Positions 1 to 64,000 of a stretch of DNA of 64,000 nt are shown piece by piece; positions within the stretch are counted from its first letter, which is position 1; the number at the start of each line of letters is the position of its first letter. The translations under genes and the position numbers were made by a program. The notes beneath the pieces were generated by a model. It was not told the origin of the DNA. It saw nothing but the letters and a program-made list of their open reading frames with translations, and searched no databases. The stretch is from Streptomyces kanamyceticus (GTDB lineage: Bacteria; Actinomycetota; Actinomycetes; Streptomycetales; Streptomycetaceae). The stretch covers positions 1,798,001 through 1,862,000 of the forward strand of contig NZ_CP023699.1 of NCBI RefSeq assembly GCF_008704495.1, written 5' to 3'.

Positions 1-1675
1 CGCTGTCCTGGAGGATGTGGCCGATGCGCGCCGCCGGGTAGCCGGGGTCGACGGGGACGTACGCGCCACCGGATTTGAGGACGCCGAGGACGGCGGCGAG
101 CATCCGCGGGCCGCGTTCCATCAGCACGGCGACACGGTCGTCACGGCCCACCCGGCGCGCGCGCAGCGACCGGGCCACTTGGTTGGCGAGGGCGTCGAGT
201 TCGGCGTAGCGGATGGTCTCCTGCTCGTCGTCGCCGAGCACCGCGGTCCGGTCGGGGAAGCGGGCCGCCCGTTCCTCGAACAGGGCGTGCAGGGTCGTGT
301 CGTCGGCGAACGGGACGCGGGGGCCGCGGGCGAAGCGCTGGAGGGTCTCCTGCTCGCGCGCGGAGAGCATGTACAGCTCGCCCGCGGGCAGTTCGGGCTT
401 GTCGAGCCCGTGCGCGATCAGCGACGTCAGATGTTCCACGAGCGAGGTGACGGTCAGGTCGTCGTCGAACACGTCGGTGGCGTAGCGCACTTCGATCCGC
501 AGGTCCGAGCTGCCCCTGGCGCCGACGACGGCGACCGCGAGCGCCTCCTGCTCGTGCGGCGGCGCCGTGAACGACACGCCGCCGCGCACCACGCCGTCCA
601 GGGGCAGCGGGTTGCGCAGCGTCAGATAGGAGAGGGTGACGTCGAAGAGCCTGCGCTCCCTGGACCCGTCGGCGGGCAGCTCCCGCAGCAGGTCCCCGAT
701 CGGCAGCCGTTGGTGCTGCTGGAGGTCGCCCACCGATTCCTGGAGGTCGGTGGCGATGCCCGCGAGCGGCTTCCCCTCGGGCACCTCGATGCGCAGCGGC
801 AGGGTGTTGGCGTACTGCGCGACGGCTGTCAGCTCGGCCCGGGTGCGCCGGTTGAGCAGGGGTACGCCGATCACGGCCTGGGTGGTCCGGTGCACGCGGG
901 CGAGCCAGGTGCCGAGCGCGGCGGCGACGTACGCGAAGGGGGTGCTGCCGCTCTCCTTGATGCTCTCGACGACGGCGCCGGGCAGCGTGAAGGTGTGCAG
1001 CCCGAAGGAGGAGCCGGTGTCCTGGACGCGCCGGGGGAAGAAGTTCGGCTCCATCAGGGCCAGTTCACCGCGGTGGTAGGCGCGGTCGTCCGCGTACTCC
1101 TGGGCGGCGAAGTAGGCGTCGCGGCCGGTGACGGCGGCCAGCACGGACGGCGCGGGGCCGCGGTCGCGCGGCTCCTGTCCCCGGGCGCGGCGCGCGTAGT
1201 CCTCCATCAGCTCGGTGTGCAGGACCTCCGCGCCGCGCCCGTCGAGCAGCAGGTGGTGGCCCTTCAGGAAGAGCTGGACCGCGTCGTCGCCCTCGCGCAG
1301 CAGCGTCGCCCGGAAGAGCCGCCGGTCACGCAGGTCGAAGGGGGTGGCCATGGTCCTCTCGCGCCAGGCCCGGCAGGCCGCCTCCGGATCGGGTTCCGCG
1401 GAGAGGTCGACGAGGTCGACGACGGGTTCGCCGTCGTCCCTGAGGGTGTCGGCGAGCCACTGGCACGGCACCCCTTCGGCGTCGTCGAAGCGGAGCCGGA
1501 AGGTGTCGTGGCGCTCCAAGACGCGCGTGAAGCACGCGCGCAGGAGCTCCCCGTCGACGGCACCGGTGAACCGCTCGTAGACGGCACCGTTGAACTGCGG
1601 GCTGCCGGGTGCCCGGGATTCCGCGAACCAGATGTCTCGCTGGTACGGCGACAGCTGAACTTTGTCGGTACTGAT
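1..1675 (-). CDS. NRPS, N-terminal condensation (C) plus start of adenylation (A) domain; partial at left edge
   Basis: Nonribosomal peptide synthetase entering the window from the right and leaving it at base 1. The visible 550 or so residues begin with a C domain (opening QLSPYQRDIWFAE) that has an intact HHxxxDG motif (GHHLLLDGRG, about nt 1238-1258). An A domain follows, with its A2 core LKSGGAYVPVDPGYP near nt 50-95; the substrate code lies off the edge. An N-terminal C domain suggests it accepts an acyl or aryl group from a carrier protein or another NRPS. There is no ATG, GTG or TTG in frame between the upstream stop (near 1800) and the C domain. The start given (ATC at 1675) is a placeholder; CTG at 1753, overlapping the stop of the upstream desaturase, or CTG at 1654 are alternatives. 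It lies immediately downstream of the desaturase and is probably translationally coupled. Confidence 0.85.
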   Translation of the reverse strand, partial: MSTDKVQLSPYQRDIWFAESRAPGSPQFNGAVYERFTGAVDGELLRACFTRVLERHDTFRLRFDDAEGVPCQWLADTLRDDGEPVVDLVDLSAEPDPEAACRAWRERTMATPFDLRDRRLFRATLLREGDDAVQLFLKGHHLLLDGRGAEVLHTELMEDYARRARGQEPRDRGPAPSVLAAVTGRDAYFAAQEYADDRAYHRGELALMEPNFFPRRVQDTGSSFGLHTFTLPGAVVESIKESGSTPFAYVAAALGTWLARVHRTTQAVIGVPLLNRRTRAELTAVAQYANTLPLRIEVPEGKPLAGIATDLQESVGDLQQHQRLPIGDLLRELPADGSRERRLFDVTLSYLTLRNPLPLDGVVRGGVSFTAPPHEQEALAVAVVGARGSSDLRIEVRYATDVFDDDLTVTSLVEHLTSLIAHGLDKPELPAGELYMLSAREQETLQRFARGPRVPFADDTTLHALFEERAARFPDRTAVLGDDEQETIRYAELDALANQVARSLRARRVGRDDRVAVLMERGPRMLAAVLGVLKSGGAYVPVDPGYPAARIGHILQDS

Positions 1676-1749
1676 GAGCTTGTCCTGTTCTTGAGTAGGG
1701 CCGTTACGGAGCGGGTGGGGGATCGGGGATGGGGATGCAGGGTCGGGGA

Positions 1750-2724
1750 TCAGGAGGCCATGGCGGCCGCCCGCTTGGCTCGGGACGCCCGGACGCCCTC
1801 ACGCCGGTCGGTGAAGGAGGTGGCCTGGGTGTCCAGCTTCGACAGGAATCCCGCGAGCTCCTCGCGGGCCGCCTCGCCCGCGGGGCCGAGCCCGTCGCGC
1901 TCGAAGACGCGCAGCTTGCGCAGGATCGGCATGACCACGTTGTCGTGGTGCAGCCGCAGGTCGTAGATGCCCGCGAGGGCGATCTCCGCGGACTTGCGCC
2001 CGAAGTCCTTGATCGTCGAACCGGGCATCTCGAACCCGATCACGACGTCCCTGACCACCTCCATGGCGGTGTCGGGGGACAGCTCGAAGGCGGCCTCGAC
2101 GAGGTTGCGGTAGAAGACCATGTGGAGGTTCTCGTCGGCCGCGATCCGCGCGAGCAGGGCGTCACAGACCGGGTCGGTACTGACCAGACCGGTGTTGCGG
2201 TGCGAGATGCGGGTGGCGAGCTCCTGGAAGGCGGCGTACGCGATCGCGTGCACGGCGCTGAAGTTGTCGGGGCGGTCGTAGCCCCCCTCCATGTGCGCCA
2301 TCCTGGCCCGCTCCAGGGCGCGCGGGTCGACGGCCCGGGTGACCAGGAGGTAGTCGCGCAGCGCGGTGCCGTGCCTGGCCTCCTCCGCCGTCCAGCGGTT
2401 GACCCAGGTGCCCCAGGCCCCGTCCTTGCCGAACTCGGCCACCGCGAAGTGGTAGCCGGGCAGGTTGTCCTCGGTCAGCAGGTTCACCACGAGCGAGGTG
2501 CGGGCGACCTCGGGGAGCGTCGCCTCGGTGGGCTCCCAGGCCGCGCCGCCGAGCGGGCCCTCGAAGTCGCGGCCCTCGCTCCAGGGGACGTACTCGTGCG
2601 GGAACCACTCCTTGGCGACCCCGTGATGACGGTGGAGGTTCTCCTCCACCACCGGCTGCAGCTCGGCCAGGAGGGAGTGCTCCGCGCGCGCGGCGCCTCG
2701 GTCGGACCGGTCGATGGGTGGCAT
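1750..2724 (-). CDS. acyl-ACP desaturase (soluble diiron, DesA type)
   Basis: Soluble ferritin-like desaturase of 324 residues, the normal length for actinobacterial DesA proteins. Both diiron motifs are present: EEARHG and DENLH, with accompanying Glu residues in LLTEDNLPGYH and FQELATRISH. The family inserts a double bond into an acyl chain held on an ACP, using O2 and reduced ferredoxin. The ATG at 2724 is preceded by a purine-rich GAAGAGAGAG stretch. It sits between the MFS exporter (80 bp upstream) and the NRPS (overlapping or adjacent). It therefore probably tailors the acyl group loaded by this cluster rather than housekeeping membrane lipids. That role is inference from position. Confidence 0.88.
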   Translation of the reverse strand: MPPIDRSDRGAARAEHSLLAELQPVVEENLHRHHGVAKEWFPHEYVPWSEGRDFEGPLGGAAWEPTEATLPEVARTSLVVNLLTEDNLPGYHFAVAEFGKDGAWGTWVNRWTAEEARHGTALRDYLLVTRAVDPRALERARMAHMEGGYDRPDNFSAVHAIAYAAFQELATRISHRNTGLVSTDPVCDALLARIAADENLHMVFYRNLVEAAFELSPDTAMEVVRDVVIGFEMPGSTIKDFGRKSAEIALAGIYDLRLHHDNVVMPILRKLRVFERDGLGPAGEAAREELAGFLSKLDTQATSFTDRREGVRASRAKRAAAMAS

Positions 2725-2804
2725 TTCGCTCTCTCTTCGCGTGGTGGTCGAGGTGCGGGGCGGGGTGACCGGTCCGGCCGGACCGGTCACCCGTACCTGC
2801 GGTG

Positions 2805-4247
2805 CTACCGCGTACGTGAGCGGATCCAGGGAGTCGCCGCCGCGGCCGCGACGGAGCCGATGGCGCAGGCGAGGAACACCTGCAAGTACCCGGTGTCGTC
2901 GAGGACGTTGTGGCGTTCGAGGATCGCGGCGAGCGCCGCGATGCCGAGCGCGCCGCCGATCTGACGTGTCGTCATCAGCAGCCCGGTGCCGGACGCGAAG
3001 CGCTGGGGCTCGAGCGCGGCGGTGGCGGCGTTGGAGATGGCGGTCAGCGCGGCGCCGATGCCGAGGCCGCCCAGGATGCCGATGGGCAACCAGACGGCGA
3101 CGTACTGCCGTTCGGTGCCCAGCAGCAGGTACATCGCGGCGCAGGTGGCGCCGAAGAGCACGGATCCCCCGGCCACCGCGGCCCACTGCTTGCTCGGGCC
3201 GACCCTGCGGCCCACCACGATCGCGCCGAGCGCGGCGCTGAAGGCACCCGGCGTGACCGCGAGGCCCGCCTTCAGCTCGGAGTAGCCCCAGATGGCGTTG
3301 AGGAAGAGGAGCGAGCTGAGCAGGTAGGAGTACATGGCCGCGCCGAAGAGCAGCGAGGAGACGTTGGTGGCGGCGAAGGTGCGGTTGCGCCACAGGTCGA
3401 GCTCGATGGCGGGCGCGCTCTGCCGCTTGGAGAGCAGCAGCGCGGCGAGGACGAGCACGAAGCCGCCGACGATCAGCGCGAGGACCGAGCCGCTGCCCCA
3501 GCCCCACTCCGTGCCCTGCGTCACGCCGAACACGACGCCGCCGATGCCCAGGGCGAGGGCCAGGGTGCCGACCGGGTCGGGCAGCTTGCGGCCGCTCGGC
3601 GTGTCACCGACGAGGCGCGCGGAGATCGCCACGATGGCGAGGCCGATCGGCAGGTTGATCAGGAAGACGCTGCGCCAGCCCCACACGTCGACGAGGAGCC
3701 CGCCGAGGCTCGGCCCGACGGCCGCGGCCATGGAGCCGACCGCGCCCCAGACGCCGACGGCGACCTGACGGCGGGCGGGCGGGGTGTGCTGGAGGACGAG
3801 GCCGAGCGCGGAGGGGATCATGCCCGCCGCGCCGACGCCCTGCAGCGCACGGGCCCCGACGAGCATCGGCACTCCGGTGGCGAAACCGCTCAGCACCGAG
3901 GCGACGGTGAACAGGACCGTCGACCAGAGGAACAGCTGCTTGCGCCCGATCACGTCGGCGACGCGGCCCGCGACCGCGAGCAGCGCGGCGAACACGACGG
4001 TGTACGCCGTGACGACCCAGGTCAGCTGGGACAGCGAGGCGTCGGTGAAGTCGCCGCGCAGGTCGGAGAAGGCGATGTTGACGACCGTGGTGTCGAGCAC
4101 GGCGAGGAAGGTGGCCCCGGACGCGACGAACAGCGCGAGCTTGGCAGCCGTCGACGAGCCCGCCGGGCTCTGGTGCGCCTGCTCTTCGCCCACACCTGCG
4201 ACGTCCCTCGGACCCGCTCCTGGCGAGGGAGGTGAACTGGTGGTCAT
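2805..4247 (-). CDS. MFS drug exporter, 14-TMS (DHA2/EmrB-QacA type)
   Basis: Multidrug transporter of 480 residues with many hydrophobic segments. It carries motif A-like GRVADVIGRKQLF after the second segment and motif C-like GAVGSMAAAVGPSLGG, the antiporter signature of proton-driven drug exporters. The length and an early LDTTVVNIAF motif match the 14-helix DHA2 subfamily. The ATG at 4247 was chosen because AAGGGA lies about 10 bp before it; an upstream ATG would have no such site. A promoter with a TetR-type operator lies directly upstream (4300-4319), so exporter, desaturase and NRPS may form a separately regulated transcript. The likely role is export of, and self-resistance to, the cluster product. 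Confidence 0.9.
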   Translation of the reverse strand: MTTSSPPSPGAGPRDVAGVGEEQAHQSPAGSSTAAKLALFVASGATFLAVLDTTVVNIAFSDLRGDFTDASLSQLTWVVTAYTVVFAALLAVAGRVADVIGRKQLFLWSTVLFTVASVLSGFATGVPMLVGARALQGVGAAGMIPSALGLVLQHTPPARRQVAVGVWGAVGSMAAAVGPSLGGLLVDVWGWRSVFLINLPIGLAIVAISARLVGDTPSGRKLPDPVGTLALALGIGGVVFGVTQGTEWGWGSGSVLALIVGGFVLVLAALLLSKRQSAPAIELDLWRNRTFAATNVSSLLFGAAMYSYLLSSLLFLNAIWGYSELKAGLAVTPGAFSAALGAIVVGRRVGPSKQWAAVAGGSVLFGATCAAMYLLLGTERQYVAVWLPIGILGGLGIGAALTAISNAATAALEPQRFASGTGLLMTTRQIGGALGIAALAAILERHNVLDDTGYLQVFLACAIGSVAAAAATPWIRSRTR

Positions 4248-4299
4248 GGGTGGTGTTCCCTTCGTGGTCGGTACCGCAGCCGGCATCGGATGCCAGATA

Positions 4300-4319
4300 A
4301 AACTAAACGACCGGTCGTT
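4300..4319 (-). promoter_or_regulatory. Operator/promoter of the MFS-desaturase-NRPS transcript
   Basis: Contains ACTAAACGACCGGTCGTT, whose inner 14 bp (4306-4319, AACGACCGGTCGTT) are a perfect palindrome. Read on the minus strand, the 11-bp core (4308-4318) is followed after 2 bp by TAGTTT (4305-4300), a plausible -10. The same element with the same spacing precedes hmo (18644-18660), and a mirrored version precedes the TIGR03086 gene (21836-21852). Confidence 0.6.
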
Positions 4320-4360
4320 CTTTTAAAAGGGAGGACCGGCTCGGGCCGCGGTCGACCGGA

Positions 4361-5206
4361 CTAACGAGCGATGAACTCCATGGCCGATTCGACGATCTCC
4401 GGCTCGCCGAGGATCTTGCGGTGTCCGAGCCCCGCGGTGATCACCAGCTCCGCCCGTTCCCCGTACGCCTCCTTCAGCGCGTGCGCCTGTGCCACCGGCA
4501 CCATGTCGTCGTCCGTGTCATGGATGATCCGCATCGGTACGTCGATCTCCTCCGGTCCGCGCGTGGCGTCGAACAGCGCCCAGGGGTCGGTGACTTCGGC
4601 GAAGAGCCGGTGCTCGATGCGGTCGCGCAGGTCCTCGCGCAGGCCCCGCCGCAGCCCCAGGATCCGGGCGAACTCGTCGGGGAAGTGCCCGAAGTCCTTC
4701 ACCGCCGCCACGGTGACCAGGCGCCCGGCCCGCACGTCGCCGCGGAGCGCGAGGAGGATGCTGGTGGCACCGAGGGAGTGCGCGACGACCGAGTGGAACG
4801 CGCCGTAGCGCCGCTGGAGCCCGCCGATGATCTCGCGGTACTCAAGGATCGTCGTGGACTTGCCGCCCGAACTCCCGTGTCCCGGGGCGTCGAAGGAGAT
4901 CGGCGTCAGACCGAGCGCCTCCAGGTGCGGCACGAAGGCGGCGTACCGCGAGGCCCTGGACTGCCAGCCGTGCAGCATCAGGACGGGGCGCTCGCCGGTT
5001 CCCCAGCGGTACACCCGCACCTGCTTGCCGTTGACGGACAGCTCCTCGGTGACGGCGCGCTCGTGGGCGGCGCGCTCGGCGGGCAGCACCTTGCCGCGCC
5101 GCACCGGACGACAGAAGAGACCGAAGGCGAGCCGCCCCGCGAGGGCGGGGGCGGGCCGCGCCACCGCGTTCAACAGCCCACCGACGAACAACTCCACGCG
5201 GCTCAT
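4361..5206 (-). CDS. alpha/beta hydrolase
   Basis: Alpha/beta-hydrolase of 281 residues. Visible features are an oxyanion-hole region LMLHGWQSRASRY, a nucleophile elbow VVAHSLGATS (Ser), the acidic region HDTDDDMVPV and the terminal histidine region ITAGLGHRKILG, so the catalytic triad is complete. The ATG at 5206 overlaps the stop of the upstream lyase gene by 4 bp (ATGA), supporting both the start and co-transcription. It is the last gene before the MFS promoter. It could act as an editing thioesterase, releasing esterase or amide hydrolase for the pathway; the sequence does not decide. Confidence 0.8.
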   Translation of the reverse strand: MSRVELFVGGLLNAVARPAPALAGRLAFGLFCRPVRRGKVLPAERAAHERAVTEELSVNGKQVRVYRWGTGERPVLMLHGWQSRASRYAAFVPHLEALGLTPISFDAPGHGSSGGKSTTILEYREIIGGLQRRYGAFHSVVAHSLGATSILLALRGDVRAGRLVTVAAVKDFGHFPDEFARILGLRRGLREDLRDRIEHRLFAEVTDPWALFDATRGPEEIDVPMRIIHDTDDDMVPVAQAHALKEAYGERAELVITAGLGHRKILGEPEIVESAMEFIAR

Positions 5207-6642
5207 GCGCCCCGCTCCCCCTGCACGAAACCAGCAGCCCGCACCGGATGCCGCCGCAGGGCCTCGTGCGTCAGCTCGGCCGCCGCGCCCGTGTATCCGG
5301 CCGGGTCCAGGAGCTCCGCGAGGGCTCGCGGGTCGAAGCGGTCGGTGATCCGCGGATCCCCGGCAAGCACCGTCGCCAGCGGGCGGCCCGAGGTCGCGGA
5401 CTCCCGTGCGGCCCGGCTCATGACCTCCTTCGCCGCGGCCTTTCCGAGAGCGGGCGCGAGTACCGCCGCGAGCCGCTCCGAGACGATCAGGCCGCCGGTG
5501 AGGCCCAGGTTCTCCCGCATCCGCGCGGGCCGCACCTCCAGGCCCGCCACCAGCTCGCGCGCGGTGTGCGCGGCGCCTCCCGCCAGGCGCAGGCACTCGC
5601 GCAACGGCTGCCACTCGGCGTGCCAGGCACCGGCCGAGCGCTCGTCCTCCGACAGCAAGGTCTGCGTCAACACACTGGCGTAGGCGGGCACTTGGAGAGC
5701 CGCCGAGCGGATCAGTGTGGCCAGTGCGGGGTTCCGCTTCTGCGGCATCGCCGACGAGACGCCCCGGCCTGCCGCGGCGGGCTCGGCCACCTCGGCGACC
5801 TCCGTACGGGCCAGGGACTGCACGTCCACCGCGATCTTCCCCAGCACCCCGGTGGTCAGGGCGAGTTCGGCGGCGAGGGCGGCGATCGGCAGCCGGTTGC
5901 TGTGCCAGGGCAGCGCCGGGGCGCTCAGGCCCGTCTCCGCGGCGAACCGGTCGGTCAGCCGCCGCGCGTAGCCGTCCGTGGGCGCCCCGCCGCTGTGCAG
6001 CTTCTCGTACTCGACGTAGCCCGCCAACGTTCCTGCCGCGCCGCCCAGTTGGACGACCAGGCCATCCTCCCGCAGCACCCGCAGCCGGTCCGCCGCCGCG
6101 CCCACCGCGGTCAGCCAGCCCGCCGCCTTGAGGCCGAACGTCGTCGGCACCGCGTGCAGCGCGAGCGTGCGCCCCGCCATCAGCGCGTCCGCGTGCTCCT
6201 CGGCAAGCGCCCGCAGCGAGCCCGTGATGTGCTCCAGGTCCGCCGCCAGGATCGCGAGGGTGCGCCCGGCGACCAGCATCAGCGCGGTGTCGAAGATGTC
6301 CTGGCTGGTGGAGCCGCGGTGCACGTAGTCGGCGGCCGCCGGGTCCTTGTCGGCCACCAGGCGCGTGAACGCCTGCACCAGGGCGACCACCGGGTTGGCC
6401 GCGCCCCTGCTGAGCACGGCGAGTTCGCGCAGGTCCAGGAGTTCGGCGCGGGCCAGCGCGGTGATGCTCTCGGCCGCCTGCGCGGGCACGTTGCCGAGGG
6501 CGGCCTGGGCCCGGACGAGGGCCGCCTCGGCGTCGAGCATCGCCTGCAGCCAGGCGCCGTCGGACGTCGCGGCCTCGGCGGGCGTACCCGCGCGGACCGG
6601 GCTGAGCAGCCCGGCGTCGAGGGAGGGAAGGGTGCTGGTCAC
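5203..6642 (-). CDS. creD: CreD-type nitrosuccinate lyase (fumarase/aspartase superfamily)
   Basis: Protein of 479 residues in the adenylosuccinate lyase / 3-carboxymuconate cycloisomerase superfamily. The signature loop SSAMPQKRNPA is present (about residue 280), as is the upstream motif HRGSTSQDIFDTAL. Followed by a CreE-like flavoenzyme in the same operon, it is best read as nitrosuccinate lyase, which splits nitrosuccinate into fumarate and nitrite as in cremeomycin and fosfazinomycin biosynthesis. Function is inferred from the pair, since sequence alone could also fit a cycloisomerase. The GTG start overlaps the upstream stop by GTGA, giving translational coupling that suits a toxic product and an unstable intermediate. 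Confidence 0.78.
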   Translation of the reverse strand: MTSTLPSLDAGLLSPVRAGTPAEAATSDGAWLQAMLDAEAALVRAQAALGNVPAQAAESITALARAELLDLRELAVLSRGAANPVVALVQAFTRLVADKDPAAADYVHRGSTSQDIFDTALMLVAGRTLAILAADLEHITGSLRALAEEHADALMAGRTLALHAVPTTFGLKAAGWLTAVGAAADRLRVLREDGLVVQLGGAAGTLAGYVEYEKLHSGGAPTDGYARRLTDRFAAETGLSAPALPWHSNRLPIAALAAELALTTGVLGKIAVDVQSLARTEVAEVAEPAAAGRGVSSAMPQKRNPALATLIRSAALQVPAYASVLTQTLLSEDERSAGAWHAEWQPLRECLRLAGGAAHTARELVAGLEVRPARMRENLGLTGGLIVSERLAAVLAPALGKAAAKEVMSRAARESATSGRPLATVLAGDPRITDRFDPRALAELLDPAGYTGAAAELTHEALRRHPVRAAGFVQGERGA

Positions 6643-8636
6643 CTTGTCAGCTCTCCGATCATCTCGCTGTCCTGGCGGGCGCCCCCGCCCAGGCCGAGTA
6701 CGGCGAGGGCGATGGCGTCGGAGTCCTGCAGCGTCACCGAGTTCACGCCGGGCCTGATGCCCGCCGCGGTCGCCCAGTGCACGGACTCGGTGGGCACGCC
6801 GAAGGCGAAGCGCCGCGGATGCGCCCGGCCCGCCGCGTCGATCAGGTGGAACGGCGCGTCGGTGACGGCGAGTCCGCCCGTCTCGTACACGGAGCCGTCG
6901 GGGTCGGTCACCTCGTACGAGCGGCACTGCCGTTCCTGGAGGAGCCGCAGCAGCAGGGGATCGGCGGTGACCCGCAGGTCGATCTCCGGGAGGCGGGCCT
7001 CGATCAGGGTGGTCGCCCAGGTCAGCGAGTCCGGCACGGCGGCGGACTCGATGGTGAACGCCCGCGCGGAGTCGTCCGTCGCCGCCCGCACGTCGGGGCC
7101 GAGCACCCGCAGCACACCGGCCTCGATCAGGGCGATGGCCTCCTCGATGCGCCGGGCGGGCGGGCCGATGGAGAGGAACGCGTTCAGCGGCGTGTACCAG
7201 GCGTCCAGGTCCGCGCGGTGCGAACCGCCGGTCAGGCCGCCGTGGTCGATGACCAGCCGGAGTTCGTTGCGCAGATCGCGCAGGACGTCGAGCGCCGACT
7301 TGAGCGGCCCCGCCACGTTGCCCGCGCGGGCCGCCCTGAGGTCGTCGCGCAGGTGGTCCACGAGCCAGTCCGTGAACTCCTTCGGCGCGCCGAACTCCCG
7401 CCCCGCGTAAGGGCGGGCGACGCGGTCCCAGTCCCAGCGGTCCGCCGCGTCGATGCCGTACGCGTCCAGGATCTCCCGCTCCCGCGCACTGCCGGGAGCG
7501 GCCGCCAGGTAGCGGGTGCGCAGCAGTTCGGCGTCCAGGGGGCGGCCCTCGCCGGTGAGCAGGGCGGTGTAGTAGACCGTCTCGACCTCCTTGGAGACCA
7601 GCGGCCACAGCGTGCCGCGGAAGTCGATGCCGCCGTGCCGCCGGGACCGCTCGCACAGGTCCTTGATCACGTCGGGGGTCAGGACGGCGGGCTCGTGGCG
7701 GCCGTGCGCGCCCTTCTGGTTCTCGCCGCGCGAGTGGAAGGGAAGGCCCCGCCGGGATCCGGCGACCAGGCGCGGTTCGCGGCCCGAAGCGCGGTAGACG
7801 AGGCCGCCCCTGCCCCCTTCGCCGCGCGGTTCGAACCTGCCGCCCCTACCGAGCGTCAGGAGCGCCATGTAGTCGAAGAAGTTCAGGCCGAGCCCGAGCA
7901 GGGCGACCGTCTCGCCCGGCTGTACGGGCGAGAGGTCCACGTCGGCGGGGTTGGCGGGCACCACGTAGCCGAGGCCGTGCGCGTGCGCGAAGCCGCCGAG
8001 TTCGCGCTGGCGCGGTGAGCGGCGCACCGGCAGGTGGCCCTGGGCGAGGACGACGGCGTCGAGCCCCTCGATCAGCGTGCCGTCGTCGAGCAGGACGCTC
8101 TGGGCGCCGCCCTCGGCTCCGTCGGCGCCGTCGGCCGTGCCGGGCTCGTCGTCCAGGGCCACCGCACGGGCCTTGTGGACGACGGTGGTCAGCCGGTTCG
8201 GCGCCGTCTTCACGACCCGCTGGAAGACCCACTCCAGGTAGTGGCCGTAGAAGGCGCGCGAGGGGTAGGAGTCGGGGCCGAGCGCGCGGGCCTCGGCGAG
8301 GACGTGCTCGTCGTAGTGCCGGTCGTCCATCGGGCCGATGAGGATGAGGAAGCGTGCCCATTCGTACAGGCTCGGGCCCGGCGCGAGCTCTCCTTGGACC
8401 TCCACGCTTTCGTCGGTGAACATCGTGACCTGGGAGGCCACCGTGTTCATGAGGAGGTGTGCGGACTGGTCGCTACGCCACACCTGTCCGGCACCGGGCG
8501 GAAACGGGTCGACCACGTGCACGGTGATCACCGTCTCCGCCGGGGCCGACACGGCGTTCGCACACAGCCGTTCAAGGACCGAGAGCCCGCGGGGCCCGGC
8601 ACCGATGAGGCAGACGTCGAGCCGTCGGCTGGTCAT
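6639..8636 (-). CDS. creE: CreE-type flavin monooxygenase (aspartate to nitrosuccinate)
   Basis: FAD/NAD(P)-binding protein of 665 residues. A Rossmann motif GAGPRGLSVLERL lies at the N terminus, followed by VHVVDPFPPGAGQVWR and NTVASQVTMFTDE, and a second nucleotide-binding region VALLGLGLNFFDY. This size and motif set are those of the family including CreE and FzmM, which oxidise the amine of aspartate to nitrosuccinate. Next to a lyase of the CreD type it completes the nitrous-acid (aspartate-nitrosuccinate) pathway. The ATG at 8636 has GGAGAG 8 bp upstream; upstream in-frame ATGs lack this. The assignment rests on family resemblance recalled from memory plus gene pairing. Confidence 0.8.
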   Translation of the reverse strand: MTSRRLDVCLIGAGPRGLSVLERLCANAVSAPAETVITVHVVDPFPPGAGQVWRSDQSAHLLMNTVASQVTMFTDESVEVQGELAPGPSLYEWARFLILIGPMDDRHYDEHVLAEARALGPDSYPSRAFYGHYLEWVFQRVVKTAPNRLTTVVHKARAVALDDEPGTADGADGAEGGAQSVLLDDGTLIEGLDAVVLAQGHLPVRRSPRQRELGGFAHAHGLGYVVPANPADVDLSPVQPGETVALLGLGLNFFDYMALLTLGRGGRFEPRGEGGRGGLVYRASGREPRLVAGSRRGLPFHSRGENQKGAHGRHEPAVLTPDVIKDLCERSRRHGGIDFRGTLWPLVSKEVETVYYTALLTGEGRPLDAELLRTRYLAAAPGSAREREILDAYGIDAADRWDWDRVARPYAGREFGAPKEFTDWLVDHLRDDLRAARAGNVAGPLKSALDVLRDLRNELRLVIDHGGLTGGSHRADLDAWYTPLNAFLSIGPPARRIEEAIALIEAGVLRVLGPDVRAATDDSARAFTIESAAVPDSLTWATTLIEARLPEIDLRVTADPLLLRLLQERQCRSYEVTDPDGSVYETGGLAVTDAPFHLIDAAGRAHPRRFAFGVPTESVHWATAAGIRPGVNSVTLQDSDAIALAVLGLGGGARQDSEMIGELTR

Positions 8637-8700
8637 AGTCAGTCTCTCCACTGAATCGAAAGTCGTTGTGGCCATGCGGCGCGGTCCTGCGCAGGGACCC

Positions 8701-9609
8701 TCAGTTCCCGGCCGCCGCACCCGTCAGGCTCAGTCCGCCGGGGGCGAGCCCCGGTATCCGGCCGCGCCCCCGCACCCCGCGCACCAGGGCGGAGGCGAGG
8801 TGCGCCCTGCTGCTGCCGTACCGCTCGGGCGGCACGGCGGGCGAGGCCGCGCCCATGTCCCGCAGCGCGTCCACGAGCGTGCCGAGCTCGGTGGCGACCT
8901 CGGCGAGGACCTCCGCGACCGCCGTGGCGTTCGAGCCGAGGATGTCGGTCCACAGCTCCGCGTCGCCCCCGGCGATCCGCGTCACATCGCGCAACCCCTG
9001 CCCGGCGAGCTGGAGTTGGGAGTCGTCCCCGTCCATGAGCCGGGCGGCCACCAGGCTCGCCACCACGTGCGGGGCGTGCGAGGTGAGGGCCACCGCCCTG
9101 TCGTGCGCGGCGTGGGCCATCACCAGCGGCCGCGCCCCGCAGAGCCCGGCCAGTTCCCGCACCCGCCGCACGGTCGCCGCACCGGTCTGCGCCGCCGGGG
9201 TGAGCACCCACGGCCTGCCGCGGAACAGATCGCCCCGCGCCGCGAGCGGCCCCGACTGCTCCCGGCCCGCCATGGGGTGGCCGCCCAGGTAGCGGGTCAG
9301 ATCGCAGCCGAGCTCCGCCGCCTCCTCCTGCGGCCGCACCTTGACGCTGGCCACGTCGGTGAAGTCCTCGGCCAGTTCCCGCAGTTGATACTCGTGCAGC
9401 GTCGCGGCGACGTGCTGCGGGGGTACGGCGATGACGGCGAGGTCCACCGGCGTGCGCGGGAACCCGACCACACCGGCCCCGAGATCGGCCGCGGTCCGCG
9501 CCACCTCGGGGTCGCGGTCGATGAGGTGGACGGGCACGCCCCGACCCCGCAGGGCCAGGGCGATGGAGGTACCGATCAGGCCGGTCCCGACCACCGCGGC
9601 ACTGCGCAT
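8701..9609 (-). CDS. pdh: prephenate dehydrogenase (Hpg pathway Pdh)
   Basis: Protein of 302 residues. It has an N-terminal NAD-binding motif VVGTGLIGTSIALALRGRG, a GGHPMAGREQSGP active-site segment and SHAPHVVASLVAARL, all typical of prephenate dehydrogenases. It makes 4-hydroxyphenylpyruvate from prephenate. There is no ACT regulatory domain, as in biosynthetic-cluster copies that feed 4-hydroxyphenylglycine. The stop of the upstream dioxygenase and the ATG at 9609 share one base (TGATG). With hmaS two genes upstream, hmo (17526) and hpgT (20416), the four-enzyme Hpg route is complete. Confidence 0.9.
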   Translation of the reverse strand: MRSAAVVGTGLIGTSIALALRGRGVPVHLIDRDPEVARTAADLGAGVVGFPRTPVDLAVIAVPPQHVAATLHEYQLRELAEDFTDVASVKVRPQEEAAELGCDLTRYLGGHPMAGREQSGPLAARGDLFRGRPWVLTPAAQTGAATVRRVRELAGLCGARPLVMAHAAHDRAVALTSHAPHVVASLVAARLMDGDDSQLQLAGQGLRDVTRIAGGDAELWTDILGSNATAVAEVLAEVATELGTLVDALRDMGAASPAVPPERYGSSRAHLASALVRGVRGRGRIPGLAPGGLSLTGAAAGN

Positions 9610-10526
9610 CAGCGGCTGCTCCACAGCAGGGGCAGGTACTCGGGGTCGCTGTAGTCCGGGGTGCCCGCCGCGGTCCTGCGCACCAGCAGGTCGTGGTTGT
9701 AGGCGACCTGGGTGCCGTCCGAGCGGCGGAAGTCGCGGTAGCGGTTCTCGCCGTCCTGCAGGTGGAAGGAGATGGCGCGGCGCGGGCGGTCGCTGACGTT
9801 CGCGCCGCTGCCGTGGTAGGTGCGGCAGTGGTGGAAGTTGACGTGGCCCTTGGGGATGTGGACGGGGATCTTGACGACCTCGACGCCGTTGTAGCTCGCG
9901 TTCTCCTCGAGCATCTCGTCGAGTTCGCTGCGGTCGCGCTCGGCGAAGTGCAGCGACGTCGTGTCGTTCTCCGCCATCTCCTTCCACAGGTGGCTGCCGT
10001 CCACCATGGTGATCGTGCCCATCTCCTCGCCGCAGTCGTGGAAGGGGATGAACGCGGTCAGCATCCGCTCGGAGGTGGACGTGGCCCAGTAGTGCCGGTC
10101 GAAGTGCCAGGGCACGATGTTCGACTGCTCCTCGGCCACCGGCGGCTTGAAGATCAGGGTGGACTGGAACACCCGTATCCGCTCGGCCTCGGCGATCCGC
10201 GCGGCCACCGCGCCGAGCAGCGGCTTGCGCAGGATGCGGCCGATCGTGTCGTCCTCGTAGTGGATGTAGTCGTTGTGGCGCTGCACCGGGCCGTGCTCCG
10301 GCTCCCAGTAGGCCAGCTTGGGCGGGCGGACGGGCAGGGTGCGGTCGCGGTGCCCGGCGTAGAAGTTCTCGCTCGCCGACTCCAGGAGGTCGATCTCCTC
10401 GTCGGTGAAGAGCTTCTTGGACAGGTACCAGCCGTGCTGGGCGTAGAAGAGGACGTCCTCGTCGGTGGGGAGGAGTTCGCGCTCTTCCTCCGTCAATTCG
10501 AACAGCGTGGCATCGTGAACGGTCAC
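9609..10526 (-). CDS. PhyH-family Fe(II)/2-oxoglutarate dioxygenase
   Basis: Phytanoyl-CoA dioxygenase family protein of 305 residues. The metal triad is visible as HFDRHYW (His-x-Asp, about residue 140) and HCRTYHGSG (distal His), and the 2-oxoglutarate-binding Arg is in SDRPRRAISFHL. Members hydroxylate or desaturate small or carrier-bound substrates. GTG start at 10526 with GGAAGA 3-8 bp upstream. The gene lies between pdh and hmaS, so its substrate may be an Hpg-derived intermediate or the acyl chain; this cannot be settled from sequence. An N-N-forming or nitrogen-oxidising side reaction is conceivable but unsupported. Confidence 0.85.
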   Translation of the reverse strand: MTVHDATLFELTEEERELLPTDEDVLFYAQHGWYLSKKLFTDEEIDLLESASENFYAGHRDRTLPVRPPKLAYWEPEHGPVQRHNDYIHYEDDTIGRILRKPLLGAVAARIAEAERIRVFQSTLIFKPPVAEEQSNIVPWHFDRHYWATSTSERMLTAFIPFHDCGEEMGTITMVDGSHLWKEMAENDTTSLHFAERDRSELDEMLEENASYNGVEVVKIPVHIPKGHVNFHHCRTYHGSGANVSDRPRRAISFHLQDGENRYRDFRRSDGTQVAYNHDLLVRRTAAGTPDYSDPEYLPLLWSSR

Positions 10527-10667
10527 GGGTCTTCCTTCGGTGCGAGTGCTGCGATGCGGATGCTGCGGCGCAGGTCGTACTGAGGGTGGTGAGGGTGCTG
10601 CGCCGCAGTGCTGCGGGTACTGCGGAATGCGGGCAACGGGAAGGCGCGCGCTACGGGCCCGGGCCCG

Positions 10668-11732
10668 TCAGGCGGTCGCCTTCTCGCGGGCCACGGCCTC
10701 GTAGAGGGCCTTGATGTTGCCGCTGCCGAACGTCCGGGCGCCGTGGCGGTCGATGACCTCCCAGAAGAAGGTGTTCCTGACGTGCAGGGACTGGGTGAAG
10801 ATCTGGAAGACCTGACCCCAGTGGTCCTGGTCGACCAGGACGTTGGTGCGCCGCAGGTCCTCGATCTTCAGGTCCGGACGGCCCAGGCGCTCCTCCAGCT
10901 CGTCGTAGTACGCGTCGGGCGTCTCCAGGAACCGCACGCCGCGCGACTCCAGGGCGGGCACCGCGGTGACGATGTCGTCGGCCAGGAGCGCCAGGTGCTG
11001 CACGCCCGCGCCGCCGTGCCGTGCGAGGAAGCCGTCGATCTGGCCCGGCTTGCGGTCGGTGACCGGCTCGATGAGGGTGAACGTCACCTTGCCCGAGGGG
11101 CTCTGCACCACCTTGGAGTCCATGGCCTGCTCGCCGACCTCGATGAACTCCTCGAAGATCTGGGTGAACCCGAAGACCTTCTCGTAGAAGGCGACCGTGG
11201 GGCGCAGCTGGCCCGCGGGCAGGCAGATCGCCGCGTGGTCCACGGTGTTCAGCAGGTGCGGGCCCTCGTCCGGGTCCTCGGCGAAGATGTCCATCACGCC
11301 GGGCAGGAACTCGGCCCGGTCGCCGGTGCGCTGCACGAAGCGGTGGGCGACGTCGCCGAAGCCGAGCACGGAGGCGGTGACGACCTCGGTGCCCTCCTTG
11401 GTGTGCGTCCGGGGCTGCTCGACGGCGAGGGCGCCGCGCTCGACGGCGAGGGCGAACGCCTTGGCGGCGTCGGTGACCTCGAAGGCGATGTTGGCGACGC
11501 CGTCGCCGTGCCGGGCCACGTAGGCGGCCGCGGGGTGCTCGGGGGTCAGCGCGGAGGTGAGCACGACCTCGATGCCGCCCTGGCGCAGGAGCAGCGAGCG
11601 CCGGTCGGCCTGACCGGTCTCGGGGCCCGCCTGACCGCACACGCGGAACCCGAACGCCGTGCACAGGAAGAACGCCGACTGCTGGGCGTCCCCGACGTAG
11701 AACTCGATGTGGTCTACAGCTCCGATGTTCAC
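10668..11732 (-). CDS. hmaS: 4-hydroxymandelate synthase (HPPD-like)
   Basis: Protein of 354 residues with the two vicinal-oxygen-chelate halves of the HPPD family. Iron ligands are visible in NTVDHAAICL (His), GVQHLALL (His) and FFWEVIDRHG (Glu). The C-terminal stretch FGSGNIKALYEAVAREK differs from the GKGNFKALFE typical of homogentisate-forming HPPD and resembles 4-hydroxymandelate synthase. The presence of Pdh, hydroxymandelate oxidase and HpgT in the same cluster makes HmaS the better reading. It converts 4-hydroxyphenylpyruvate to 4-hydroxymandelate. ATG at 11732, just after the ketosynthase gene. HPPD remains the alternative. Confidence 0.85.
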   Translation of the reverse strand: MNIGAVDHIEFYVGDAQQSAFFLCTAFGFRVCGQAGPETGQADRRSLLLRQGGIEVVLTSALTPEHPAAAYVARHGDGVANIAFEVTDAAKAFALAVERGALAVEQPRTHTKEGTEVVTASVLGFGDVAHRFVQRTGDRAEFLPGVMDIFAEDPDEGPHLLNTVDHAAICLPAGQLRPTVAFYEKVFGFTQIFEEFIEVGEQAMDSKVVQSPSGKVTFTLIEPVTDRKPGQIDGFLARHGGAGVQHLALLADDIVTAVPALESRGVRFLETPDAYYDELEERLGRPDLKIEDLRRTNVLVDQDHWGQVFQIFTQSLHVRNTFFWEVIDRHGARTFGSGNIKALYEAVAREKATA

Positions 11733-11745
11733 GATTCCCTTTCCT

Positions 11746-13014
11746 CTAGCGCTTCTTGCGGCTGCTGGCCGTGCCGAGCAGCAGGCTGACGTTGTGGCCG
11801 CCGAAGGCGAACGAGTTGGAGATCGCGGCCTCCACTCGCTGCTGCCGCGCCTCGCCCCGCACGTGGTCGAGGTCGCAGTTGGGGTCCACCTCGTCGAGGT
11901 TGTGGGTCGGCGGCAGGACGCCCCGGGAGATCGCCAGGGCGCTGAAGGCCGCCTCCACCGCGCCGGATCCGCCCAGGAGGTGTCCCGTCATCGACTTGGT
12001 GCTGCTGATGGCGGGGGCGTTCTCGCCGAACACGGCCCGGACGGCCTTCGTCTCCGCGACGTCGCCGAGCTTGGTGGCCGTGCCGTGCGCGTTGATGTAG
12101 CCGACGTCCTCGGGCGCGAGCCCGGCGGTGGCGAGCGCGCCGCGCATGGCGTGCGCGGCTCCGTCGCCGTCGGGGCGCGGCGCGGTGGGCCGGTGGGCGT
12201 CGGTGGTGGCGCCCCAGCCGAGCAGGTCGGCGTAGCCCGCGGCGCCCCTGGCGTCGGCGTGGTCGACGCGCTCGACGACGAGGACGCCCGAGCCCTCGGC
12301 GAGCACGAAGCCGTTGCGGCGCCGGTCGAAGGGGCGGCTGGCCGCCTCGGGGTCCTCGCCCCAGCCGTGGGCCAGGGCCCTGGCGTGCGCGAACGCGAGG
12401 GCGGACGTCGGGTTGAGCGGGGCCTCCGCGCCGCCGCAGACCACCACGTCGGCCTCGCCGTAGCGGATCAGCCTGGCGGCCTCGACGACGGCGTGAGCAC
12501 CGGCGGCGCAGGCGGTGGCGATCGCCGAACTCCAGCCGCGTATCCCGTACTTGATGGCGATGCGGGCGGCCGCCATGTTCGGCAGCATGCCGGGCAGCAG
12601 ATAGGGACTGACCGCGGTCGGGCCGCGCTCGGCCCTGGCCTGCGCCTGTGCCTCGTACGTCGAGAGGCCGCCCGCGCCGCTGGAGACGATCACGGCGACC
12701 CGGTGCGGGTCGACGTCACGGCCCACGACCAGGCCCGCGTCGGCGAGCGCGTCGTCGGCGGCGGCGAGCGCCATCAGGGCGTAGCGGTCGACGAGGCGGC
12801 CCTCGCTGGGCGGCAGGACCTCGCGCGCCTCGATCGCGGGGGCGATGCCCGCGACGTCGACGCTGCCCGCCAGGAGGTGGTCCTCGGGCGGCCTGCGCAG
12901 GCCCGACTTGCCGTGGCACAGGGCGTCGAAGTTGGCCGCGGCGCCGCGGCCGAGCGGGGTGAAGGCGCCGAGTCCGGTGACGACGGCGCCGGATCCGGCG
13001 GTGGAGTGCGTCAT
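11746..13014 (-). CDS. beta-ketoacyl-ACP synthase (FabF/KAS II-like), single condensing enzyme
   Basis: Ketosynthase of 422 residues with a complete Cys-His-His triad: Cys in IATACAAGAHAV, His in INAHGTATKLGD and His in KSMTGHLLGG. It is a stand-alone FabF-like elongating enzyme with no chain-length factor beside it. The ATG at 13014 overlaps the upstream ligase stop (ATGA). Together with the ligase (13011-14657) and ACP (14847-15110) it forms an activation, loading and elongation unit. It might extend an aryl or fatty acyl starter by C2 units. Such single KS genes also occur in nitrous-acid clusters making cinnamate-like acids; this parallel is from memory. Confidence 0.88.
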   Translation of the reverse strand: MTHSTAGSGAVVTGLGAFTPLGRGAAANFDALCHGKSGLRRPPEDHLLAGSVDVAGIAPAIEAREVLPPSEGRLVDRYALMALAAADDALADAGLVVGRDVDPHRVAVIVSSGAGGLSTYEAQAQARAERGPTAVSPYLLPGMLPNMAAARIAIKYGIRGWSSAIATACAAGAHAVVEAARLIRYGEADVVVCGGAEAPLNPTSALAFAHARALAHGWGEDPEAASRPFDRRRNGFVLAEGSGVLVVERVDHADARGAAGYADLLGWGATTDAHRPTAPRPDGDGAAHAMRGALATAGLAPEDVGYINAHGTATKLGDVAETKAVRAVFGENAPAISSTKSMTGHLLGGSGAVEAAFSALAISRGVLPPTHNLDEVDPNCDLDHVRGEARQQRVEAAISNSFAFGGHNVSLLLGTASSRKKR

Positions 13015-14657
13015 GCCGCCACCCCCGCGGTGCCCTTGGCGGAGAGCAGTTCGCCGTCGAGGAAGCGCTGGCGCAGCAGGATCTTGCGGACCTTGCCGGT
13101 CGCGCCGAGCGGGATGCGGTCCGGGCTGACGACGACCACGCGGTCGACGGTGGCGGCCACGTGGGGTTCCAGGGCGGCGAGCACCTCGGCGGTGCGGTCG
13201 GCGTCCTGGTCGGCCTTGGGGTCCAGGAAGAGCAGGACGGAGGTGACGACCTGGTCGTCCTTCTTCACGGCGACGACGGTGCACTCCAGGACGTCGGCGC
13301 AGTCCGCGAGCACCTGCTCCTCGCACAGCATGGTGAAGAGCCGCTTGCCGTCGGCGAGTTCGACGGAGTCGACCATGCGGTCGACGTGGTAGTAGTACCC
13401 GGCCTCGTCACGGAAGACGAGGTCGCCGGTGAGGAAGTAGCCGTCCCTGCGCGTGCGGTAGGTGGTCACCGAGTCGTTCCAGTAACCGAGCGACAGGGTG
13501 GGCGCGCTGATGGCGAGCTGCCCGACCTGCCCGCTGTCGAGCTTCTCGCCGTCGTCGTCGACGACCGCCACGTCGGAGAAGGCGTGCGGCTTGCCGATGC
13601 AGCGGCCGTAGCGGCTGGTCTCGGGCGTGTGGGTGATGTGGAACTGGGAGTGCCCCATCTCCGACGAGCCGAGGCCGTCGACGAAGAACGAGCCCTTCGT
13701 ACGGACCCGGCCCTCGCTGGTGACGGACTCCCGCATGCCGACGGCGATGAGCTTGCGGATGTGCGCCTCGTGCGCGCAGTCCCCGGTGTTCCACCAGGTG
13801 CGCACGGAGTCCAGGTCGCGCGCGCCGAGGTCCTGGCCCGCGAGCTCCGACCAGGTGGTGGCGAAGCCGAGCACGGCGTGCGGCCGCCAGGACTCGATGG
13901 CGTCGAGCACCGGACCGCCGGACTGCTGGGAGAGCACGACGAGTTGCGTACGGTTGGTCAGCGCGAGGTTGACCGCGATGACGGTGGCCGCGTGGGCCGA
14001 GGGCAGCGCGCCCAGCATCCGCTCGATGCCCTGGCCCTTGGGCAGCGAGAGCCGGTGACGGATGGCCGCGAAGAGGCTGTGGTGCGAGTGGATCACGGCC
14101 TTGGGCAGGCCCGTGGTGCCCGAGGAGTGGGTGATGACCGCGGGCTCGTTGCCGTGGTGGCGGTAGGGCTTGGGGGCGGCGGCCGGGTCGCCCTTGCCGA
14201 GTTCCGCCGGGTCCGCCAGGAGCGGCGTGGCGATGTCCCGGTCCTTGAGGGAGTCCCAGTGCGCGGTGTCGGCGATGACGCCGACGGCTCGCAGCCGCTT
14301 GATGTACTCGCCCGCCTGCTCGGCCGGGACGCGGCCGTTGACCAGGGCGGGGATCGCGCCGACGCGCGTCAGTGCGAGGTAGCTGAGCACCTGGTCGGCG
14401 CCCGCGGTCACGAAGACGGCGACCACGTCACGGGGCCGGACGCCGAGGGCGTGCAGCGCCGCGGCCCGCGCCGTGACCCGCTCCCCCAGCTCGGCCAGCG
14501 TGTGGGCCTGCCAGGCGGGGTGCCCGTCGACCTCGGTGTCGAAGGTGATGCTCGGCGCGTCGAGGCCGGTGCCCCGCTCGAGCAGCGTGGTCAGCACGTT
14601 GCCGACGCCGAGACCTTGGTCGCCGGCGAGCTCTGCGCGCTCGTTCTTGGGATTCAT
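13011..14657 (-). CDS. ANL-superfamily adenylate-forming ligase; candidate CreM-like diazotising or acyl-activating enzyme
   Basis: Acyl/aryl-AMP ligase of 548 residues. The A3-type phosphate-binding loop is THSSGTTGLPKAV, the aspartate motif is YFLTGDLV and the C-terminal lysine region is PLGATGKVRK. The central region (VDGLGSSEMGHSQFH) replaces the usual YGxTE, so the adenylate pocket is divergent. In other nitrous-acid clusters a homologous ligase (CreM and relatives) uses ATP to join nitrite to an amine, so this is one candidate for the nitrogen-coupling step. The alternative is activation of an acid for the adjacent ACP. ATG at 14657 is preceded by GGAG about 10 bp upstream. Confidence 0.8.
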   Translation of the reverse strand: MNPKNERAELAGDQGLGVGNVLTTLLERGTGLDAPSITFDTEVDGHPAWQAHTLAELGERVTARAAALHALGVRPRDVVAVFVTAGADQVLSYLALTRVGAIPALVNGRVPAEQAGEYIKRLRAVGVIADTAHWDSLKDRDIATPLLADPAELGKGDPAAAPKPYRHHGNEPAVITHSSGTTGLPKAVIHSHHSLFAAIRHRLSLPKGQGIERMLGALPSAHAATVIAVNLALTNRTQLVVLSQQSGGPVLDAIESWRPHAVLGFATTWSELAGQDLGARDLDSVRTWWNTGDCAHEAHIRKLIAVGMRESVTSEGRVRTKGSFFVDGLGSSEMGHSQFHITHTPETSRYGRCIGKPHAFSDVAVVDDDGEKLDSGQVGQLAISAPTLSLGYWNDSVTTYRTRRDGYFLTGDLVFRDEAGYYYHVDRMVDSVELADGKRLFTMLCEEQVLADCADVLECTVVAVKKDDQVVTSVLLFLDPKADQDADRTAEVLAALEPHVAATVDRVVVVSPDRIPLGATGKVRKILLRQRFLDGELLSAKGTAGVAA

Positions 14658-14708
14658 TCCCCGGTGTCTCCACTCATCTGGATCGTGCTCTTGGCGTACG
14701 GACGCTGG

Positions 14709-14761
14709 GTGAGCGAGGGGTGCGGCGGGCGAGGTGCGGCGCGTCGGCCCGCCTCGCTCAC
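14709..14761 (-). terminator. Possible attenuator hairpin between ACP and ligase genes
   Basis: GTGAGCGAG (14709-14717) pairs perfectly with CTCGCTCAC (14753-14761), and GCGGGC with GCCCGC inside it. It lies in the 189-bp gap after the ACP gene. There is no U-tract. It could reduce read-through so the ACP is made in excess over the enzymes. Confidence 0.35.
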
Positions 14762-14846
14762 CGACCGCGGGACACTCCCTCCCGCCCGCTGCCGTGGGCA
14801 CCGGGGCGGGGAGGGTTCGCCCGGCGTGCCAGGACGGTTCGTGGGC

Positions 14847-15110
14847 TCACCCGGCCGTCGCGGCGGCGGACGCGCGCTCGACGATCTCCTTGACCAGGCC
14901 GGAGACGGTCAGGAGCGCGACGGTCTCCATCTCGTCCTCCTCGAACTTCACGCCGTAGGTGTCCTCGACCTGGATGGCTATCTCCGCGACGGAGAGGGAC
15001 TCGAGGTCGAGGCCCGCCGGGCCGAGCGGGGTCTCGCCGGTTACGTCGGAAACGTCGTAGTTCATGTTCTGAAGGGCCTCGATGATGAACTTCTCAACCT
15101 CAGCGGACAT
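14847..15110 (-). CDS. acyl carrier protein (first of two)
   Basis: Small acidic protein of 87 residues. The phosphopantetheine serine lies in GLDLESLSVAEIAIQ, at about residue 37, where the usual DSL is LES. The length and the helix-2 pattern after the Ser fit a type II ACP. The ATG at 15110 has a strong GAGGGAG 9 bp upstream. It is the first gene of the long minus-strand operon. Only 18 bp separate its start from that of the divergent PPTase at 15129, so the promoter for each gene must overlap the other gene or the short gap. Confidence 0.9.
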   Translation of the reverse strand: MSAEVEKFIIEALQNMNYDVSDVTGETPLGPAGLDLESLSVAEIAIQVEDTYGVKFEEDEMETVALLTVSGLVKEIVERASAAATAG

Positions 15111-15128
15111 TTGATTGACTCCCTCTTC

Positions 15129-15797
15129 ATGGACAGGCACCCGGGCGGTTCCCCGGACACGGTGACGGTGCTGTGGTGCACCACGGACGGCGACGAGCGG
15201 CGCAAGGCGCACACCTTGGTGGTGCGGGCCGCGGCCGGTCTGCTGGGTGTCGCGCCGTCCGAGATCTGGTTGGAGCACGAGGCCGGTGGCCGCCCGGTCC
15301 TGGGCGGCGCAGGCAAGTCGCTGCACGTCAGCGTCGCTCACGCTCGCGGGGCGCTGGCCGTCGCGGTGACCGGCCTTGCCCCCGTGGGTGTGGATGTGGA
15401 AGTGGTGCGGCGACTGCGCGCCGCGGCGATGTCCCGGGCGTGGCTGGACCCCGCCGAGGCGGCGTGGGTCACGGCTCTGCCCGAGGACGATCAGTCAGTG
15501 GCGTTCTTGTGGCTGTGGACGCAGAAGGAGTCGGTCGGCAAGGCGCTCGGCCAGGGCCTGCGGCAGGGCGGCATGAGCCGCCGGGTGCCGCTGCCCGGAC
15601 AGTGGCCGGCGGGGAACGACGCTCCGTCGGTGCCGCGGCGGCTGCCCGGTGATCCGGGTGTCGTGTCCGCGGCTGTCGTGGTGGGCGGCGGGCTGCACGT
15701 CATCGGTGTCGCGCTGCACGGGGGCACCGGGAGTGCCTCGTGCGCCGACGGCGTGCGTCTCGATGTCCGCGAGGTGTGCCCGACGGAGCTGGGCTGA
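15129..15797 (+). CDS. 4'-phosphopantetheinyl transferase (Sfp type)
   Basis: Protein of 222 residues with Sfp-type metal and CoA motifs: GVDVEVV in the middle and WLWTQKESVGKALGQGL (the W-x3-KE-x3-K motif). It activates ACP and peptidyl carrier domains. The ATG at 15129 has no visible ribosome-binding site, and the divergent ACP starts 18 bp away, so either the transcript is leaderless or translation starts lower down at a GTG near 15159. A second, AcpS-type transferase is encoded at 23773, so the cluster has both classes. Confidence 0.85.
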   Translation: MDRHPGGSPDTVTVLWCTTDGDERRKAHTLVVRAAAGLLGVAPSEIWLEHEAGGRPVLGGAGKSLHVSVAHARGALAVAVTGLAPVGVDVEVVRRLRAAAMSRAWLDPAEAAWVTALPEDDQSVAFLWLWTQKESVGKALGQGLRQGGMSRRVPLPGQWPAGNDAPSVPRRLPGDPGVVSAAVVVGGGLHVIGVALHGGTGSASCADGVRLDVREVCPTELG

Positions 15798-15812
15798 ACT
15801 CGGCTGAACCGG

Positions 15813-17234
15813 TCACACACCGGCGGCCGACCGCGCGGCCGCGCGGAGGACGTCGGCGTTGCGCACGGGCTTGCCGGTCGCGGTGCGGGGGAGTTCGGGC
15901 AGCACGTGCAGGGTGCGCGGCCGCTTGTAGGGGGCGAGGCGGGCGGCCAGACAGTCGGCGAGGCCGTCGAAGACGGCACGTTCCTCGACCATCACGAAGG
16001 CTTCGATGCCGGTGCCCTGGACGACCACGGCCCCCGTGATGCCGGGCAGGGCGCTGATGGACGCCTCGACTTCCGAGAGGTCCACCTTGAGCCCGCCGAC
16101 GGAGACCTGCGAGTCGAGCCTGCCGAGCACCGTGAGGAGTCCGGTGGCGTCGTCGAAGCTGCCCGCGTCCTTGGTGCGCAGCCAGCCGTCGACGAACCGG
16201 GTGGGGTCGGAGGGGCCGACGTACGGGGATTCGGGCAGTCCGAGCAGGATCTGGCCCTCCTCGACCCGTACCCGCATGCCGGGTGCGGGGGTCAGGCCGG
16301 GGCGGGTGGACCCGGTGAGGTCCGCGGCGATGACACCGGCCTCGGTCATGCCGTACATGACGCCGAGCTCGGCGTCGTAGCCGTGGGTGAACCGCTCCCA
16401 GACGTCAGCCCTGACGAGCTCGCCGCCGGTGATCATGCGGCGCAGCTGGGGCAGCCTGGGCGGGTTCTGCGCGGCGGCGAGGACCGCCGCCTGCGAGGGG
16501 ACGCCGAGGACGGTCGTCGGCTCGTCGCCCGCGGCGACGGCCTTGAGGATGCCGTCGACCGTCTGGCGCGCGGGCAGGACCACCTGGGTCCCGCTGGCCA
16601 GGCCGTACAGGAGTCCGCCGACCAGGCCGAGCACATGGACGATCGAGGCGAGCACGACGGTGCGTTCGCCCCGGTGGGGGAAGCCGTCGAGCTGGCCGTA
16701 CCGGTCGATCTCCGCGAGGAGGCTGCCCACGGTCCTGCCGATGACCTTGGAGGGGCCCGTGGAGCCGGAGCTGAGCTGGAGCAGGATGTGCTGCGAGGCG
16801 GCCGGGCGGCCGGTGCGCAGGGGGGTGACGCGGGTGGTGACGTCGAAGAAGCCGCGGAGCGTTCCGCTGACGTCGGTGACCGGCTCGACGACCAGCTGCG
16901 GTGTCAGTCGCGCGACGGCTTTGCCCACTTCGTGGGTGGTCAACCGGTAGTCGAGCAGCGCCACTTGGGCGCCCGCACGCCAGCCGGCGAGCATCGCGAC
17001 GATACAGCTGAGCGAGGGCGGCAGTCGCACCGCGACCACGCCTCCCGCGACGAGTCCCGCCGCTTGGTAGCGGGCCTGTTCGGCGGCGACGAGCTCGCGG
17101 AGTTGCGCGCGGCTCACGGCTTCGCCCAAGTGCAGGGCGACATCCCCCCCATCACCCTGGAGCAATATGTCATCGACCCAGGCGCCCTCGGTGCACCTTT
17201 TAGGTGCCGTTTCCCCCATTGGAATCCCACCCAT
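15813..17234 (-). CDS. second ANL-superfamily acyl/aryl-AMP ligase
   Basis: Compact ligase of 473 residues. The P-loop is LQLSSGSTGPSKV, the adenylate motif is GVMYGMTEAGV, the hinge region is GRLDSQVSVGGLKVD and the C-terminal lysine is in RTATGKPVRN. All key ANL elements are present but the N-terminal domain is shorter than in CoA ligases, as in stand-alone aryl-AMP ligases. ATG at 17234; an in-frame ATG at 17219 with GTGGGA upstream is also possible. It is convergent with the PPTase and about 290 bp downstream of hmo, with its own upstream region. It could activate an aryl acid, or be the nitrite-coupling enzyme instead of the ligase at 13011. Confidence 0.82.
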   Translation of the reverse strand: MGGIPMGETAPKRCTEGAWVDDILLQGDGGDVALHLGEAVSRAQLRELVAAEQARYQAAGLVAGGVVAVRLPPSLSCIVAMLAGWRAGAQVALLDYRLTTHEVGKAVARLTPQLVVEPVTDVSGTLRGFFDVTTRVTPLRTGRPAASQHILLQLSSGSTGPSKVIGRTVGSLLAEIDRYGQLDGFPHRGERTVVLASIVHVLGLVGGLLYGLASGTQVVLPARQTVDGILKAVAAGDEPTTVLGVPSQAAVLAAAQNPPRLPQLRRMITGGELVRADVWERFTHGYDAELGVMYGMTEAGVIAADLTGSTRPGLTPAPGMRVRVEEGQILLGLPESPYVGPSDPTRFVDGWLRTKDAGSFDDATGLLTVLGRLDSQVSVGGLKVDLSEVEASISALPGITGAVVVQGTGIEAFVMVEERAVFDGLADCLAARLAPYKRPRTLHVLPELPRTATGKPVRNADVLRAAARSAAGV

Positions 17235-17525
17235 CTAAATCCCCAACGAACAACCCGAACGTCTTGGTGACAGCACTGTCCATAGGACATGTCGGGTAGG
17301 TAGTCGCCCCAGCCCCTCGGTGTCAGATCCACCGTTATTCCCTCGGCGACGCCTCCATCGTTACTTACTACCATCGAGTAATCAAGGGATGATTTCTATT
17401 AAATTACTACTTGCAAGTAGGACTCCAGAAACCGCTTGCATTTCTATTTTTGGGCATACCGAGACCCCCATCCACCTCGGTGAATCCGGTGAATGGGAAT
17501 CGATTGAATCGTTCAAACCATCAGT
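17235..17525. promoter_or_regulatory. AT-richer intergenic region upstream of the second ligase
   Basis: About 290 bp of markedly lower GC than its surroundings, with no convincing gene. Near its upstream end are tandem GGTGAAT units (about 17478-17493), a CGATT-G-AATCG dyad (17501-17511) and GTTCA-ATTA-TGAAC overlapping the hmo stop. These are possible activator sites or a weak hmo terminator; none can be assigned to a known regulator. Confidence 0.4.
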
Positions 17526-18605
17526 TCAATTATGAACAATTCCTGAATTCCCGAAGTCCCCCACTCGTGCCGCCCCCATGAGCGCCATCACTTCTTCGAA
17601 CTCATCGAGCAGCACCCGGAGCACGCCGGCTACGCCCGCGCTTCCGGAGTGCGCCAGTCCCCATAGCGCGGGGCGCCCCACGAATACCGCGTCGGCGCCG
17701 AGACAGAGCGCCTTCGCGATATCCGCGCCGTGCCGGATCGACCCGTCGAGGATCAGCCGACAGCGTCCGTCCACCGCCTCGACGATCCCCGGAAGGGCAT
17801 CGGCCGCCGGGATCGCGAAATCGAGCTGGCGACCCCCGTGATTCGAGACGACAAGCGCGTCGACACCGTATTTCACGGCCAGCTCGGCATCCTCGGGCGC
17901 GAGGACGCCCTTCAATACGAGCGGCAGAGAAGTGCGCTCACGCAGCCAGGCAAGATCCCTCCAGGTAATGGAGGGGTCAAATTGCTCCTTCGAATGCCGC
18001 GCAATGGCGGACTCGCCCGCCGCTCCCCCATGGGAAGCGGACATGACGGCCGGGTCGACATTCACCGCGCGGATACCCGCGGGAACGGCGAACCCATTGC
18101 GCGCGTCCCGCGGCCGGTGTGCCACGCGCGGCGCGTCGACGGTCAGGACCAGCGCCTGATAACCGGCGTCCTCCGCCCGCCGCACCAGCTCGACGAGCGT
18201 CTCCCGCCGTCTGAGCCAGTACAGCTGAAGCCAAAGGGGCCCGCTCGCCGCCGCGGCGATGTCCTCGAGGGTACGGCTCGCGAACATGCTGACCGTGAGC
18301 AGCGCACCCGCCGCACCGGCCGCCCGCGCGGTCGCCAACTCACCCTCGGGGTGCGCCAGTTGGTGGTACGCCATGGGCGCGATGCCCAGCGGTGCGGCGA
18401 GCCGCGAGCCGAGCAGGGTCACGCCGGGGTCGCATCCGGAGACGTCGACGAGGCATCGCGGGCGGAGCCTGATCCGGTCGAGCGCGGCCCGCCCCGCCGA
18501 GAGCATCGACTCGGTGCCGCTGCCCCCTTCGAGGAAGTCCCACACGGGAGCGGGAAGCCGCCCCTCGGCCTCGGCCCGGTACTCGCGCAACGTCAGCGCC
18601 GCCAC
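17526..18605 (-). CDS. hmo: 4-hydroxymandelate oxidase (FMN-dependent)
   Basis: FMN-dependent alpha-hydroxy-acid oxidase of 359 residues. Visible features include APMAYHQLAHPEGE, LQLYWLRRRE, LVLTVDAP, VLKGVLAPEDAE and the catalytic histidine/arginine segment VVSNHGGRQLDF, followed by phosphate-binding DGSIRHGADIAKAL and GADAVFVGRP. In this family and context it oxidises 4-hydroxymandelate to 4-hydroxybenzoylformate, the third step of Hpg synthesis. GTG start at 18605 with GGAGA just upstream. Transcribed from its own promoter, which carries the same operator-like element as the exporter promoter, and divergent from tetR. Confidence 0.9.
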   Translation of the reverse strand: MAALTLREYRAEAEGRLPAPVWDFLEGGSGTESMLSAGRAALDRIRLRPRCLVDVSGCDPGVTLLGSRLAAPLGIAPMAYHQLAHPEGELATARAAGAAGALLTVSMFASRTLEDIAAAASGPLWLQLYWLRRRETLVELVRRAEDAGYQALVLTVDAPRVAHRPRDARNGFAVPAGIRAVNVDPAVMSASHGGAAGESAIARHSKEQFDPSITWRDLAWLRERTSLPLVLKGVLAPEDAELAVKYGVDALVVSNHGGRQLDFAIPAADALPGIVEAVDGRCRLILDGSIRHGADIAKALCLGADAVFVGRPALWGLAHSGSAGVAGVLRVLLDEFEEVMALMGAARVGDFGNSGIVHN

Positions 18606-18641
18606 TCTTCGTCTCCCCCGTACTCACTCAACCCGTGCACC

Positions 18642-18673
18642 AAACTAAACGCACGGCCGTACAGTAACTGTAC
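18642..18673 (-). promoter_or_regulatory. hmo promoter/operator with adjacent dyad
   Basis: ACTAAACGCACGGCCGT (18644-18660) matches the element before the MFS gene. On the minus strand its core (18650-18660) is followed after 2 bp by TAGTTT (18647-18642), a plausible -10. Overlapping it is a perfect dyad, GTACAGT-A-ACTGTAC (18659-18673). Confidence 0.6.
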
Positions 18674-18687
18674 TCTTGCACAATGTC

Positions 18688-18712
18688 CGCACGGTCGTCC
18701 ACTTAGTAGGGT
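18688..18712 (+). promoter_or_regulatory. tetR promoter with a fourth operator core
   Basis: CGCACGGTCGT (18688-18698) repeats the operator core, followed by TAGGGT (18707-18712), a typical Streptomyces -10 hexamer, about 60 bp before the tetR start. Fits autoregulation by the TetR protein. Confidence 0.5.
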
Positions 18713-18770
18713 GTGCATCTCGGCCGCTGGGACACCGACCCCCCGCGCAGGGAGAATGAGGAGGTGGTGC

Positions 18771-19415
18771 GTGACCACGACCCGCACCGATGGGCGGATC
18801 GCACGCGGAAACCAGACCCGACAGTTGATTCTGCGGCGCGCCGTGGAGATCGCATCGGTGGAAGGCCTCGAAGGGCTGTCACTGGGGCGTCTGGCAGGTG
18901 AACTCCGGCTCAGCAAGAGCGGGGTCTTCGCCCTCTTCGGCTCGAAGGAAGAGCTGCAACTGGCGACCGTACGCGCCGCCATCAAGATCTATATCGAATA
19001 CGTCGTGCAGCCCAACCGCGAACTGTCCTCGGGAATACGCCGGTTGTGGAGCCTGTGCACCAGCTGGCTCACCTACTCCGAGCAGCGGGTCTTCCCCGGC
19101 GGCTGCTTCTTCTACTCGGTCTCCGCCGAGTACGACGCACGCGAGGGCAAGGTCCACGACACGGTCGCCGGCGCACACGGCAGCTGGTTCAAATACCTTG
19201 AGCAGACGATCGAGGAGGCGAGGAAGGCGGGCGAGGTACGCGACGACACCGACATCCCCCAACTCGCCTTCGAGCTGGTCGCCCTCCTTGAGATGGCCAA
19301 CTCCGAATCCGTACTGCACTCCAACTTCACCTGCTACGCCAGAGCGGCCGAGGGCATCCTGAACCGTCTCCGCGACGTCTCGACGGAACCGTCCCTGCTG
19401 CCCGACACACCTTGA
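18771..19415 (+). CDS. TetR/AcrR-family transcriptional regulator
   Basis: Regulator of 214 residues. The N-terminal helix-turn-helix runs from RQLILRRAVEIASVEG to LSLGRLAGELRLSKSGVFALFGSKEEL, followed by a ligand-binding C-terminal half (RRLWSLCTSWLTYSEQ... GCFFYSVSAEYDAR). GTG at 18771 was chosen for the strong GAGGAGG 6 bp upstream; ATG at 18756 is in frame but has a poorly placed site. It is divergent from hmo. It is the only regulator in the cluster and so the best candidate for the protein that binds the shared operator elements at 4302, 18644, 18688 and 21836. Confidence 0.88.
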   Translation: MTTTRTDGRIARGNQTRQLILRRAVEIASVEGLEGLSLGRLAGELRLSKSGVFALFGSKEELQLATVRAAIKIYIEYVVQPNRELSSGIRRLWSLCTSWLTYSEQRVFPGGCFFYSVSAEYDAREGKVHDTVAGAHGSWFKYLEQTIEEARKAGEVRDDTDIPQLAFELVALLEMANSESVLHSNFTCYARAAEGILNRLRDVSTEPSLLPDTP

Positions 19416-19460
19416 AACCCACCGCGGTCCGCCGGACCGCGGCCCTGGTCCGGAGGCACC

Positions 19461-20411
19461 ATGGCATTCGATCCACAACTCCAGGCGCTGTACGACCAGC
19501 GCGCGGAGCAGGGGGTCCGCCCCCTGTACACGATGACCCTGGAGGAGGCGCGGGCAGCCGATCTCGCCGCCATCCAGGCCGAATCGGGCACTCCCGAGCC
19601 GGTGGCGGAGGTGACCGACGAGTCGATACCGGGACCGGCGGGACCGCTGCCCGTGCGCGTCTACCGGCCCGCGGGCGAGGGCCCGCTGCCGGTGCTCGTC
19701 TACTTCTTCGGCGGCGGCTGGACGCTGGGCTCGATCGCGACCAGTGACGCGATCTGCCGCAGCCTCGCCAATGCCGCGGGATGCCTCACCGTCGCTGTCG
19801 GCTACCGCCTCGCACCCGAGCACAAGTTCCCCGCCGCGCCGCGGGACTGCCTCGCGGGCGTGCGCTGGGCGGTCGAGCACGCGGGCCGGTTCGGCGGCGA
19901 CCCCGCGCGGGTGGCCGTCGGCGGCGACAGCGCGGGCGGCAACCTCGCCGCGGTGGTCTCGCTCATGGCGCGCGACGCCCAGGGCCCGGACATCCTGGCT
20001 CAACTGCTCGTCTACCCCAACACGGACTACCTCGCCGACACCGCGTCGCGCCGCGAGAACACCGATCCGCTGCTCTTCAACGACAAGTCCGTGCAGTGGT
20101 ACTGGGACAACTACCTGGCCTCGCCCGACGACGGGCCCGACCCCCTCGTCTCGCCGCTGCGGGCACCCGACCACTCGGGCCTGCCCCAGGCCCTGGTGAT
20201 CACCGCCGAGTACGACCCGCTGCGCGACGAGGGCGAGCAGTACGCCGAGCGCCTGCGGGCGAGCGGCGTGCGCGTCGATGCGACCCGCTACCCGGGCGTG
20301 GCACACGGCTTCTTCGCCATGGCGGGGACCCTGGACGCGGGCCGCCGAGCCATCGAAGAGGCCGCCACCTACCTGCGTACCGCCTTCGCAGGCGCCACCA
20401 CGGAAGATTGA
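19461..20411 (+). CDS. alpha/beta hydrolase, hormone-sensitive-lipase-like esterase
   Basis: Esterase/lipase of 316 residues. The nucleophile motif is GGDSAGGNLA, the acid is in ITAEYDPLRDEG and the base in GVAHGFF. The usual HGGG oxyanion motif reads FFGGGW, so His is replaced by Phe; the triad itself is intact. GGAGG lies 5 bp before the ATG. It is 45 bp after tetR and 4 bp before hpgT, so the three are likely one transcript. Possible roles are ester or amide hydrolysis during maturation or release. Confidence 0.85.
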   Translation: MAFDPQLQALYDQRAEQGVRPLYTMTLEEARAADLAAIQAESGTPEPVAEVTDESIPGPAGPLPVRVYRPAGEGPLPVLVYFFGGGWTLGSIATSDAICRSLANAAGCLTVAVGYRLAPEHKFPAAPRDCLAGVRWAVEHAGRFGGDPARVAVGGDSAGGNLAAVVSLMARDAQGPDILAQLLVYPNTDYLADTASRRENTDPLLFNDKSVQWYWDNYLASPDDGPDPLVSPLRAPDHSGLPQALVITAEYDPLRDEGEQYAERLRASGVRVDATRYPGVAHGFFAMAGTLDAGRRAIEEAATYLRTAFAGATTED

Positions 20412-20415
20412 TCCC

Positions 20416-21762
20416 ATGGCAGACACCACGACTCCCGCGAACACCACGTCAGGCGCGCTCGACCTCGGCGAGCTGCACGGCTCCCTGACCGACCCGGTCC
20501 TCGACGCGATGAACTTCCTCAACGAGGTCGTCGCCCGCTTCCCCGACGCCATCTCCTTCGCCCCCGGCCGACCGTCCGAGGGCACGTTCGAGCCCGAGGA
20601 CCTCGCGCGCCACCTGCGGTCCTACAGCGACCACTTGGAGCAGGAGCGCGGCTGGTCCCGCGACCAGGTGCGCACCCAGCTCTTCCAGTACGGCCGCACC
20701 AACGGCGTCATCCACGACCTCATCGCCCGCACCCTCGCCAACGACGAGGACATCCACGTGAGCCCGGAGTCGGTGGTCGTGACGACCGGCTGCCAGGAGG
20801 CGATGCTGCTCACCCTGCGCGCGCTGTTCGCGCGGCCCGAGGACACCCTGCTCGTCAGCTCGCCCTGCTACGTCGGGGTGACCGGCGCCGCGCGGCTGCT
20901 CGACATCGCGGTGCGCCCGGTCGCGGAGGGCGCCGCGGGCCCGGACCCCGACGCGATACTCGCCGCCGTGCGCGAGCTCAGGGCGCAGGGCCGACGGCCG
21001 CGCGCCCTGTACGTGGTGCCGGACTTCGCCAACCCGTCCGGCGCGAGCATGACCGTCGCCGCCCGCGAACGGCTCCTGGAGATCGCCGTCCAGGAGGACC
21101 TGCTGGTCCTTGAGGACGATCCGTACGGGTTCTTCGTGCGCGAGGGATCCGCGCGGCCCACCCTCAAGGCCCTGGACCGCGAGCGCCGCGTCCTGCACCT
21201 GGGGTCGTTCTCCAAGACCGCGCTGCCCGGCGCGCGCGTCGGCTATGTGGTGGCCGACCAGGAGGTGGTGGGCCCGACGGGCGAGCGGACGCTGCTCGCC
21301 GACCAGCTCTCCAAGATCAAGAGCATGACGACGGTGAACACGTCGGCGATCAGCCAGGCCGTCATCGGCGGACTCCTCGTCGAGTCGGGCTACCGGCTCC
21401 GCGAGGCCAACGCGGCGGCGATCGACTACTACCGCGGCAACCTCAACGCCCTTCTCGCGGAGCTGGAACGGCACTTCCCCGCCGAGCGCAGGCAGCAGCT
21501 CGGGGTCGAGTGGAACCGTCCCGACGGCGGCTTCTTCCTCGTCGTACGCGTCCCGTTCGTGGCCGACACCAAGGCCCTGGAGCGCTCCGCCCGCAACTAC
21601 GGCGTGCTCTGGACGCCGATGGGCGACTTCTATCTGGACGGCGGCGGCGACCACCAACTCCGGCTCTCCTGCTCCGCGTTGAGCATGGCGGAGATCACCG
21701 AGGGCATCGGCAGGCTGGCCGCGTTCATCACCGAGCAGGCCGCGGAGGCGGCTGCCGGGTAG
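20416..21762 (+). CDS. hpgT: PLP aminotransferase, 4-hydroxyphenylglycine transaminase (HpgT type)
   Basis: Class I/II aminotransferase of 448 residues. The PLP lysine is in GSFSKTALPGARVGY, with the cofactor-binding DFANPSGASM and LEDDPYGFF upstream. The N-terminal region (ISFAPGRPSEGTFEPEDL) resembles HpgT and related MocR/KAT-like transaminases. It would convert 4-hydroxybenzoylformate to L-4-hydroxyphenylglycine, closing the Pdh-HmaS-Hmo-HpgT pathway. It could also act on 4-hydroxyphenylpyruvate as amino donor or product. It is followed by a perfect terminator. Confidence 0.87.
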   Translation: MADTTTPANTTSGALDLGELHGSLTDPVLDAMNFLNEVVARFPDAISFAPGRPSEGTFEPEDLARHLRSYSDHLEQERGWSRDQVRTQLFQYGRTNGVIHDLIARTLANDEDIHVSPESVVVTTGCQEAMLLTLRALFARPEDTLLVSSPCYVGVTGAARLLDIAVRPVAEGAAGPDPDAILAAVRELRAQGRRPRALYVVPDFANPSGASMTVAARERLLEIAVQEDLLVLEDDPYGFFVREGSARPTLKALDRERRVLHLGSFSKTALPGARVGYVVADQEVVGPTGERTLLADQLSKIKSMTTVNTSAISQAVIGGLLVESGYRLREANAAAIDYYRGNLNALLAELERHFPAERRQQLGVEWNRPDGGFFLVVRVPFVADTKALERSARNYGVLWTPMGDFYLDGGGDHQLRLSCSALSMAEITEGIGRLAAFITEQAAEAAAG

Positions 21763-21778
21763 CGGGCGCACGCGCACG

Positions 21779-21826
21779 AGGCCGAGGGGCCCGGTCCTGA
21801 CCGACCGGGCCCCTCGGCCTTTCTTT
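21779..21826 (+). terminator. Strong Rho-independent-type terminator after hpgT
   Basis: An 18-bp perfect stem (21779-21796 with 21803-21820), a 6-base loop CTGACC, then TTCTTTT. Ends the tetR-esterase-hpgT transcript. Confidence 0.9.
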
Positions 21827-21835
21827 TCACCACTA

Positions 21836-21860
21836 ACTAAACGTACGGTCGTGCTATTGT
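21836..21860 (+). promoter_or_regulatory. Operator/promoter of the TIGR03086-ACP-diiron-ligase operon
   Basis: ACTAAACGTACGGTCGT (21836-21852) matches the elements at 4302 and 18644. It is followed after 2 bp by TATTGT (21855-21860), a plausible -10. It sits 60 bp before the first gene. Confidence 0.6.
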
Positions 21861-21921
21861 TTTTCTGCCCGCGCTCCCCACGAGAGCGACCGCGGGACAA
21901 CCACTCGCCGAAAGGATCCGC

Positions 21922-22542
21922 ATGGATATCCGGAAGCTCGACCGGACGGCAGTGCTGGAGAGCGCACGCATCCTGGACCAGGCGACTCCCGCGGACTGGG
22001 CGGCGCCGACCCCGTGCGCGGACTGGAACCTGCGCGAACTGGTCGCGCACATGACAGGACAGCACCGCGGCTTCGCGGCCGCCGCGGCGGGCCGCGGCTC
22101 CGACCTCTCCGCCTGGCGGCCCGCCGAGCTCGGCGACGACCCGGTGAAGGCCTACCGCGCCGCCGCCGACGAAGTCCTCGACGCCTTCGCCCGACCCGGC
22201 GTGCTCACCAGCGAGTTCGCCATCCCGGAGATCAGCACGGCGACCACCTTCCCGGCCTCGGTCGCGATCGGGTTCCACTTCCTCGACTACGTCGTGCACG
22301 GCTGGGACGTGGCACGGGCCCTCGGCATCGACCCGCGCCTCGGCGACGACGTCGCCGAGGCCGCGCTCGTCTTCGCCCTGCGGGTCCCCGACGACGACCG
22401 CAGGCTCGGCCCCGCGGCGCAGTTCGACCCCTCCCTGACCCCGGTCAGGGAGGCGGGAACGCTCGACCTCGTCCTCGCGGCGCTCGGGCGCACGCCCGGC
22501 TGGACCGCTCCCGCGACGCCCGCGACCGCACCGCAGCACTGA
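21922..22542 (+). CDS. TIGR03086-family metal-binding protein (DinB/maleylpyruvate-isomerase-like)
   Basis: Protein of 206 residues with the family motifs TPCADWNLRELVAHM near the N terminus and FHFLDYVVHGWDVARALG in the middle, which supply the histidines of a metal site. The fold is shared with DinB and mycothiol-dependent isomerases, some of which use mycothiol as cofactor. A detoxifying or thiol-transfer role would suit a pathway releasing nitrous acid, but that is speculation. AAGGAT lies about 5 bp before the ATG. First gene of a six-gene operon. Confidence 0.8.
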   Translation: MDIRKLDRTAVLESARILDQATPADWAAPTPCADWNLRELVAHMTGQHRGFAAAAAGRGSDLSAWRPAELGDDPVKAYRAAADEVLDAFARPGVLTSEFAIPEISTATTFPASVAIGFHFLDYVVHGWDVARALGIDPRLGDDVAEAALVFALRVPDDDRRLGPAAQFDPSLTPVREAGTLDLVLAALGRTPGWTAPATPATAPQH

Positions 22543-22571
22543 CCCATCGATCGACCCACAGGGAGACACCC

Positions 22572-22832
22572 ATGCTCGCCGAACTCAGGACCCACGTCGC
22601 ACGCCGCCTCGGTCTGCCGCAGGAGGAGGTCTTCGACGGACGGCCGCTCTCCGCCGTCCTGGTCGCGTCGCCGGACGCCATCAACTCCATCGACCTGCTC
22701 GACGCGTTCGCCGGCGCACTCGCCGACGTCGGCGTCGACGACGACGTGGAGCTGCCGACGATGACCCTCGACCACACCGCGGAGGACGTCGTGTCGGCGC
22801 TCGGCAAGCAGCTCGCCACGGCCTCCTCCTGA
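22572..22832 (+). CDS. acyl carrier protein (second of two)
   Basis: Acidic protein of 86 residues. The phosphopantetheine serine is in DAINSIDLLDAFAGAL, at about residue 39. It is preceded by GGGAG 6 bp before the ATG. It differs clearly from the ACP at 14847. Lying before a diiron protein, a PPTase, a thioesterase and a fatty acyl-AMP ligase, it is probably the carrier on which a fatty or other acyl chain is loaded and modified. Confidence 0.85.
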   Translation: MLAELRTHVARRLGLPQEEVFDGRPLSAVLVASPDAINSIDLLDAFAGALADVGVDDDVELPTMTLDHTAEDVVSALGKQLATASS

Positions 22833-22862
22833 CTCCTCCTGAACGGAAAGGCGTCCCGACCC

Positions 22863-23837
22863 ATGCTGATCATGACCGACATCGTCAAGGAGCTCCGCGC
22901 CGGAGCCACCGTCAGCGATGTGCTGCGCGTCCAGCAGAGCTACCACGAGCAGCGCCGCTGGGGCACCGACCACCTCTTCGACGGCCGCAAGCTGAACCGG
23001 CCCGCCGAGGGCGACAAGGCCGCGCTCTGGCACGCCTCGCGCGCCGAACTCACCACCCAGCCCGCCGGCATCCGGCTCGCCGTGGACGGCGTCAAGCTCG
23101 CCAACGAGATCCGCGAGTCCAACCCGCTCGGCGCCAACGTCCTGCACATCGCCGCGGCCTGGTCGGCGCGGTACTGGCTGGAGGAGGAGGCGCACCACGA
23201 GGTCGCCTTCGGCCGCCTGATGGAGATGGCCGGGGTCGACCCGATCGACGAGGACGAGGTGATCGAGCACCGGGGCGCCTTCCCCACCGACAACTACGCC
23301 CGGGTGTGCATCCTCCAGGCCTGCGTCGAGATCGAGGCCTGCGTCTCGTACGGCTGGCAGTCCCGCACCACCGAGGACGGCCTGGTGCGCGACGTCTTCC
23401 ACACGATCATGAAGGACGAGGTGCAGCACCGGCAGTACTTCGCCTCCTTCGCCAAGGCCCTCGTCGAGTCCGGGGTCTACCCCATCAAGGACGTCCTCTC
23501 GATGGCGTACACCTGGGTGCGGCCCGACGGCGGCGAGACGTTCGGCTCGGCCCGCGACGCGCAGACCGAGCGCGAGGGCTTCGTCAACTGGTGGGAGCGG
23601 ACCCGCACGGCCGAGGAGGAGTTCGGCCTCGGCGACGACGCGCTGCACGAGGGCTCGGTCCACATGAAGAAGCTGACCAGCGTGTTCGCCCTGGTCCGCG
23701 AGGTGACCGGCATCCACACCCAGTCGTACGAGGACCTCAAGCGTGCCTACTTCGCCAGCCTTCGGACGAACGATGTCGACCGGATTCGATCTGCAGTCCG
23801 TGACGGAGCTGCGCGAGAAGCGGCACTTGCTCGCTAG
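22863..23837 (+). CDS. diiron ferritin-like oxygenase/desaturase, acyl-ACP desaturase-like
   Basis: Protein of 324 residues with two ExxH-type iron motifs: YWLEEEAHHEVAFGR and TIMKDEVQHRQYF, about 80 residues apart, and further acidic residues in CVEIEACVSYG. This is the four-helix diiron arrangement of acyl-ACP desaturases and related N- or C-oxygenases. It is more divergent than the desaturase at 1750. Position after an ACP suggests an ACP-bound substrate. It could desaturate, hydroxylate or oxidise an amine; the sequence does not discriminate. ATG at 22863, or at 22872. Its 3' end overlaps the next gene by 65 bp. Confidence 0.75.
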   Translation: MLIMTDIVKELRAGATVSDVLRVQQSYHEQRRWGTDHLFDGRKLNRPAEGDKAALWHASRAELTTQPAGIRLAVDGVKLANEIRESNPLGANVLHIAAAWSARYWLEEEAHHEVAFGRLMEMAGVDPIDEDEVIEHRGAFPTDNYARVCILQACVEIEACVSYGWQSRTTEDGLVRDVFHTIMKDEVQHRQYFASFAKALVESGVYPIKDVLSMAYTWVRPDGGETFGSARDAQTEREGFVNWWERTRTAEEEFGLGDDALHEGSVHMKKLTSVFALVREVTGIHTQSYEDLKRAYFASLRTNDVDRIRSAVRDGAAREAALAR

Positions 23838-24204
23838 TGGCGCCCTGTTCACCGAGCGCGAGCGCGCGCACTGCCGCGCCCGCCCCGTGCCGGACGCCTC
23901 CCTGGCCGGTCTCTTCGCGGCCAAAGAGGCGTTCGTGAAGGCGCTCAGCTCCCTGGGCGGCGGGCCCGCGCACACCTTTCCCGAGGTCGAAGTGGTGCAC
24001 GGGCCCGCGGGCCAGCCCCGGTTCCGGCTGCACGGAGAGCTCGCCGCGTGGTGCGGGGAACGCCGGATCGACGTCGAACTCTCGATCAGCCACACCGGGG
24101 ACCTGGCGGGCGCGGTGGTGGTGCTCCTCGCCGGGACCGCGAGCGACGGACCCGCCGGGCCCGCCGGCGACGGACTCGCGAGCGACCGAAGGGACACCCC
24201 ATGA
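23773..24204 (+). CDS. 4'-phosphopantetheinyl transferase (AcpS type)
   Basis: Holo-ACP synthase-like protein of 143 residues. It begins TGFDLQSVTEL (the GxD metal motif), then LFAAKEAFVKAL (the KEAxxKA motif) and ends the core with VELSISHTGDLAGAVVVL. It activates type II ACPs, most simply the ACP at 22572. ATG at 23773, inside the end of the preceding gene in another frame, so translation is coupled. The stop overlaps the next ATG (ATGA). This is the second PPTase of the cluster. Confidence 0.87.
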   Translation: MSTGFDLQSVTELREKRHLLASGALFTERERAHCRARPVPDASLAGLFAAKEAFVKALSSLGGGPAHTFPEVEVVHGPAGQPRFRLHGELAAWCGERRIDVELSISHTGDLAGAVVVLLAGTASDGPAGPAGDGLASDRRDTP

Positions 24205-24626
24205 CCACCGCCGCACTGCCGCGCCTCGCGCACGCCTGCGAGGTCGCCCTGCGCCCCAACGACTTCGACTGGGCCGGGCACCTCAACAACAGCGTGTACG
24301 TCCAGCTGTTGGAGACGGGCCGCTGGGAGTGGGGCCGGGCCTTCGGCGGCGACCTGAGCGAGGGGACGCCGGTCGCCGTGGTCCTCCAGCTCCAGCTGGA
24401 CTACCTCAAGGCGGTCGACTGGGACCCGGTCGGCAGGCTCGTGGTCCGCACCTGTCTCGCGGAACGCTCCGCGTACAGCTTCACGCTCACCCAGGACGTC
24501 GAGCGGACCGACGGCACCGTCGTGGCCAGGGGCCGGGTCAGGCTCGGGCTCGTGGACCGCGACACCAAGCGGATCCGGCGGGCCGACCTCGCCGCACTGC
24601 TCGACCTCCCGGAGGGGGACCGATGA
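24201..24626 (+). CDS. acyl-CoA/ACP thioesterase, hotdog fold (4HBT)
   Basis: Hotdog-fold protein of 141 residues. The active-site helix region RPNDFDWAGHLNNSVYVQLLETGRWEW is recognisable (Asp and HLNNSVY), as in 4-hydroxybenzoyl-CoA-type thioesterases. It probably releases or edits acyl groups from the ACP at 22572. It overlaps both neighbours by 4 bp (ATGA), so it is tightly coupled with AcpS and the fatty acyl-AMP ligase. Confidence 0.87.
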   Translation: MTTAALPRLAHACEVALRPNDFDWAGHLNNSVYVQLLETGRWEWGRAFGGDLSEGTPVAVVLQLQLDYLKAVDWDPVGRLVVRTCLAERSAYSFTLTQDVERTDGTVVARGRVRLGLVDRDTKRIRRADLAALLDLPEGDR

Positions 24627-26137
24627 TCGCGACCACCTTGCAGGAGGCCATCGCGGGGCAGGCCCACCGGGCGCAGGCCACCGTCACCTTCGGCACCTCC
24701 GCCCGGCGCGAACGCCTGACGTACCCCGAGTTCGCCGCGCAGATCGCCGCGGCGGCCGGTGGCTTCGCCGAACAGGGCGTACGCCGCGGGGACCGGGTGA
24801 TGCTGCGCATCGCCAGCTCCAGGGAGGGAGTGCTCGCCCTGCTCGGCCTGATCCACCTGGGCGCGGTCCCGGTCTCCGTCAAACCGCACGTCCCCGGGGC
24901 GATCCTCACGCAGTACTTCGCCACGGTGATGCGGCAGCAGGACGCACGCCACGGCTTCCGCGTCTCCGGTCACGGCCTCACCGAACTCCAGCTCGTGCTG
25001 CGCCCGCAGGACGCGCCGGGGCCCGCCCCCGGCGGCCCGGAGGACCTCGCCTTCATCCAGTACACGAGCGGCTCCACCGGCATGCCGCGGCCCATCCCGC
25101 TCAGCCACCGGGCCGTCCTCGGCAACATCGCGGCGATCCGCGACGTCGCGGGCATGAAGCCGGGCCACGCCGGTCTCATCGCCCTGCCGCTCCATCACGA
25201 CATGGGGCTCATCGGGGTGCTCACCTCGCTGGTCCAGGGCATCGACCTGGTCGTCGAGGAGCCCGGCACGTTCCTGCGCAGGCCGCTCGCCGCCCTGCGC
25301 CTGGTCCGTGACGCGGAGTCGGTGCACAGCGCCTTCCCCGACTTCATGCTGCGCTATCTGGCGGCGCGGATCGGCGAGGCCGCCGGGCAGGACGCGCTCG
25401 ACCCGAGCCTCTTCGGCGCCTGGCGCACGGTCTTCTGCGGGGCCGAACCCATCCGCAAGCCGTCCGTCGACACCTTCGTGGGCGCGACCCGCCGCTGGGG
25501 CTTCGACCCGACGGCACTGGTGTTCTGCTACGGCCTGGCCGAGGCCGCGTTGATGGCCACCTCGCACCGCTACACGGACCCGGGGACGAGCTTTCGCACC
25601 GAAGGGCCCGTCACCACCGCGTGCCTGGGCACCACCATGCCCGAGCTCGACCTGCGGATCGTCGACGAGTCGGGCAGGGAGTGCCCGCAGGAGCGGGTCG
25701 GCGCCGTACAGCTGCGCGGCGCCACGCTGTTCAACGGGTACGACGGGACCACCGACCACCGCACCACGTGGTTCGACACGGGCGACGTGGGCTGCCTGCG
25801 CGCCGGCAGGCTCTATCTGAGCGGCCGCAGGAGCGACCGCATCAGCGTCAGCGGCGTGAACGTCTTCGCCGCCGACGTCGAGCAGGTGGCGACACAGGTG
25901 CCGGGCGTCGCCGAGTGCGTGGCCCTGCCGTACGACGAGTCGTTCGCCCTCGTCGTCGTGGCCGAGCGGTCCCGGCAGATCGACACCACCGAGATCGCCA
26001 ACCGGGTGGCGGCCGACTTCGGACTCGCCCCGCGATCCGTCGTCGAGGTGCCGCGCAGCGCGATCGCCAGGACCGCGAGCGGGAAGCCCGCCCGCAATCA
26101 CATGGCGGCGCGGCTGGAGCAGGGGCTGCTGGTCTGA
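24623..26137 (+). CDS. fatty acyl-AMP ligase-like (FAAL) enzyme
   Basis: Adenylate-forming ligase of 504 residues. The P-loop is IQYTSGSTGMPRPI, followed by LPLHHDMGLIGVL, a motif typical of fatty acyl-AMP ligases. FCYGLAEAALM, WFDTGDVG and the C-terminal ARTASGKPARN lysine follow. FAALs adenylate a fatty acid and transfer it straight to an ACP; here the ACP at 22572 is the natural partner. ATG at 24623 overlaps the thioesterase stop. Last gene of the plus-strand operon and probable right end of the cluster. Confidence 0.85.
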   Translation: MIATTLQEAIAGQAHRAQATVTFGTSARRERLTYPEFAAQIAAAAGGFAEQGVRRGDRVMLRIASSREGVLALLGLIHLGAVPVSVKPHVPGAILTQYFATVMRQQDARHGFRVSGHGLTELQLVLRPQDAPGPAPGGPEDLAFIQYTSGSTGMPRPIPLSHRAVLGNIAAIRDVAGMKPGHAGLIALPLHHDMGLIGVLTSLVQGIDLVVEEPGTFLRRPLAALRLVRDAESVHSAFPDFMLRYLAARIGEAAGQDALDPSLFGAWRTVFCGAEPIRKPSVDTFVGATRRWGFDPTALVFCYGLAEAALMATSHRYTDPGTSFRTEGPVTTACLGTTMPELDLRIVDESGRECPQERVGAVQLRGATLFNGYDGTTDHRTTWFDTGDVGCLRAGRLYLSGRRSDRISVSGVNVFAADVEQVATQVPGVAECVALPYDESFALVVVAERSRQIDTTEIANRVAADFGLAPRSVVEVPRSAIARTASGKPARNHMAARLEQGLLV

Positions 26138-26143
26138 CTCCGG

Positions 26144-26184
26144 GCCCCGCAAGGGGCGCGGGGAACCGCGCGACCAGCCACGAA
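26144..26184. repeat. Streptomyces dispersed intergenic repeat with short hairpin
   Basis: GCCCCGCAAGGGGCGCGGGGAA followed by a C/G-rich GCGCGACCAGCCACGA tail. From memory this is an abundant intergenic repeat in Streptomyces. GCCCC-GCAA-GGGGC forms a small stem. It lies between convergent genes and marks the end of cluster 1. Confidence 0.6.
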
Positions 26185-26209
26185 ATACCCGCGGCTTACG
26201 AACAAGCGC

Positions 26210-27604
26210 CTAGCCGAGGTACTGAGTCATACCGCGAGAGACGTACGCCCCGTGCCCGGCCCGCCCGGTGAACTCCCGCTGATCGATGACCAGTTCGCCC
26301 CGCGAGAGGACCGTCTCGACCCGCCCGGTGACCCGCCTCCCCTCGTACGCCGAGTAGTCCACGTTCATGTGGTGCGTCGCGGCGGACATCACCTGCTCGG
26401 CCGCCGGGTCGTAGATGACCACGTCCGCGTCCGCGCCCGGTGCGATCGTGCCCTTCTTGCCGTACATGCCGAACATCCTGGCCGGGGCCGCGCAGGCGAT
26501 CTCGATCCAGCGGCGGCGCGTGATGTGGCCGTCCACCACGGCCTGGTGGAGCAGGTCCATGCGGTTCTCGACGCCCGGCATGCCGTTCGGGATCTTCGAG
26601 AAGTCGCCACGGCCCAGCTCCTTCTGGCCCGTGAAGCAGAACGGGCAGTGGTCCGTGGAGACCACCTGGAGGTCGTTGGTGCGCAGCCCGCGCCAGAGCG
26701 CCGCCTGGTGCTCCCGGGGGCGCAGCGGGGTCGAGCAGACGTACTTGGCGCCCTCGAAGTCCGGCTCCGCGAGGTTGTCCGTGGACAGGAACAGGTACTG
26801 CGGACAGGTCTCGCCGAAGACCGGAAGTCCCTTGTCCCGCGCGGCCACCAGCTCCGCGAGCGCCTCTTCGGCCGAGACGTGCACGACGTAGAGCGGCGCC
26901 TCGGCGACCCGGGCGAGCTGGATCACCCGGTGTGTCGCCTCCGCCTCCAGGAGGGCCCTGCGCACCTCGCCGTGGTGGCGCGGATCCGTCTCGCCGCGCG
27001 CGAGCGCCTGCCGCACCAGGACGTCGATGGCGATGCCGTTCTCCGCGTGCATCATGATCAGGGCGCCGTTGGTGGCGCCCTTCTGCATCGCGCGCAGGAT
27101 CTGCCCGTCGTCGCTGTAGAAGACCCCGGGGTACGCGGTGAAGAGCTTGAACGAGGTCACGCCCTCCCCCACGAGTCCGTCCATCTCCTTGAGCGACGAC
27201 TCGTCGACGTCCGAGACGATCATGTGGAAGCCGTAGTCGATCGCGCACTTGCCCGCCGCCTTCGCGTAATAGGCGTCGAGCCCCTCGCGCAGGGAGTGCC
27301 CCACCGACTGCACCGCGAAGTCGATGATCGTGGTGGTGCCGCCCCAGGCCGCCGCCCGGGTGCCGGTCTCGAAGGTGTCCGACGAGAACGTGCCGCCGAA
27401 CGGGAATTCCATGTGCGTGTGGGCGTCGACGCCGCCCGGGATCACGTACTTCCCCGTGGCGTCCAGGACCCGGTCCGCGCTCCACTCCTGGGTGCCCGCC
27501 GAGGCGAGCGCCGCGATGCGGCCGTCCTCGATCAGGACGTCGGCGTGGACCTCCTCGGCGGCCGTGATGACGAGACCGCCGGTGATCAGCGTGCGGGTGC
27601 TCAT
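26210..27604 (-). CDS. hydA: dihydropyrimidinase / D-hydantoinase
   Basis: Cyclic amidohydrolase of 464 residues. Metal ligands are visible as DAHTHMEFPFGG (HxH), the carboxylated lysine in TSFKLFTAYPG, His in MMHAENG and YVVHVSAEEA, and Asp in VSTDHCPF. It hydrolyses dihydrouracil/dihydrothymine to N-carbamoyl-beta-amino acids, step two of reductive pyrimidine degradation. ATG at 27604 with GAGGGAG 7 bp upstream; an upstream in-frame ATG lacks this. It lies downstream of an aminotransferase and a beta-ureidopropionase in one operon. Confidence 0.92.
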   Translation of the reverse strand: MSTRTLITGGLVITAAEEVHADVLIEDGRIAALASAGTQEWSADRVLDATGKYVIPGGVDAHTHMEFPFGGTFSSDTFETGTRAAAWGGTTTIIDFAVQSVGHSLREGLDAYYAKAAGKCAIDYGFHMIVSDVDESSLKEMDGLVGEGVTSFKLFTAYPGVFYSDDGQILRAMQKGATNGALIMMHAENGIAIDVLVRQALARGETDPRHHGEVRRALLEAEATHRVIQLARVAEAPLYVVHVSAEEALAELVAARDKGLPVFGETCPQYLFLSTDNLAEPDFEGAKYVCSTPLRPREHQAALWRGLRTNDLQVVSTDHCPFCFTGQKELGRGDFSKIPNGMPGVENRMDLLHQAVVDGHITRRRWIEIACAAPARMFGMYGKKGTIAPGADADVVIYDPAAEQVMSAATHHMNVDYSAYEGRRVTGRVETVLSRGELVIDQREFTGRAGHGAYVSRGMTQYLG

Positions 27605-27650
27605 GCGGGCACTCCCTCTCCTCTGTGTGAACCAGGCGCTACTGGGTGAA

Positions 27651-28934
27651 CTAGGCGCTGCGCAGGGCCTGTTCAAGAATGGATGCGCCTTCCTCCGCCT
27701 CCGCGACGGTCAGCGAGAGCGGCGGCGCCACGCGCAGCACGCTGGTGTTGTGCCCGCCTCCCTTGCCGATGAGCAGTCCGCCATCGCGGGCCGCTTCGAG
27801 GACGGCGGCGGCCGCCGCCTGGTCCGGCTCGTCCGTCCCTGGCCGCACCAGCTCGATGCCGATCATCAGGCCGCGCCCGCGCACCTCGCGCACGCCGGGC
27901 AGCTGGGCGCAGATCGCCCGCAGCCGCTCGATGAGCAGTCCGCCGACGCGGCGCGCGTTGCCCTGGAGGTCGTGTTCCAGGAGGTGCGTGAGGTTGGCGA
28001 GGCCCGCCGCCATGGTGACCGGCGAACCGCCGAACGTCGAGATGGAGTTGGCGTCGAGGCAGTTCATGAGCTCGGCGCGGGCCACGACGCCGCCGATCGA
28101 CATGCCGTTGCCGATGCCCTTGGCGAAGGTGAGGATGTCCGGCGGGCCGTTCTGTGCGTGTGCCTGCCAGCCCCAGAAGTGGTCGCCGGTGCGGCCGAGT
28201 CCGGTCTGCACCTCGTCGGAGATCCACAGGATGCCCTGCTCGTCGAGGACTTCGCGGAACGCGGCGTACAGACCGTCGGGCGGCGAGGTGAAGCCGCCGA
28301 CGCCCTGGATGGGCTCGGCGATCAGGGCCGCGACTCCCCCGCGCGCCTGCCCGAGCACGTCCCGCAGATCGGCGACGCACGCCTCGGTGAACTCGGCGTC
28401 GCTCAGGGCGGCGTACGGGCCCCGGCCGCGCACGCCGCCGTGCACGTACAGCGTCTGGAGCGGCGAGAGGCTGGTCGGTGACCAGGCGCGGTTTCCGGTG
28501 ATGCCGACGGCCGTGAAGGAGCGGCCGTGGTAGCTGTTGCGCATCGCCAGGATCTGGTTGGAGCCCCGGTACGCGGTGGCGAGCATCAGGGCGGTGTCGT
28601 TGGCCTCCGTACCCGAGGTGGTGAAGAAGACCCGGGCGTCGGGGATCCCCGACAGGGCGGCGATCCGTTCGGCCAGGTCCACCATCGGGCGGTTGAGGTA
28701 CAGCGTCGAGGTGTGGATGATCCGCCCCGCCTGGTCCGCGACGGCCTTGGTGACCTCGGGCAGGGCGTGCGCGGTGATGGTGGAGAGGATGCCGCCGAAG
28801 AAGTCGAGGTACTTGTTGCCCTCGGCGTCCCACACGTGGCGGCCCTCGCCGTGGGTGAGTTCGAGCGGACGGCCGTAGTACAGCGCGAGCCAGTCGGGCA
28901 GCACCGCCCGGTGGCGGTCGTACAGATCGGTCAC
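27651..28934 (-). CDS. class III PLP aminotransferase (beta-alanine/beta-aminoisobutyrate type)
   Basis: Aminotransferase of 427 residues. The PLP pocket includes TTSGTEANDTALML and ISDEVQTGLGRTG, and the Schiff-base lysine is in LTFAKGIGNGMS. GTG at 28934 overlaps the upstream stop (GTGA). In this operon its likely substrate is beta-alanine or beta-aminoisobutyrate produced by the ureidopropionase, giving malonate semialdehyde or its methyl form. This resembles AGXT2-like enzymes. Exact substrate is inference. Confidence 0.88.
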   Translation of the reverse strand: MTDLYDRHRAVLPDWLALYYGRPLELTHGEGRHVWDAEGNKYLDFFGGILSTITAHALPEVTKAVADQAGRIIHTSTLYLNRPMVDLAERIAALSGIPDARVFFTTSGTEANDTALMLATAYRGSNQILAMRNSYHGRSFTAVGITGNRAWSPTSLSPLQTLYVHGGVRGRGPYAALSDAEFTEACVADLRDVLGQARGGVAALIAEPIQGVGGFTSPPDGLYAAFREVLDEQGILWISDEVQTGLGRTGDHFWGWQAHAQNGPPDILTFAKGIGNGMSIGGVVARAELMNCLDANSISTFGGSPVTMAAGLANLTHLLEHDLQGNARRVGGLLIERLRAICAQLPGVREVRGRGLMIGIELVRPGTDEPDQAAAAAVLEAARDGGLLIGKGGGHNTSVLRVAPPLSLTVAEAEEGASILEQALRSA

Positions 28935-29773
28935 GGCTCCACCAGCCCCTGGTAGGCGTCGGGTCGGCGGTCCCGGTAGAACGCCCACTGCTGTCGTACT
29001 TCCTCGATGAGGCCGAAGTCGAGGTCCCTGACGAGGAGTTCCTCGGCCTTGTCTCCGGCGGGCTCGCCGACGAACTGGCCGCGCGGGTCGACGAAGTACG
29101 ACGTTCCGTAGAAGTCGTTGTCGCCGTACTCCTCCTGGCCGACGCGGTTGATCGCGGCGATGAAGTACTCGTTGGCGACAGCCGCCGCGGGCTGTTCCAG
29201 CTGCCAGAGGTAGGCGGAGAGGCCGCGCGAGGTGGCGGAGGGGTTGTAGACGATCTGGGCGCCGTTCAGGCCCAACTGCCGCCAGCCTTCCGGGAAGTGG
29301 CGGTCGTAGCAGATGTAGACGCCGACCTTGCCGACCGCCGTGTCGAAGACCGGCCAGCCCGCGTTCCCCGGCTTGAAGTAGTACTTCTCCCAGAAGCCCT
29401 TGACCTGCGGGATGTGGTGCTTGCGGTACTTGCCGAGATAGGAGCCGTCGGCGTCGATCACGGCCGCGGTGTTGTAGTAGAAGCCGGACTGCTCGACCTC
29501 GAAGACGGGGACGACGATCACCATGCCGGTCTCGCGGGCGAGTTCCCGCATCCTGGTCACGGTGGGCCCGTCCGGCACGGGCTCGGCCCAGCGGTAGTGC
29601 TCGGGTTCCTGGACCTGGCAGAAGTAGGGGGCGTTGAAGACTTCCTGGAAGCCGATGATCCGCGCACCCTGACGGGCCGCCTCGCGGGCGTGCTCCTCGT
29701 GCTTGGCGATCATCGATTCCGTGTCGCCCGTCCAGGTCGCCTGGACCAGTGCGGCGCGTACGACGTTGACCAT
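28931..29773 (-). CDS. beta-ureidopropionase (nitrilase superfamily)
   Basis: Carbon-nitrogen hydrolase of 280 residues. The Glu-Lys-Cys triad is visible in GFQEVFNAPYF, KYRKHHIP and VYICYDRHFPEGWR. It hydrolyses N-carbamoyl-beta-alanine to beta-alanine, CO2 and ammonia. ATG at 29773 with AAGGAG 8 bp upstream. First gene of the reductive pyrimidine degradation operon; a dihydropyrimidine dehydrogenase gene is not in the window. Confidence 0.9.
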   Translation of the reverse strand: MVNVVRAALVQATWTGDTESMIAKHEEHAREAARQGARIIGFQEVFNAPYFCQVQEPEHYRWAEPVPDGPTVTRMRELARETGMVIVVPVFEVEQSGFYYNTAAVIDADGSYLGKYRKHHIPQVKGFWEKYYFKPGNAGWPVFDTAVGKVGVYICYDRHFPEGWRQLGLNGAQIVYNPSATSRGLSAYLWQLEQPAAAVANEYFIAAINRVGQEEYGDNDFYGTSYFVDPRGQFVGEPAGDKAEELLVRDLDFGLIEEVRQQWAFYRDRRPDAYQGLVEP

Positions 29774-29816
29774 GAGCTGCTCCTTCACATGCCCTTGAGA
29801 GGACGTCAGAGAGCTT

Positions 29817-29841
29817 CTACGCACGTAGACTTGATGCGTAG
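29817..29841 (-). promoter_or_regulatory. Probable operator of the pyrimidine degradation operon
   Basis: Perfect inverted repeat CTACGCA (29817-29823) and TGCGTAG (29835-29841) with an 11-bp spacer, about 45 bp before the beta-ureidopropionase start. A shorter CTACG-CA-CGTAG dyad is nested at its left. The rest of the 190-bp gap holds nothing recognisable. Confidence 0.55.
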
Positions 29842-29965
29842 ATAGGAGAACGTAAGCCTCCGCCGACGGGCTGAGCAAGACCATCGTCGTGAACCGGCTG
29901 AGTCGATCACGTTTCGCACCCGAGCGGGCGAGAAGCGGACCGCGGCCGCGGGGAAACGGACCGGG

Positions 29966-31429
29966 TCAGGCGCTGAACCCCGCGACGCGCAGTGCGTGCA
30001 CCAGGTCCCAGTGGTGTTCGTCGGAGACCGCCTTCGCCGTCTCCAGGAGCAGGGGTATGAGGCGGTTCGGATCGGTGTGCGCGCAGCGCGCAGCGTCCTC
30101 GGGCGTCCGCACGCGCAGGTACGAGTCCAGGAGCGCGCGGGCCTCCCGTTCGCGGCCCGCGTCGATCAGCCCGAGCATCGCCTCCGCCATCTCGGGCGCG
30201 GGGCGCGCGACGCCCTGCCGCAGCAGCTTCCTGCAGTCGTCGGCGCGGCCCGCCCCGGCCAGCGCGTCGGCCACGGCGACCAGGCGGTCCGGCGGCAGCG
30301 ACGCGACCTCCCAGAGCAGGGTGGCCCAGTCGGCGCCGAGCCCCGCGCGGTGCAGCTCACCGGCGAGCTCGGGCAGCCGCGCCGCGGGCCAGCCCGCGGC
30401 CTCGACGAGCACGCCGTGCGCCTCGCCGCTGCGGCCCTCGCCGCGCAGCCGCACGAGCTCCCGCACGGTGGTGACCGTGATCCGCTCGTCCTCGTCCGCG
30501 AAGCCGCCGTCGGGCTCGTCGTGGCCACCGCGCCCGTCGTGCCCGGGGTCGAACACGCCCTCGTGGTCCGGCGCCGGGATGGGCCCCGTGTGCGCGAACC
30601 GGGCACCACGGGGAGCCGCGGGCGGCCCCGCCGCACCCCCCTCGGGGCCGGGTTCGGGGTCAGCGTCCGCGCCGCCGCCGAACCCCGCGAACCGGGCACC
30701 CCCCTTGGCGCGCCTGCGGGAGCGCCCCTCGGGCACCGGCGCGGCCGCCTGCTCGGGCACCCGGGGCTCCGCGTCACCGGCCTCCTCGACGTCCGCGTGG
30801 GCGACGGCCGGGGCGAACGGGCTCCCGAAGTCGTCCTCGGCATCGGCCCCGCCGAAAGCGCCGGACGGATCTCCGAAACCGACCCCGTCCGTCCTGCTCA
30901 GGTCCACCCACGACGGCCGCCGCGCCGCGTCCAGGCGGTCCAGGCGCTCCTGGAGCTCCACGCAGCGCGCGGTGGCCCGTTCGTGGTCGTCGCGGACCCA
31001 TGCCAGGTCGAGGTTGACGCGGTCCGCCTCGTCGGGTCCCGTCGCCTCGGTGAGCTGCCGGGTGAGCTCGGCCTGGCGTTCGGTCGCGTAGCGCTGCTCC
31101 CTGAGCATCATGTCGAGCCGCTCGCCGAGCAGCTCGCGACCGCCGGGCCGTGCGTCGTAGGCGGTGAGGGACGCGCGGTGCAGGACGCGGGCATGCCCGG
31201 TCTCGCGCTCGGCCTCGGGCACGCCCCGGTCCGCCGCGAGGTCGTGGAGCAGCGCCTGCACCACGTCCCAGGGAGGCACCTCGGCGCCGTCCAGACAGGC
31301 GCGCATGCCGTCCGGGTCCCGTTGCCAGAACACGCCGCACCAGCCCGCGCCCTGATCGAGCCGCGCCAGCAGCTCTCTCAGGTATTTCGCGAACTCCCTG
31401 ACCTGATCCGGGAGTTGTCCCACTGCCAT
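29966..31429 (-). CDS. hypothetical protein, two helical domains joined by a long disordered linker
   Basis: Protein of 487 residues I do not recognise. Residues 1-170 are helical and charged, with a coiled-coil-like stretch REQRYATERQAELTRQL and RCVELQERLDRLD. Residues 180-320 are rich in Gly, Pro, Ala, Asp and Glu and probably disordered. The C-terminal 160 residues contain repeated helical hairpins (VLVEAAGWPAARLPELAGEL, ALAGAGRADDCRKLL, LIDAGREREARALL) like TPR/PPR-type solenoids. It resembles proteins annotated only as hypothetical in Streptomyces. No ribosome-binding site is obvious. Paired dyads lie just upstream. Confidence 0.75.
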   Translation of the reverse strand: MAVGQLPDQVREFAKYLRELLARLDQGAGWCGVFWQRDPDGMRACLDGAEVPPWDVVQALLHDLAADRGVPEAERETGHARVLHRASLTAYDARPGGRELLGERLDMMLREQRYATERQAELTRQLTEATGPDEADRVNLDLAWVRDDHERATARCVELQERLDRLDAARRPSWVDLSRTDGVGFGDPSGAFGGADAEDDFGSPFAPAVAHADVEEAGDAEPRVPEQAAAPVPEGRSRRRAKGGARFAGFGGGADADPEPGPEGGAAGPPAAPRGARFAHTGPIPAPDHEGVFDPGHDGRGGHDEPDGGFADEDERITVTTVRELVRLRGEGRSGEAHGVLVEAAGWPAARLPELAGELHRAGLGADWATLLWEVASLPPDRLVAVADALAGAGRADDCRKLLRQGVARPAPEMAEAMLGLIDAGREREARALLDSYLRVRTPEDAARCAHTDPNRLIPLLLETAKAVSDEHHWDLVHALRVAGFSA

Positions 31430-31459
31430 TCGACCAGCACCGCCCCGTGGAGCCTGGAG

Positions 31460-31493
31460 TCTTCCGGTCCGGAAGATAACACCAGTCGTGTTA
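31460..31493. promoter_or_regulatory. Two adjacent perfect dyads between convergent-side XRE gene and hypothetical gene
   Basis: TCTTCCGG-T-CCGGAAGA (31460-31476) directly abuts TAACAC-cagtc-GTGTTA (31477-31493). They lie downstream of the XRE gene and 30-65 bp upstream of the hypothetical gene, so they could be a terminator, operators, or both. Confidence 0.5.
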
Positions 31494-31533
31494 CGGGACG
31501 ACTACACGCAGTTTTCCGGGGTCCGCACAAGAG

Positions 31534-31785
31534 TCACACGGGCACGAGCTCGCACCGCACGACGATCTCGTCGAGCGAGAGTCCGAGCACGGCCGCGAGC
31601 GCGGCCACGGTGAAGAGCGCGGGCGTGGGCGCGCGGCCCGTCTCGATCTTGCGGAGGGTCTCGGCGGAGACACCGGCCTCCGTCGCCACCGACACCATGC
31701 TCCGCGCCCCCCGGGCGTCCCGCAGCAGCAGCCCGAGCCGCTCACCGCGCTCGTGCTCCTCAGGGGTCAAGGGATTTCGCACCAT
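31534..31785 (-). CDS. XRE-family helix-turn-helix regulator
   Basis: Small DNA-binding protein of 83 residues, essentially one HTH_3 domain: ERLGLLLRDARGARSM, VSVATEAGVSAETLRKIETGRAPTP and LFTVAALAAVLGLSLDEIV. It is divergent from methionine aminopeptidase with a 48-bp gap that holds the palindrome ATACCGGTAT. ATG at 31785 chosen; an in-frame ATG at 31809 could be used on a leaderless transcript. The likely role is autoregulation and control of the divergent gene. Confidence 0.87.
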   Translation of the reverse strand: MVRNPLTPEEHERGERLGLLLRDARGARSMVSVATEAGVSAETLRKIETGRAPTPALFTVAALAAVLGLSLDEIVVRCELVPV

Positions 31786-31813
31786 GGACCCATCGTAGCG
31801 GACCCCCATTCAA

Positions 31814-31826
31814 ATACCGGTATAGT
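31814..31826. promoter_or_regulatory. Palindromic divergent promoter/operator, XRE-map
   Basis: Perfect 10-bp palindrome ATACCGGTAT (31814-31823). TATAGT (31821-31826), overlapping its right end, is a good -10 only 7 bp before the aminopeptidase ATG, which implies a leaderless mRNA. On the other strand TATACC falls about 9 bp before an ATG of the XRE gene. Confidence 0.6.
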
Positions 31827-31833
31827 AATTGGC

Positions 31834-32601
31834 ATGGTGGAACTCAAGACAGCACAATCGATCGACGCGATGCGTGAAGCGGGCCGCATCGTGGCGCAAG
31901 GACTGACCGCGGCGCGCGAGGCGGCCGCCGTCGGCGTCTCCCTGCTCGACCTGGACGAGGCCGCGCACGCCGTGCTCCGCAAGGCCGGCGCGTCCTCCCC
32001 CTTCCTCGGCTACCGGCCGCACTTCGCCCCGACGCCCTTCCCCGCCGTCCTGTGCGTCTCGGTGAACGACGCGATCGTGCACGGCATCCCGACCGACTAC
32101 CGGCTGCGCGACGGCGACCTGGTCTCCATCGACTTCGGCGCGAAGCTGGACGGCTGGGTCGGCGACTCCGCGATGAGCTTCATCGTGGGCACCCCCCGCC
32201 CCGAGGACGTCCGCCTGGTCGAGACGGCGGAGCAGTCCCTGGCGGCGGGCATCGAGGCGGCCGTCGTCGGCAACCGCATCGGCGACATCTCGCACGCCAT
32301 CGGCACCGTCTGCCGCAAGGGCGGCTTCGGCATCATGGAGGACTACGGGGGCCACGGCGTCGGCCGCAGCATGCACGAGGACCCCGCCGTGCCGAACGAG
32401 GGCCGCCCGGGCCGCGGCATGCCGCTGCGCCCCGGCATGGTGTTCGCCATCGAGCCGATGCTGATCGCGGGCGGCGGCGACGGGTACCACTCCGCGCCGG
32501 ACGGCTGGACCCTGTGCACGAACGACGGCAGCCGCGCCGCCCACGCCGAGCACACGGTGGCGATCACCGAGGAAGGTCCCAGGATCCTCACGGCACTTTG
32601 A
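31834..32601 (+). CDS. map: type I methionine aminopeptidase
   Basis: Protein of 255 residues. The five metal ligands are visible in SIDFGAKLDGWVGDSAM (two Asp), GGHGVGRSMHEDP (His), FAIEPML (Glu) and HAEHTVAITEEG (Glu), and the substrate-side His is in DAIVHGIP. It removes initiator methionine from nascent proteins. There is no N-terminal zinc-finger extension. Probably leaderless (see promoter at 31814). Its stop codon directly touches the right end of the IS200/IS605-type element. Confidence 0.93.
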   Translation: MVELKTAQSIDAMREAGRIVAQGLTAAREAAAVGVSLLDLDEAAHAVLRKAGASSPFLGYRPHFAPTPFPAVLCVSVNDAIVHGIPTDYRLRDGDLVSIDFGAKLDGWVGDSAMSFIVGTPRPEDVRLVETAEQSLAAGIEAAVVGNRIGDISHAIGTVCRKGGFGIMEDYGGHGVGRSMHEDPAVPNEGRPGRGMPLRPGMVFAIEPMLIAGGGDGYHSAPDGWTLCTNDGSRAAHAEHTVAITEEGPRILTAL

Positions 32602-32740
32602 ATGCTCCCCTCCCTGACGGGAGGGGATTCCTGGCTCAGGCCGCCGTCCGGAACTGAGTTCCGGACGGACTTATGCCCTCGGCACCAGCAGGGTCCAGAC
32701 GCGCCCTGACGAGCATCACGCGCGCGGAGTTCTTATCCCT
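32600..32740 (-). ncRNA. Putative omega-RNA (reRNA) overlapping the 3' end of tnpB
   Basis: Two perfect hairpins follow one another on the minus strand. CCGTCCGGAAC-TGA-GTTCCGGACGG (32644-32668) lies within the last codons of tnpB, and the right-end stem lies at 32607-32626. This is the layout of TnpB guide RNAs, with the guide reading beyond the right end into the map 3' end. The 5' boundary is a guess. Confidence 0.4.
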
Positions 32741-33862
32741 GGGAAAGGCAGCTCCGCACGCGGTGCAGGTGTAGACGCGTTCACCCAGCGGCAGGGCGTG
32801 CTTGGCTCTCGCTCCGCACTGTCCGCAGTCCATCGTGGTGTACGCGGGATGAACCAGACGCACGATCCGCCCGTGCTTGCGGGCCATGTGAACCAGGGCC
32901 TGCTTGGTGGCGCCGATGGCGGCGTCCACGGCCTTGCGGGCCATGCTCGACCTGGCCAAGAACTTCGGCTTGAAGTCCTCCACCGCGACCGCGTCATGGT
33001 CCCTGACGACCTTCTTGGCCCACTTGCGGGCGGTGTCCTGACGCTGCCGGGCAACCTGCTTATAGGCCCTGGCCCGCAGCCGCTTGGCCTCCCGGTACCC
33101 CTTCGAGGCAGCCTGGTCCTTGGCGGGTTTACGGCGGGCCATCATTCGGTCGTAGCGCGAAACCTTCGCCTGGACCTTGCACCCGTGCCCGGGGTGGGGC
33201 AGGTCATGATCATCGGAGGTGGTGGTCGCGGTCTCACGCACCCCCCAGTCAATGCCGAGCACCCGCCCGGTTTCAGGCAGCGGTTCGCTCTGCGCGGGCA
33301 CGACGAACGACGCGTACCAGTGGCCTAGACCGTCCCGGTAGATCCGCACCGAAGACGGCACGGCGGGCAGCTCCCGCGACCAGACCACCGTCAGCACGAT
33401 GCCACCCGCCAGATGCAGACGGCTGTCCTGGAGCCGAAAGCCACGCCGCGTGTAATTGAGTGTCGGCTCGCCATGGCGCTTCGTCCTGAAGGCAGGCATC
33501 CCGGCTCGCTGTCGCACCGGGAGACGTTCCTCAGTGTCCTTCAGCGCCTTCGCGCGGGATCTACCGAAGTCCCGGATGGTCTGCTGCTGCGCCACCGAAG
33601 AACCGGATGCCGGCCACGGCGTGCGCGCCCGCGCCTCCGTCAGCATCCGGTCCAACTGCGCCGGGCCACACGTCAACACGGCTTCGGGATGGGCCCGGTT
33701 GTGTGCGTTGGCAGCCATCGACCTGGCCACGCACTCGTTCCACACCCATCGACAACGGCCCCACTCCGCCTCCAGGGCTGCCCGCGCGGTGGACGACAGG
33801 CGCAGCCGGTAGGTGTACCGGGTATACCCGGCATCACCTGTAAGCAGCTGCTGTGTCGCCAT
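32636..33862 (-). CDS. tnpB: TnpB (OrfB), RNA-guided endonuclease of IS200/IS605 family
   Basis: Protein of 408 residues with a complete RuvC-like site: Asp in LGIDWGVRETATTT, Glu in VAVEDFKPKFLA and Asp in FPRDKNSARVML. The zinc ribbon CGQCG ... CTACG lies between the last two. An N-terminal OrfB/HTH region starts RYTYRLRLSSTARAALE. All catalytic residues are present, so it may be active. ATG at 33862 matches the usual N terminus; a longer form from 33955 is possible. No ribosome-binding site is visible. Confidence 0.88.
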   Translation of the reverse strand: MATQQLLTGDAGYTRYTYRLRLSSTARAALEAEWGRCRWVWNECVARSMAANAHNRAHPEAVLTCGPAQLDRMLTEARARTPWPASGSSVAQQQTIRDFGRSRAKALKDTEERLPVRQRAGMPAFRTKRHGEPTLNYTRRGFRLQDSRLHLAGGIVLTVVWSRELPAVPSSVRIYRDGLGHWYASFVVPAQSEPLPETGRVLGIDWGVRETATTTSDDHDLPHPGHGCKVQAKVSRYDRMMARRKPAKDQAASKGYREAKRLRARAYKQVARQRQDTARKWAKKVVRDHDAVAVEDFKPKFLARSSMARKAVDAAIGATKQALVHMARKHGRIVRLVHPAYTTMDCGQCGARAKHALPLGERVYTCTACGAAFPRDKNSARVMLVRARLDPAGAEGISPSGTQFRTAA

Positions 33863-34022
33863 ATAGGCACGGTAGCGGGATAGTTGGGCCCTATGGGGCA
33901 GTTCGGTGGATCTCCCACGTCCTGGCTGGGGCGACGGATTGTCCGCGTCTGACACCTGGGCTCGGACACATTGGCCGACCTGACGCCACCTTGCGCGTCA
34001 CCGAGGCGGACGGCACATCGGT

Positions 34023-34490
34023 GTGCTCCGCTTTGACCTCGCCGGGCTCTGGCCGTACCGCAAGCCCCAACTGCGCCTGGACGGCGTCGACTGGGGCTCC
34101 CTGTGGACCGCCCGCGGGCCAGGACACCAGATCCCCGAGCTGATCGGCAAGGTCACGTCCGACGACAAGAAGACCGCCATGGACGCGGTCCACGACCTGT
34201 ACCGGCTGCTCGTCTCCAAGGACGCGGCGTCGACCGCCGCGGTCCCCGCGATCCCCTTCCTCGTCGAGCTGATGACGGACCCGGACAACATGTCCCGCAG
34301 CACGCTCCTGCTGCTCATCGCGGACCTCGCCGACGTCCGCCAGGCGCGCGGCGGCCGCGGCGACGCCCAGCTCGCCGCGGTCCGCGAGGCACTGCCCGCG
34401 CTGCGGTACCTGCACGACGACCCGGAGTCCTCGATCCGCTGGGCCGCGAACGAACTGGAGCAGAACTGCGCGACGTCACCCGCCTCCTAG
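34023..34490 (+). CDS. hypothetical HEAT-repeat-like protein, possibly 5'-truncated
   Basis: Protein of 155 residues I do not recognise by name. From residue 45 it shows HEAT-like helix pairs: KKTAMDAVHDLYRLLVS, AVPAIPFLVELMTD, STLLLLIADLADVRQ and VREALPALRYLHDDPESSIRWAANELEQN. GTG start at 34023 with only a weak GGACGG upstream. It lies 160 bp from tnpB, so the IS may have removed its promoter or first codons. Convergent with ggt. Confidence 0.65.
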   Translation: MLRFDLAGLWPYRKPQLRLDGVDWGSLWTARGPGHQIPELIGKVTSDDKKTAMDAVHDLYRLLVSKDAASTAAVPAIPFLVELMTDPDNMSRSTLLLLIADLADVRQARGGRGDAQLAAVREALPALRYLHDDPESSIRWAANELEQNCATSPAS

Positions 34491-34503
34491 GGCCTGTCCG
34501 GGG

Positions 34504-36333
34504 TCACTTGGCAGGGTGCACCACCATCGCGGAGCCGCCGCCCCTGCGGACCTTCTCCGCGGCCGCGAGCCACTGGCCGTTCGGCAGCCGCTGCACGCCG
34601 GTGGCGGCGCCGATCTCCGGGTTCTGCTTGAAGGAGTGCCCGAGGGATTCGAGCGAACCCCTGAGCGGGCTGTTCCACAGGCCCGGTTCGAGCTCGGTCT
34701 GTGCGGCGTTGCGCTGGCTGGCGCGCGGCGCGGCGATCGCGTCGACCAGCGGCAGGCCCCGGTCGACCAAGCCCGTGAGGGTCTGCAGGACGGTGGTGAT
34801 GATGGTCGCGCCGCCCGGCGAGCCGAGCGCCACCACCGGCTTGCCGTGCTTGAGGACGATCGTCGGGGCGATCGAGGAGCGCGGCCGCTTGCCGGGACCC
34901 GGCAGGTTCGGGTCGTGCACCGCCGGGTCCGCGGGCGCGAAGGAGAAGTCCGTCAGCTCGTTGTTGAGCAGGAATCCACGGCCGGGCACGGTGATGCCGC
35001 TGCCGCCCGTCGACTCGATGGTGAGGGTGTACGAGACGACGTTGCCCCACTTGTCTGCGGCCGTCAGATGGGTGGTGTTCTCGCCCTCGTACGTCGTGGG
35101 GGCCGCCTTGTCGCCCGCGGCGCACGGCTTGGGGTGGCGCGGGTCGCCGGGCGCGAGCGGGCTCTTGAGCACCGCGTCGTCCTTGATCAGGCACTCCCGC
35201 GAGTCCGCGAACCGCTGCGAGAGGAGCTGCTTGGTCGGTACGTCCTCGAAGGCGGGGTCGCCCACCCAGCGCCCGCGGTCGGCGAACGCGATCCGGCTGG
35301 CCTCGATGTAGCGGTGCAGGTACGCGGCCTCGGACGCCTTCGAGAGGTCGGTCCGCTCCAGGATGTTGAGCGCCTCGCCGACGGTCGTGCCGCCGGAGGA
35401 CGAGGGCGCCATGGAGTAGACGTCGAGGCCCCGGTAGGAGGCCTTCGTGGGCTTCTGGCGCTTCACCGCGTACGCCGCGAGGTCCTTGGCGGAGAGGTCG
35501 CCGGGACGGGCCACGCGCCCTGACGCCGGGTCGACCGGGGGCTTGTTCACCGTGCGGACGACGTCCTTGCCGATGCCGCCCCGGTACAGCGCGCCGACGC
35601 CCTTGCGGCCCAGCTCCTCGTACGTACGCGCGAGATCGGGGTTCTTGAACGTCGAGCCGACCACCGGGAGCTGCCCGCCCGGCAGGAACAGCTCGGCCGT
35701 GTCGGGGAAGTCCTTGAAACGTTTCTGGTTCGACTCGGTCTGCGAGCGGAAGGTCGGATCGACCGTGAAGCCGTCGCGGGCCAGGCGCTCGGCGGGCTTC
35801 AGGAGCGTGCCGAGCCGTTTGCTGCCCCACTTGTCGAGCGCCGACTGCCAGGTGGCGGGCGTGCCGGGAGTGCCGACGCCGAGGCCGCTGGTGACCGCGG
35901 ACTCGAACGGGATGGGCTTGCCGTTCTCCAGGAAGAGCCCGGAGTCGGCGGTGCGCGGGGCGGTCTCGCGCCCGTCGATGGTGCTGACCTTGTGGGTCTT
36001 GGCGTCGTAGTGGACGAAGTAGCCGCCGCCTCCGACACCCGCCGAGTAGGGCTCGGTCACCCCGAGCGCGGCGGCGGTGGCGACGGCCGCGTCCACGGCG
36101 TTGCCACCCTTCCTCAGGACCTCGATGCCCGCCGCGGAGGCGTCCGCGTCGACGCTGGCGACAGCGCCTCCGTGGCCGACCGCGACCGGCACCTTCTCCG
36201 GTGCCGATGCCGGTCCCGACGCGAGAGCCGGTTCCGCTGAGCGCGTAGGCGAAGGGGGCGCGGCCGCACCGACCGACACCAATACCCCTCCGACCGCCAA
36301 TAGCGTCAGATTCCGTACGACAGCGCGACGCAT
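34504..36333 (-). CDS. ggt: gamma-glutamyltransferase, secreted
   Basis: Protein of 609 residues. The N-terminal signal peptide is NLTLLAVGGVLVSVGAAAP. The autoprocessing site that creates the catalytic Thr is in ENTTHLTAADKWGNVVSYT, with substrate loop SSIAPTIV and LGSPGGATIITT downstream and GGNAVDAAVATA upstream. It cleaves glutathione-type gamma-glutamyl bonds outside the cell. Mycothiol users such as Streptomyces use these enzymes for peptide scavenging. ATG at 36333 has GGAGG 5 bp upstream. Confidence 0.92.
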   Translation of the reverse strand: MRRAVVRNLTLLAVGGVLVSVGAAAPPSPTRSAEPALASGPASAPEKVPVAVGHGGAVASVDADASAAGIEVLRKGGNAVDAAVATAAALGVTEPYSAGVGGGGYFVHYDAKTHKVSTIDGRETAPRTADSGLFLENGKPIPFESAVTSGLGVGTPGTPATWQSALDKWGSKRLGTLLKPAERLARDGFTVDPTFRSQTESNQKRFKDFPDTAELFLPGGQLPVVGSTFKNPDLARTYEELGRKGVGALYRGGIGKDVVRTVNKPPVDPASGRVARPGDLSAKDLAAYAVKRQKPTKASYRGLDVYSMAPSSSGGTTVGEALNILERTDLSKASEAAYLHRYIEASRIAFADRGRWVGDPAFEDVPTKQLLSQRFADSRECLIKDDAVLKSPLAPGDPRHPKPCAAGDKAAPTTYEGENTTHLTAADKWGNVVSYTLTIESTGGSGITVPGRGFLLNNELTDFSFAPADPAVHDPNLPGPGKRPRSSIAPTIVLKHGKPVVALGSPGGATIITTVLQTLTGLVDRGLPLVDAIAAPRASQRNAAQTELEPGLWNSPLRGSLESLGHSFKQNPEIGAATGVQRLPNGQWLAAAEKVRRGGGSAMVVHPAK

Positions 36334-36437
36334 CCGTACCTCCAGTCAACAGCCGTCTGCGCAGCGTAACTTCGAGTCCCCCGCCGCGTCAGGACCTCCT
36401 CGAACACCGGTCCGGGAGCCCGCTAGCATGCGCCCCC

Positions 36438-37193
36438 ATGACTGAAGACGTGCGCAATATCGTCCTCGGCCTGATCGCGGTCGGCATCAGTGCCGTCCTT
36501 GGCTGGCTAGCCCGCTCCTACCTGTGGAAGCGCAAGCTCCGCCGCAAGCAGGCCTTCTTCGGGCTGCCCGAGAACTCCGAGTCGCTGCTCGTGGTCAACC
36601 GCGACGCGGGCGGGCCCGAGCTCACCGTGGTGCGCCACGACGTGTTCGCGCTCATCGAGCTGGCCGGGGTCATCAGGGAGTGCGGGTCGCACGCGCAGAT
36701 CGTCGCCCACGACGCGGCGCAGCAGGGCTTCGGCGAGCGCACCGAGTTCTGCGTGGGCAGCCCGGTGGCGAATCGCCGGATGGCCGCGCACATGCATTCG
36801 CTCCTGCCCGGCGTCCGCGTGAACACCGAGCCGGAGCCGATACCGGACCGCGGCGCCTTCCAGATCGGCAGCGAGCGCTACCGCCTGGAGTCGGGCCTTT
36901 CCGAGTACGTCATCCTCGCCAGGCTCACCGCCGACCAGGGCCAGGAGGCGAGACCGGTCTTCCTCTTCTGCGGCCAGCGCGCGGTCACCAGCCAGGCGGC
37001 AACCCGCTATCTGGCCCGCCACCACGAGAAGCTCGCCCGCAAGCACGGCAACAACCCCTTCGTGCTGCTCCTGAAGGTCGTCAACTCCCAGGCGTACGGT
37101 CCCGACGTCGTCGAGCTCGTGGCGGACGTGACGCGCGCGGCGCAGACCCCGCTGCCCGCCCCCTCTGCGCGCACGTCCCATCGCGCCAAGTGA
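36438..37193 (+). CDS. hypothetical membrane-anchored protein
   Basis: Protein of 251 residues with one N-terminal membrane segment (IVLGLIAVGISAVLGWLA) followed by a KRKLRRK stop-transfer stretch and a cytoplasmic domain of about 215 residues. That domain contains LLVVNRDAGGPELTVVRHDV and FLFCGQRAVTSQAATRYLARHH. I recognise no family; similar proteins are common in Streptomyces as hypothetical. TAGCAT lies 8 bp before the ATG and there is no ribosome-binding site, so the mRNA may be leaderless. Confidence 0.78.
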   Translation: MTEDVRNIVLGLIAVGISAVLGWLARSYLWKRKLRRKQAFFGLPENSESLLVVNRDAGGPELTVVRHDVFALIELAGVIRECGSHAQIVAHDAAQQGFGERTEFCVGSPVANRRMAAHMHSLLPGVRVNTEPEPIPDRGAFQIGSERYRLESGLSEYVILARLTADQGQEARPVFLFCGQRAVTSQAATRYLARHHEKLARKHGNNPFVLLLKVVNSQAYGPDVVELVADVTRAAQTPLPAPSARTSHRAK

Positions 37194-37327
37194 CGCCGCG
37201 CTCACCGTGCGCCGACACCATCCGGCGCCTTCTGTGATCTAGCAGGCAATTTCCGGACATCGTGCAACCTGAAGGCGGCTTCAGGACTCTTTCCGTGCAG
37301 TCCACATTCGCACGGAGGTACGTTTCC

Positions 37328-38515
37328 TTGACCCCCCAGAGCTCTTCGAGCCGCCGACGCCCCCTTCGCACCCGCCACGTGGCGACCGCGGGAGTCGCTG
37401 TCCTTGCCGCCGCCCTGAGCGCCTGCTCGGGCGGCAGCGGCTCCTCCGGCGCCGACAAGGCCGCCGAGAAACCGAAGATCTCGGTGAACCTCTCGGGACA
37501 GCAGGCGAAGGCGGGCGGCCCGGTCGAGGTGAAGCTGGCCGACGGCAAGCTGAAGAACGTCACGGTCGCCGACGCCAAGGGCGCGAAGCTGCCCGGCAAG
37601 CTCTCGGCGAACGGCACCAGCTGGACCTCGGAGCGCAAGGCCGCACCCGGCACCGCGTACCAGGTCGAGGCGACCACCGACCAGGGCGGCAGCGCGAAGC
37701 ACTCCTTCAGGACGGCCAAGCCCGACAAGGTCAACAAGGTGACGCTCGCCCCGGGCAAGAACACCACCGTCGGCATCGCCCAGCCGCTGTCCATCACCTT
37801 CGACAACCCGGTGCGCAACAAGGCCGAGGTCGAGAAGCACCTGAAGGTGACGACCTCGAACGACACCGAGGGGTCCTGGGGCTGGATCAAGAACTACGAC
37901 GGCAAGGACCGCGTCGACTGGCGCCCCAAGGAGTACTGGAAGTCCGGTACGAAGGTGAAGCTGGACGCCGACCTCAACGGCATCGACTCGGGCGGGAACG
38001 ACTGGTTCGTCCGCGACTACGCGACGAACTTCACCATCGGCAAGAGCCAGGTCGTCAAGGTGAACCTGGACAGCAAGACGGCGACCCTCACCCGCGACGG
38101 CAAGACCCTGAAGTCGCTGCCGATGTCGGCGGGCACCCCGGGCGGCGACAAGGCGTCCTGGGGCGGCACCTCGGTCCTGATGTCGAAGGAGGGCACGATC
38201 AACATGCGCTCCGAGACCGTGGGCCTCGGCGACGCCTACGACAAGATGGTCGACTACTCGATGCGCCTGACCTGGTCGGGCATGTACGCGCACGCGGCCC
38301 CGTGGAACGCCTCGTACTTCGGCAACACCAACCACAGCTCCGGCTGCGTGGGCATGAGCGACGGCGACGCGGGCTGGCTCTACCGCCAGGCCCAGATAGG
38401 CGACCCCTTCGAGGTCACCGGGAGCGGCTCGAAGGGCGTCCCCGACCCGGGCAACGGCTACGGCGAGTGGAACATCTCCTGGTCGGACTGGCAGGCGAAG
38501 AGCGCGCTGAAGTAG
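37328..38515 (+). CDS. L,D-transpeptidase lipoprotein (Ig-like plus YkuD domains)
   Basis: Protein of 395 residues. After an Arg-rich N-terminus comes a signal with lipobox (AVLAAALSAC; lipidated Cys), two Ig-like domains (about 45-230), then a YkuD domain with catalytic HSSGCVGM (the HxxGC motif). It forms 3-3 cross-links in peptidoglycan on the outer face of the membrane. TTG at 37328 chosen because a perfect GGAGG lies 9 bp before it; longer forms from GTG at 37262 have no such site. Confidence 0.9.
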   Translation: MTPQSSSSRRRPLRTRHVATAGVAVLAAALSACSGGSGSSGADKAAEKPKISVNLSGQQAKAGGPVEVKLADGKLKNVTVADAKGAKLPGKLSANGTSWTSERKAAPGTAYQVEATTDQGGSAKHSFRTAKPDKVNKVTLAPGKNTTVGIAQPLSITFDNPVRNKAEVEKHLKVTTSNDTEGSWGWIKNYDGKDRVDWRPKEYWKSGTKVKLDADLNGIDSGGNDWFVRDYATNFTIGKSQVVKVNLDSKTATLTRDGKTLKSLPMSAGTPGGDKASWGGTSVLMSKEGTINMRSETVGLGDAYDKMVDYSMRLTWSGMYAHAAPWNASYFGNTNHSSGCVGMSDGDAGWLYRQAQIGDPFEVTGSGSKGVPDPGNGYGEWNISWSDWQAKSALK

Positions 38516-38536
38516 GCACACCCACCTCAAAGATCG

Positions 38537-38612
38537 TTACCGGGGCGTAACTTACCGACGGGTTACCCCTGGTAAAGATTCGCGGTTACCGTCGGGTCAC
38601 TTTGCACTTTCA
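38537..38612. promoter_or_regulatory. Cluster of GTTACC half-sites upstream of the S15-type peptidase
   Basis: Between 38537 and 38606 are GTTACCGGGGCGTAAC, a TTACC ... GGTAA pair, and CCGACGG ... CCGTCGG arms. This forms a nested set of inverted repeats in a 116-bp gap. Probably an operator for a repressor of the peptidase gene, or part of a terminator for the L,D-transpeptidase. Confidence 0.4.
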
Positions 38613-38631
38613 ACGAGTGAGGAAGTGACCC

Positions 38632-40248
38632 GTGAGCCACCCGCACCCGCACCGCGTCCTGCGCACGACCACCGTGGGCGCCGTCTCGGCCACCCTCGTC
38701 GCCGGGGCCGCCTTCGGCCTGGCCCCGGCGGCGCAGGCGGCACCGGCCGCCGGGCCGCGGGCCGCGAGCGCCGCCGACGCGCGTTCGGCCGACGTACGCT
38801 TCGTCGACATCCCCGGCGACGGCGGCACGGTCCTCAAGGCCAACGTCTTCACCCCGAAGGGCGCGAAGCCCGGCACGACGTTCCCCTCGATCGTGCTGCC
38901 CACCAGTTGGGCCATGCCCCAGATCGAATACGTCGCCCAGGCCCAGAAGCTCGCCGACTCCGGCTACGTCGTGGTCAGTTACAACTCCCGCGGCTTCTGG
39001 CAGTCCGGCGGCGAGATCGAGACCGCGGGCCCCAAGGACATCGCCGACGCCTCCAAGGTCATCGACTGGACCCTGAAGAACACCCCCGCCGACCCGTCGA
39101 AGGTCGGCATGGCGGGCGTCTCGTACGGCGCGGGCATCAGCCTGCTGACCGCGGGCCACGACAAGCGGGTCAAGGCCGTCGCCGCGATGAGCGGCTGGGG
39201 CGACCTGATCGACTCCATCTACAGCGGCCGCACCCAGCACTTCCAGGCCGCGGCCCTGCTCGGCGGCGCGGGCGCGCTCACCGGACGTCCAGGACCCGAA
39301 CTCCAGCGGACCCTCAAGGACTTCCTCGGGTCCAACCTGGACAAGGAGGACGAGATGATCGCGTGGGGCAAGAAGCGCTCCCCCGCGACCTATCTCGACC
39401 AGATCAACAAGAACGGCGCGGCCATCATGCTCGGCAACGCCTGGGGCGACACGCTCTTCCCGCCCAACCAGTACGCGAAGTTCTACGAGCGCCTCACCGG
39501 ACCCAAGCGCCTGGAGTTCCGCCCGGGCGACCACGCGACGGCCGAGGCGACAGGCCTGCTCGGCCTGCCCAACGACACCTGGACCTCGACCCAGCGGTGG
39601 TTCGACCACTACCTCAAGGGCGCGGACAACGGCATCGACAAGGAGCAGCCGGTCCAGCTCAAGTCCCGGTCCACCGGCGGCTACGAGGGCTACCCGGACT
39701 GGAAGTCGGTCGGACCGACCCACAAGAAGATCGAGATGGCGGGCGACACCACGATCCGCGCGAACGTCGACTCGGGCGCCAACGGCGGCATCGCCATCCT
39801 CTCCAACGCCCTCGACCAGTTCTTCAAGATCCCGCCGATGGCCTCGGTGCCGCTGCTCCCGCGCCGCTACGCGGGCGTCTGGCAGTCCGAGAGGTACGCG
39901 TCGGCCCAGCGGGTCCGCGGGACGGCGAAGCTGCACACCACGCTCTCCAGCACCAAGGAGAGCGGCACCCTCGTCGCGTACCTCTACGACGTGGGCCCGC
40001 TCGGCCTCGGCAAGCTGGTCAGCAACGCGCCGTACACCTTCCACGGCAAGACACCCGGCAAGCCGTTCGGCGTGGACCTGGAGTTGTTCTCCACGGCCTA
40101 CGACGTACCGGCTGGGCACAAGCTCGCCCTGGTCGTCGACACGGTCGACCCGCTCTACATCGAGCACAACCCGTCCGGCGCGCAGCTGACCTTCTCCTCG
40201 CCCGAGGCGGACCCGTCGTACCTGTCCGTCCCGCTGCGCGAGCAGTGA
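38632..40248 (+). CDS. secreted S15/CocE-type (X-Pro dipeptidyl-peptidase-like) hydrolase
   Basis: Protein of 538 residues. A signal peptide ends near AAQAAPAAG. An alpha/beta-hydrolase domain carries the nucleophile GVSYGAGISLL (Ser about residue 162), with acid region LGNAWGDTLFPP and His in FRPGDHATAEA. A C-terminal jelly-roll domain (WQSERYASAQRVRG ... SGTLVAYLYDVG ... PSGAQLTFSS) is typical of S15/CocE enzymes. It is secreted and acts on peptides or esters. GTG at 38632 with GAGGAAG upstream. Confidence 0.88.
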   Translation: MSHPHPHRVLRTTTVGAVSATLVAGAAFGLAPAAQAAPAAGPRAASAADARSADVRFVDIPGDGGTVLKANVFTPKGAKPGTTFPSIVLPTSWAMPQIEYVAQAQKLADSGYVVVSYNSRGFWQSGGEIETAGPKDIADASKVIDWTLKNTPADPSKVGMAGVSYGAGISLLTAGHDKRVKAVAAMSGWGDLIDSIYSGRTQHFQAAALLGGAGALTGRPGPELQRTLKDFLGSNLDKEDEMIAWGKKRSPATYLDQINKNGAAIMLGNAWGDTLFPPNQYAKFYERLTGPKRLEFRPGDHATAEATGLLGLPNDTWTSTQRWFDHYLKGADNGIDKEQPVQLKSRSTGGYEGYPDWKSVGPTHKKIEMAGDTTIRANVDSGANGGIAILSNALDQFFKIPPMASVPLLPRRYAGVWQSERYASAQRVRGTAKLHTTLSSTKESGTLVAYLYDVGPLGLGKLVSNAPYTFHGKTPGKPFGVDLELFSTAYDVPAGHKLALVVDTVDPLYIEHNPSGAQLTFSSPEADPSYLSVPLREQ

Positions 40249-40254
40249 TCACCG

Positions 40255-40306
40255 GCTGCTGCCGGGTGGGCCTGGCCCTGCTGGCTACTGCGTACCCGGC
40301 AGCAGC
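40255..40306. terminator. Bidirectional terminator between S15-type gene and gluD
   Basis: GCTGCTGCCGGGT (40255-40267) pairs perfectly with ACCCGGCAGCAGC (40294-40306), with a 26-base loop. It overlaps the end of gluD and lies between convergent genes. No U-tract, as usual in Streptomyces. Confidence 0.55.
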
Positions 40307-41154
40307 GTCCCTGGTTCGGCCGGGGCGACGTCCGCGGCCTCGGTCTTGGGATTGCGCTGCTGACGCCTGGACACCCACTGGGCGAACCACGACAGCAACA
40401 TGCACATCCCGATGTAGATCGGCGAGATCACCATTACTACGGGGATGAACGGCAAATCGTAGTCGAGATTCGACGCGATGAGCTTCCCGGCATGGAGGAA
40501 CTCCTCATAGGTGATCAGATAACCGAGCGACGTGTCCTTCAGGGCCACCACCAACTGGCTGATGATGGCGGGCAACATCGCGCGCACGGCCTGCGGCACC
40601 AGGACGTACGACATGACCTGGGTCTTGCGCATGCCGAGGGCGTACGCCGCCTCCCGCTGCCCCCTCTCCACGGAGTTGACGCCGGATCGGAAGACCTCGG
40701 CGAGCACCGAACCGTTGTAGAGCGTGAGTCCGGCGACAAGGGCGGGCAGCGGCTGGACCTTCAGCGCCACGAAGACGAAGAAGATCATCACGAGGACCGG
40801 CATCGCCCGGAAGAACTCCACGAGCAGCGTGGCCACCCAGCGCACCGGACGGTGGTCGGAGAGCCGTCCCATGGCGAGCAGTCCGCCGAGGGCGAGCGCG
40901 AGGACCGCGGAGATCGCGAAGGCCTTGAGCGTGTTGCCGAGGCCGCGCAGGAGCAGTTCCTGGATGCCCTTGTACTCGAAGGGCGTCCACTTCGTCGCCG
41001 TGAACTGGTCGGTGTCGAAGAGCAGGTACAGGATCCAGGCGACGAGCCCGAGGACGACCACGGTGGAGAGCAGCCCGTACAGCTTGTGCCGCCGTACGGT
41101 CTTGGGCCCCGGGACGTCGTAGAGGGCGGTCGAATCGTGGGAGATGGCTTTCAT
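40285..41154 (-). CDS. gluD: glutamate ABC transporter permease GluD
   Basis: Permease of 289 residues with an N-terminal transmembrane segment (LYGLLSTVVVLGLVAWILYLLF) and a BPD_transp_1 core. The EAA loop is EAAYALGMRKTQVMSYVLVPQAVRAMLPAI. The C-terminal tail is longer and hydrophilic, typical of actinobacterial GluD. ATG overlaps the gluC stop by 4 bp. Part of gluABCD for amino-acid uptake. Confidence 0.92.
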   Translation of the reverse strand: MKAISHDSTALYDVPGPKTVRRHKLYGLLSTVVVLGLVAWILYLLFDTDQFTATKWTPFEYKGIQELLLRGLGNTLKAFAISAVLALALGGLLAMGRLSDHRPVRWVATLLVEFFRAMPVLVMIFFVFVALKVQPLPALVAGLTLYNGSVLAEVFRSGVNSVERGQREAAYALGMRKTQVMSYVLVPQAVRAMLPAIISQLVVALKDTSLGYLITYEEFLHAGKLIASNLDYDLPFIPVVMVISPIYIGMCMLLSWFAQWVSRRQQRNPKTEAADVAPAEPGTLLPGTQ

Positions 41155-41795
41155 CGGGCGACTCCCCAGCGCTTTTCGAGGATGTTGAAGACCGCGCTGA
41201 TGGCGAGGGTGATGATGAGGTACCCGAGGGCGATCCAGACGAAGGTCCAGACGATGTTGTAGCCCAGCTCGCTGAGCGTCTTGTACGTGCCGAGCAGCTC
41301 GGTGACGCTGAACGCGCCCGCGATCGCCGAGTTCTTGGCGAGCGCGATGAGGTTGGAGCCGACCGGCGCGATGACCGAGCGGAACGCCTGCGGCAGCACG
41401 ACCACGGACAGCGTCTGCCCGAAGGACATGCCCAGACTGCGGGCCGCCTCGCCCTGTCCCTTGGGCACGGTGTTGATGCCCGAGCGGATCGCCTCGCAGA
41501 TGAAGGCGGAGGTGTAGCAGCCGAGCGCGAGCACCGCGAACACCTTGAAGGGCAGCACGAGTCCGAAGCGCGGGAGTCCAAGGAGCACGGCGAAGAAGAG
41601 CAGCGTGAGCGGGGTGTTGCGCAGGACCGTCACCCACACCGTGCCGAACACCCGGAAGGATCCGACGGGCGCGACCCGGAACGACGCCATGAGGAAGCCG
41701 AGCACGAGCGCGAGGACCGAGGCGTAGACGGTGAGTTCGACGGTGCCGATGAAGCCTTCGCCGAACGTGGAGAAATTGTCTGTCAGTACGTCCAC
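41151..41795 (-). CDS. gluC: glutamate ABC transporter permease GluC
   Basis: Permease of 214 residues with about five membrane segments. The EAA loop is EAARSLGMSFGQTLSVVVLPQAFRSVIAPV, which contacts the ATPase. It pairs with GluD to form the membrane channel. It lies 9 bp after gluB and overlaps gluD. Confidence 0.92.
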   Translation of the reverse strand: MDVLTDNFSTFGEGFIGTVELTVYASVLALVLGFLMASFRVAPVGSFRVFGTVWVTVLRNTPLTLLFFAVLLGLPRFGLVLPFKVFAVLALGCYTSAFICEAIRSGINTVPKGQGEAARSLGMSFGQTLSVVVLPQAFRSVIAPVGSNLIALAKNSAIAGAFSVTELLGTYKTLSELGYNIVWTFVWIALGYLIITLAISAVFNILEKRWGVAR

Positions 41796-41804
41796 GACGC
41801 CTCC

Positions 41805-42746
41805 TCAGCTCGCCGGGTAGCGGTCGATGGCGGGCGGCTTCGGCGCCGGGACTCCGGAGAGGCCGAGCGTGGCGTCGTACGCCTTCTTCCAGTCGCCGTC
41901 CTTCTCGCGGGCCGCGAGCGCGTCGTCGACGGCGAACCGCAGGGCGGTGTCGCCCTTGGGGACACCGATGCCGTAGGGCTCCTGGGAGAACGGCTTGCCG
42001 ACCAGCTTGAGTTCGTCGGGCACCTTGGCCGCGTAGCCGATCAGGATCGCGTCGTCGGTGGTGACGGCGTCGACCTGGTAGGTCAGCAGGTTGTCGACGC
42101 AGACCGAGTAGGTGTCGTACGCGACGAGGGTGGCCTTCGGGTAGTCCTGCTTGATCCGCTGGTAGGGGGTGGATCCGGCGGCCGAGCAGACGCGTTTGCC
42201 CGCCAGGTCGTCGGGTCCCTTGATGTCCTCCTCGTCGTGCCGCACGAGCAGGCCCTGGCCCGCCATGTAGTACGGGCCGCCGAAGCCGACGAGCTTCTTG
42301 CGGTTGTCGTTGATCGTGTAGGTGCCTACGTAGTAGTCGATCTGCCCGTTCTGCAGGGCGGTCTCGCGGTTCGCCGACGCGATGGTCTTGAACTCGATCT
42401 TCTTGGGGTCCAGGCCGAGCGAGGCCGAGACCATCTTGGCGATCTCGATGTCGAAGCCGGAGTACCTGCCGGTCGCCGGGTCCTTCTCGCCGAGGTAGGG
42501 CTGGTCCTCCTTGGCCCCGACGACGAAGCGGCCGCGGCTCTCGGCCTTCTTCCACGTCCCGGACCCGGGCAGCTGGAACCCGTTCGCCACCCGGTACTTG
42601 GGGAGCTCCTCCGCGGCGGGGCCCTTGGTCGGCGGGCTGCCCTCCTTGCCGCAGGCCGCGGCGGCGAGGGCGATGAGCGCGATGAGGACGAGCGCCGCGG
42701 CCGGACGTGTCGTACGCGTGATGCTGCTGTGTCGCTTCAAGAGCAC
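41805..42746 (-). CDS. gluB: glutamate ABC transporter substrate-binding lipoprotein GluB
   Basis: Solute-binding protein of 313 residues. The N terminus is a lipoprotein signal (LIALIALAAAACGKEG; Cys lipidated). The SBP_bac_3 domain is seen in FDIEIAKMVSASLGLDPKKIEF and GQIDYYVGTYTINDNRK. GTG start at 42746. Lies 10 bp after gluA. Confidence 0.92.
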   Translation of the reverse strand: MLLKRHSSITRTTRPAAALVLIALIALAAAACGKEGSPPTKGPAAEELPKYRVANGFQLPGSGTWKKAESRGRFVVGAKEDQPYLGEKDPATGRYSGFDIEIAKMVSASLGLDPKKIEFKTIASANRETALQNGQIDYYVGTYTINDNRKKLVGFGGPYYMAGQGLLVRHDEEDIKGPDDLAGKRVCSAAGSTPYQRIKQDYPKATLVAYDTYSVCVDNLLTYQVDAVTTDDAILIGYAAKVPDELKLVGKPFSQEPYGIGVPKGDTALRFAVDDALAAREKDGDWKKAYDATLGLSGVPAPKPPAIDRYPAS

Positions 42747-42756
42747 GTCACCCCCG

Positions 42757-43500
<744 letters not shown>

Positions 43501-43590
43501 GGCAAGACCTGCCCACTCTCAGCTGTGTACGTCCGCGCAAACTATCCACGCTTAAACGGGACTTACGGGACGACACGCACGTATGGGCAT

Positions 43591-43617
43591 TAACCGTATT
43601 TGAGGCAATTACGGTTA
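43591..43617. promoter_or_regulatory. Inverted repeat upstream of gluABCD
   Basis: Perfect 8-bp arms TAACCGTA (43591-43598) and TACGGTTA (43610-43617) with an 11-bp spacer. It overlaps the stop of the next gene upstream. It may be an operator for gluABCD or that gene's terminator. Confidence 0.5.
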
Positions 43618-44058
43618 CGTCTCGGAAGCCTCGGCGTAGACCTGGGACAGCTCGGGGGCGCCCTGCACCGCCCAGTCGAGACCCGCCTCGACCACCGGGA
43701 CCTCCCGGCCCGACGCGAGGCGTACGACGGGGCTGCCGCCCGGCCACACGTACCAGGAGGCGCCGGGCACCGTGCGCACGACGACGGATCCCAGGTACAG
43801 GCCCGCGTCGTTGCCGAGCCACGGCAGCAGTTCCGGGTCGTCGCGCCAGAGCGGCAGGAGCTGGTCGAGCGCGGCCAACGAGGCCGGGGAGTCGTCGAGT
43901 TCGAGCCCGGCGGCACCGGCCTGGGAGCGCAGCAGCTCGCACTCGGAGAGTAGCTCGGCGACGCCGTCGGGGTCCTGGTCGAACGCGGCCGCGAGCCCCT
44001 CGGCCCGCTCCGTCTCGGAGTGCCGCTTGCGCCACTTGTCGAGGAACGGAATGTTCAT
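43615..44058 (-). CDS. hypothetical protein (DUF6278-like)
   Basis: Acidic protein of 147 residues beginning NIPFLDKWRKRHSETERAEGLAAAF. There are no membrane segments. It has a conserved-looking C-terminal half (LYLGSVVVRTVPGASWYVWPGG, VVRLASGREVPVV) suggestive of a small beta-rich domain. From memory it resembles the Streptomyces family annotated DUF6278. ATG at 44058 with GGAGAGG 6 bp upstream. Function unknown. Confidence 0.75.
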   Translation of the reverse strand: MNIPFLDKWRKRHSETERAEGLAAAFDQDPDGVAELLSECELLRSQAGAAGLELDDSPASLAALDQLLPLWRDDPELLPWLGNDAGLYLGSVVVRTVPGASWYVWPGGSPVVRLASGREVPVVEAGLDWAVQGAPELSQVYAEASET

Positions 44059-44275
44059 GATCGGCCTCTCCATCGGGTGGCACAGCAGGCTGCGCTGGCG
44101 GGCGCGCATGTCCGTATTTCCACGAATGTATCTTGCATCAGTTGCTCACGGAATCGGGCGAATCACGCCGTCCGCGCCAGGTCTTGAGCGGCCCCCGGCG
44201 GGTACTCGTGGTGCCTCGGTGAGGTGGTCCTCGACCGGATCACCGGCTCACCGGATCTCGAACGGGAGGCGGGCG

Positions 44276-44422
44276 ATGGTGTGGTGGGTCTGGCTCGTCG
44301 CGGTGGTCGCCGTGGCGGGCGTGCTGGTGGGCGGTGTGCTCGGGGCGCAGGCGCGGCGGCGCGGCGGCGGAGTGATCGTGGTGCGGCGCGGACGGCGGCC
44401 GCGAGGCGGGAGGGCGCGATGA
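44276..44422 (+). CDS. small single-pass membrane protein
   Basis: Peptide of 48 residues: a hydrophobic helix (VWWVWLVAVVAVAGVLVGGVLG) followed by an Arg-rich tail. GGGAGG is 6 bp before the ATG, and the stop overlaps the next gene (ATGA), so it is probably a real coupled gene. Too short for confident family assignment. Confidence 0.6.
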   Translation: MVWWVWLVAVVAVAGVLVGGVLGAQARRRGGGVIVVRRGRRPRGGRAR

Positions 44423-45030
44423 ACCCGGGAGCGCTGAATCCCCTTGAGCTCGCGGCGGGGATCACCAAGCGTCCGGTGGTCACGCTCGGCGGTGAGGCGG
44501 TCGCCCAGGTCAAGGACGTCGTGCTTGACGCGGCCAACGGCAGGATCGCCGGATTCACGCTGGCCGGGCGGGGGTTGCTGGCCGGGCCGCTGCGCAAGAG
44601 CCTGCCGTGGGCGGGAGTGCGCTCCCTGGGGGCCGACGCGGTGATGATCGCCTCGGCCGACGCGCTGGAGGACAGGGCCGCGGTCGCCTCGTGGGACGAG
44701 ACGGCGGCCGGTCCTGTGCGCGGGGCAGGGGTGCTCACGGACCGGGGGCTGCGGGTGGGCACCGTGCTCGACGTGGTGGTCGAGAGGGGCCCGGAGGGCC
44801 GGGCGGTGGCCATCGAGGTGGACTCCGCGGAGGCGCTCGGCAGGCACCAGCGGAAGGTCTTCCTGCCGCTCGGCGCCAGGCCGGCGATGACCGGCGACAC
44901 CTTGCTGGTCCCCGCGGCCGACATCGAATACGTGGTCGACGACATCGTCGAGCTGCCCGCCGCGGTGGGGCGCAAACGGCTCATGGAGAAGGGCGGCCAG
45001 CACGCCGCCGGAACGGAGGGAACCCCGTGA
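44419..45030 (+). CDS. PRC-barrel domain protein
   Basis: Protein of 203 residues with two PRC-barrel-like repeats: GITKRPVVTLGGEAVAQVKDVVLDAANGRI near the N terminus and GAGVLTDRGLRVGTVLDVVVE in the middle. PRC barrels are small beta domains found in RNA-processing and photosynthetic proteins; the role here is unknown. Overlaps both neighbours and forms a three-gene unit. Confidence 0.75.
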   Translation: MNPGALNPLELAAGITKRPVVTLGGEAVAQVKDVVLDAANGRIAGFTLAGRGLLAGPLRKSLPWAGVRSLGADAVMIASADALEDRAAVASWDETAAGPVRGAGVLTDRGLRVGTVLDVVVERGPEGRAVAIEVDSAEALGRHQRKVFLPLGARPAMTGDTLLVPAADIEYVVDDIVELPAAVGRKRLMEKGGQHAAGTEGTP

Positions 45031-45494
45031 TGCTGTTCAGTCAGACGCTCGGGTGCCCGGTCCTGAGCGCCCTCGACGCCTCGCGCGTCGGCACCGTGGC
45101 CGGGCTCGTCGTGGACCCGGAGCACGCGGGCATCACCGCGCTACGGCTCACCGACGTCTCGTCGGGCGGCGACGTCATCCCCTGGACGGACGTCCACGCG
45201 GTCGGCCCCGACGCGGTCGTCGTCGAGGCGGCCGCCCCGGCCCGCTTCACCTCGGCGTCGTCCCCGGAGGTCCACAACCCGCTCGGCAAGCGCCTGTTGA
45301 CGGAGCTCGGCGACCAGATCGGGACGGTCGGCGACATCGCCTTCGACCCGGAGTCCGGCGGCATCGGCACGCTGCACACCTCGCGCGGCGAACAGGTGCC
45401 CGGCGAACGGCTGCTCGGGATCGGCTCGTACGCCGTGGTGATCCAGGTGGCGCCGGGAGCTCCTGGCAGCGCGGCGCACGGGATCACGGGGTGA
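45030..45494 (+). CDS. PRC-barrel domain protein
   Basis: Protein of 154 residues, again with two PRC-barrel-like repeats (LGCPVLSALDASRVGTVAGLVVDPEHAGI and KRLLTELGDQIGTVGDIAFDPESGGI). It looks like a shorter paralogue of the preceding gene. ATG overlaps the upstream stop by one base. Its 3' end overlaps the convergent gene by 11 bp. Confidence 0.75.
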   Translation: MLFSQTLGCPVLSALDASRVGTVAGLVVDPEHAGITALRLTDVSSGGDVIPWTDVHAVGPDAVVVEAAAPARFTSASSPEVHNPLGKRLLTELGDQIGTVGDIAFDPESGGIGTLHTSRGEQVPGERLLGIGSYAVVIQVAPGAPGSAAHGITG

Positions 45495-47073
45495 AGGTGT
45501 CGGGGTCCGCGCCGTCCCAGGCGCGGTGCCACTCGGTGGGCAGGGACTTCGCGGTCAGGAGCTGGCCCGGCTCCAGCCAGGTGAAGAGGTCCGCGTACGA
45601 GCGGACCGCGTCGTGCGACACGCGTCGCCGCAGCATCCAGGGGCGCAGCAGCGCCGGATCGCGCACCCCGAGGGACGCCATGATCTCCATCGCGCTGCGC
45701 ACGGTCGCCCGCTGGAACCTGGCCACCCGCAGGTACTTGTCCTCGACGTCGAGCGCCCGCGCGCGCCGCGCGTCCTGGGTGGCCACGCCCACCGGGCAGC
45801 GGTTGGTGTGGCAGCGCTGCGACTGGATGCAGCCGACCGCGAACATCATGGCGCGGGCCGCGTTGGTGTAGTCCGCCCCCTGGATCATCCGCTTGACGAT
45901 GTCGGCGCCGGTGGCCACCTTGCCGCTCGCGCCGATCCGGACGCGGTCGCGCAGGCCGCTGCCGACCAGCGCGTTGTGCAGGGTGGCGAGGCCCTCGGTG
46001 AGCGGCGTGCCGACGTGGTCCACGAACTCCATGGGCGCCGCGCCCGTGCCGCCCTCGGCGCCGTCGACGACGATGAAGTCGGGGGTGACGTCCTCCTCGA
46101 TCATGGCCTTGCACAGGGCGAGGACGTCCCTGCGGCTGCCGACGCAGAGCTTGAAGCCGGTCGGCTTGCCACCGGCGAGCTGCCGCATCCCGGCGATGAA
46201 CCGGACCAGTTCACGGGGCGTGGAGAACACCCTGTGGTAGCTCGGCGAGATCACAGTGCGGCCCTCGGGCACCTCGCGCACCCGGGCGATCTCCGCGTTG
46301 ACCTTGGCTCCCGGCAGCACCCCGCCCATCCCCGGCTTCGCGCCCTGGGACAGCTTCAGGGAGACGCAGCGCACGGTGTCGCCCGCCGCCTTGCGGGCGA
46401 ACTCCTCCGGATCGAAGCCGCCGTCGGACGTACGGCAGCCGAAGTATCCGGTGCCGATCTCCCAGACCAGGTCGCCGCCGTACCGCAGGTGGTAATCGGA
46501 GATGCCGCCCTCCCCCGTGTCATGGGCGAAGCCGCCCTCGGCGGCGCCCCGGTTGAGGGCGAGGATCGCCTGGGCGGAGAGCGAGCCGAAACTCATCGCG
46601 GAGACGTTCAAGAGCGCCATGTCGTACGGCTTCGCGCAGCCGGGGCCGCCGACCCGCACGGTCGGCGGGTGCTCGGACACCGGGCTCGGCGCCATCGAGT
46701 GGGTGAAGAACTCGTACCCCGGCTCGTAGACGGAGAGTTCGGTGCCGAAGGGGTCCTGGTCGGCGACGCCCTTGGCCCGCTCGTAGACCGTGGACCTGGT
46801 GTCCTTGTCGTAGGGACGGCCGTCGTAGTCCCGCTCGATGAAGTACTGCTGGAGCTCCGGGCGCACGGCCTCCATGAGGTAGCGCAGATGCCCGATGACG
46901 GGGTAGTTGCGCAGCACGGAGTGGCGGCGCTGCGTCACGTCGTACGTCCCCACGGCGCCCGCCACGAGCAGCGGTCCCGCCGCGGCCCACCACCACGGGG
47001 CGGCCGTCACGGCGAGCACCGCCGCCGCGATTCCCACGATCACCAGTACGGCCACCAGGCCCCTGCGCACCAC
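45484..47073 (-). CDS. FMN-binding glutamate synthase-like protein, membrane-anchored
   Basis: Protein of 529 residues. Two N-terminal hydrophobic segments (GLVAVLVIVGIAAAVLAV, WWWAAAGPLLVAGAV) are followed by a glutamate-synthase central domain. It shows LNVSAMSFGSLSAQAILALNRGA, GEGGISDYHLRYGGDLVWEIGTGYFG, FIVVDGAEGGTGAAP and a Cys-containing CIQSQRCHTNRCPVGVATQ segment. Such stand-alone proteins lack the glutaminase domain; substrate unknown. GTG start at 47073. Confidence 0.88.
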   Translation of the reverse strand: MVRRGLVAVLVIVGIAAAVLAVTAAPWWWAAAGPLLVAGAVGTYDVTQRRHSVLRNYPVIGHLRYLMEAVRPELQQYFIERDYDGRPYDKDTRSTVYERAKGVADQDPFGTELSVYEPGYEFFTHSMAPSPVSEHPPTVRVGGPGCAKPYDMALLNVSAMSFGSLSAQAILALNRGAAEGGFAHDTGEGGISDYHLRYGGDLVWEIGTGYFGCRTSDGGFDPEEFARKAAGDTVRCVSLKLSQGAKPGMGGVLPGAKVNAEIARVREVPEGRTVISPSYHRVFSTPRELVRFIAGMRQLAGGKPTGFKLCVGSRRDVLALCKAMIEEDVTPDFIVVDGAEGGTGAAPMEFVDHVGTPLTEGLATLHNALVGSGLRDRVRIGASGKVATGADIVKRMIQGADYTNAARAMMFAVGCIQSQRCHTNRCPVGVATQDARRARALDVEDKYLRVARFQRATVRSAMEIMASLGVRDPALLRPWMLRRRVSHDAVRSYADLFTWLEPGQLLTAKSLPTEWHRAWDGADPDTFTP

Positions 47074-47163
47074 GCGCTCTCCTCACTCCCTGCCGCCCGG
47101 CGGCGGCCATGGACTCCCTGCCCCTTCTTCGGCTCCGCGTGCCACCCGCATGAGCCGCGCCGC

Positions 47164-48018
47164 TCACAGGTCGCGGCGGTCCCCGGCGATGACGGCGACG
47201 GCGGCCGCCAGGGGTGGCCAGAGCGCGAGGACGAGCCAGGCCCCGCCCGTGGTCCACGGGTAGGGGGACGGCGGCGCGCCGGTCTCGACCAGGCGCAGCC
47301 ACGCCCGGTAGGGCAGCGTGTGACCGGCCACGGCGGACCAGTGGCGTTCGTCGCTGAGCACGCCGGGCAGTACGACCAGGAGGACGAAGGCGGCGACGAC
47401 CGCGCTGCCCGCGTGTCGCAGGAGCGCGCCGAGCGCCAGTCCTGCCAGCGCGGCCACGGGTGCGAGCAGCGCGGACGCGACGACGACGCGCCAGGCCCCC
47501 GGGTGGCTGATCGGCACCCCGGCGTCCCTGCCCGACAGGATCGCCTGGGTGAGCCAGAAGGAGGCGCCCGCGACGAGCACGCCGAGCGCGGCCGTGACCG
47601 CCGCGACGACCAGCGCCTTGGCCGCCATCAGCGAACGGCGGGCGGGCACGGCCGTGAAGGTCGTGCGGATCAGACCGCTGCGGTACTCCCCCACGATCGC
47701 GAGCGCCCCGAAGGCACCCGCGGCGAGCATGAGCACCATGGTGGCGTTGGGCGTGAACGCCTCCTGGAGCGGGATGCCGTCGCGGATGAACCGGGCCCGG
47801 TGGCCCGCCTCGTCCGCCTCCTCCGCCGACCAGTAGCGGTAGGTGTCGTACGCCTCGCCGACGTTGAAGGCGACGACGGCGAGCGCGGTGATCAGGAGCG
47901 CCCAGGGGGTCGAGCGCAGCGAGCGGAGCTTGATCCACTCGGCGGCGACGAGATCCACGAAGCGGGCGCGCGGCTCGGTGGCCCCGGTCATTGGAGGCGA
48001 CAACGTGGTGGTGGTCAT
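47164..48018 (-). CDS. ABC-2-type transporter permease
   Basis: Membrane protein of 284 residues with about six hydrophobic segments (TPWALLITALAVVAF, MVLMLAAGAFGALAIVGEY, LVVAAVTAALGVLVAGASF, VVVASALLAPVAALAGLALG, VVAAFVLLVVLPGVL, WLVLALWPPLAAAVAV). The motif EWIKLRSLRST marks the ABC-2 class. ATG at 48018 overlaps the ATPase stop. Confidence 0.88.
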   Translation of the reverse strand: MTTTTLSPPMTGATEPRARFVDLVAAEWIKLRSLRSTPWALLITALAVVAFNVGEAYDTYRYWSAEEADEAGHRARFIRDGIPLQEAFTPNATMVLMLAAGAFGALAIVGEYRSGLIRTTFTAVPARRSLMAAKALVVAAVTAALGVLVAGASFWLTQAILSGRDAGVPISHPGAWRVVVASALLAPVAALAGLALGALLRHAGSAVVAAFVLLVVLPGVLSDERHWSAVAGHTLPYRAWLRLVETGAPPSPYPWTTGGAWLVLALWPPLAAAVAVIAGDRRDL

Positions 48019-48932
48019 CGGGGCTCTCCCGCGAGGTATTCGACGCTGTCGGCGGTCAGTTCCATGAACGCCTCCTCCAGGGACGCGGTGTGCGGGGTCA
48101 GTTCGTGCAGCAGGACCCGGTGGCGCAGGGCGAGTTCGGCGATGCGGGGCGCCGCGAGGCCGTGCGCGACGAGCCGCCCGGTGCCGTCCGGGGCGATCGT
48201 CGCGCCCTCGGCGGCGAGCAGCCCGGTCAGCGTGGCCTCGTCGGGCGTCCGCACGGTCACGGCCGTGCGCGACGAGCGGGCCGCGAACGCGGACAGGCTC
48301 TCCGCGGCGATGAGCCGGCCGCGGCCGATGACGACGAGGTCGTCGGCGGTGTGTTCCATCTCGGACATGAGGTGGCTGGAGACGAACACCGTGCGGCCCT
48401 CGGCGGCCAGGCGCCTGAAGAGGCCGCGGACCCACTGCACGCCCTCCGGGTCGAGGCCGTTGAGCGGTTCGTCGAAGAGGAGTACGGGCGGTTCGCCGAG
48501 CAGCGCCGTGGCGATGCCCAGGCGCTGGCGCATGCCGAGCGAGAAGCCGCCCACCCGGCGCCCCGCCACCTCCGCGAGTCCCACCTCGGCGAGGACCTCG
48601 CCGACCCTGGCCCGCGGAATCCGGTTGGTGCGGGCGAGCGCGGCCAGGTGGGCCCGTGCGCCGCGCCCGCCGTGCACGTCGCCCGCGTCGAGGAGGGCGC
48701 CCACGTGCCGCAGTCCGCGCGGCCGTGTCCTGAAGGGGACGCCGTCGACCTCCGCCGTGCCCGAGGTGGGACCGACGAGTCCGAGGAGCATGCGCAGCGT
48801 GGTCGTCTTGCCCGCGCCGTTCGGCCCGAGGAAGCCGGTCACCCGCCCCGGGCGCACCGTGAAACTCAATCCGTCGACGGCCGTTGCCGTCCCGTACCGC
48901 TTCGTCAGTTCGTTGACTTCGATCACGCTCAC
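48015..48932 (-). CDS. ABC transporter ATP-binding protein
   Basis: ATPase of about 305 residues. Walker A is GPNGAGKTTTLRML, the signature is VGGFSLGMRQRLGIATALL, Walker B is VLLFDEPLNGLDPEG and the switch His is in SSHLMSEME. The C-terminal extension resembles antibiotic or lantibiotic exporters. GTG at 48932 or 48926 (giving MIEVNELTKRYG) is the likely start. Divergent from the kinase/regulator pair, which probably controls it. Confidence 0.88.
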   Translation of the reverse strand: MSVIEVNELTKRYGTATAVDGLSFTVRPGRVTGFLGPNGAGKTTTLRMLLGLVGPTSGTAEVDGVPFRTRPRGLRHVGALLDAGDVHGGRGARAHLAALARTNRIPRARVGEVLAEVGLAEVAGRRVGGFSLGMRQRLGIATALLGEPPVLLFDEPLNGLDPEGVQWVRGLFRRLAAEGRTVFVSSHLMSEMEHTADDLVVIGRGRLIAAESLSAFAARSSRTAVTVRTPDEATLTGLLAAEGATIAPDGTGRLVAHGLAAPRIAELALRHRVLLHELTPHTASLEEAFMELTADSVEYLAGEPR

Positions 48933-49060
48933 CACGGTGTCGCGAGGGCACCTGCCGCGTCGTCGGGCCAGGACTGACATTCCCGCGGCCCGGGTGTCGA
49001 CCCTGGTTGTACGGCCCAGGTCCGATGCCCGCGGCCCTGACCCGCGGCTACCCTCGGCGC

Positions 49061-50320
49061 ATGCCTGCCCTTTCGCCGCTCTCCCTGCTCAAACGCCCGT
49101 CCGTGGGCGCGTGGGCCGCCGTTGCCTGGTGCGTGGGACTGGCCAACGCCCTGCGTTCGCAGTTCGGCATTCCGGGGATGCCGACCGGCGACGCGCCGCT
49201 CGGCGCGGGCGACTGGGTCCTCGTCGCCGCGAGCGTCGGCCTCGTGTGCGGCGCCGCCCGGCTGTTGGGCCCGAGGCCGCTGACGGCACTCGGCCTCTTC
49301 GTCGCCGCGACGTTCACCGCGACGCTGGCGAGCGGCGAGACCGGCATCACCTTCCTGCACTACCTGGCGATCGACGTCGCCATGGCCCGCATCGTGGCGG
49401 GCGGATCGCGCCGCGCCCGCTGGACCGCCCTCGGCGTCTCGCTCTGCGTGCTGCCCGGCTACGCGCTCACCCGGCAGTGGTCGGGGCTGCCCGTCCAGCT
49501 CCCGCACACCATCGACACCAGCTGGACGGGGTGGCAGACGTACTCGCTGCTCGCCGCCGTCGGCTGGCTGGTCGGCAAGTCGGTGCGGCAGTCCCGCGAG
49601 TACGCGCGGCGGATGAGCGCACAGGCGGCGGCACAGGCCGTGACCGCCGAACGGCTGCGCATCGCCCGCGAGATGCACGACACGGTCGCGCACAGCATCG
49701 GCATCATCGCCCTCCAGGCGGGCGCGGCCGCCCGCGTCGTGGAGACCCAGCCCGCCAGGGCGCGCGAGGCGATGGTGGCCGTGGAGACGGCGGGCCGGGA
49801 GACTCTCTCGGGGCTGCGGCGGATGCTAGGCGCGCTCCGGCAGGCCGATACGGCATCGGACGCGGCATCAGACCCGGCATCGGGCCCTGCACCGGTCCCT
49901 GCGGCGAACCCCGCGGCGGGCCTCGCCGATCTCGACAGGATCGCCGCGGCCACCACCGCCGCAGGGGTGCGCGTGGAGGTCGTACGGCGGGGCGAACAGC
50001 GGCCGTTGCCGTCCGATGTCGACCTTTCCGCGTTCCGTATCATCCAGGAGTCGATCACCAACGTGGTACGTCATTCCGGCGCCCGATCCTGCCGGGTGAG
50101 CGTCGACCACCGTGCCGGGGAGCTCATCATCGAAGTAGCCGACAGCGGCCGCGGCCACGTCACGAACCCCGCTTCCGGCGGCTTCGGCCTGGCCGGGATG
50201 CGCGAGCGCGCCGCCCTGCTGCACGGGGAGTTCAGCGCGGGACCGCGCCCCGGCGGCGGCTTCCTGGTGACGGCGAGGCTGCCGGTGCCCGCGCCCGCGC
50301 GAGCGGCGGTGGCGGGATGA
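49061..50320 (+). CDS. sensor histidine kinase (NarL-type, HisKA_3)
   Basis: Kinase of 419 residues. Several N-terminal membrane segments (GAWAAVAWCVGLANA, DWVLVAASVGLVCGAA, ALGLFVAATFTATLA and others) lead to a HisKA_3 site RIAREMHDTVAHSIGII and an ATPase with IIQESITNVVRHSGA and GGFGLAGMRERA. TACCCT lies 6 bp before the ATG at 49061 and there is no ribosome-binding site, so the transcript may be leaderless. A low-complexity Ala/Ser/Pro linker lies near residue 270. Confidence 0.9.
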   Translation: MPALSPLSLLKRPSVGAWAAVAWCVGLANALRSQFGIPGMPTGDAPLGAGDWVLVAASVGLVCGAARLLGPRPLTALGLFVAATFTATLASGETGITFLHYLAIDVAMARIVAGGSRRARWTALGVSLCVLPGYALTRQWSGLPVQLPHTIDTSWTGWQTYSLLAAVGWLVGKSVRQSREYARRMSAQAAAQAVTAERLRIAREMHDTVAHSIGIIALQAGAAARVVETQPARAREAMVAVETAGRETLSGLRRMLGALRQADTASDAASDPASGPAPVPAANPAAGLADLDRIAAATTAAGVRVEVVRRGEQRPLPSDVDLSAFRIIQESITNVVRHSGARSCRVSVDHRAGELIIEVADSGRGHVTNPASGGFGLAGMRERAALLHGEFSAGPRPGGGFLVTARLPVPAPARAAVAG

Positions 50321-50979
50321 CCGTCCGCGTCCTGCTCGTCGACGACCAGCCCCTGATCCGTACGGCGCTCAGCATGGTCATCACGGATATCCCCGACATC
50401 GAGGTGGTGGGCGAGGCCGACAACGGCGCGGACGCCGTGCGCAAGGCGGCCGAACTCCGCCCGGACGTCGTGGTGATGGACATCCGCATGCCCGGCATGG
50501 ACGGCATCGAGGCGACCGGTCTGATCACCTCGGGCGCGGAGCCGACCCGGGTCATCGTGCTCACCACGTTCGACGACGACGAGTACGTCTATGCCGCGCT
50601 GCGCGCCGGTGCCTCCGGGTTCCTCGTCAAGGACATGGCCCTGGACGACATCCTCGCCGCCGTCCGCGTGGTCGCCGCGGGGGACGCCCTGATCGCGCCG
50701 AGCGTCACCCGGCGCCTCATCAAGGAGTTCGCCGACCGGCCCACGACCGCCCCACCGGGCCGCGACGTGGCCGTCGAGGGCATCACCGAACGGGAGCGCG
50801 AGGTGCTCACCCTGGTCGGCGGCGGACTGTCCAACACCGAGATCGCCGAGCGGCTCTGCATCAGCGTGGCCACGGCCAAGACGTATCTGACCCGGCTGCT
50901 CGCCAAGCTCGGCGCCCGCGACCGGGTGCAGCTCGTGATCATCGCCTACCGCTCGGGCCTGGTGTCGGCGGACCGCTGA
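50317..50979 (+). CDS. NarL/FixJ-family response regulator
   Basis: Regulator of 220 residues. The receiver domain has VLLVDDQPLIR, the phosphorylated Asp in VVVMDIRMPGMDG and the Lys in FLVKDMALDD. The LuxR-type HTH is ITEREREVLTLVGGGLSNTEIAERLCISVATAKTYL. ATG overlaps the kinase stop. Partner of the kinase at 49061. Confidence 0.93.
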   Translation: MTVRVLLVDDQPLIRTALSMVITDIPDIEVVGEADNGADAVRKAAELRPDVVVMDIRMPGMDGIEATGLITSGAEPTRVIVLTTFDDDEYVYAALRAGASGFLVKDMALDDILAAVRVVAAGDALIAPSVTRRLIKEFADRPTTAPPGRDVAVEGITEREREVLTLVGGGLSNTEIAERLCISVATAKTYLTRLLAKLGARDRVQLVIIAYRSGLVSADR

Positions 50980-50982
50980 CGC

Positions 50983-51020
50983 CGTCCGCGCCGCGGTCGC
51001 CGGTGCCCGCGGCGCGGACG
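50983..51020. terminator. Perfect bidirectional terminator at the left border of the type II PKS cluster
   Basis: CGTCCGCGCCGCGG (50983-50996) pairs perfectly with CCGCGGCGCGGACG (51007-51020) around a 10-base loop. It lies between the convergent response regulator and methyltransferase genes. Confidence 0.8.
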
Positions 51021-51033
51021 TCGCCGCGCTTGT

Positions 51034-52059
51034 TCACTCCTGGGTGAAGGGGGCGGCTTCGACGAGGTGGAGCCGGGGCGCGGCGACGGTGCCGACGTGC
51101 TGCGCGCCGGTGAGGGCGAACCGTGCGTCGCCGAGCAGCGACGCGTACTCGGCGAGGGTGCGTTCCCGGCCGCCGATGAGCATCATCACCAGGTCCGAGT
51201 AGTCGTCCGTCGCGGCCGCGGGGCCTTCCGGGACGACGTCCTCCAGGAGCAGCAGGCGGGCGTCGGGCGCCACCGCGCAGCGCACCGTGCGCAGCAGCGT
51301 TCGGACCGTGTCGTCGTCCCAGTTGTGCAGGCAGCGGGCGACGCAGTAGACGTCGCCGCCCGTGGGCACCTCGGCGAAGAAGCTGCCGCCGACCAGGTCG
51401 CACCGGTCGGTGAGGCCCGCCGCGCGCATCCGCTCGCGTGCGGCGCCGAGTATCCGGGGACGGTCGAGGAGCGTTGCGGTGAGCCGCGGGTGTTTGCGCA
51501 GCGCCAGTTCGACGAGGGTGCCGTCGCCGCCGCCGAGGTCGACCAGGTGCTCCGCGCCGTCCAGGGCCATCCGGTCCAGCGCGGTGTCGAAGAAGGCGGC
51601 GGCGCTGCGGCCGAGGGACCTGGTGAACTCGCGGTCGTCGTCGGGATGGCTGTCGAGGTACGCGAAGTACGGCATTCCGTAGATCTTCTCGGCGGCGGGC
51701 TTACCCGTCCGAAGGGTGTGCTCCAGCTCCCGGAACAGCGGCAGCACGCGCTCCACCCCGATCGAGAGGAAGGCCCGCAGCGGTCCCGGCGCGTCGGTGC
51801 GCAGCAGCCGCGCCGCCTCGTTCAGCGCGAAGTGCCCGCGCGGTCCCTCGGTGAAGAAGTCGAGGCCCGCGAGGGCGCCCAGGGTCCTGCCGAGCGCGTC
51901 GGCGTCGGCGCCGAGTTTGGCCGCGAACTCCTCGACGGGGCGCGGCTCGTCGTCCAGGACGTCGGGGACGCCGAGCCGTGCCACGGCGTTGAGCGCGTGG
52001 ATCAGCCAGCTGCCGGTGGAGACCCGCAGCAGGAGTGCGCTCTGCTCCTGCGGCGTCAC
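51034..52059 (-). CDS. SAM-dependent O-methyltransferase (TcmN/DnrK type)
   Basis: Methyltransferase of 341 residues. An N-terminal dimerisation/winged-helix part (LLLRVSTGSWLIHALNAVARLGVPDVL) precedes the SAM motif VDLGGGDGTLVELAL, with LHNWDDDTVRTLLRTV as the catalytic-His segment. The family methylates phenolic hydroxyls of aromatic polyketides. GTG overlaps the halogenase stop (GTGA). Last gene of a three-gene minus-strand operon. Confidence 0.9.
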   Translation of the reverse strand: MTPQEQSALLLRVSTGSWLIHALNAVARLGVPDVLDDEPRPVEEFAAKLGADADALGRTLGALAGLDFFTEGPRGHFALNEAARLLRTDAPGPLRAFLSIGVERVLPLFRELEHTLRTGKPAAEKIYGMPYFAYLDSHPDDDREFTRSLGRSAAAFFDTALDRMALDGAEHLVDLGGGDGTLVELALRKHPRLTATLLDRPRILGAARERMRAAGLTDRCDLVGGSFFAEVPTGGDVYCVARCLHNWDDDTVRTLLRTVRCAVAPDARLLLLEDVVPEGPAAATDDYSDLVMMLIGGRERTLAEYASLLGDARFALTGAQHVGTVAAPRLHLVEAAPFTQE

Positions 52060-53348
52060 CGGCCCCGCTCCACGGTCAGCGGCGGCGCGGGGACGCGGTC
52101 GCGCAGCTCCTCCTCGATCTCCCACCGGTCCTCGGGCGGGCTGTCGAAGAAGTCGCCGCCGTCGGCGAGGCCGGACACCAGGGTCACGAAGTCGACTCCG
52201 GCGGGCAGTTCTTCGCCCCGGTCGAGGATGCTCTTGGCGTCCTCGTAGTACTCGCCGCGGTTCTTGCGCTGGTCGTAGAAGGCGCGGACGAAATCGAGGA
52301 TGCCGGTGAGGAAGCGCCGGTAGCCCTCCTCGTAGCGCCGTCCCGTCTCGTGCGCGGTGGCGGGGGTGTCGAGCATCGTCCCCGCCGCGGTGGCCGCGGT
52401 GGTGCCGCCGCGCAGGGCGAGGGTGACGCCGGTGGAGAGCAGCGGGTCGACGAAGCAGGCGGCGTCGCCGACGGCGAGCCAGCCGGGTCCGTGGAAGCGC
52501 TCCAGGTGGTACGACCAGTCCTTGATGGTGCGGAAGCCGCTGACGCGCGTCGCGGGCTCCATCATCTTGGCGACCTCGCGGGACTCGGCGGTCTGCTCGG
52601 CCCAGAGCTTCTCCGCGGTCAGGCCCGACTCCGCGAGCGTGGCGGTCGGGGTGACGTAGCCGATGCTGGTGGTGCCGTCGCCGAGCGGGATGAACCAGAG
52701 CCAGCCGCCCGGCCGGTACTCGATCAGGACGTTGCCGCTCTCCTGCCCCTCGTACCTCCGGCAGCCCTGGTAGTACGCCCAGACGGCGATGTTGCGCAGG
52801 TCCTCGTGCCACCGGATGAGGTCGAAGTGGCGTCCGAGCCAACGCTGTTGGCCCGACGCGTCGATCACTAAATCGGCGTGCGCCTCGACCGGGTCGCCGC
52901 CGCGCGGCTGGTAGCGCACGCCGGTCACGCGCTCGCCGTCGACGAGCGGTTCCTTGACGGTGGCGTCCTCCACGACGTGGGCGCCGAGCTCCCTGGCGCG
53001 GGTGAGCAGGAGCGCGTCGAAGTCGGCGCGGCGCACCTGGTAGGCGTACGGGTAGGGGCCGCCCTCGGCGAAGGCGAAGGTCCACTTCGGCAGGTCGCGG
53101 CCCCACACCAGGGTGGCGCCGTACTTCCTCACGAGCCCCATGTTCTCCAGGCGTTCGCGCAGACCGAGCCGGTCCAGGGTGGGCCACACGCCGGGGATGA
53201 GGGACTCGCCGATGTGGTAGCGGGGGAACTTCTCGCGTTCCAGGACGAGGACGCCGCGGCCCTCGGTGGCGAGCAGTGCGGCGGTGGAGGCACCGGCCGG
53301 GCCGCCGCCGACCACCACCACGTCGTAGCGACGCTGGGGGTCACTCAT
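52056..53348 (-). CDS. flavin-dependent halogenase (phenol/carrier type) or close FAD oxidoreductase
   Basis: Flavoprotein of 430 residues. The FAD motif is VVVGGGPAGASTAALLA, followed by the halogenase-like FPRYHIGESLIP, the WxWxIP motif as GWLWFIPLGDG and a C-terminal FVDPLLSTGVTLAL. These are found in halogenases acting on phenols or carrier-bound rings. WxWxIP blocks monooxygenase activity in true halogenases, so a chlorinated or brominated product is likely. ATG at 53348 overlaps the upstream ABM gene by 8 bp. Confidence 0.82.
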   Translation of the reverse strand: MSDPQRRYDVVVVGGGPAGASTAALLATEGRGVLVLEREKFPRYHIGESLIPGVWPTLDRLGLRERLENMGLVRKYGATLVWGRDLPKWTFAFAEGGPYPYAYQVRRADFDALLLTRARELGAHVVEDATVKEPLVDGERVTGVRYQPRGGDPVEAHADLVIDASGQQRWLGRHFDLIRWHEDLRNIAVWAYYQGCRRYEGQESGNVLIEYRPGGWLWFIPLGDGTTSIGYVTPTATLAESGLTAEKLWAEQTAESREVAKMMEPATRVSGFRTIKDWSYHLERFHGPGWLAVGDAACFVDPLLSTGVTLALRGGTTAATAAGTMLDTPATAHETGRRYEEGYRRFLTGILDFVRAFYDQRKNRGEYYEDAKSILDRGEELPAGVDFVTLVSGLADGGDFFDSPPEDRWEIEEELRDRVPAPPLTVERGR

Positions 53349-53700
53349 CACCTGTTCCTTCCTTCGCTCCCTCGGCCTCTTCGGTGACGTGCGTGTAGAC
53401 GACGTCGTACGCGCCCTGCTTGCCCTGGGTCAGTTCGCCGATCGGCATGAAGTGCGGGGCGGACGCGGGGTCCCGCACCATCGCCTCGAAGTCCTCGCGT
53501 CGGCGCCACTGCGTGTAGTCGACGACCTGGTAGCCGTCGACGCTGCGGTGCACGTTGCCGGAGACGTAGCCGGGCCGGTGCCGGATCAGCTCCTCGTGCG
53601 CCTTGACGATCAGGTCGACCAGCTTCTGCTGGTCCCGCGGCTTGGTCGGGAACAGGTTGATGAACGTGGCGAATTCGTTGTCAGCGGAGATCTCGGCCAT
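53341..53700 (-). CDS. antibiotic biosynthesis monooxygenase (ABM) family protein
   Basis: Protein of 119 residues with one ABM/ferredoxin-like domain: FATFINLFPTKPRDQQKLVDLIVKAHEELIRHRPGYVSGNVHRS and YQVVDYTQWRRREDFEAMV. Such small cofactor-free oxygenases oxidise anthrone-type intermediates to quinones, or act as cyclases. It is divergent from the methyltransferase at 53836. Confidence 0.88.
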   Translation of the reverse strand: MAEISADNEFATFINLFPTKPRDQQKLVDLIVKAHEELIRHRPGYVSGNVHRSVDGYQVVDYTQWRRREDFEAMVRDPASAPHFMPIGELTQGKQGAYDVVYTHVTEEAEGAKEGTGDE

Positions 53701-53835
53701 GTGGAGCTGCCCTCACTCTCTCGGTTGCCTCTTGCGCGGTTGCCTCTTGCGCGGCTTGAGTCATTATGTAGAGTCGTTGATTGAGTAAGTCAATGGATTG
53801 GTCCCTGAATTGCTTCACCGGAGGAGCACCTCACC
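53701..53835. promoter_or_regulatory. Divergent promoter region of the type II PKS operons
   Basis: 135 bp between divergent operons. Contains an exact 15-bp tandem duplication CGGTTGCCTCTTGCG (53722-53736, 53737-53751) and then TTGATTGAGTAAGTCAA (about 53776-53792), a near-palindrome with 5/6-matching arms. Likely site of cluster regulation. Confidence 0.55.
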
Positions 53836-54864
53836 ATGACGTCAACTCCCTTACGCCCCACGCCCGAAGCCGCAACGAAGCTGCGCGAGCTGGGCATGAG
53901 CCTCGGCTTCGCGGGCGCCCTGCGGGCCGCCGTCGAGCTCGGCGTCCCGGACGCCCTCGACGAGGAACCGCGCACCGCGGCCGAGATCGCCCCCCAAGTC
54001 GGCGCGCACGCACCGACGTTGGAGCGCCTGCTGCGCGCGCTCGGTCCGCACGGCGTCTTCGATGAGCGGGCCGGGCGCCGCTTCGCGCACACCGACCTCT
54101 CCCGGCTCCTGCGCGAAGACGCCCCGGGCGGCATGCGGTTCATCGTGCTGTGGGCCACCGCGCCCTGGACCTGGCAGGCCTGGCCGCTGCTCGCCGACGC
54201 GGTGCGCACCGGCGAGCGGGTCTTCGACACCCTCTTCGGCAAGCAGTTCTTCGCGCACCTCGCCGAGGACGACCCGGCGGCCGCCGAGACCTTCGACCGG
54301 GCGATGACCCAGTCGAGCCGCATCACGTCGGCGCCGGTCGCCGACGCCCTCGACCTCACGGGGGTGGACTCCGTCGTGGACATCGGCGGCGGCCAGGGCC
54401 ACCTCGTACACACCCTCCTGGAGCGCCACGAGGGCCTGCGCGGCACGCTGTTCGACCTGCCGGGCGTGGTCGCGGGCGCGCTGCCCGGGTTGCGCGAGGG
54501 CCCGCTGGCCGAGCGCTGCGAGATCGTCGGCGGCGACTGCCGCGAGTCCGTGCCCAAGGGCAGGGACCTCTACCTGTGCAAGAACGTCCTGGAGTGGGAC
54601 GACGAGAGCTCGCTCGCCGCGCTGCGCGCCATGGCGGCGGCGGGGCGGCCCGGATCGCGCGTCGCACTGGTGCAGAACCTCGTCGAGGACAGCACGGAGC
54701 TCAAGGTCACCACCGCCATGGACCTCTTCCTGCTGCTCAACGTCGGCGGCAAGAAGCACACCGCGGCGGGCCTCGCCGACCTCTTCGCCGAGGCGGGTCT
54801 CACCTATCACGGCTACCGCCCGGTGCCGGGCACCAGCCTGCACGTGGTGGAGGGCACCGTATGA
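53836..54864 (+). CDS. SAM-dependent O-methyltransferase
   Basis: Methyltransferase of 342 residues. The N-terminal helix-rich region [18 protein letters not shown] precedes the SAM-binding [15 protein letters not shown] and [19 protein letters not shown]. The usual catalytic His segment (LHxWDD) reads LEWDD, so the general base may differ and it could act as a non-methylating or C-hydroxylating relative, as known for DnrK/RdmB-type proteins. First gene of the plus-strand PKS operon. Confidence 0.85.
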
Positions 54865-55181
54865 GCGAGGAGGAGCCGCGCCTTCGCGTGCTCTTCCTCG
54901 TCCGCGTGGAGAGCGGCGGCGCCGACCGGTTCGTCACGGCGTACGAGCGGATACGCCATCAAGTCGCCCAGGCGGAAGGGCACTTGGGAGACGAGCTCTG
55001 TCAGTCCCTCGCCGACCCCGACGAATGGCTCATCACCAGCGAGTGGGCCTCGGCCGCGCACTACCGCGCCTGGGCCGAGAGCCCCGGCCAGCCGGACCTC
55101 GCCGCTCCCATCACGGCGGCATCGGCCGGTTACGTCCACAAACCCTTCGCGGTGCGGCTGCGCACGGCAGCACCGCTCTGA
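54861..55181 (+). CDS. antibiotic biosynthesis monooxygenase (ABM) family protein
   Basis: Protein of 106 residues: [42 protein letters not shown] and [19 protein letters not shown], a single ABM domain. Distinct from the ABM protein at 53341. The ATG overlaps the methyltransferase stop (ATGA). Probably oxidises or helps cyclise the polyketide. Confidence 0.85.
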
Positions 55182-55208
55182 TCCGACCCAACGGGGACAA
55201 GGAGAACC

Positions 55209-55604
55209 ATGACCACGCACACCGTGCGCGTCGTCGACGCACGCGATGCCGTGCCCAATACCCGGCGCGGCGGCGAACTGCGCACCCTGCTCACGCCGCC
55301 GACGGTGGGGGCCACGTCCGGCTTCATGGGCGTCGCCCGCATCACGCCGGGCGACTGGATCGCCGAGCACTACCACCCGTATTCCGAGGAGTTCCTCTAC
55401 GTCGTGCAGGGCGATGTCATCGTCGAACTCGACGACGTGCCGCACCGGTTGGGACCCGACCAGGCCCTGATGGTGCCCATCGGCATGCGCCACCGGGTCC
55501 GCAACGCGGGCAACGTCGACGTACGCATCGTCTTCCACCTCGGCCCGCTCGCGCCCCGGCCCGACCTCGGGCACGTGGACACCGAACAGCGGGACGGGAC
55601 ATGA
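55209..55604 (+). CDS. cupin-type polyketide cyclase (RemF/TcmJ-like)
   Basis: Single-cupin protein of 131 residues. The metal-binding motifs are [18 protein letters not shown] and a later MRHRVRN; the His ligands and Glu are present. In aromatic polyketide clusters (resistomycin, tetracenomycin, pentangular compounds) such cupins direct ring closure. The stop overlaps the KS-alpha ATG. Confidence 0.88.
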
Positions 55605-56859
55605 CCCGGCAGGTCGCCGTCACGGGGGTGGGCGTCGTGGCGCCCGGCGCGATCGGCTCGGACGCCTTCGTCGAACTCCTCGGCTCCGGGCGCACCGCCA
55701 CCCGCGCCATCACGCTCTTCGATCCGACGGGCTTCCGCTCGCGAATGGCGGCCGAGTGCGACTTCGACCCGGCCGAGCACGGCCTGAGCGCGCACGAGGC
55801 CCAACGCATGGACCGCTACGTACAGTTCGCCGCGGTCGCGGCGCGCGAGGCGCTCGACGCGGCCGGTCTCGACATGGCCGCCGAGGATCCCTGGCGCACC
55901 GGCGTCTCGCTGGGCAGCGCGGTCGGCGGCACCACCCTCCTGGAGTCGGACTACATCCGCGCCTCCGCCCGCGGCAGCAGCTGGGAGGTCGACCACGAAC
56001 GCACCTCGCCCGCCCTGCACCGCGTCTTCTCGCCCGCCCCGCTGGCCGGTGAGATCGCCGAACTCAGCGGCGCCCAGGGCGTGGTGCACACCGTCTCCAC
56101 GGGCTGCACATCGGGGCTCGACGCGGTCGGCTACGCCTTCCAGGCCATCGCGGAGGGCCGCGCCGACGTCATGATCACCGGCGCTTCGGAGTCACCCGTC
56201 TCCCCCATCACCGTCTCCTGCTTCGACGCGATCAGGGCCACCTCCGAGCGCAACGACGCGCCGGAAAGCGCCTCGCGCCCCTTCGACAGGGACCGGGACG
56301 GCTTCGTGCTCGGCGAGGGCGCCGCCGTCCTCGTCCTGGAGGAGCTGGAGCACGCGCGGCGGCGCGGCGCCGAAGTCCACTGCCTGGTCGGCGGCTTCGC
56401 GACCCGCAGCAACGCGTACCACATGACGGGTCTGACCAGGGAGGGCATCGAGCTGGCCGAATCCATCGAGCGCGCGATGCGGCAGGCGGACCGGGGGCCC
56501 GACGCGATCGACTACATCAACGCGCACGGCTCGGGCACCAAGCAGAACGACCGGCACGAGACGGCCTCCTTCAAGCTCGCCCTCGGCGGGCGCGCCCGCG
56601 AGGTGCCGATCAGCTCCATCAAGTCGATGGTCGGGCACTCGCTCGGCGCGATCGGCGCGATCGAACTGGCCGCCTGCGTCCTGGCGATGGACGAATCCCT
56701 CGTCCCGCCGACCGCGAACCTGGAGAACGCCGACCCCGAATGCGACCTGGACTACGTGCCGGTGACGGCACGTCAGGCACGCCTGGACACCGTGCTGTCC
56801 GTCGGCAGCGGGTTCGGCGGCTTCCAGTCGGCCGTCGTCCTGGACCGGAGGGGGCTGAG

Positions 56860-56863
<4 letters not shown>
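55601..56863 (+). CDS. type II PKS ketosynthase alpha (KS-alpha)
   Basis: Protein of 420 residues with a complete triad: Cys in [13 protein letters not shown], His in [13 protein letters not shown] and His in [13 protein letters not shown]. It builds the poly-beta-ketone chain together with KS-beta. Overlaps cupin and KS-beta genes by 4 bp, giving coupled, stoichiometric expression. Confidence 0.95.
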
Positions 56864-59337
<2,474 letters not shown>

Positions 59338-59341
59338 GGCC

Positions 59342-60004
59342 TCAGCCGCGGTCACCGCCCTGACCGGTGATCAGCGACGCCGCGATCGCCTTGTTCACGG
59401 CGTCGATCCGCGAGGTGGCGCCCAACTTGGCGAAGATGTTGCGCAGATGGTGCTTCACGGTGCCCTCGGCCACCGCGAGCTGGCGTGCCGTCTGGCCGTT
59501 GGTCATGCCCTGGGCGACCAGGGTCATGACCTCGCGCTCGCGGGCGGAGAGCAGCCCCGGCTCGGAGGGAGCCGGGGCGTGCACCTGCGTCATGCTCGCC
59601 CGGGAGACCGACAGGACGACCCGTTCGTCGTCGGCGACCACGGCCCGTACCGCCGCGACGAGGTCCTGCCGCGAAACGGTCTTGAGCAGATAGCCGCGCG
59701 CCCCGCCCCTGAGCAGTTCCTGCACGATGCGCGGCTCGTCGTACACGCTCACCATGATCACTCGCACCGCGGGGACCACGTCGAGGATGCGCCGCAGCGT
59801 CCCCGCGGCGTCGCGGTCCGGCAGCCCGACGTCGAGCAGCACCACGTCGGGGGACTTGGCCGCGATCACCTCGACCGCCCTGGCGCCGTCCCCCGCCTCG
59901 CCGACGACCAGGAACTCCGGTTCCGCGTTGAGCATTTCGCTCAGTCCGTCGCGCACCAGGGTGTGGTCGTCGACGATCACGATGCGGGTCACCACGGTCT
60001 GCAT
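59342..60004 (-). CDS. NarL/LuxR-type response regulator
   Basis: Regulator of 220 residues. The receiver domain has VIVDDHTLVRDGL, phosphorylated Asp in VVLLDVGLPDRDA and Lys in GYLLKTVSRQDL. The LuxR HTH is LLSAREREVMTLVAQGMTNGQTARQLAVAEGTVKHHLRNIF. It follows its kinase with a 7-bp gap. Likely cluster-specific control. Confidence 0.92.
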   Translation of the reverse strand: MQTVVTRIVIVDDHTLVRDGLSEMLNAEPEFLVVGEAGDGARAVEVIAAKSPDVVLLDVGLPDRDAAGTLRRILDVVPAVRVIMVSVYDEPRIVQELLRGGARGYLLKTVSRQDLVAAVRAVVADDERVVLSVSRASMTQVHAPAPSEPGLLSAREREVMTLVAQGMTNGQTARQLAVAEGTVKHHLRNIFAKLGATSRIDAVNKAIAASLITGQGGDRG

Positions 60005-60011
60005 CCGCGCC

Positions 60012-61103
60012 TCATCCGCTCTTCGTGGGAAGCAGGAACTCGACGAAGACGCCCCTGCCCGTATGACTGGAGATGGCGACCGAGCCGCCGAGGCGCTCGA
60101 TGCGCTCGCGCATCGAGGCGAGCCCCACGCCGCCGGGGCGCCTGGCCACCTCGAAGCCGACCCCGTCGTCCTCGACCACCGCCCGCGTCTCGTGCGGCGC
60201 GATGTCGACGCGCACGGTGACCGTGCTCGCCATGGAGTGCGCGAAGGCGTTGCGCAGGGCCTCGCGCAGCGCCTGGAAGAGCTCGTCCATGGTGTCGTCG
60301 GAGAGCCAGCACTCGTGCCCGGTGACGACGATGTCGAAGGCGGCGCCCGGCGCGCACAGCGCCTGCGCGCAGTGCCGCAGCGCGTTCTCCAGGCCCTCGA
60401 TGCGGGCGTGCACCCGCAGCTCGGACGCGAGCTGCCTGACCTCTTCGAGCGCGGTGCGCAGCGAGTTCTCCGCCTCCACCAGTTTGGCGTCCGCCGAGGG
60501 GGCGTCCAACGCCTGGTACAGGCGCACCAGTTCGACGTTCTGCTTGGCCACGCTCACCGCGTACCCGACCCGGTCGTGCAGGTCACGGGAGATGCGGCGG
60601 CGGTTCTCCAGGAAGCTCTGGGCCGTCTCGTGGAGCATCTGCCTGGTCTTGGTCTCCAGGGCGGCCTGGAACCGCCACATGATGCTGTGGTGCAGACTGA
60701 CGGCCGCGTCCACGGTGCACCGCGAGGTGTCCGGGTGGTGCGTCATGGACGCCGCGACCGCCTCCACGACCACGTCGAAGAGCAGCATCACGGCGGTGCG
60801 CGGATCCTCCAGGCGCCAGTCGGCCTGGTAGGGGAAGGAGACGGTGCCGTCGCCCGTGCCGCGTTCGGCGTCGACCGAGCGCATCCGCTCCAGGGGACGG
60901 CGGCTGCCGAGCGCCTGCAGCGAGTCCTCGATCACGGCCCGGGCCTGAAGGGTGCAGAAGTTCAGCACGCGCGGGTCGTCGACCCCCACGCCCGAGGCGA
61001 GCAGGCGCTGTTCGTAGTGGTGGAGCACGGACTCGAGACGGGCCCCCAGGGCCTCGGCGATCTCGGGTCCGCGGCTTAAATGATCAGTGGCAGCCTCGTT
61101 CAC
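60012..61103 (-). CDS. soluble sensor histidine kinase (HisKA_3)
   Basis: Kinase of 363 residues without membrane segments. An N-terminal helical sensing region (about 1-185; ALGARLESVLHHYEQRLL, CTVDAAVSLHHSIMWRFQAALE) precedes the phospho-His site RRISRDLHDRVGYAVSVAKQNVEL and the ATPase with ALREALRNAFAHSMA, DDGVGFE and GVGLASMRERIERLGG. GTG at 61103 with GGGGGAGG 6 bp upstream. Probably senses a cytoplasmic signal such as a pathway intermediate. Confidence 0.9.
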   Translation of the reverse strand: MNEAATDHLSRGPEIAEALGARLESVLHHYEQRLLASGVGVDDPRVLNFCTLQARAVIEDSLQALGSRRPLERMRSVDAERGTGDGTVSFPYQADWRLEDPRTAVMLLFDVVVEAVAASMTHHPDTSRCTVDAAVSLHHSIMWRFQAALETKTRQMLHETAQSFLENRRRISRDLHDRVGYAVSVAKQNVELVRLYQALDAPSADAKLVEAENSLRTALEEVRQLASELRVHARIEGLENALRHCAQALCAPGAAFDIVVTGHECWLSDDTMDELFQALREALRNAFAHSMASTVTVRVDIAPHETRAVVEDDGVGFEVARRPGGVGLASMRERIERLGGSVAISSHTGRGVFVEFLLPTKSG

Positions 61104-61612
61104 GGCAGCCTCCCCCGTTTCGGTCGCGCGGTCTCGCGGGAGGGCCGGGCGTGCGGTGCGCGCGCCGCGGTCTCCCGCCGGCCGGGCGGAGTCGGGCCCG
61201 CGGGCAGGCCACGGCGTGCACCGGTCACGGTCCCCCGTACTGGTCAAGTGCACGATCATGGTCGGTCAGCACTGCCCCTCCGCCTTCGGCCCGCGGCAGG
61301 CAGGTAAGTGTCACCCGAGGGTCCCGCCACGCTACGAGTGACGGTACTCCGGTCATCCCGCAGGCCGTCAATGTCGCAATATGCCGATTCGGACAGCCGA
61401 CTGGTCCACTGGGACAGGCGGTGTCCCCCGTCCGACCCGCGTCGGCTCTGCCGAAGGAGGGATGTCCCCTCCCCCGGGTGCCATAGGCCGCCCTGCCACC
61501 CCCAGCCGTACGGATCTGTCCTTGGGCCGGATGCGTTGAGCGGCCCCACCTGCCGCGATTAGGGTCGGTGGGGCCGACCCATCACGCAGGCTTCGTGCAC
61601 AGGGGGTACACG
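61104..61612. promoter_or_regulatory. 509-bp intergenic region between kinase and carboxyltransferase genes
   Basis: No gene supported. It holds a promoter for the carboxyltransferase: TTGAGC (61536-61541), 18-bp spacer, TAGGGT (61560-61565). There is also GGGTCGG-tgggg-CCGACCC (61562-61580) overlapping the expected start site, and GGGACA-ggcgg-TGTCCC (61411-61427). The dyads may be operators; the left part probably contains the kinase promoter. Confidence 0.55.
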
Positions 61613-63421
61613 ATGACCGTGAGCAGCGCCCGACCACACCATGCCGCCGCATCCGACCCGGCCGTGGAGGACACCGACTCCGACTGGGCCGTGTGCGACG
61701 CCTGCCGCGGGGTGGTCTACCGCACGCGGCTGCGGCGCGCCCTTCGGGTCTGCCCGGACTGCGGCCACCACCACAGGCTGAGCGCTCCCGAGCGGCTGAG
61801 CACGCTCCTGGACCCGGGCTCCGTACGGCAGTTGGACTTCCCCGTCGCCGCGCGGGACCCGCTGGACTTCACCGACACCCAGCCGTACGCCGAGCGCCTC
61901 GCCCGCGCCCGCGCCGCCACCGGTCTCGACGAGGCGGTGCTCTGCGCGCGGGGCAGCCTGGCCGGGCGGCCCGTGGTCGTGGCGGTCATGGACTTCCGGT
62001 TCCTCGGCGGCAGTCTCGGCAGCGCGGTCGGCGAACTCGTCACGCGCGCGGCCGAGGAGGCGCTGCGCACCCGCACGCCGTTCCTCGTCGTCACCGCGTC
62101 GGGCGGGGCCCGGATGCAGGAGGGCGCCCACTCGCTCATGCAGATGGCCAAGACCGGCTCCGCGTTCGCGCGGCTGCGGGCGGCCGGGGTGTTCACCGTC
62201 TCGCTGATCACCGACCCGACGTACGGCGGTGTCGCCGCGTCCTTCGCCACGCTCGCCGACGTGATCGTCGCCGAGTCCGGCACCCGGCTCGGCTTCGCGG
62301 GGCCGCGCGTGATCGAGCAGACGATCCGCCAGCGGCTGCCCGACGGCTTCCAGACCGCCGAGTTCCTGCTCCAGCACGGCCTGGTGGACGGAGTGTACCG
62401 GCGCGGCGCGCTGCGCCCCGCGCTCGCGCGGCTGCTCGCGGCCGCCGACCGCCCGGCCGGGCGGGGGCCCGCGCGCGAGCCCCTCTCCGACCCCGCGCGC
62501 GAACCAGCGCCCGACCCCGCGCCGAACGAGCCGCCCGAGTACGTCGTGAACGAGCCGCCCGAGTACGTCGTGACCGATCCCGCGCTCCTCCCCGACCGCG
62601 CCCCGTGGCCGGTGGTCAAGGGCTCGCGCGCGCTGGAGCGCCCCACCGTCCTGGACTACGCGGGCCGCGTCCTCGACGGCTTCGAGGAGCTGCGCGGGGA
62701 CCGCGCCTCCGGCGACTGCGCCGCCATGGTCGGCGGCATCGGCACCCTGGACGGCGTGCCCGTGATGCTCATCGGCCACCAGAAGGGGCACACCCACGCC
62801 GAACTGGCCGCCCGCAACTACGCGATGGCGTCCCCGGCCGGTTACCGCAAGGCGGGGCGCCTGATGTGTCTCGCCGCCCGCCTCGGCCTGCCCGTGGTGA
62901 CCCTCATCGACACGCCGGGCGCCCACCCGGGCATCGAGGCGGAGGAGAAGGGACAGGCCTTCGCGATCGCCGAGAGCCTCTGCCTGATGAGCACCCTGCC
63001 CGTCCCGGTGGTCGCCGTCGTCATCGGCGAGGGCGGCAGCGGCGGCGCGCTCGGGCTCGCCGTCGCCGACCACGTGCTGATCTGCGAGAACGCCACGTAC
63101 TCGGTGATCAGTCCGGAGGGCTGCGCCGCGATCCTGTGGCAGGACCCCGCGGCCGCGCCCCGGGCCGCCGACGAACTCGGCCTGGTGCCCGAGCGGTTGC
63201 TGCGGCACGGCATCGTGGACGGCGTGCTGCGCGAGCCGGACGGCGGCGCGCACACCGACCCGGGCCTGGCCGCCGAGCGGCTGCGCGGCGCGCTCCGGTG
63301 GGCCCTGCGGGACTGCCTCGCGCTCTCCCCCGCCGAGCTCGTCGCCCGGCGCACCCGGCGCTACCGGGACATGGACGGCTCGGTGCGGCACGGGGAGGCG
63401 CTGTGTTCCGCAAGGTACTGA
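61613..63421 (+). CDS. accDA: acetyl-CoA carboxylase carboxyltransferase, AccD-AccA fusion
   Basis: Protein of 602 residues. The N-terminal beta part has a zinc finger [26 protein letters not shown] and AccD core LIGG-like [22 protein letters not shown] and [18 protein letters not shown]. The C-terminal alpha part has [17 protein letters not shown] and [19 protein letters not shown] Pro-rich linker (about residues 280-330) contains an exact tandem repeat NEPPEYVV. It transfers carboxyl from biotin to acetyl-CoA for the PKS. Confidence 0.93.
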
Positions 63422-64000
63422 TCGCCAACCGGGGCGAGATCGCGCTGCGCGTCGCGCGCACCTGCCGGGAGCTGGGCATCGCGGTGGTCGCCGTGCACTC
63501 CACGGAGGACACCGGGAGCGCCGTCGTACGCATGGCCGACGAGTCCGTGTGCATCGGCCCGGCGCCCGCCAGGCACAGCTACCTGCGGATGAACAACATC
63601 GTCGAGGCCGCGCTGCGCACCGGCGCCGACGCGGTCCACCCCGGCTACGGACTCCTCTCCGAGGACCGGGACTTCGCGGAGGTCTGCGCGAAGAACGGCC
63701 TCGCCTTCGTGGGCCCGCCCGCGGCCGTCATCGAGCGGCTCGGCGACAAGCCCGCGGGCCGCGCCCTGATGGGCCGCGTCGGCGTGCCGCTGCCGCCCGG
63801 CAGCGAGCGGCCCCCGCACGACGAGGCGGACGCTCTCGCGCTCGCCACCGCCGTCGGCTACCCCGTGCTCGTCAAGGCCGCGGCGGGCGGCGGCGGGCGC
63901 GGCATCCGTACGGCGCAGGACGCCGCGGGACTGCGCGACGCGTTCCGCGAGGCCCGCGCCGAGGCCCAGCAGCTCTTCGGCGACGGCCGGGTCTATCTGG
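63403..64000 (+). CDS. accC: biotin carboxylase (AccC), partial at right edge
   Basis: First 199 residues visible: [36 protein letters not shown], and the ATP-grasp loop [15 protein letters not shown]. It carboxylates the biotin on the carrier encoded at 58855 using ATP and bicarbonate. GTG at 63403 with GGGGAGG upstream. Overlaps the carboxyltransferase end by 19 bp in another frame, so translation is coupled. Continues past the window. Confidence 0.93.

Follow-up and report, generated by a model that had tools for sequence, protein, structure and literature searches.

The closest described systems are the ava (avenalumic acid) and cma (p-coumaric acid) clusters, for which diazotization-dependent deamination is reported (PMC10777205, in its accessible part); AvaA7 is the enzyme that removes the diazo group in ava. 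In the part of PMC11705231 that was accessible, members of the nitrite-using diazotase family are described as acting on arylamines, hydrazones and hydrazines, and Tri17 as also accepting cyclic secondary amines (pyrrolidines and piperidines) in vitro; a primary alpha-amine is absent among the substrates named there. Going by the literature examined, such a substrate would be novel for the family.

We analyzed 64,000 nt of Streptomyces kanamyceticus DNA (the window; GCF_008704495.1, contig NZ_CP023699.1, position 1 being genome position 1,798,001). A sequence-only reading had proposed that genes for 4-hydroxyphenylglycine (Hpg) and for nitrite share one cluster there and that no described pathway pairs the two; our literature search also found none. 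The locus seems to represent a widespread and apparently undescribed cluster family that feeds Hpg, instead of an aminobenzoate, into a nitrite-using family of N-N-forming enzymes. If so, its members would be expected to make reactive natural products of a new class.

Gene content of the cluster

The cluster features in the window are listed in Table 1; a tRNA search found none. All six genes named earlier (Pdh, HmaS, Hmo, HpgT, CreE and CreD) proved to be real and lie at or very near the places assigned to them, Hmo being identified by context.

Table 1. Features of the cluster, in window positions
Feature	Position	Strand	Basis and remarks
Dimodular NRPS, N-terminal part	1..1690	-	continues left to about window position -5662; start approximate
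Acyl-ACP-desaturase-type diiron enzyme (DES2)	1750..2724	-	PF03405 1.3e-64 for longer frame 1750-3507; 161 bits to PDB 1za0 DesA2; conserved in Streptomyces relatives
MFS transporter	2805..4286	-	PF07690; conserved in relatives
Alpha/beta hydrolase	4361..5206	-	PF12697; conserved in relatives
CreD, predicted nitrosuccinate lyase (nitrite release)	5203..6642	-	NF052556
CreE, predicted L-aspartate N-monooxygenase (nitrosuccinate synthase)	6639..8636	-	similarity to 8cp2
Pdh, prephenate dehydrogenase	8701..9609	-	PF02153 (PDH_N), PF20463 (PDH_C)
PhyH-family Fe(II)/2-oxoglutarate oxygenase	9609..10526	-	PF05721 1.7e-21; HxD...H iron ligands
HmaS, 4-hydroxymandelate synthase	10668..11732	-	best PDB match 2r5v; FTLIEP motif
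FabF-like ketosynthase (KAS)	11746..13014	-	intact Cys-His-His motifs
CreM/AvaA6/Tri17-family ATP-dependent diazotase	13011..14657	-	NF058622, PDB similarity
ACP1	14847..15110	-	PF00550 8e-4, 20.0 bits, just under 20.8 cut-off
Sfp-type phosphopantetheinyl transferase	15168..15797	+	PF01648 2.6e-13; start uncertain
AL2, acyl/aminoacyl-ACP ligase	15813..17234	-	39% identity to 3,4-AHBA cassette ligase
Hmo, 4-hydroxymandelate oxidase (by context)	17526..18605	-	PF01070 (FMN_dh) 430 bits
TetR regulator	18771..19415	+	PF00440, PF16925
abh3, esterase-like alpha/beta hydrolase	19461..20411	+	PF07859 252 bits
HpgT, hydroxyphenylglycine aminotransferase family	20416..21762	+	similarity to named relatives and own-genome homologues
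Mycothiol-dependent maleylpyruvate isomerase-like protein	21922..22542	+	PF11716
ACP2	22572..22832	+	length, Ser motif, context; no Pfam match
Probable ferritin-like diiron protein	22872..23837	+	EEEAHHE and DEVQH motifs; candidate fold; predicted model of low confidence (mean pLDDT 41.7), discarded
AcpS-type phosphopantetheinyl transferase	23773..24204	+	PF01648
4HBT-type thioesterase	24201..24626	+	PF13279
Fatty acyl-AMP-ligase-like ANL enzyme	24623..26137	+	PF00501; FAAL type by context

At the HmaS motif, the HPPD 1t47 has FPINEP, as does an HPPD-like gene of the same genome (genome position 6294971), and two further HmaS copies (766050 and 2470888) served as positive controls; these residues identify the gene as HmaS, not HPPD. 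Both other copies adjoin an Hmo paralogue (767125 and 2471958) and lie a few kb from an HpgT homologue (762086 and 2473121) and NRPS genes. The identity of Hmo was taken from this context, because PDB scores do not separate the hydroxyacid oxidases (311 bits for 4-hydroxymandelate oxidase 5zzp and 306 for glycolate oxidase, with higher two-stretch totals for tandem entries named L-lactate oxidase, 371 for 7f22). HpgT shares 56-57% identity with the homologues near HmaS and Hmo elsewhere in the genome; none of the curated HpgT profile models passed, and some relatives are annotated as (S)-3,5-dihydroxyphenylglycine transaminase. In some relatives (P0010, P0108, P0110), abh3 and HpgT are fused.

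The flavoenzyme and lyase described earlier as CreE and CreD types do match those families, which was the refutation test set by the earlier reading. CreD scored 703 bits against the NCBIfam nitrosuccinate lyase model (cut-off 650), and CreE gave 661 bits and 60% identity to the L-aspartate N-hydroxylase 8cp2. Among the residues named in the accessible part of PMC10404684, CreE keeps 9/9 core residues and not the two outer arginines (593 and 597). Together, the two enzymes would make nitrite from aspartate.

The cluster extends about 26 kb beyond the left window edge, where the NRPS spanning that edge, a 3,4-AHBA/type II PKS cassette and an additional FabI are found. The NRPS that the earlier reading invoked is thus real, although it lies at the window edge, outside the interval marked out for the cluster. 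It has two C and two A domains (PF00668 at genome positions 1798341-1799666 and 1795179-1796456; T and TE by eye); the first A domain carries what we take to be a Ser code, and the second has no assignment. Since the NRPS occurs in one of seven relatives read on the DES2 side, it is accessory, and with the Ser-like first domain this led us to reject Hpg incorporation by the NRPS as the core role. The cassette (genome positions 1783334-1790714, outside the window) encodes GriI-like and GriH-like proteins, an AvaA1-like ligase, FabV, an ACP, a KS, a CLF-like protein and a hotdog thioesterase, but no diazotase of its own; its adjacency means that a second amine for diazotization exists in S. kanamyceticus. 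Two other candidate roles were rejected. KAS is not a recently duplicated FabF retained as a resistance gene, since no other KS of the genome exceeds 46% identity to it, and PhyH is not a halogenase, since HxD is present (motifs WHFD and HHCRTYH).

A diazotase-family enzyme at the center of the cluster

The two ACPs and three ANL genes of the earlier reading are present; however, one of its three adenylating ligases (13011..14657) is a diazotase-family enzyme. This protein scores 483 bits over its full length against NF058622 (AvaA6), and was not filed as AvaA6 because the cut-off is 975 and the diazotase of an ava-type locus (L057) reaches 1032. Against PDB entries, it scores 379 bits with 8ztz, 313 with Tri17 (8tf7/9bq0) and 267 with 9xb8, compared with 105 for the best ordinary ligase, and its full-length homology to the CreM/AvaA6/Tri17 family exceeds that to other ANL ligases. 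By this homology it is a member of that family. The GS(S/T)ExG motif is kept, including the Glu, which by analogy would correspond to the Mg-binding E352 of CreM; a loose pattern of this type matched 51 of 54 rows (missing in L062, L065 and L066). The genome holds a single diazotase match in total, and the enzyme is the hub of the cluster and the likely link between the Hpg and nitrite halves.

Co-occurrence and distribution in relatives

We read 53 other diazotase loci and split them by diazotase identity. Hpg genes were present in 36 of the 39 loci at 49% or above and in 0/14 of those below 45%, whereas 3,4-AHBA genes (GriI/GriH) occurred in 0/39 and 8/14, respectively; the stretches read at L052, L085 and L086 are the Hpg-less ones on the Hpg branch. 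On the diazotase tree, the Hpg label needs two changes, compared with a shuffled mean of 14.7 (0/500 as low); the seven ava-type rows group apart, in a starred clade of their own, and the window diazotase nests among those of Hpg clusters.

The 36 Hpg loci carry KAS (35), PhyH (35), HmaS (35), HpgT (32), ACP1 (32), Hmo (31) and AL2 (31); these counts rest on identity floors chosen gene by gene, and those of HmaS, Hmo and HpgT are not independent, since the loci were chosen by having one of the three. Hmo is missing from five stretches and HpgT from four, some being cut by contig or stretch ends. A CLF match (l_CLF), found in 15/36, indicates a KS-CLF pair more reliably; the l_KS count (31/36) also catches KAS and was not used. 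The KAS triad, by a loose pattern, is present in 34/38 (missing in L058, L064, L080 and L081, the first two not Hpg loci), and a PhyH pattern found in 20/36 rows is too strict to inform.

Pairwise identities of the diazotase track those of HmaS, KAS, PhyH, Hmo, HpgT, AL2 and CreE (r 0.84-0.96; 0/999 permutations as high for each), although common descent of the strains contributes. These results support the earlier proposal of a single cluster for Hpg and nitrite. Both sets are indeed paired here; however, CreE occurs in 10/36 and CreD in 9/36 of the relatives with Hpg genes (absent from 26 and 27), and the nitrite genes are therefore accessory. The constant pairing across relatives is that of the diazotase with the Hpg genes, not with CreE/CreD. 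For 20 genomes whose stretch lacks CreE, the search was extended to the rest of the genome: 11 encode a CreE of at least 57% identity elsewhere, four have only 40-42% matches and five have none (E <= 1e-60).

Within the genus, a diazotase of at least 59% identity is uncommon (11/392 genomes, including its own). Elsewhere in the family, matches at E <= 1e-140 are frequent (59/200 genomes, including its own), and Hpg genes were found in 18 of 20 such stretches read.

Proposed pathway and alternative interpretations

We propose an ava-like nitrous-acid system that has Hpg as its amine-bearing block in place of 3,4-AHBA and takes it along a route of AL2, KAS, diazotase, PhyH and abh3, probably with the N-N bond kept. 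Judged from gene content, with substrate and product inferred, we give this proposal an even chance. Pdh, HmaS, Hmo and HpgT would supply Hpg, which AL2 may load onto ACP1, as AvaA1 loads 3,4-AHBA onto AvaA3. KAS would add a malonyl unit, and KS-CLF may add more in relatives having it. The diazotase would then join ATP-activated nitrite, supplied by CreE and CreD, to the Hpg-derived alpha-amine, which would be benzylic and next to a carbonyl, to give an alpha-aryl diazo group; PhyH would oxygenate, and abh3 would then release or trim the product. No AvaA7 homologue was found in the window or any Hpg locus, compared with six of seven ava-type loci (in L057, the diazotase neighbor scores 528 against the AvaA7 cut-off of 400), and for this reason the N-N bond would probably be retained as a diazo group, or as a pyrazole or hydrazone formed by collapse.

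Several observations count against this proposal. An Asp in NRPS adenylation domains binds alpha-amines, and AL2 appears to lack it (the alignment is gapped there). The AvaA6 score of the diazotase, the lack of a primary alpha-amine among the named family substrates, the missing CreE/CreD in most relatives, the stretches without Hmo or HpgT, the three Hpg-less loci on the Hpg branch and the 3,4-AHBA cassette next door also count against the proposal.

In a bolder form, which we hold as rather doubtful, the diazotase would act on the alpha-amine of Hpg once this is ACP-bound and malonyl-extended; an aryl alpha-diazo beta-ketoacyl product would result, or the hydroxypyrazole formed from it by cyclization, and this widespread product would inhibit FabI, countered by a second FabI. 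Such a diazotization is described for no member of the family in the literature examined. At the residue that corresponds to G93 of E. coli, cluster FabI copies have Ala in 8/8 where the single housekeeping copy read has Gly; G93-A is present in 50% of the bacterial FabIs surveyed in PMC5006077 (accessible part). For the main proposal too, and only as a suggestion, this second FabI may shield the producing strain, and it hints at a cellular target to examine first.

Alternatively, the diazotase of S. kanamyceticus might act, as in ava and cma, on an arylamine from the neighboring cassette, with Hpg joining by a route of its own, such as an azo or hydrazone coupling with the diazotized amine (the tasikamides, where pathways are coupled, offer a comparison). 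The known arylamine substrates, the cassette's want of a diazotase and the single match in the genome agree with this, but we consider it unlikely: the cassette is absent in all seven relatives with the DES2-side flank read, GriI was found in 0/13 whole genomes (a search with no positive control, in which the query was one that matched eight diazotase loci elsewhere), the Gri genes (the 3,4-AHBA synthase pair, AvaH/AvaI type) occur in 0/36 Hpg loci, and the window diazotase groups with Hpg-cluster enzymes rather than ava-type ones. Since relatives without the cassette exist, the Hpg question is easily isolated.

It also appears improbable that the Hpg-clade enzyme no longer uses nitrite and instead activates an acyl or aminoacyl substrate, CreE/CreD being a separate later addition in some clusters. 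Its scores with Tri17 and two other family structures far exceed that of the best ordinary ligase, a separate ligase (AL2) is already present, and CreE, where present, tracks the diazotase (11 rows, r 0.93). The scarcity of CreE/CreD among relatives, the genomes with distant CreE matches or none, and the low NF058622 score would suit such a change of function, but 72 of 134 ava-related clusters also lack avaE/avaD (Kawai et al., PMC10777205, accessible part). That diazotization only strips the Hpg nitrogen, without AvaA7, and so leaves a hydroxyphenyl product free of nitrogen, has the precedent of ava and cma but is very unlikely, given the missing AvaA7 homologue and the waste of building an amine with HpgT only to discard it.

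Comparison with known systems

The ava and cma clusters share with the Hpg clusters a ligase, an ACP, the ATP-dependent diazotase and, in part, CreE, CreD and KS-CLF, whereas the conserved core of the Hpg clusters has HmaS, Hmo, HpgT, KAS and PhyH instead of the 3,4-AHBA synthase pair. The ANL-family diazotases and N-nitrosylases Tri17, CreM and Aha11 belong to the same protein family as the window diazotase, with GS(S/T)ExG kept, although Hpg or another alpha-amino acid is not named as their substrate in the accessible part of PMC11705231. The Hpg sets of NRPS clusters, two of which lie in the same genome (at about 0.76 and 2.47 Mb), have HmaS, Hmo and HpgT in common with this locus; here, however, the set is linked to a diazotase, a ligase, an ACP and KAS. 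Finally, 4-diazo-3-oxobutanoate (dob) shares the predicted product type, an alpha-diazo beta-keto acid, but its diazo group arises when a hydrazone is oxidized, a step for which a ferritin-like diiron enzyme is the candidate (PMC13061610, accessible part), whereas that of the Hpg clusters is predicted to arise via nitrite.

Hpg and nitrite genes

The window covers positions 1798001-1862000 of an actinomycete chromosome that is complete at 10.13 Mb. The six genes named in the sequence-only reading, for Hpg (4-hydroxyphenylglycine) and nitrite formation, are all present. CreD scored 703 bits against the curated nitrosuccinate lyase model and passed its cut-off of 650. CreE shared 60% identity with 8cp2, a solved L-aspartate N-hydroxylase; 9/9 of the core residues named in the available parts of PMC10404684 are kept, and the outer arginines 593 and 597 given there are not.

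By its closest structure and its motif, the enzyme that takes 4-HPP is HmaS and not HPPD. Its nearest solved relative is 2r5v, which we take to be a hydroxymandelate synthase like 3zgj and 7yvv (the PDB names do not state this), and it carries FTLIEP where HPPD 1t47 has FPINEP. As an own-genome control, the HPPD-like gene listed in the table carries FPINEP; the two further HmaS of this genome carry LTLIEP and FTLIEP, and each adjoins Hmo, with an HpgT homologue and NRPS genes close by. T and I/L occupy the positions of the HPPD P and N in 35/35 HmaS relatives. The genome thus holds three Hpg gene sets (HmaS, Hmo, HpgT). Gene context alone makes Hmo the likely identity of the oxidase: its PDB scores were nearly equal for 4-hydroxymandelate oxidase (311) and glycolate oxidase (306), and the total over two stretches was higher for tandem entries named L-lactate oxidase (7f22, 371). 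The window transaminase falls in a family that some sources name (S)-3,5-dihydroxyphenylglycine transaminase.

A diazotase-family gene in the cluster

One gene previously taken for an ordinary ligase belongs instead to the diazotase family. Its top curated match was AvaA6, the 3-aminoavenalumate diazotase, at full length; the score of 483 bits did not reach the AvaA6 cut-off of 975, so the gene is not AvaA6 itself. Its top structures were 8ztz (379 bits), Tri17 (8tf7/9bq0 in the accessible text of PMC11705231; 313) and 9xb8 (267), after which scores fell to 105 bits. The genome contains one diazotase match in all.

Locations of the main features (L022 and L023, stretches read on the left side of the window)
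Feature	Location	Strand	Remark
Diazotase-family gene	window 13011-14657	-	
IS605 OrfB/TnpB-like gene	window 32636-33955	-	Pfam OrfB_IS605, Cas12f1-like TNB
Edge-straddling NRPS, FAD monooxygenase, GriI-like and GriH-like enzymes, AvaA1-like ligase	left of window	-	several by eye
FabV, ACP, KS, CLF-like protein, hotdog thioesterase	same left flank of window	-	several by eye
ACADs, ACP, FAAL, 4Fe-4S protein, patatin-like protein, abhydrolase, second FabI, second TetR	further out on left		several by eye
3,4-AHBA/type II PKS cassette with FabV	genome 1783334-1790714 (L022:334-7714)		without own diazotase
Second FabI	genome 1772330-1773109 (L023:7327-8109)		far end of cluster
HPPD-like gene	genome 6294971		
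Further Hpg gene set	genome 762086-768153		near large NRPS genes
Further Hpg gene set	genome 2470888-2474395		near large NRPS genes
Relative L052	G204:C10:65001-85000		

Association of the diazotase with Hpg genes

Using the diazotase, a scan of species genomes gave 13 loci, nine from Streptomyces (70-88% identity) and four from the Catenulispora group (53-55%). Among 392 genomes of the window's genus, 67 matched at E <= 1e-60 and 11 (own included) at 59% identity or more, several of them strains already found in that scan; among 200 family genomes, 59 (own included) matched at E <= 1e-140, most of them in one other genus, to judge by the names probably Kitasatospora. We read stretches of up to 20 kb: 20 that sample the identity range within the genus, and another 20 taken from 17 family genomes. 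Together with the scan loci, these gave 53 loci, or 54 diazotase rows with the window.

The diazotase and the Hpg genes form a genuine, conserved pairing. In 39 of the 53 loci the diazotase was 49% or more identical to that of the window; Hpg genes were present in 36 of these 39 stretches (absent from L052, L085 and L086), and GriI/GriH, the pair that makes 3,4-AHBA (3-amino-4-hydroxybenzoate), in none. Among the other 14 loci (34-44%), none had Hpg genes and eight had GriI/GriH. The 36 Hpg loci were chosen by HmaS, Hmo or HpgT, and the counts of those three (35, 31 and 32) are not independent; independent counts were obtained for the ketosynthase KAS (35), the oxygenase PhyH (35), ACP1 (32) and the ligase AL2 (31). 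The hydrolase abh3 was found in 29, CreE in 10, CreD in 9 and Gri genes in 0, and the sole locus without PhyH (L019) begins at a contig end.

On the tree, where near-copies inflate the clustering of labels, the Hpg label required 2 changes against a shuffled mean of 14.7 and the 3,4-AHBA label 2 against 7.6, with 0/500 shuffles as low in either case. The Hpg group enclosed L085 and L086; at its base was L052, with a long branch. Diazotase identities correlated with those of HmaS, KAS, PhyH, Hmo, HpgT, AL2 and CreE (r 0.84-0.96, 0/999 permutations as high), to which the common ancestry of the strains contributes.

L052 contains a diazotase, ligase, ACP, KS-CLF, CreE and CreD, with both Hpg and 3,4-AHBA genes absent from the stretch and an adjoining ORF that by eye is DAHP-synthase-like; it is possibly a third amine source. 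Elsewhere, pyruvate-dehydrogenase-like E1 subunit genes (by eye) lie near PhyH and the diazotase in six loci (L018-L021, L075, L082), a KASIII-like gene adjoins the Catenulispora diazotase of L021, and a simple pattern search did not find the Cys and NAHGT motifs in the KAS of L080 and L081.

Nitrite supply

Twenty genomes had no CreE in the stretch read; 11 of them encode one elsewhere at 57% identity or more, four have 40-42% matches only, and five have none at E <= 1e-60. In G410, one of the 11 copies shares a contig with the diazotase at a distance of about 20 kb, and in G448 a CreE copy has a further diazotase about 7 kb away. In family genome L068, CreE is present and a CreD match is absent within the 20 kb read. 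The S. flavidovirens and S. parvulus loci combine CreE/CreD with a flank that, as far as read, is free of 3,4-AHBA genes. Since CreE/CreD occur in few Hpg clusters and CreE elsewhere in part of the genomes, either the nitrite is supplied from elsewhere or some members make no use of it. The former is proposed, in the portion available of PMC10777205, for ava-related clusters without avaE/avaD.

Second FabI

Seven relatives (S. flavidovirens, S. parvulus, WAC04229, DH41, S. buecherae, L067 and L068) carry a second FabI within or next to the cluster, a count that leaves out WZ.A104 and G167, whose stretches are too short; this FabI adjoins HpgT in L067 and L068 and is absent from the stretch read of AJS327. 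Identity between our cluster copy and the housekeeping one is 67-69%. At the equivalent of E. coli G93, Ala occurs in 8/8 aligned cluster copies (own included) and Gly in the one housekeeping copy read. Excerpts of two sources link G93 changes to triclosan resistance (PMC9260719, PMC5006077), and one gives G93-A in half of the surveyed bacterial FabIs (PMC5006077). Because the change is so common, the Ala is only a hint that FabI might be the target.

Amine source and proposed pathway

The simplest reading of the gene content is that Hpg would stand in for 3,4-AHBA as the aromatic amine of an ava-like diazotase system, its amine being converted to a diazo group by the diazotase. However, the accessible text of PMC11705231 names arylamines, hydrazones and hydrazines as substrates of the family and, for Tri17 in vitro, pyrrolidines and piperidines as well; primary alpha-amines are not among them. 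AL2 also appears to lack the Asp at the alpha-amine position of NRPS domains, in an alignment that is gapped there. NRPS domains bind alpha-amines by an aspartate, and its seeming absence likewise speaks against Hpg. For these two reasons, we only infer the step from Hpg amine to diazo.

The main rival draws on the 3,4-AHBA cassette of this strain, located between the FAD monooxygenase and ACAD genes, as the source of the amine. Its GriI/GriH pair passes the broad subfamily models NF005556 and NF002625 but not the curated bagremycin/ferroverdin 3,4-AHBA models (279 of 500 and 444 of 750 bits); because the two genes are paired and 62% and 56% identical to the pair in L057, a locus with ava/cma gene order, a 3,4-AHBA role is indicated. 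As the genome has this cassette and one diazotase match, a second amine is on offer, and the cassette might share the window's diazotase. Among seven relatives read further out on the side of the desaturase-type gene DES2, the cassette was found in 0/7 and an NRPS in 1/7 (WZ.A104).

If Hpg is the amine, the product may be a diazo compound, pyrazole or hydrazone on chemical grounds. Homologues of AvaA7, the diazo-removing enzyme of ava clusters, were absent from all Hpg loci and the window (rows complete for two of three AvaA7 queries), which argues that the N-N bond would be retained. At least three relatives (P0010, P0108, P0110; Pfam domains) encode HpgT and abh3 as a fusion, tying abh3 to the pathway.

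Comparison with ava-type clusters

In the open-licence PMC literature, we found no description pairing 4-hydroxyphenylglycine or hydroxymandelate genes with nitrous acid, nitrosuccinate, diazo (judged by title and abstract) or diazotase, and none of hydroxyphenylglycine together with highly reducing type II systems. Of the eight GriI/GriH loci, seven (L053-L059; diazotase 42-44%) had KS and a CLF hit as well, and AvaA7 homologues, counted from matches that cover more than 40% of the query, occurred in L054-L059, not L053. In L057, the gene order is that published for ava/cma (PMC10777205, Table 1, seen in part), the diazotase passes the AvaA6 model and its neighbour the AvaA7 model. AL2 and the AvaA1-like ligase of the neighbouring cassette share 39% identity. 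Ava-type and Hpg-type clusters have in common a ligase, an ACP, KS-CLF (in part) and a diazotase, whereas they differ in the gene block supplying the aromatic amine; we regard the Hpg type as an ava-like diazotase system in which other genes supply the amine.
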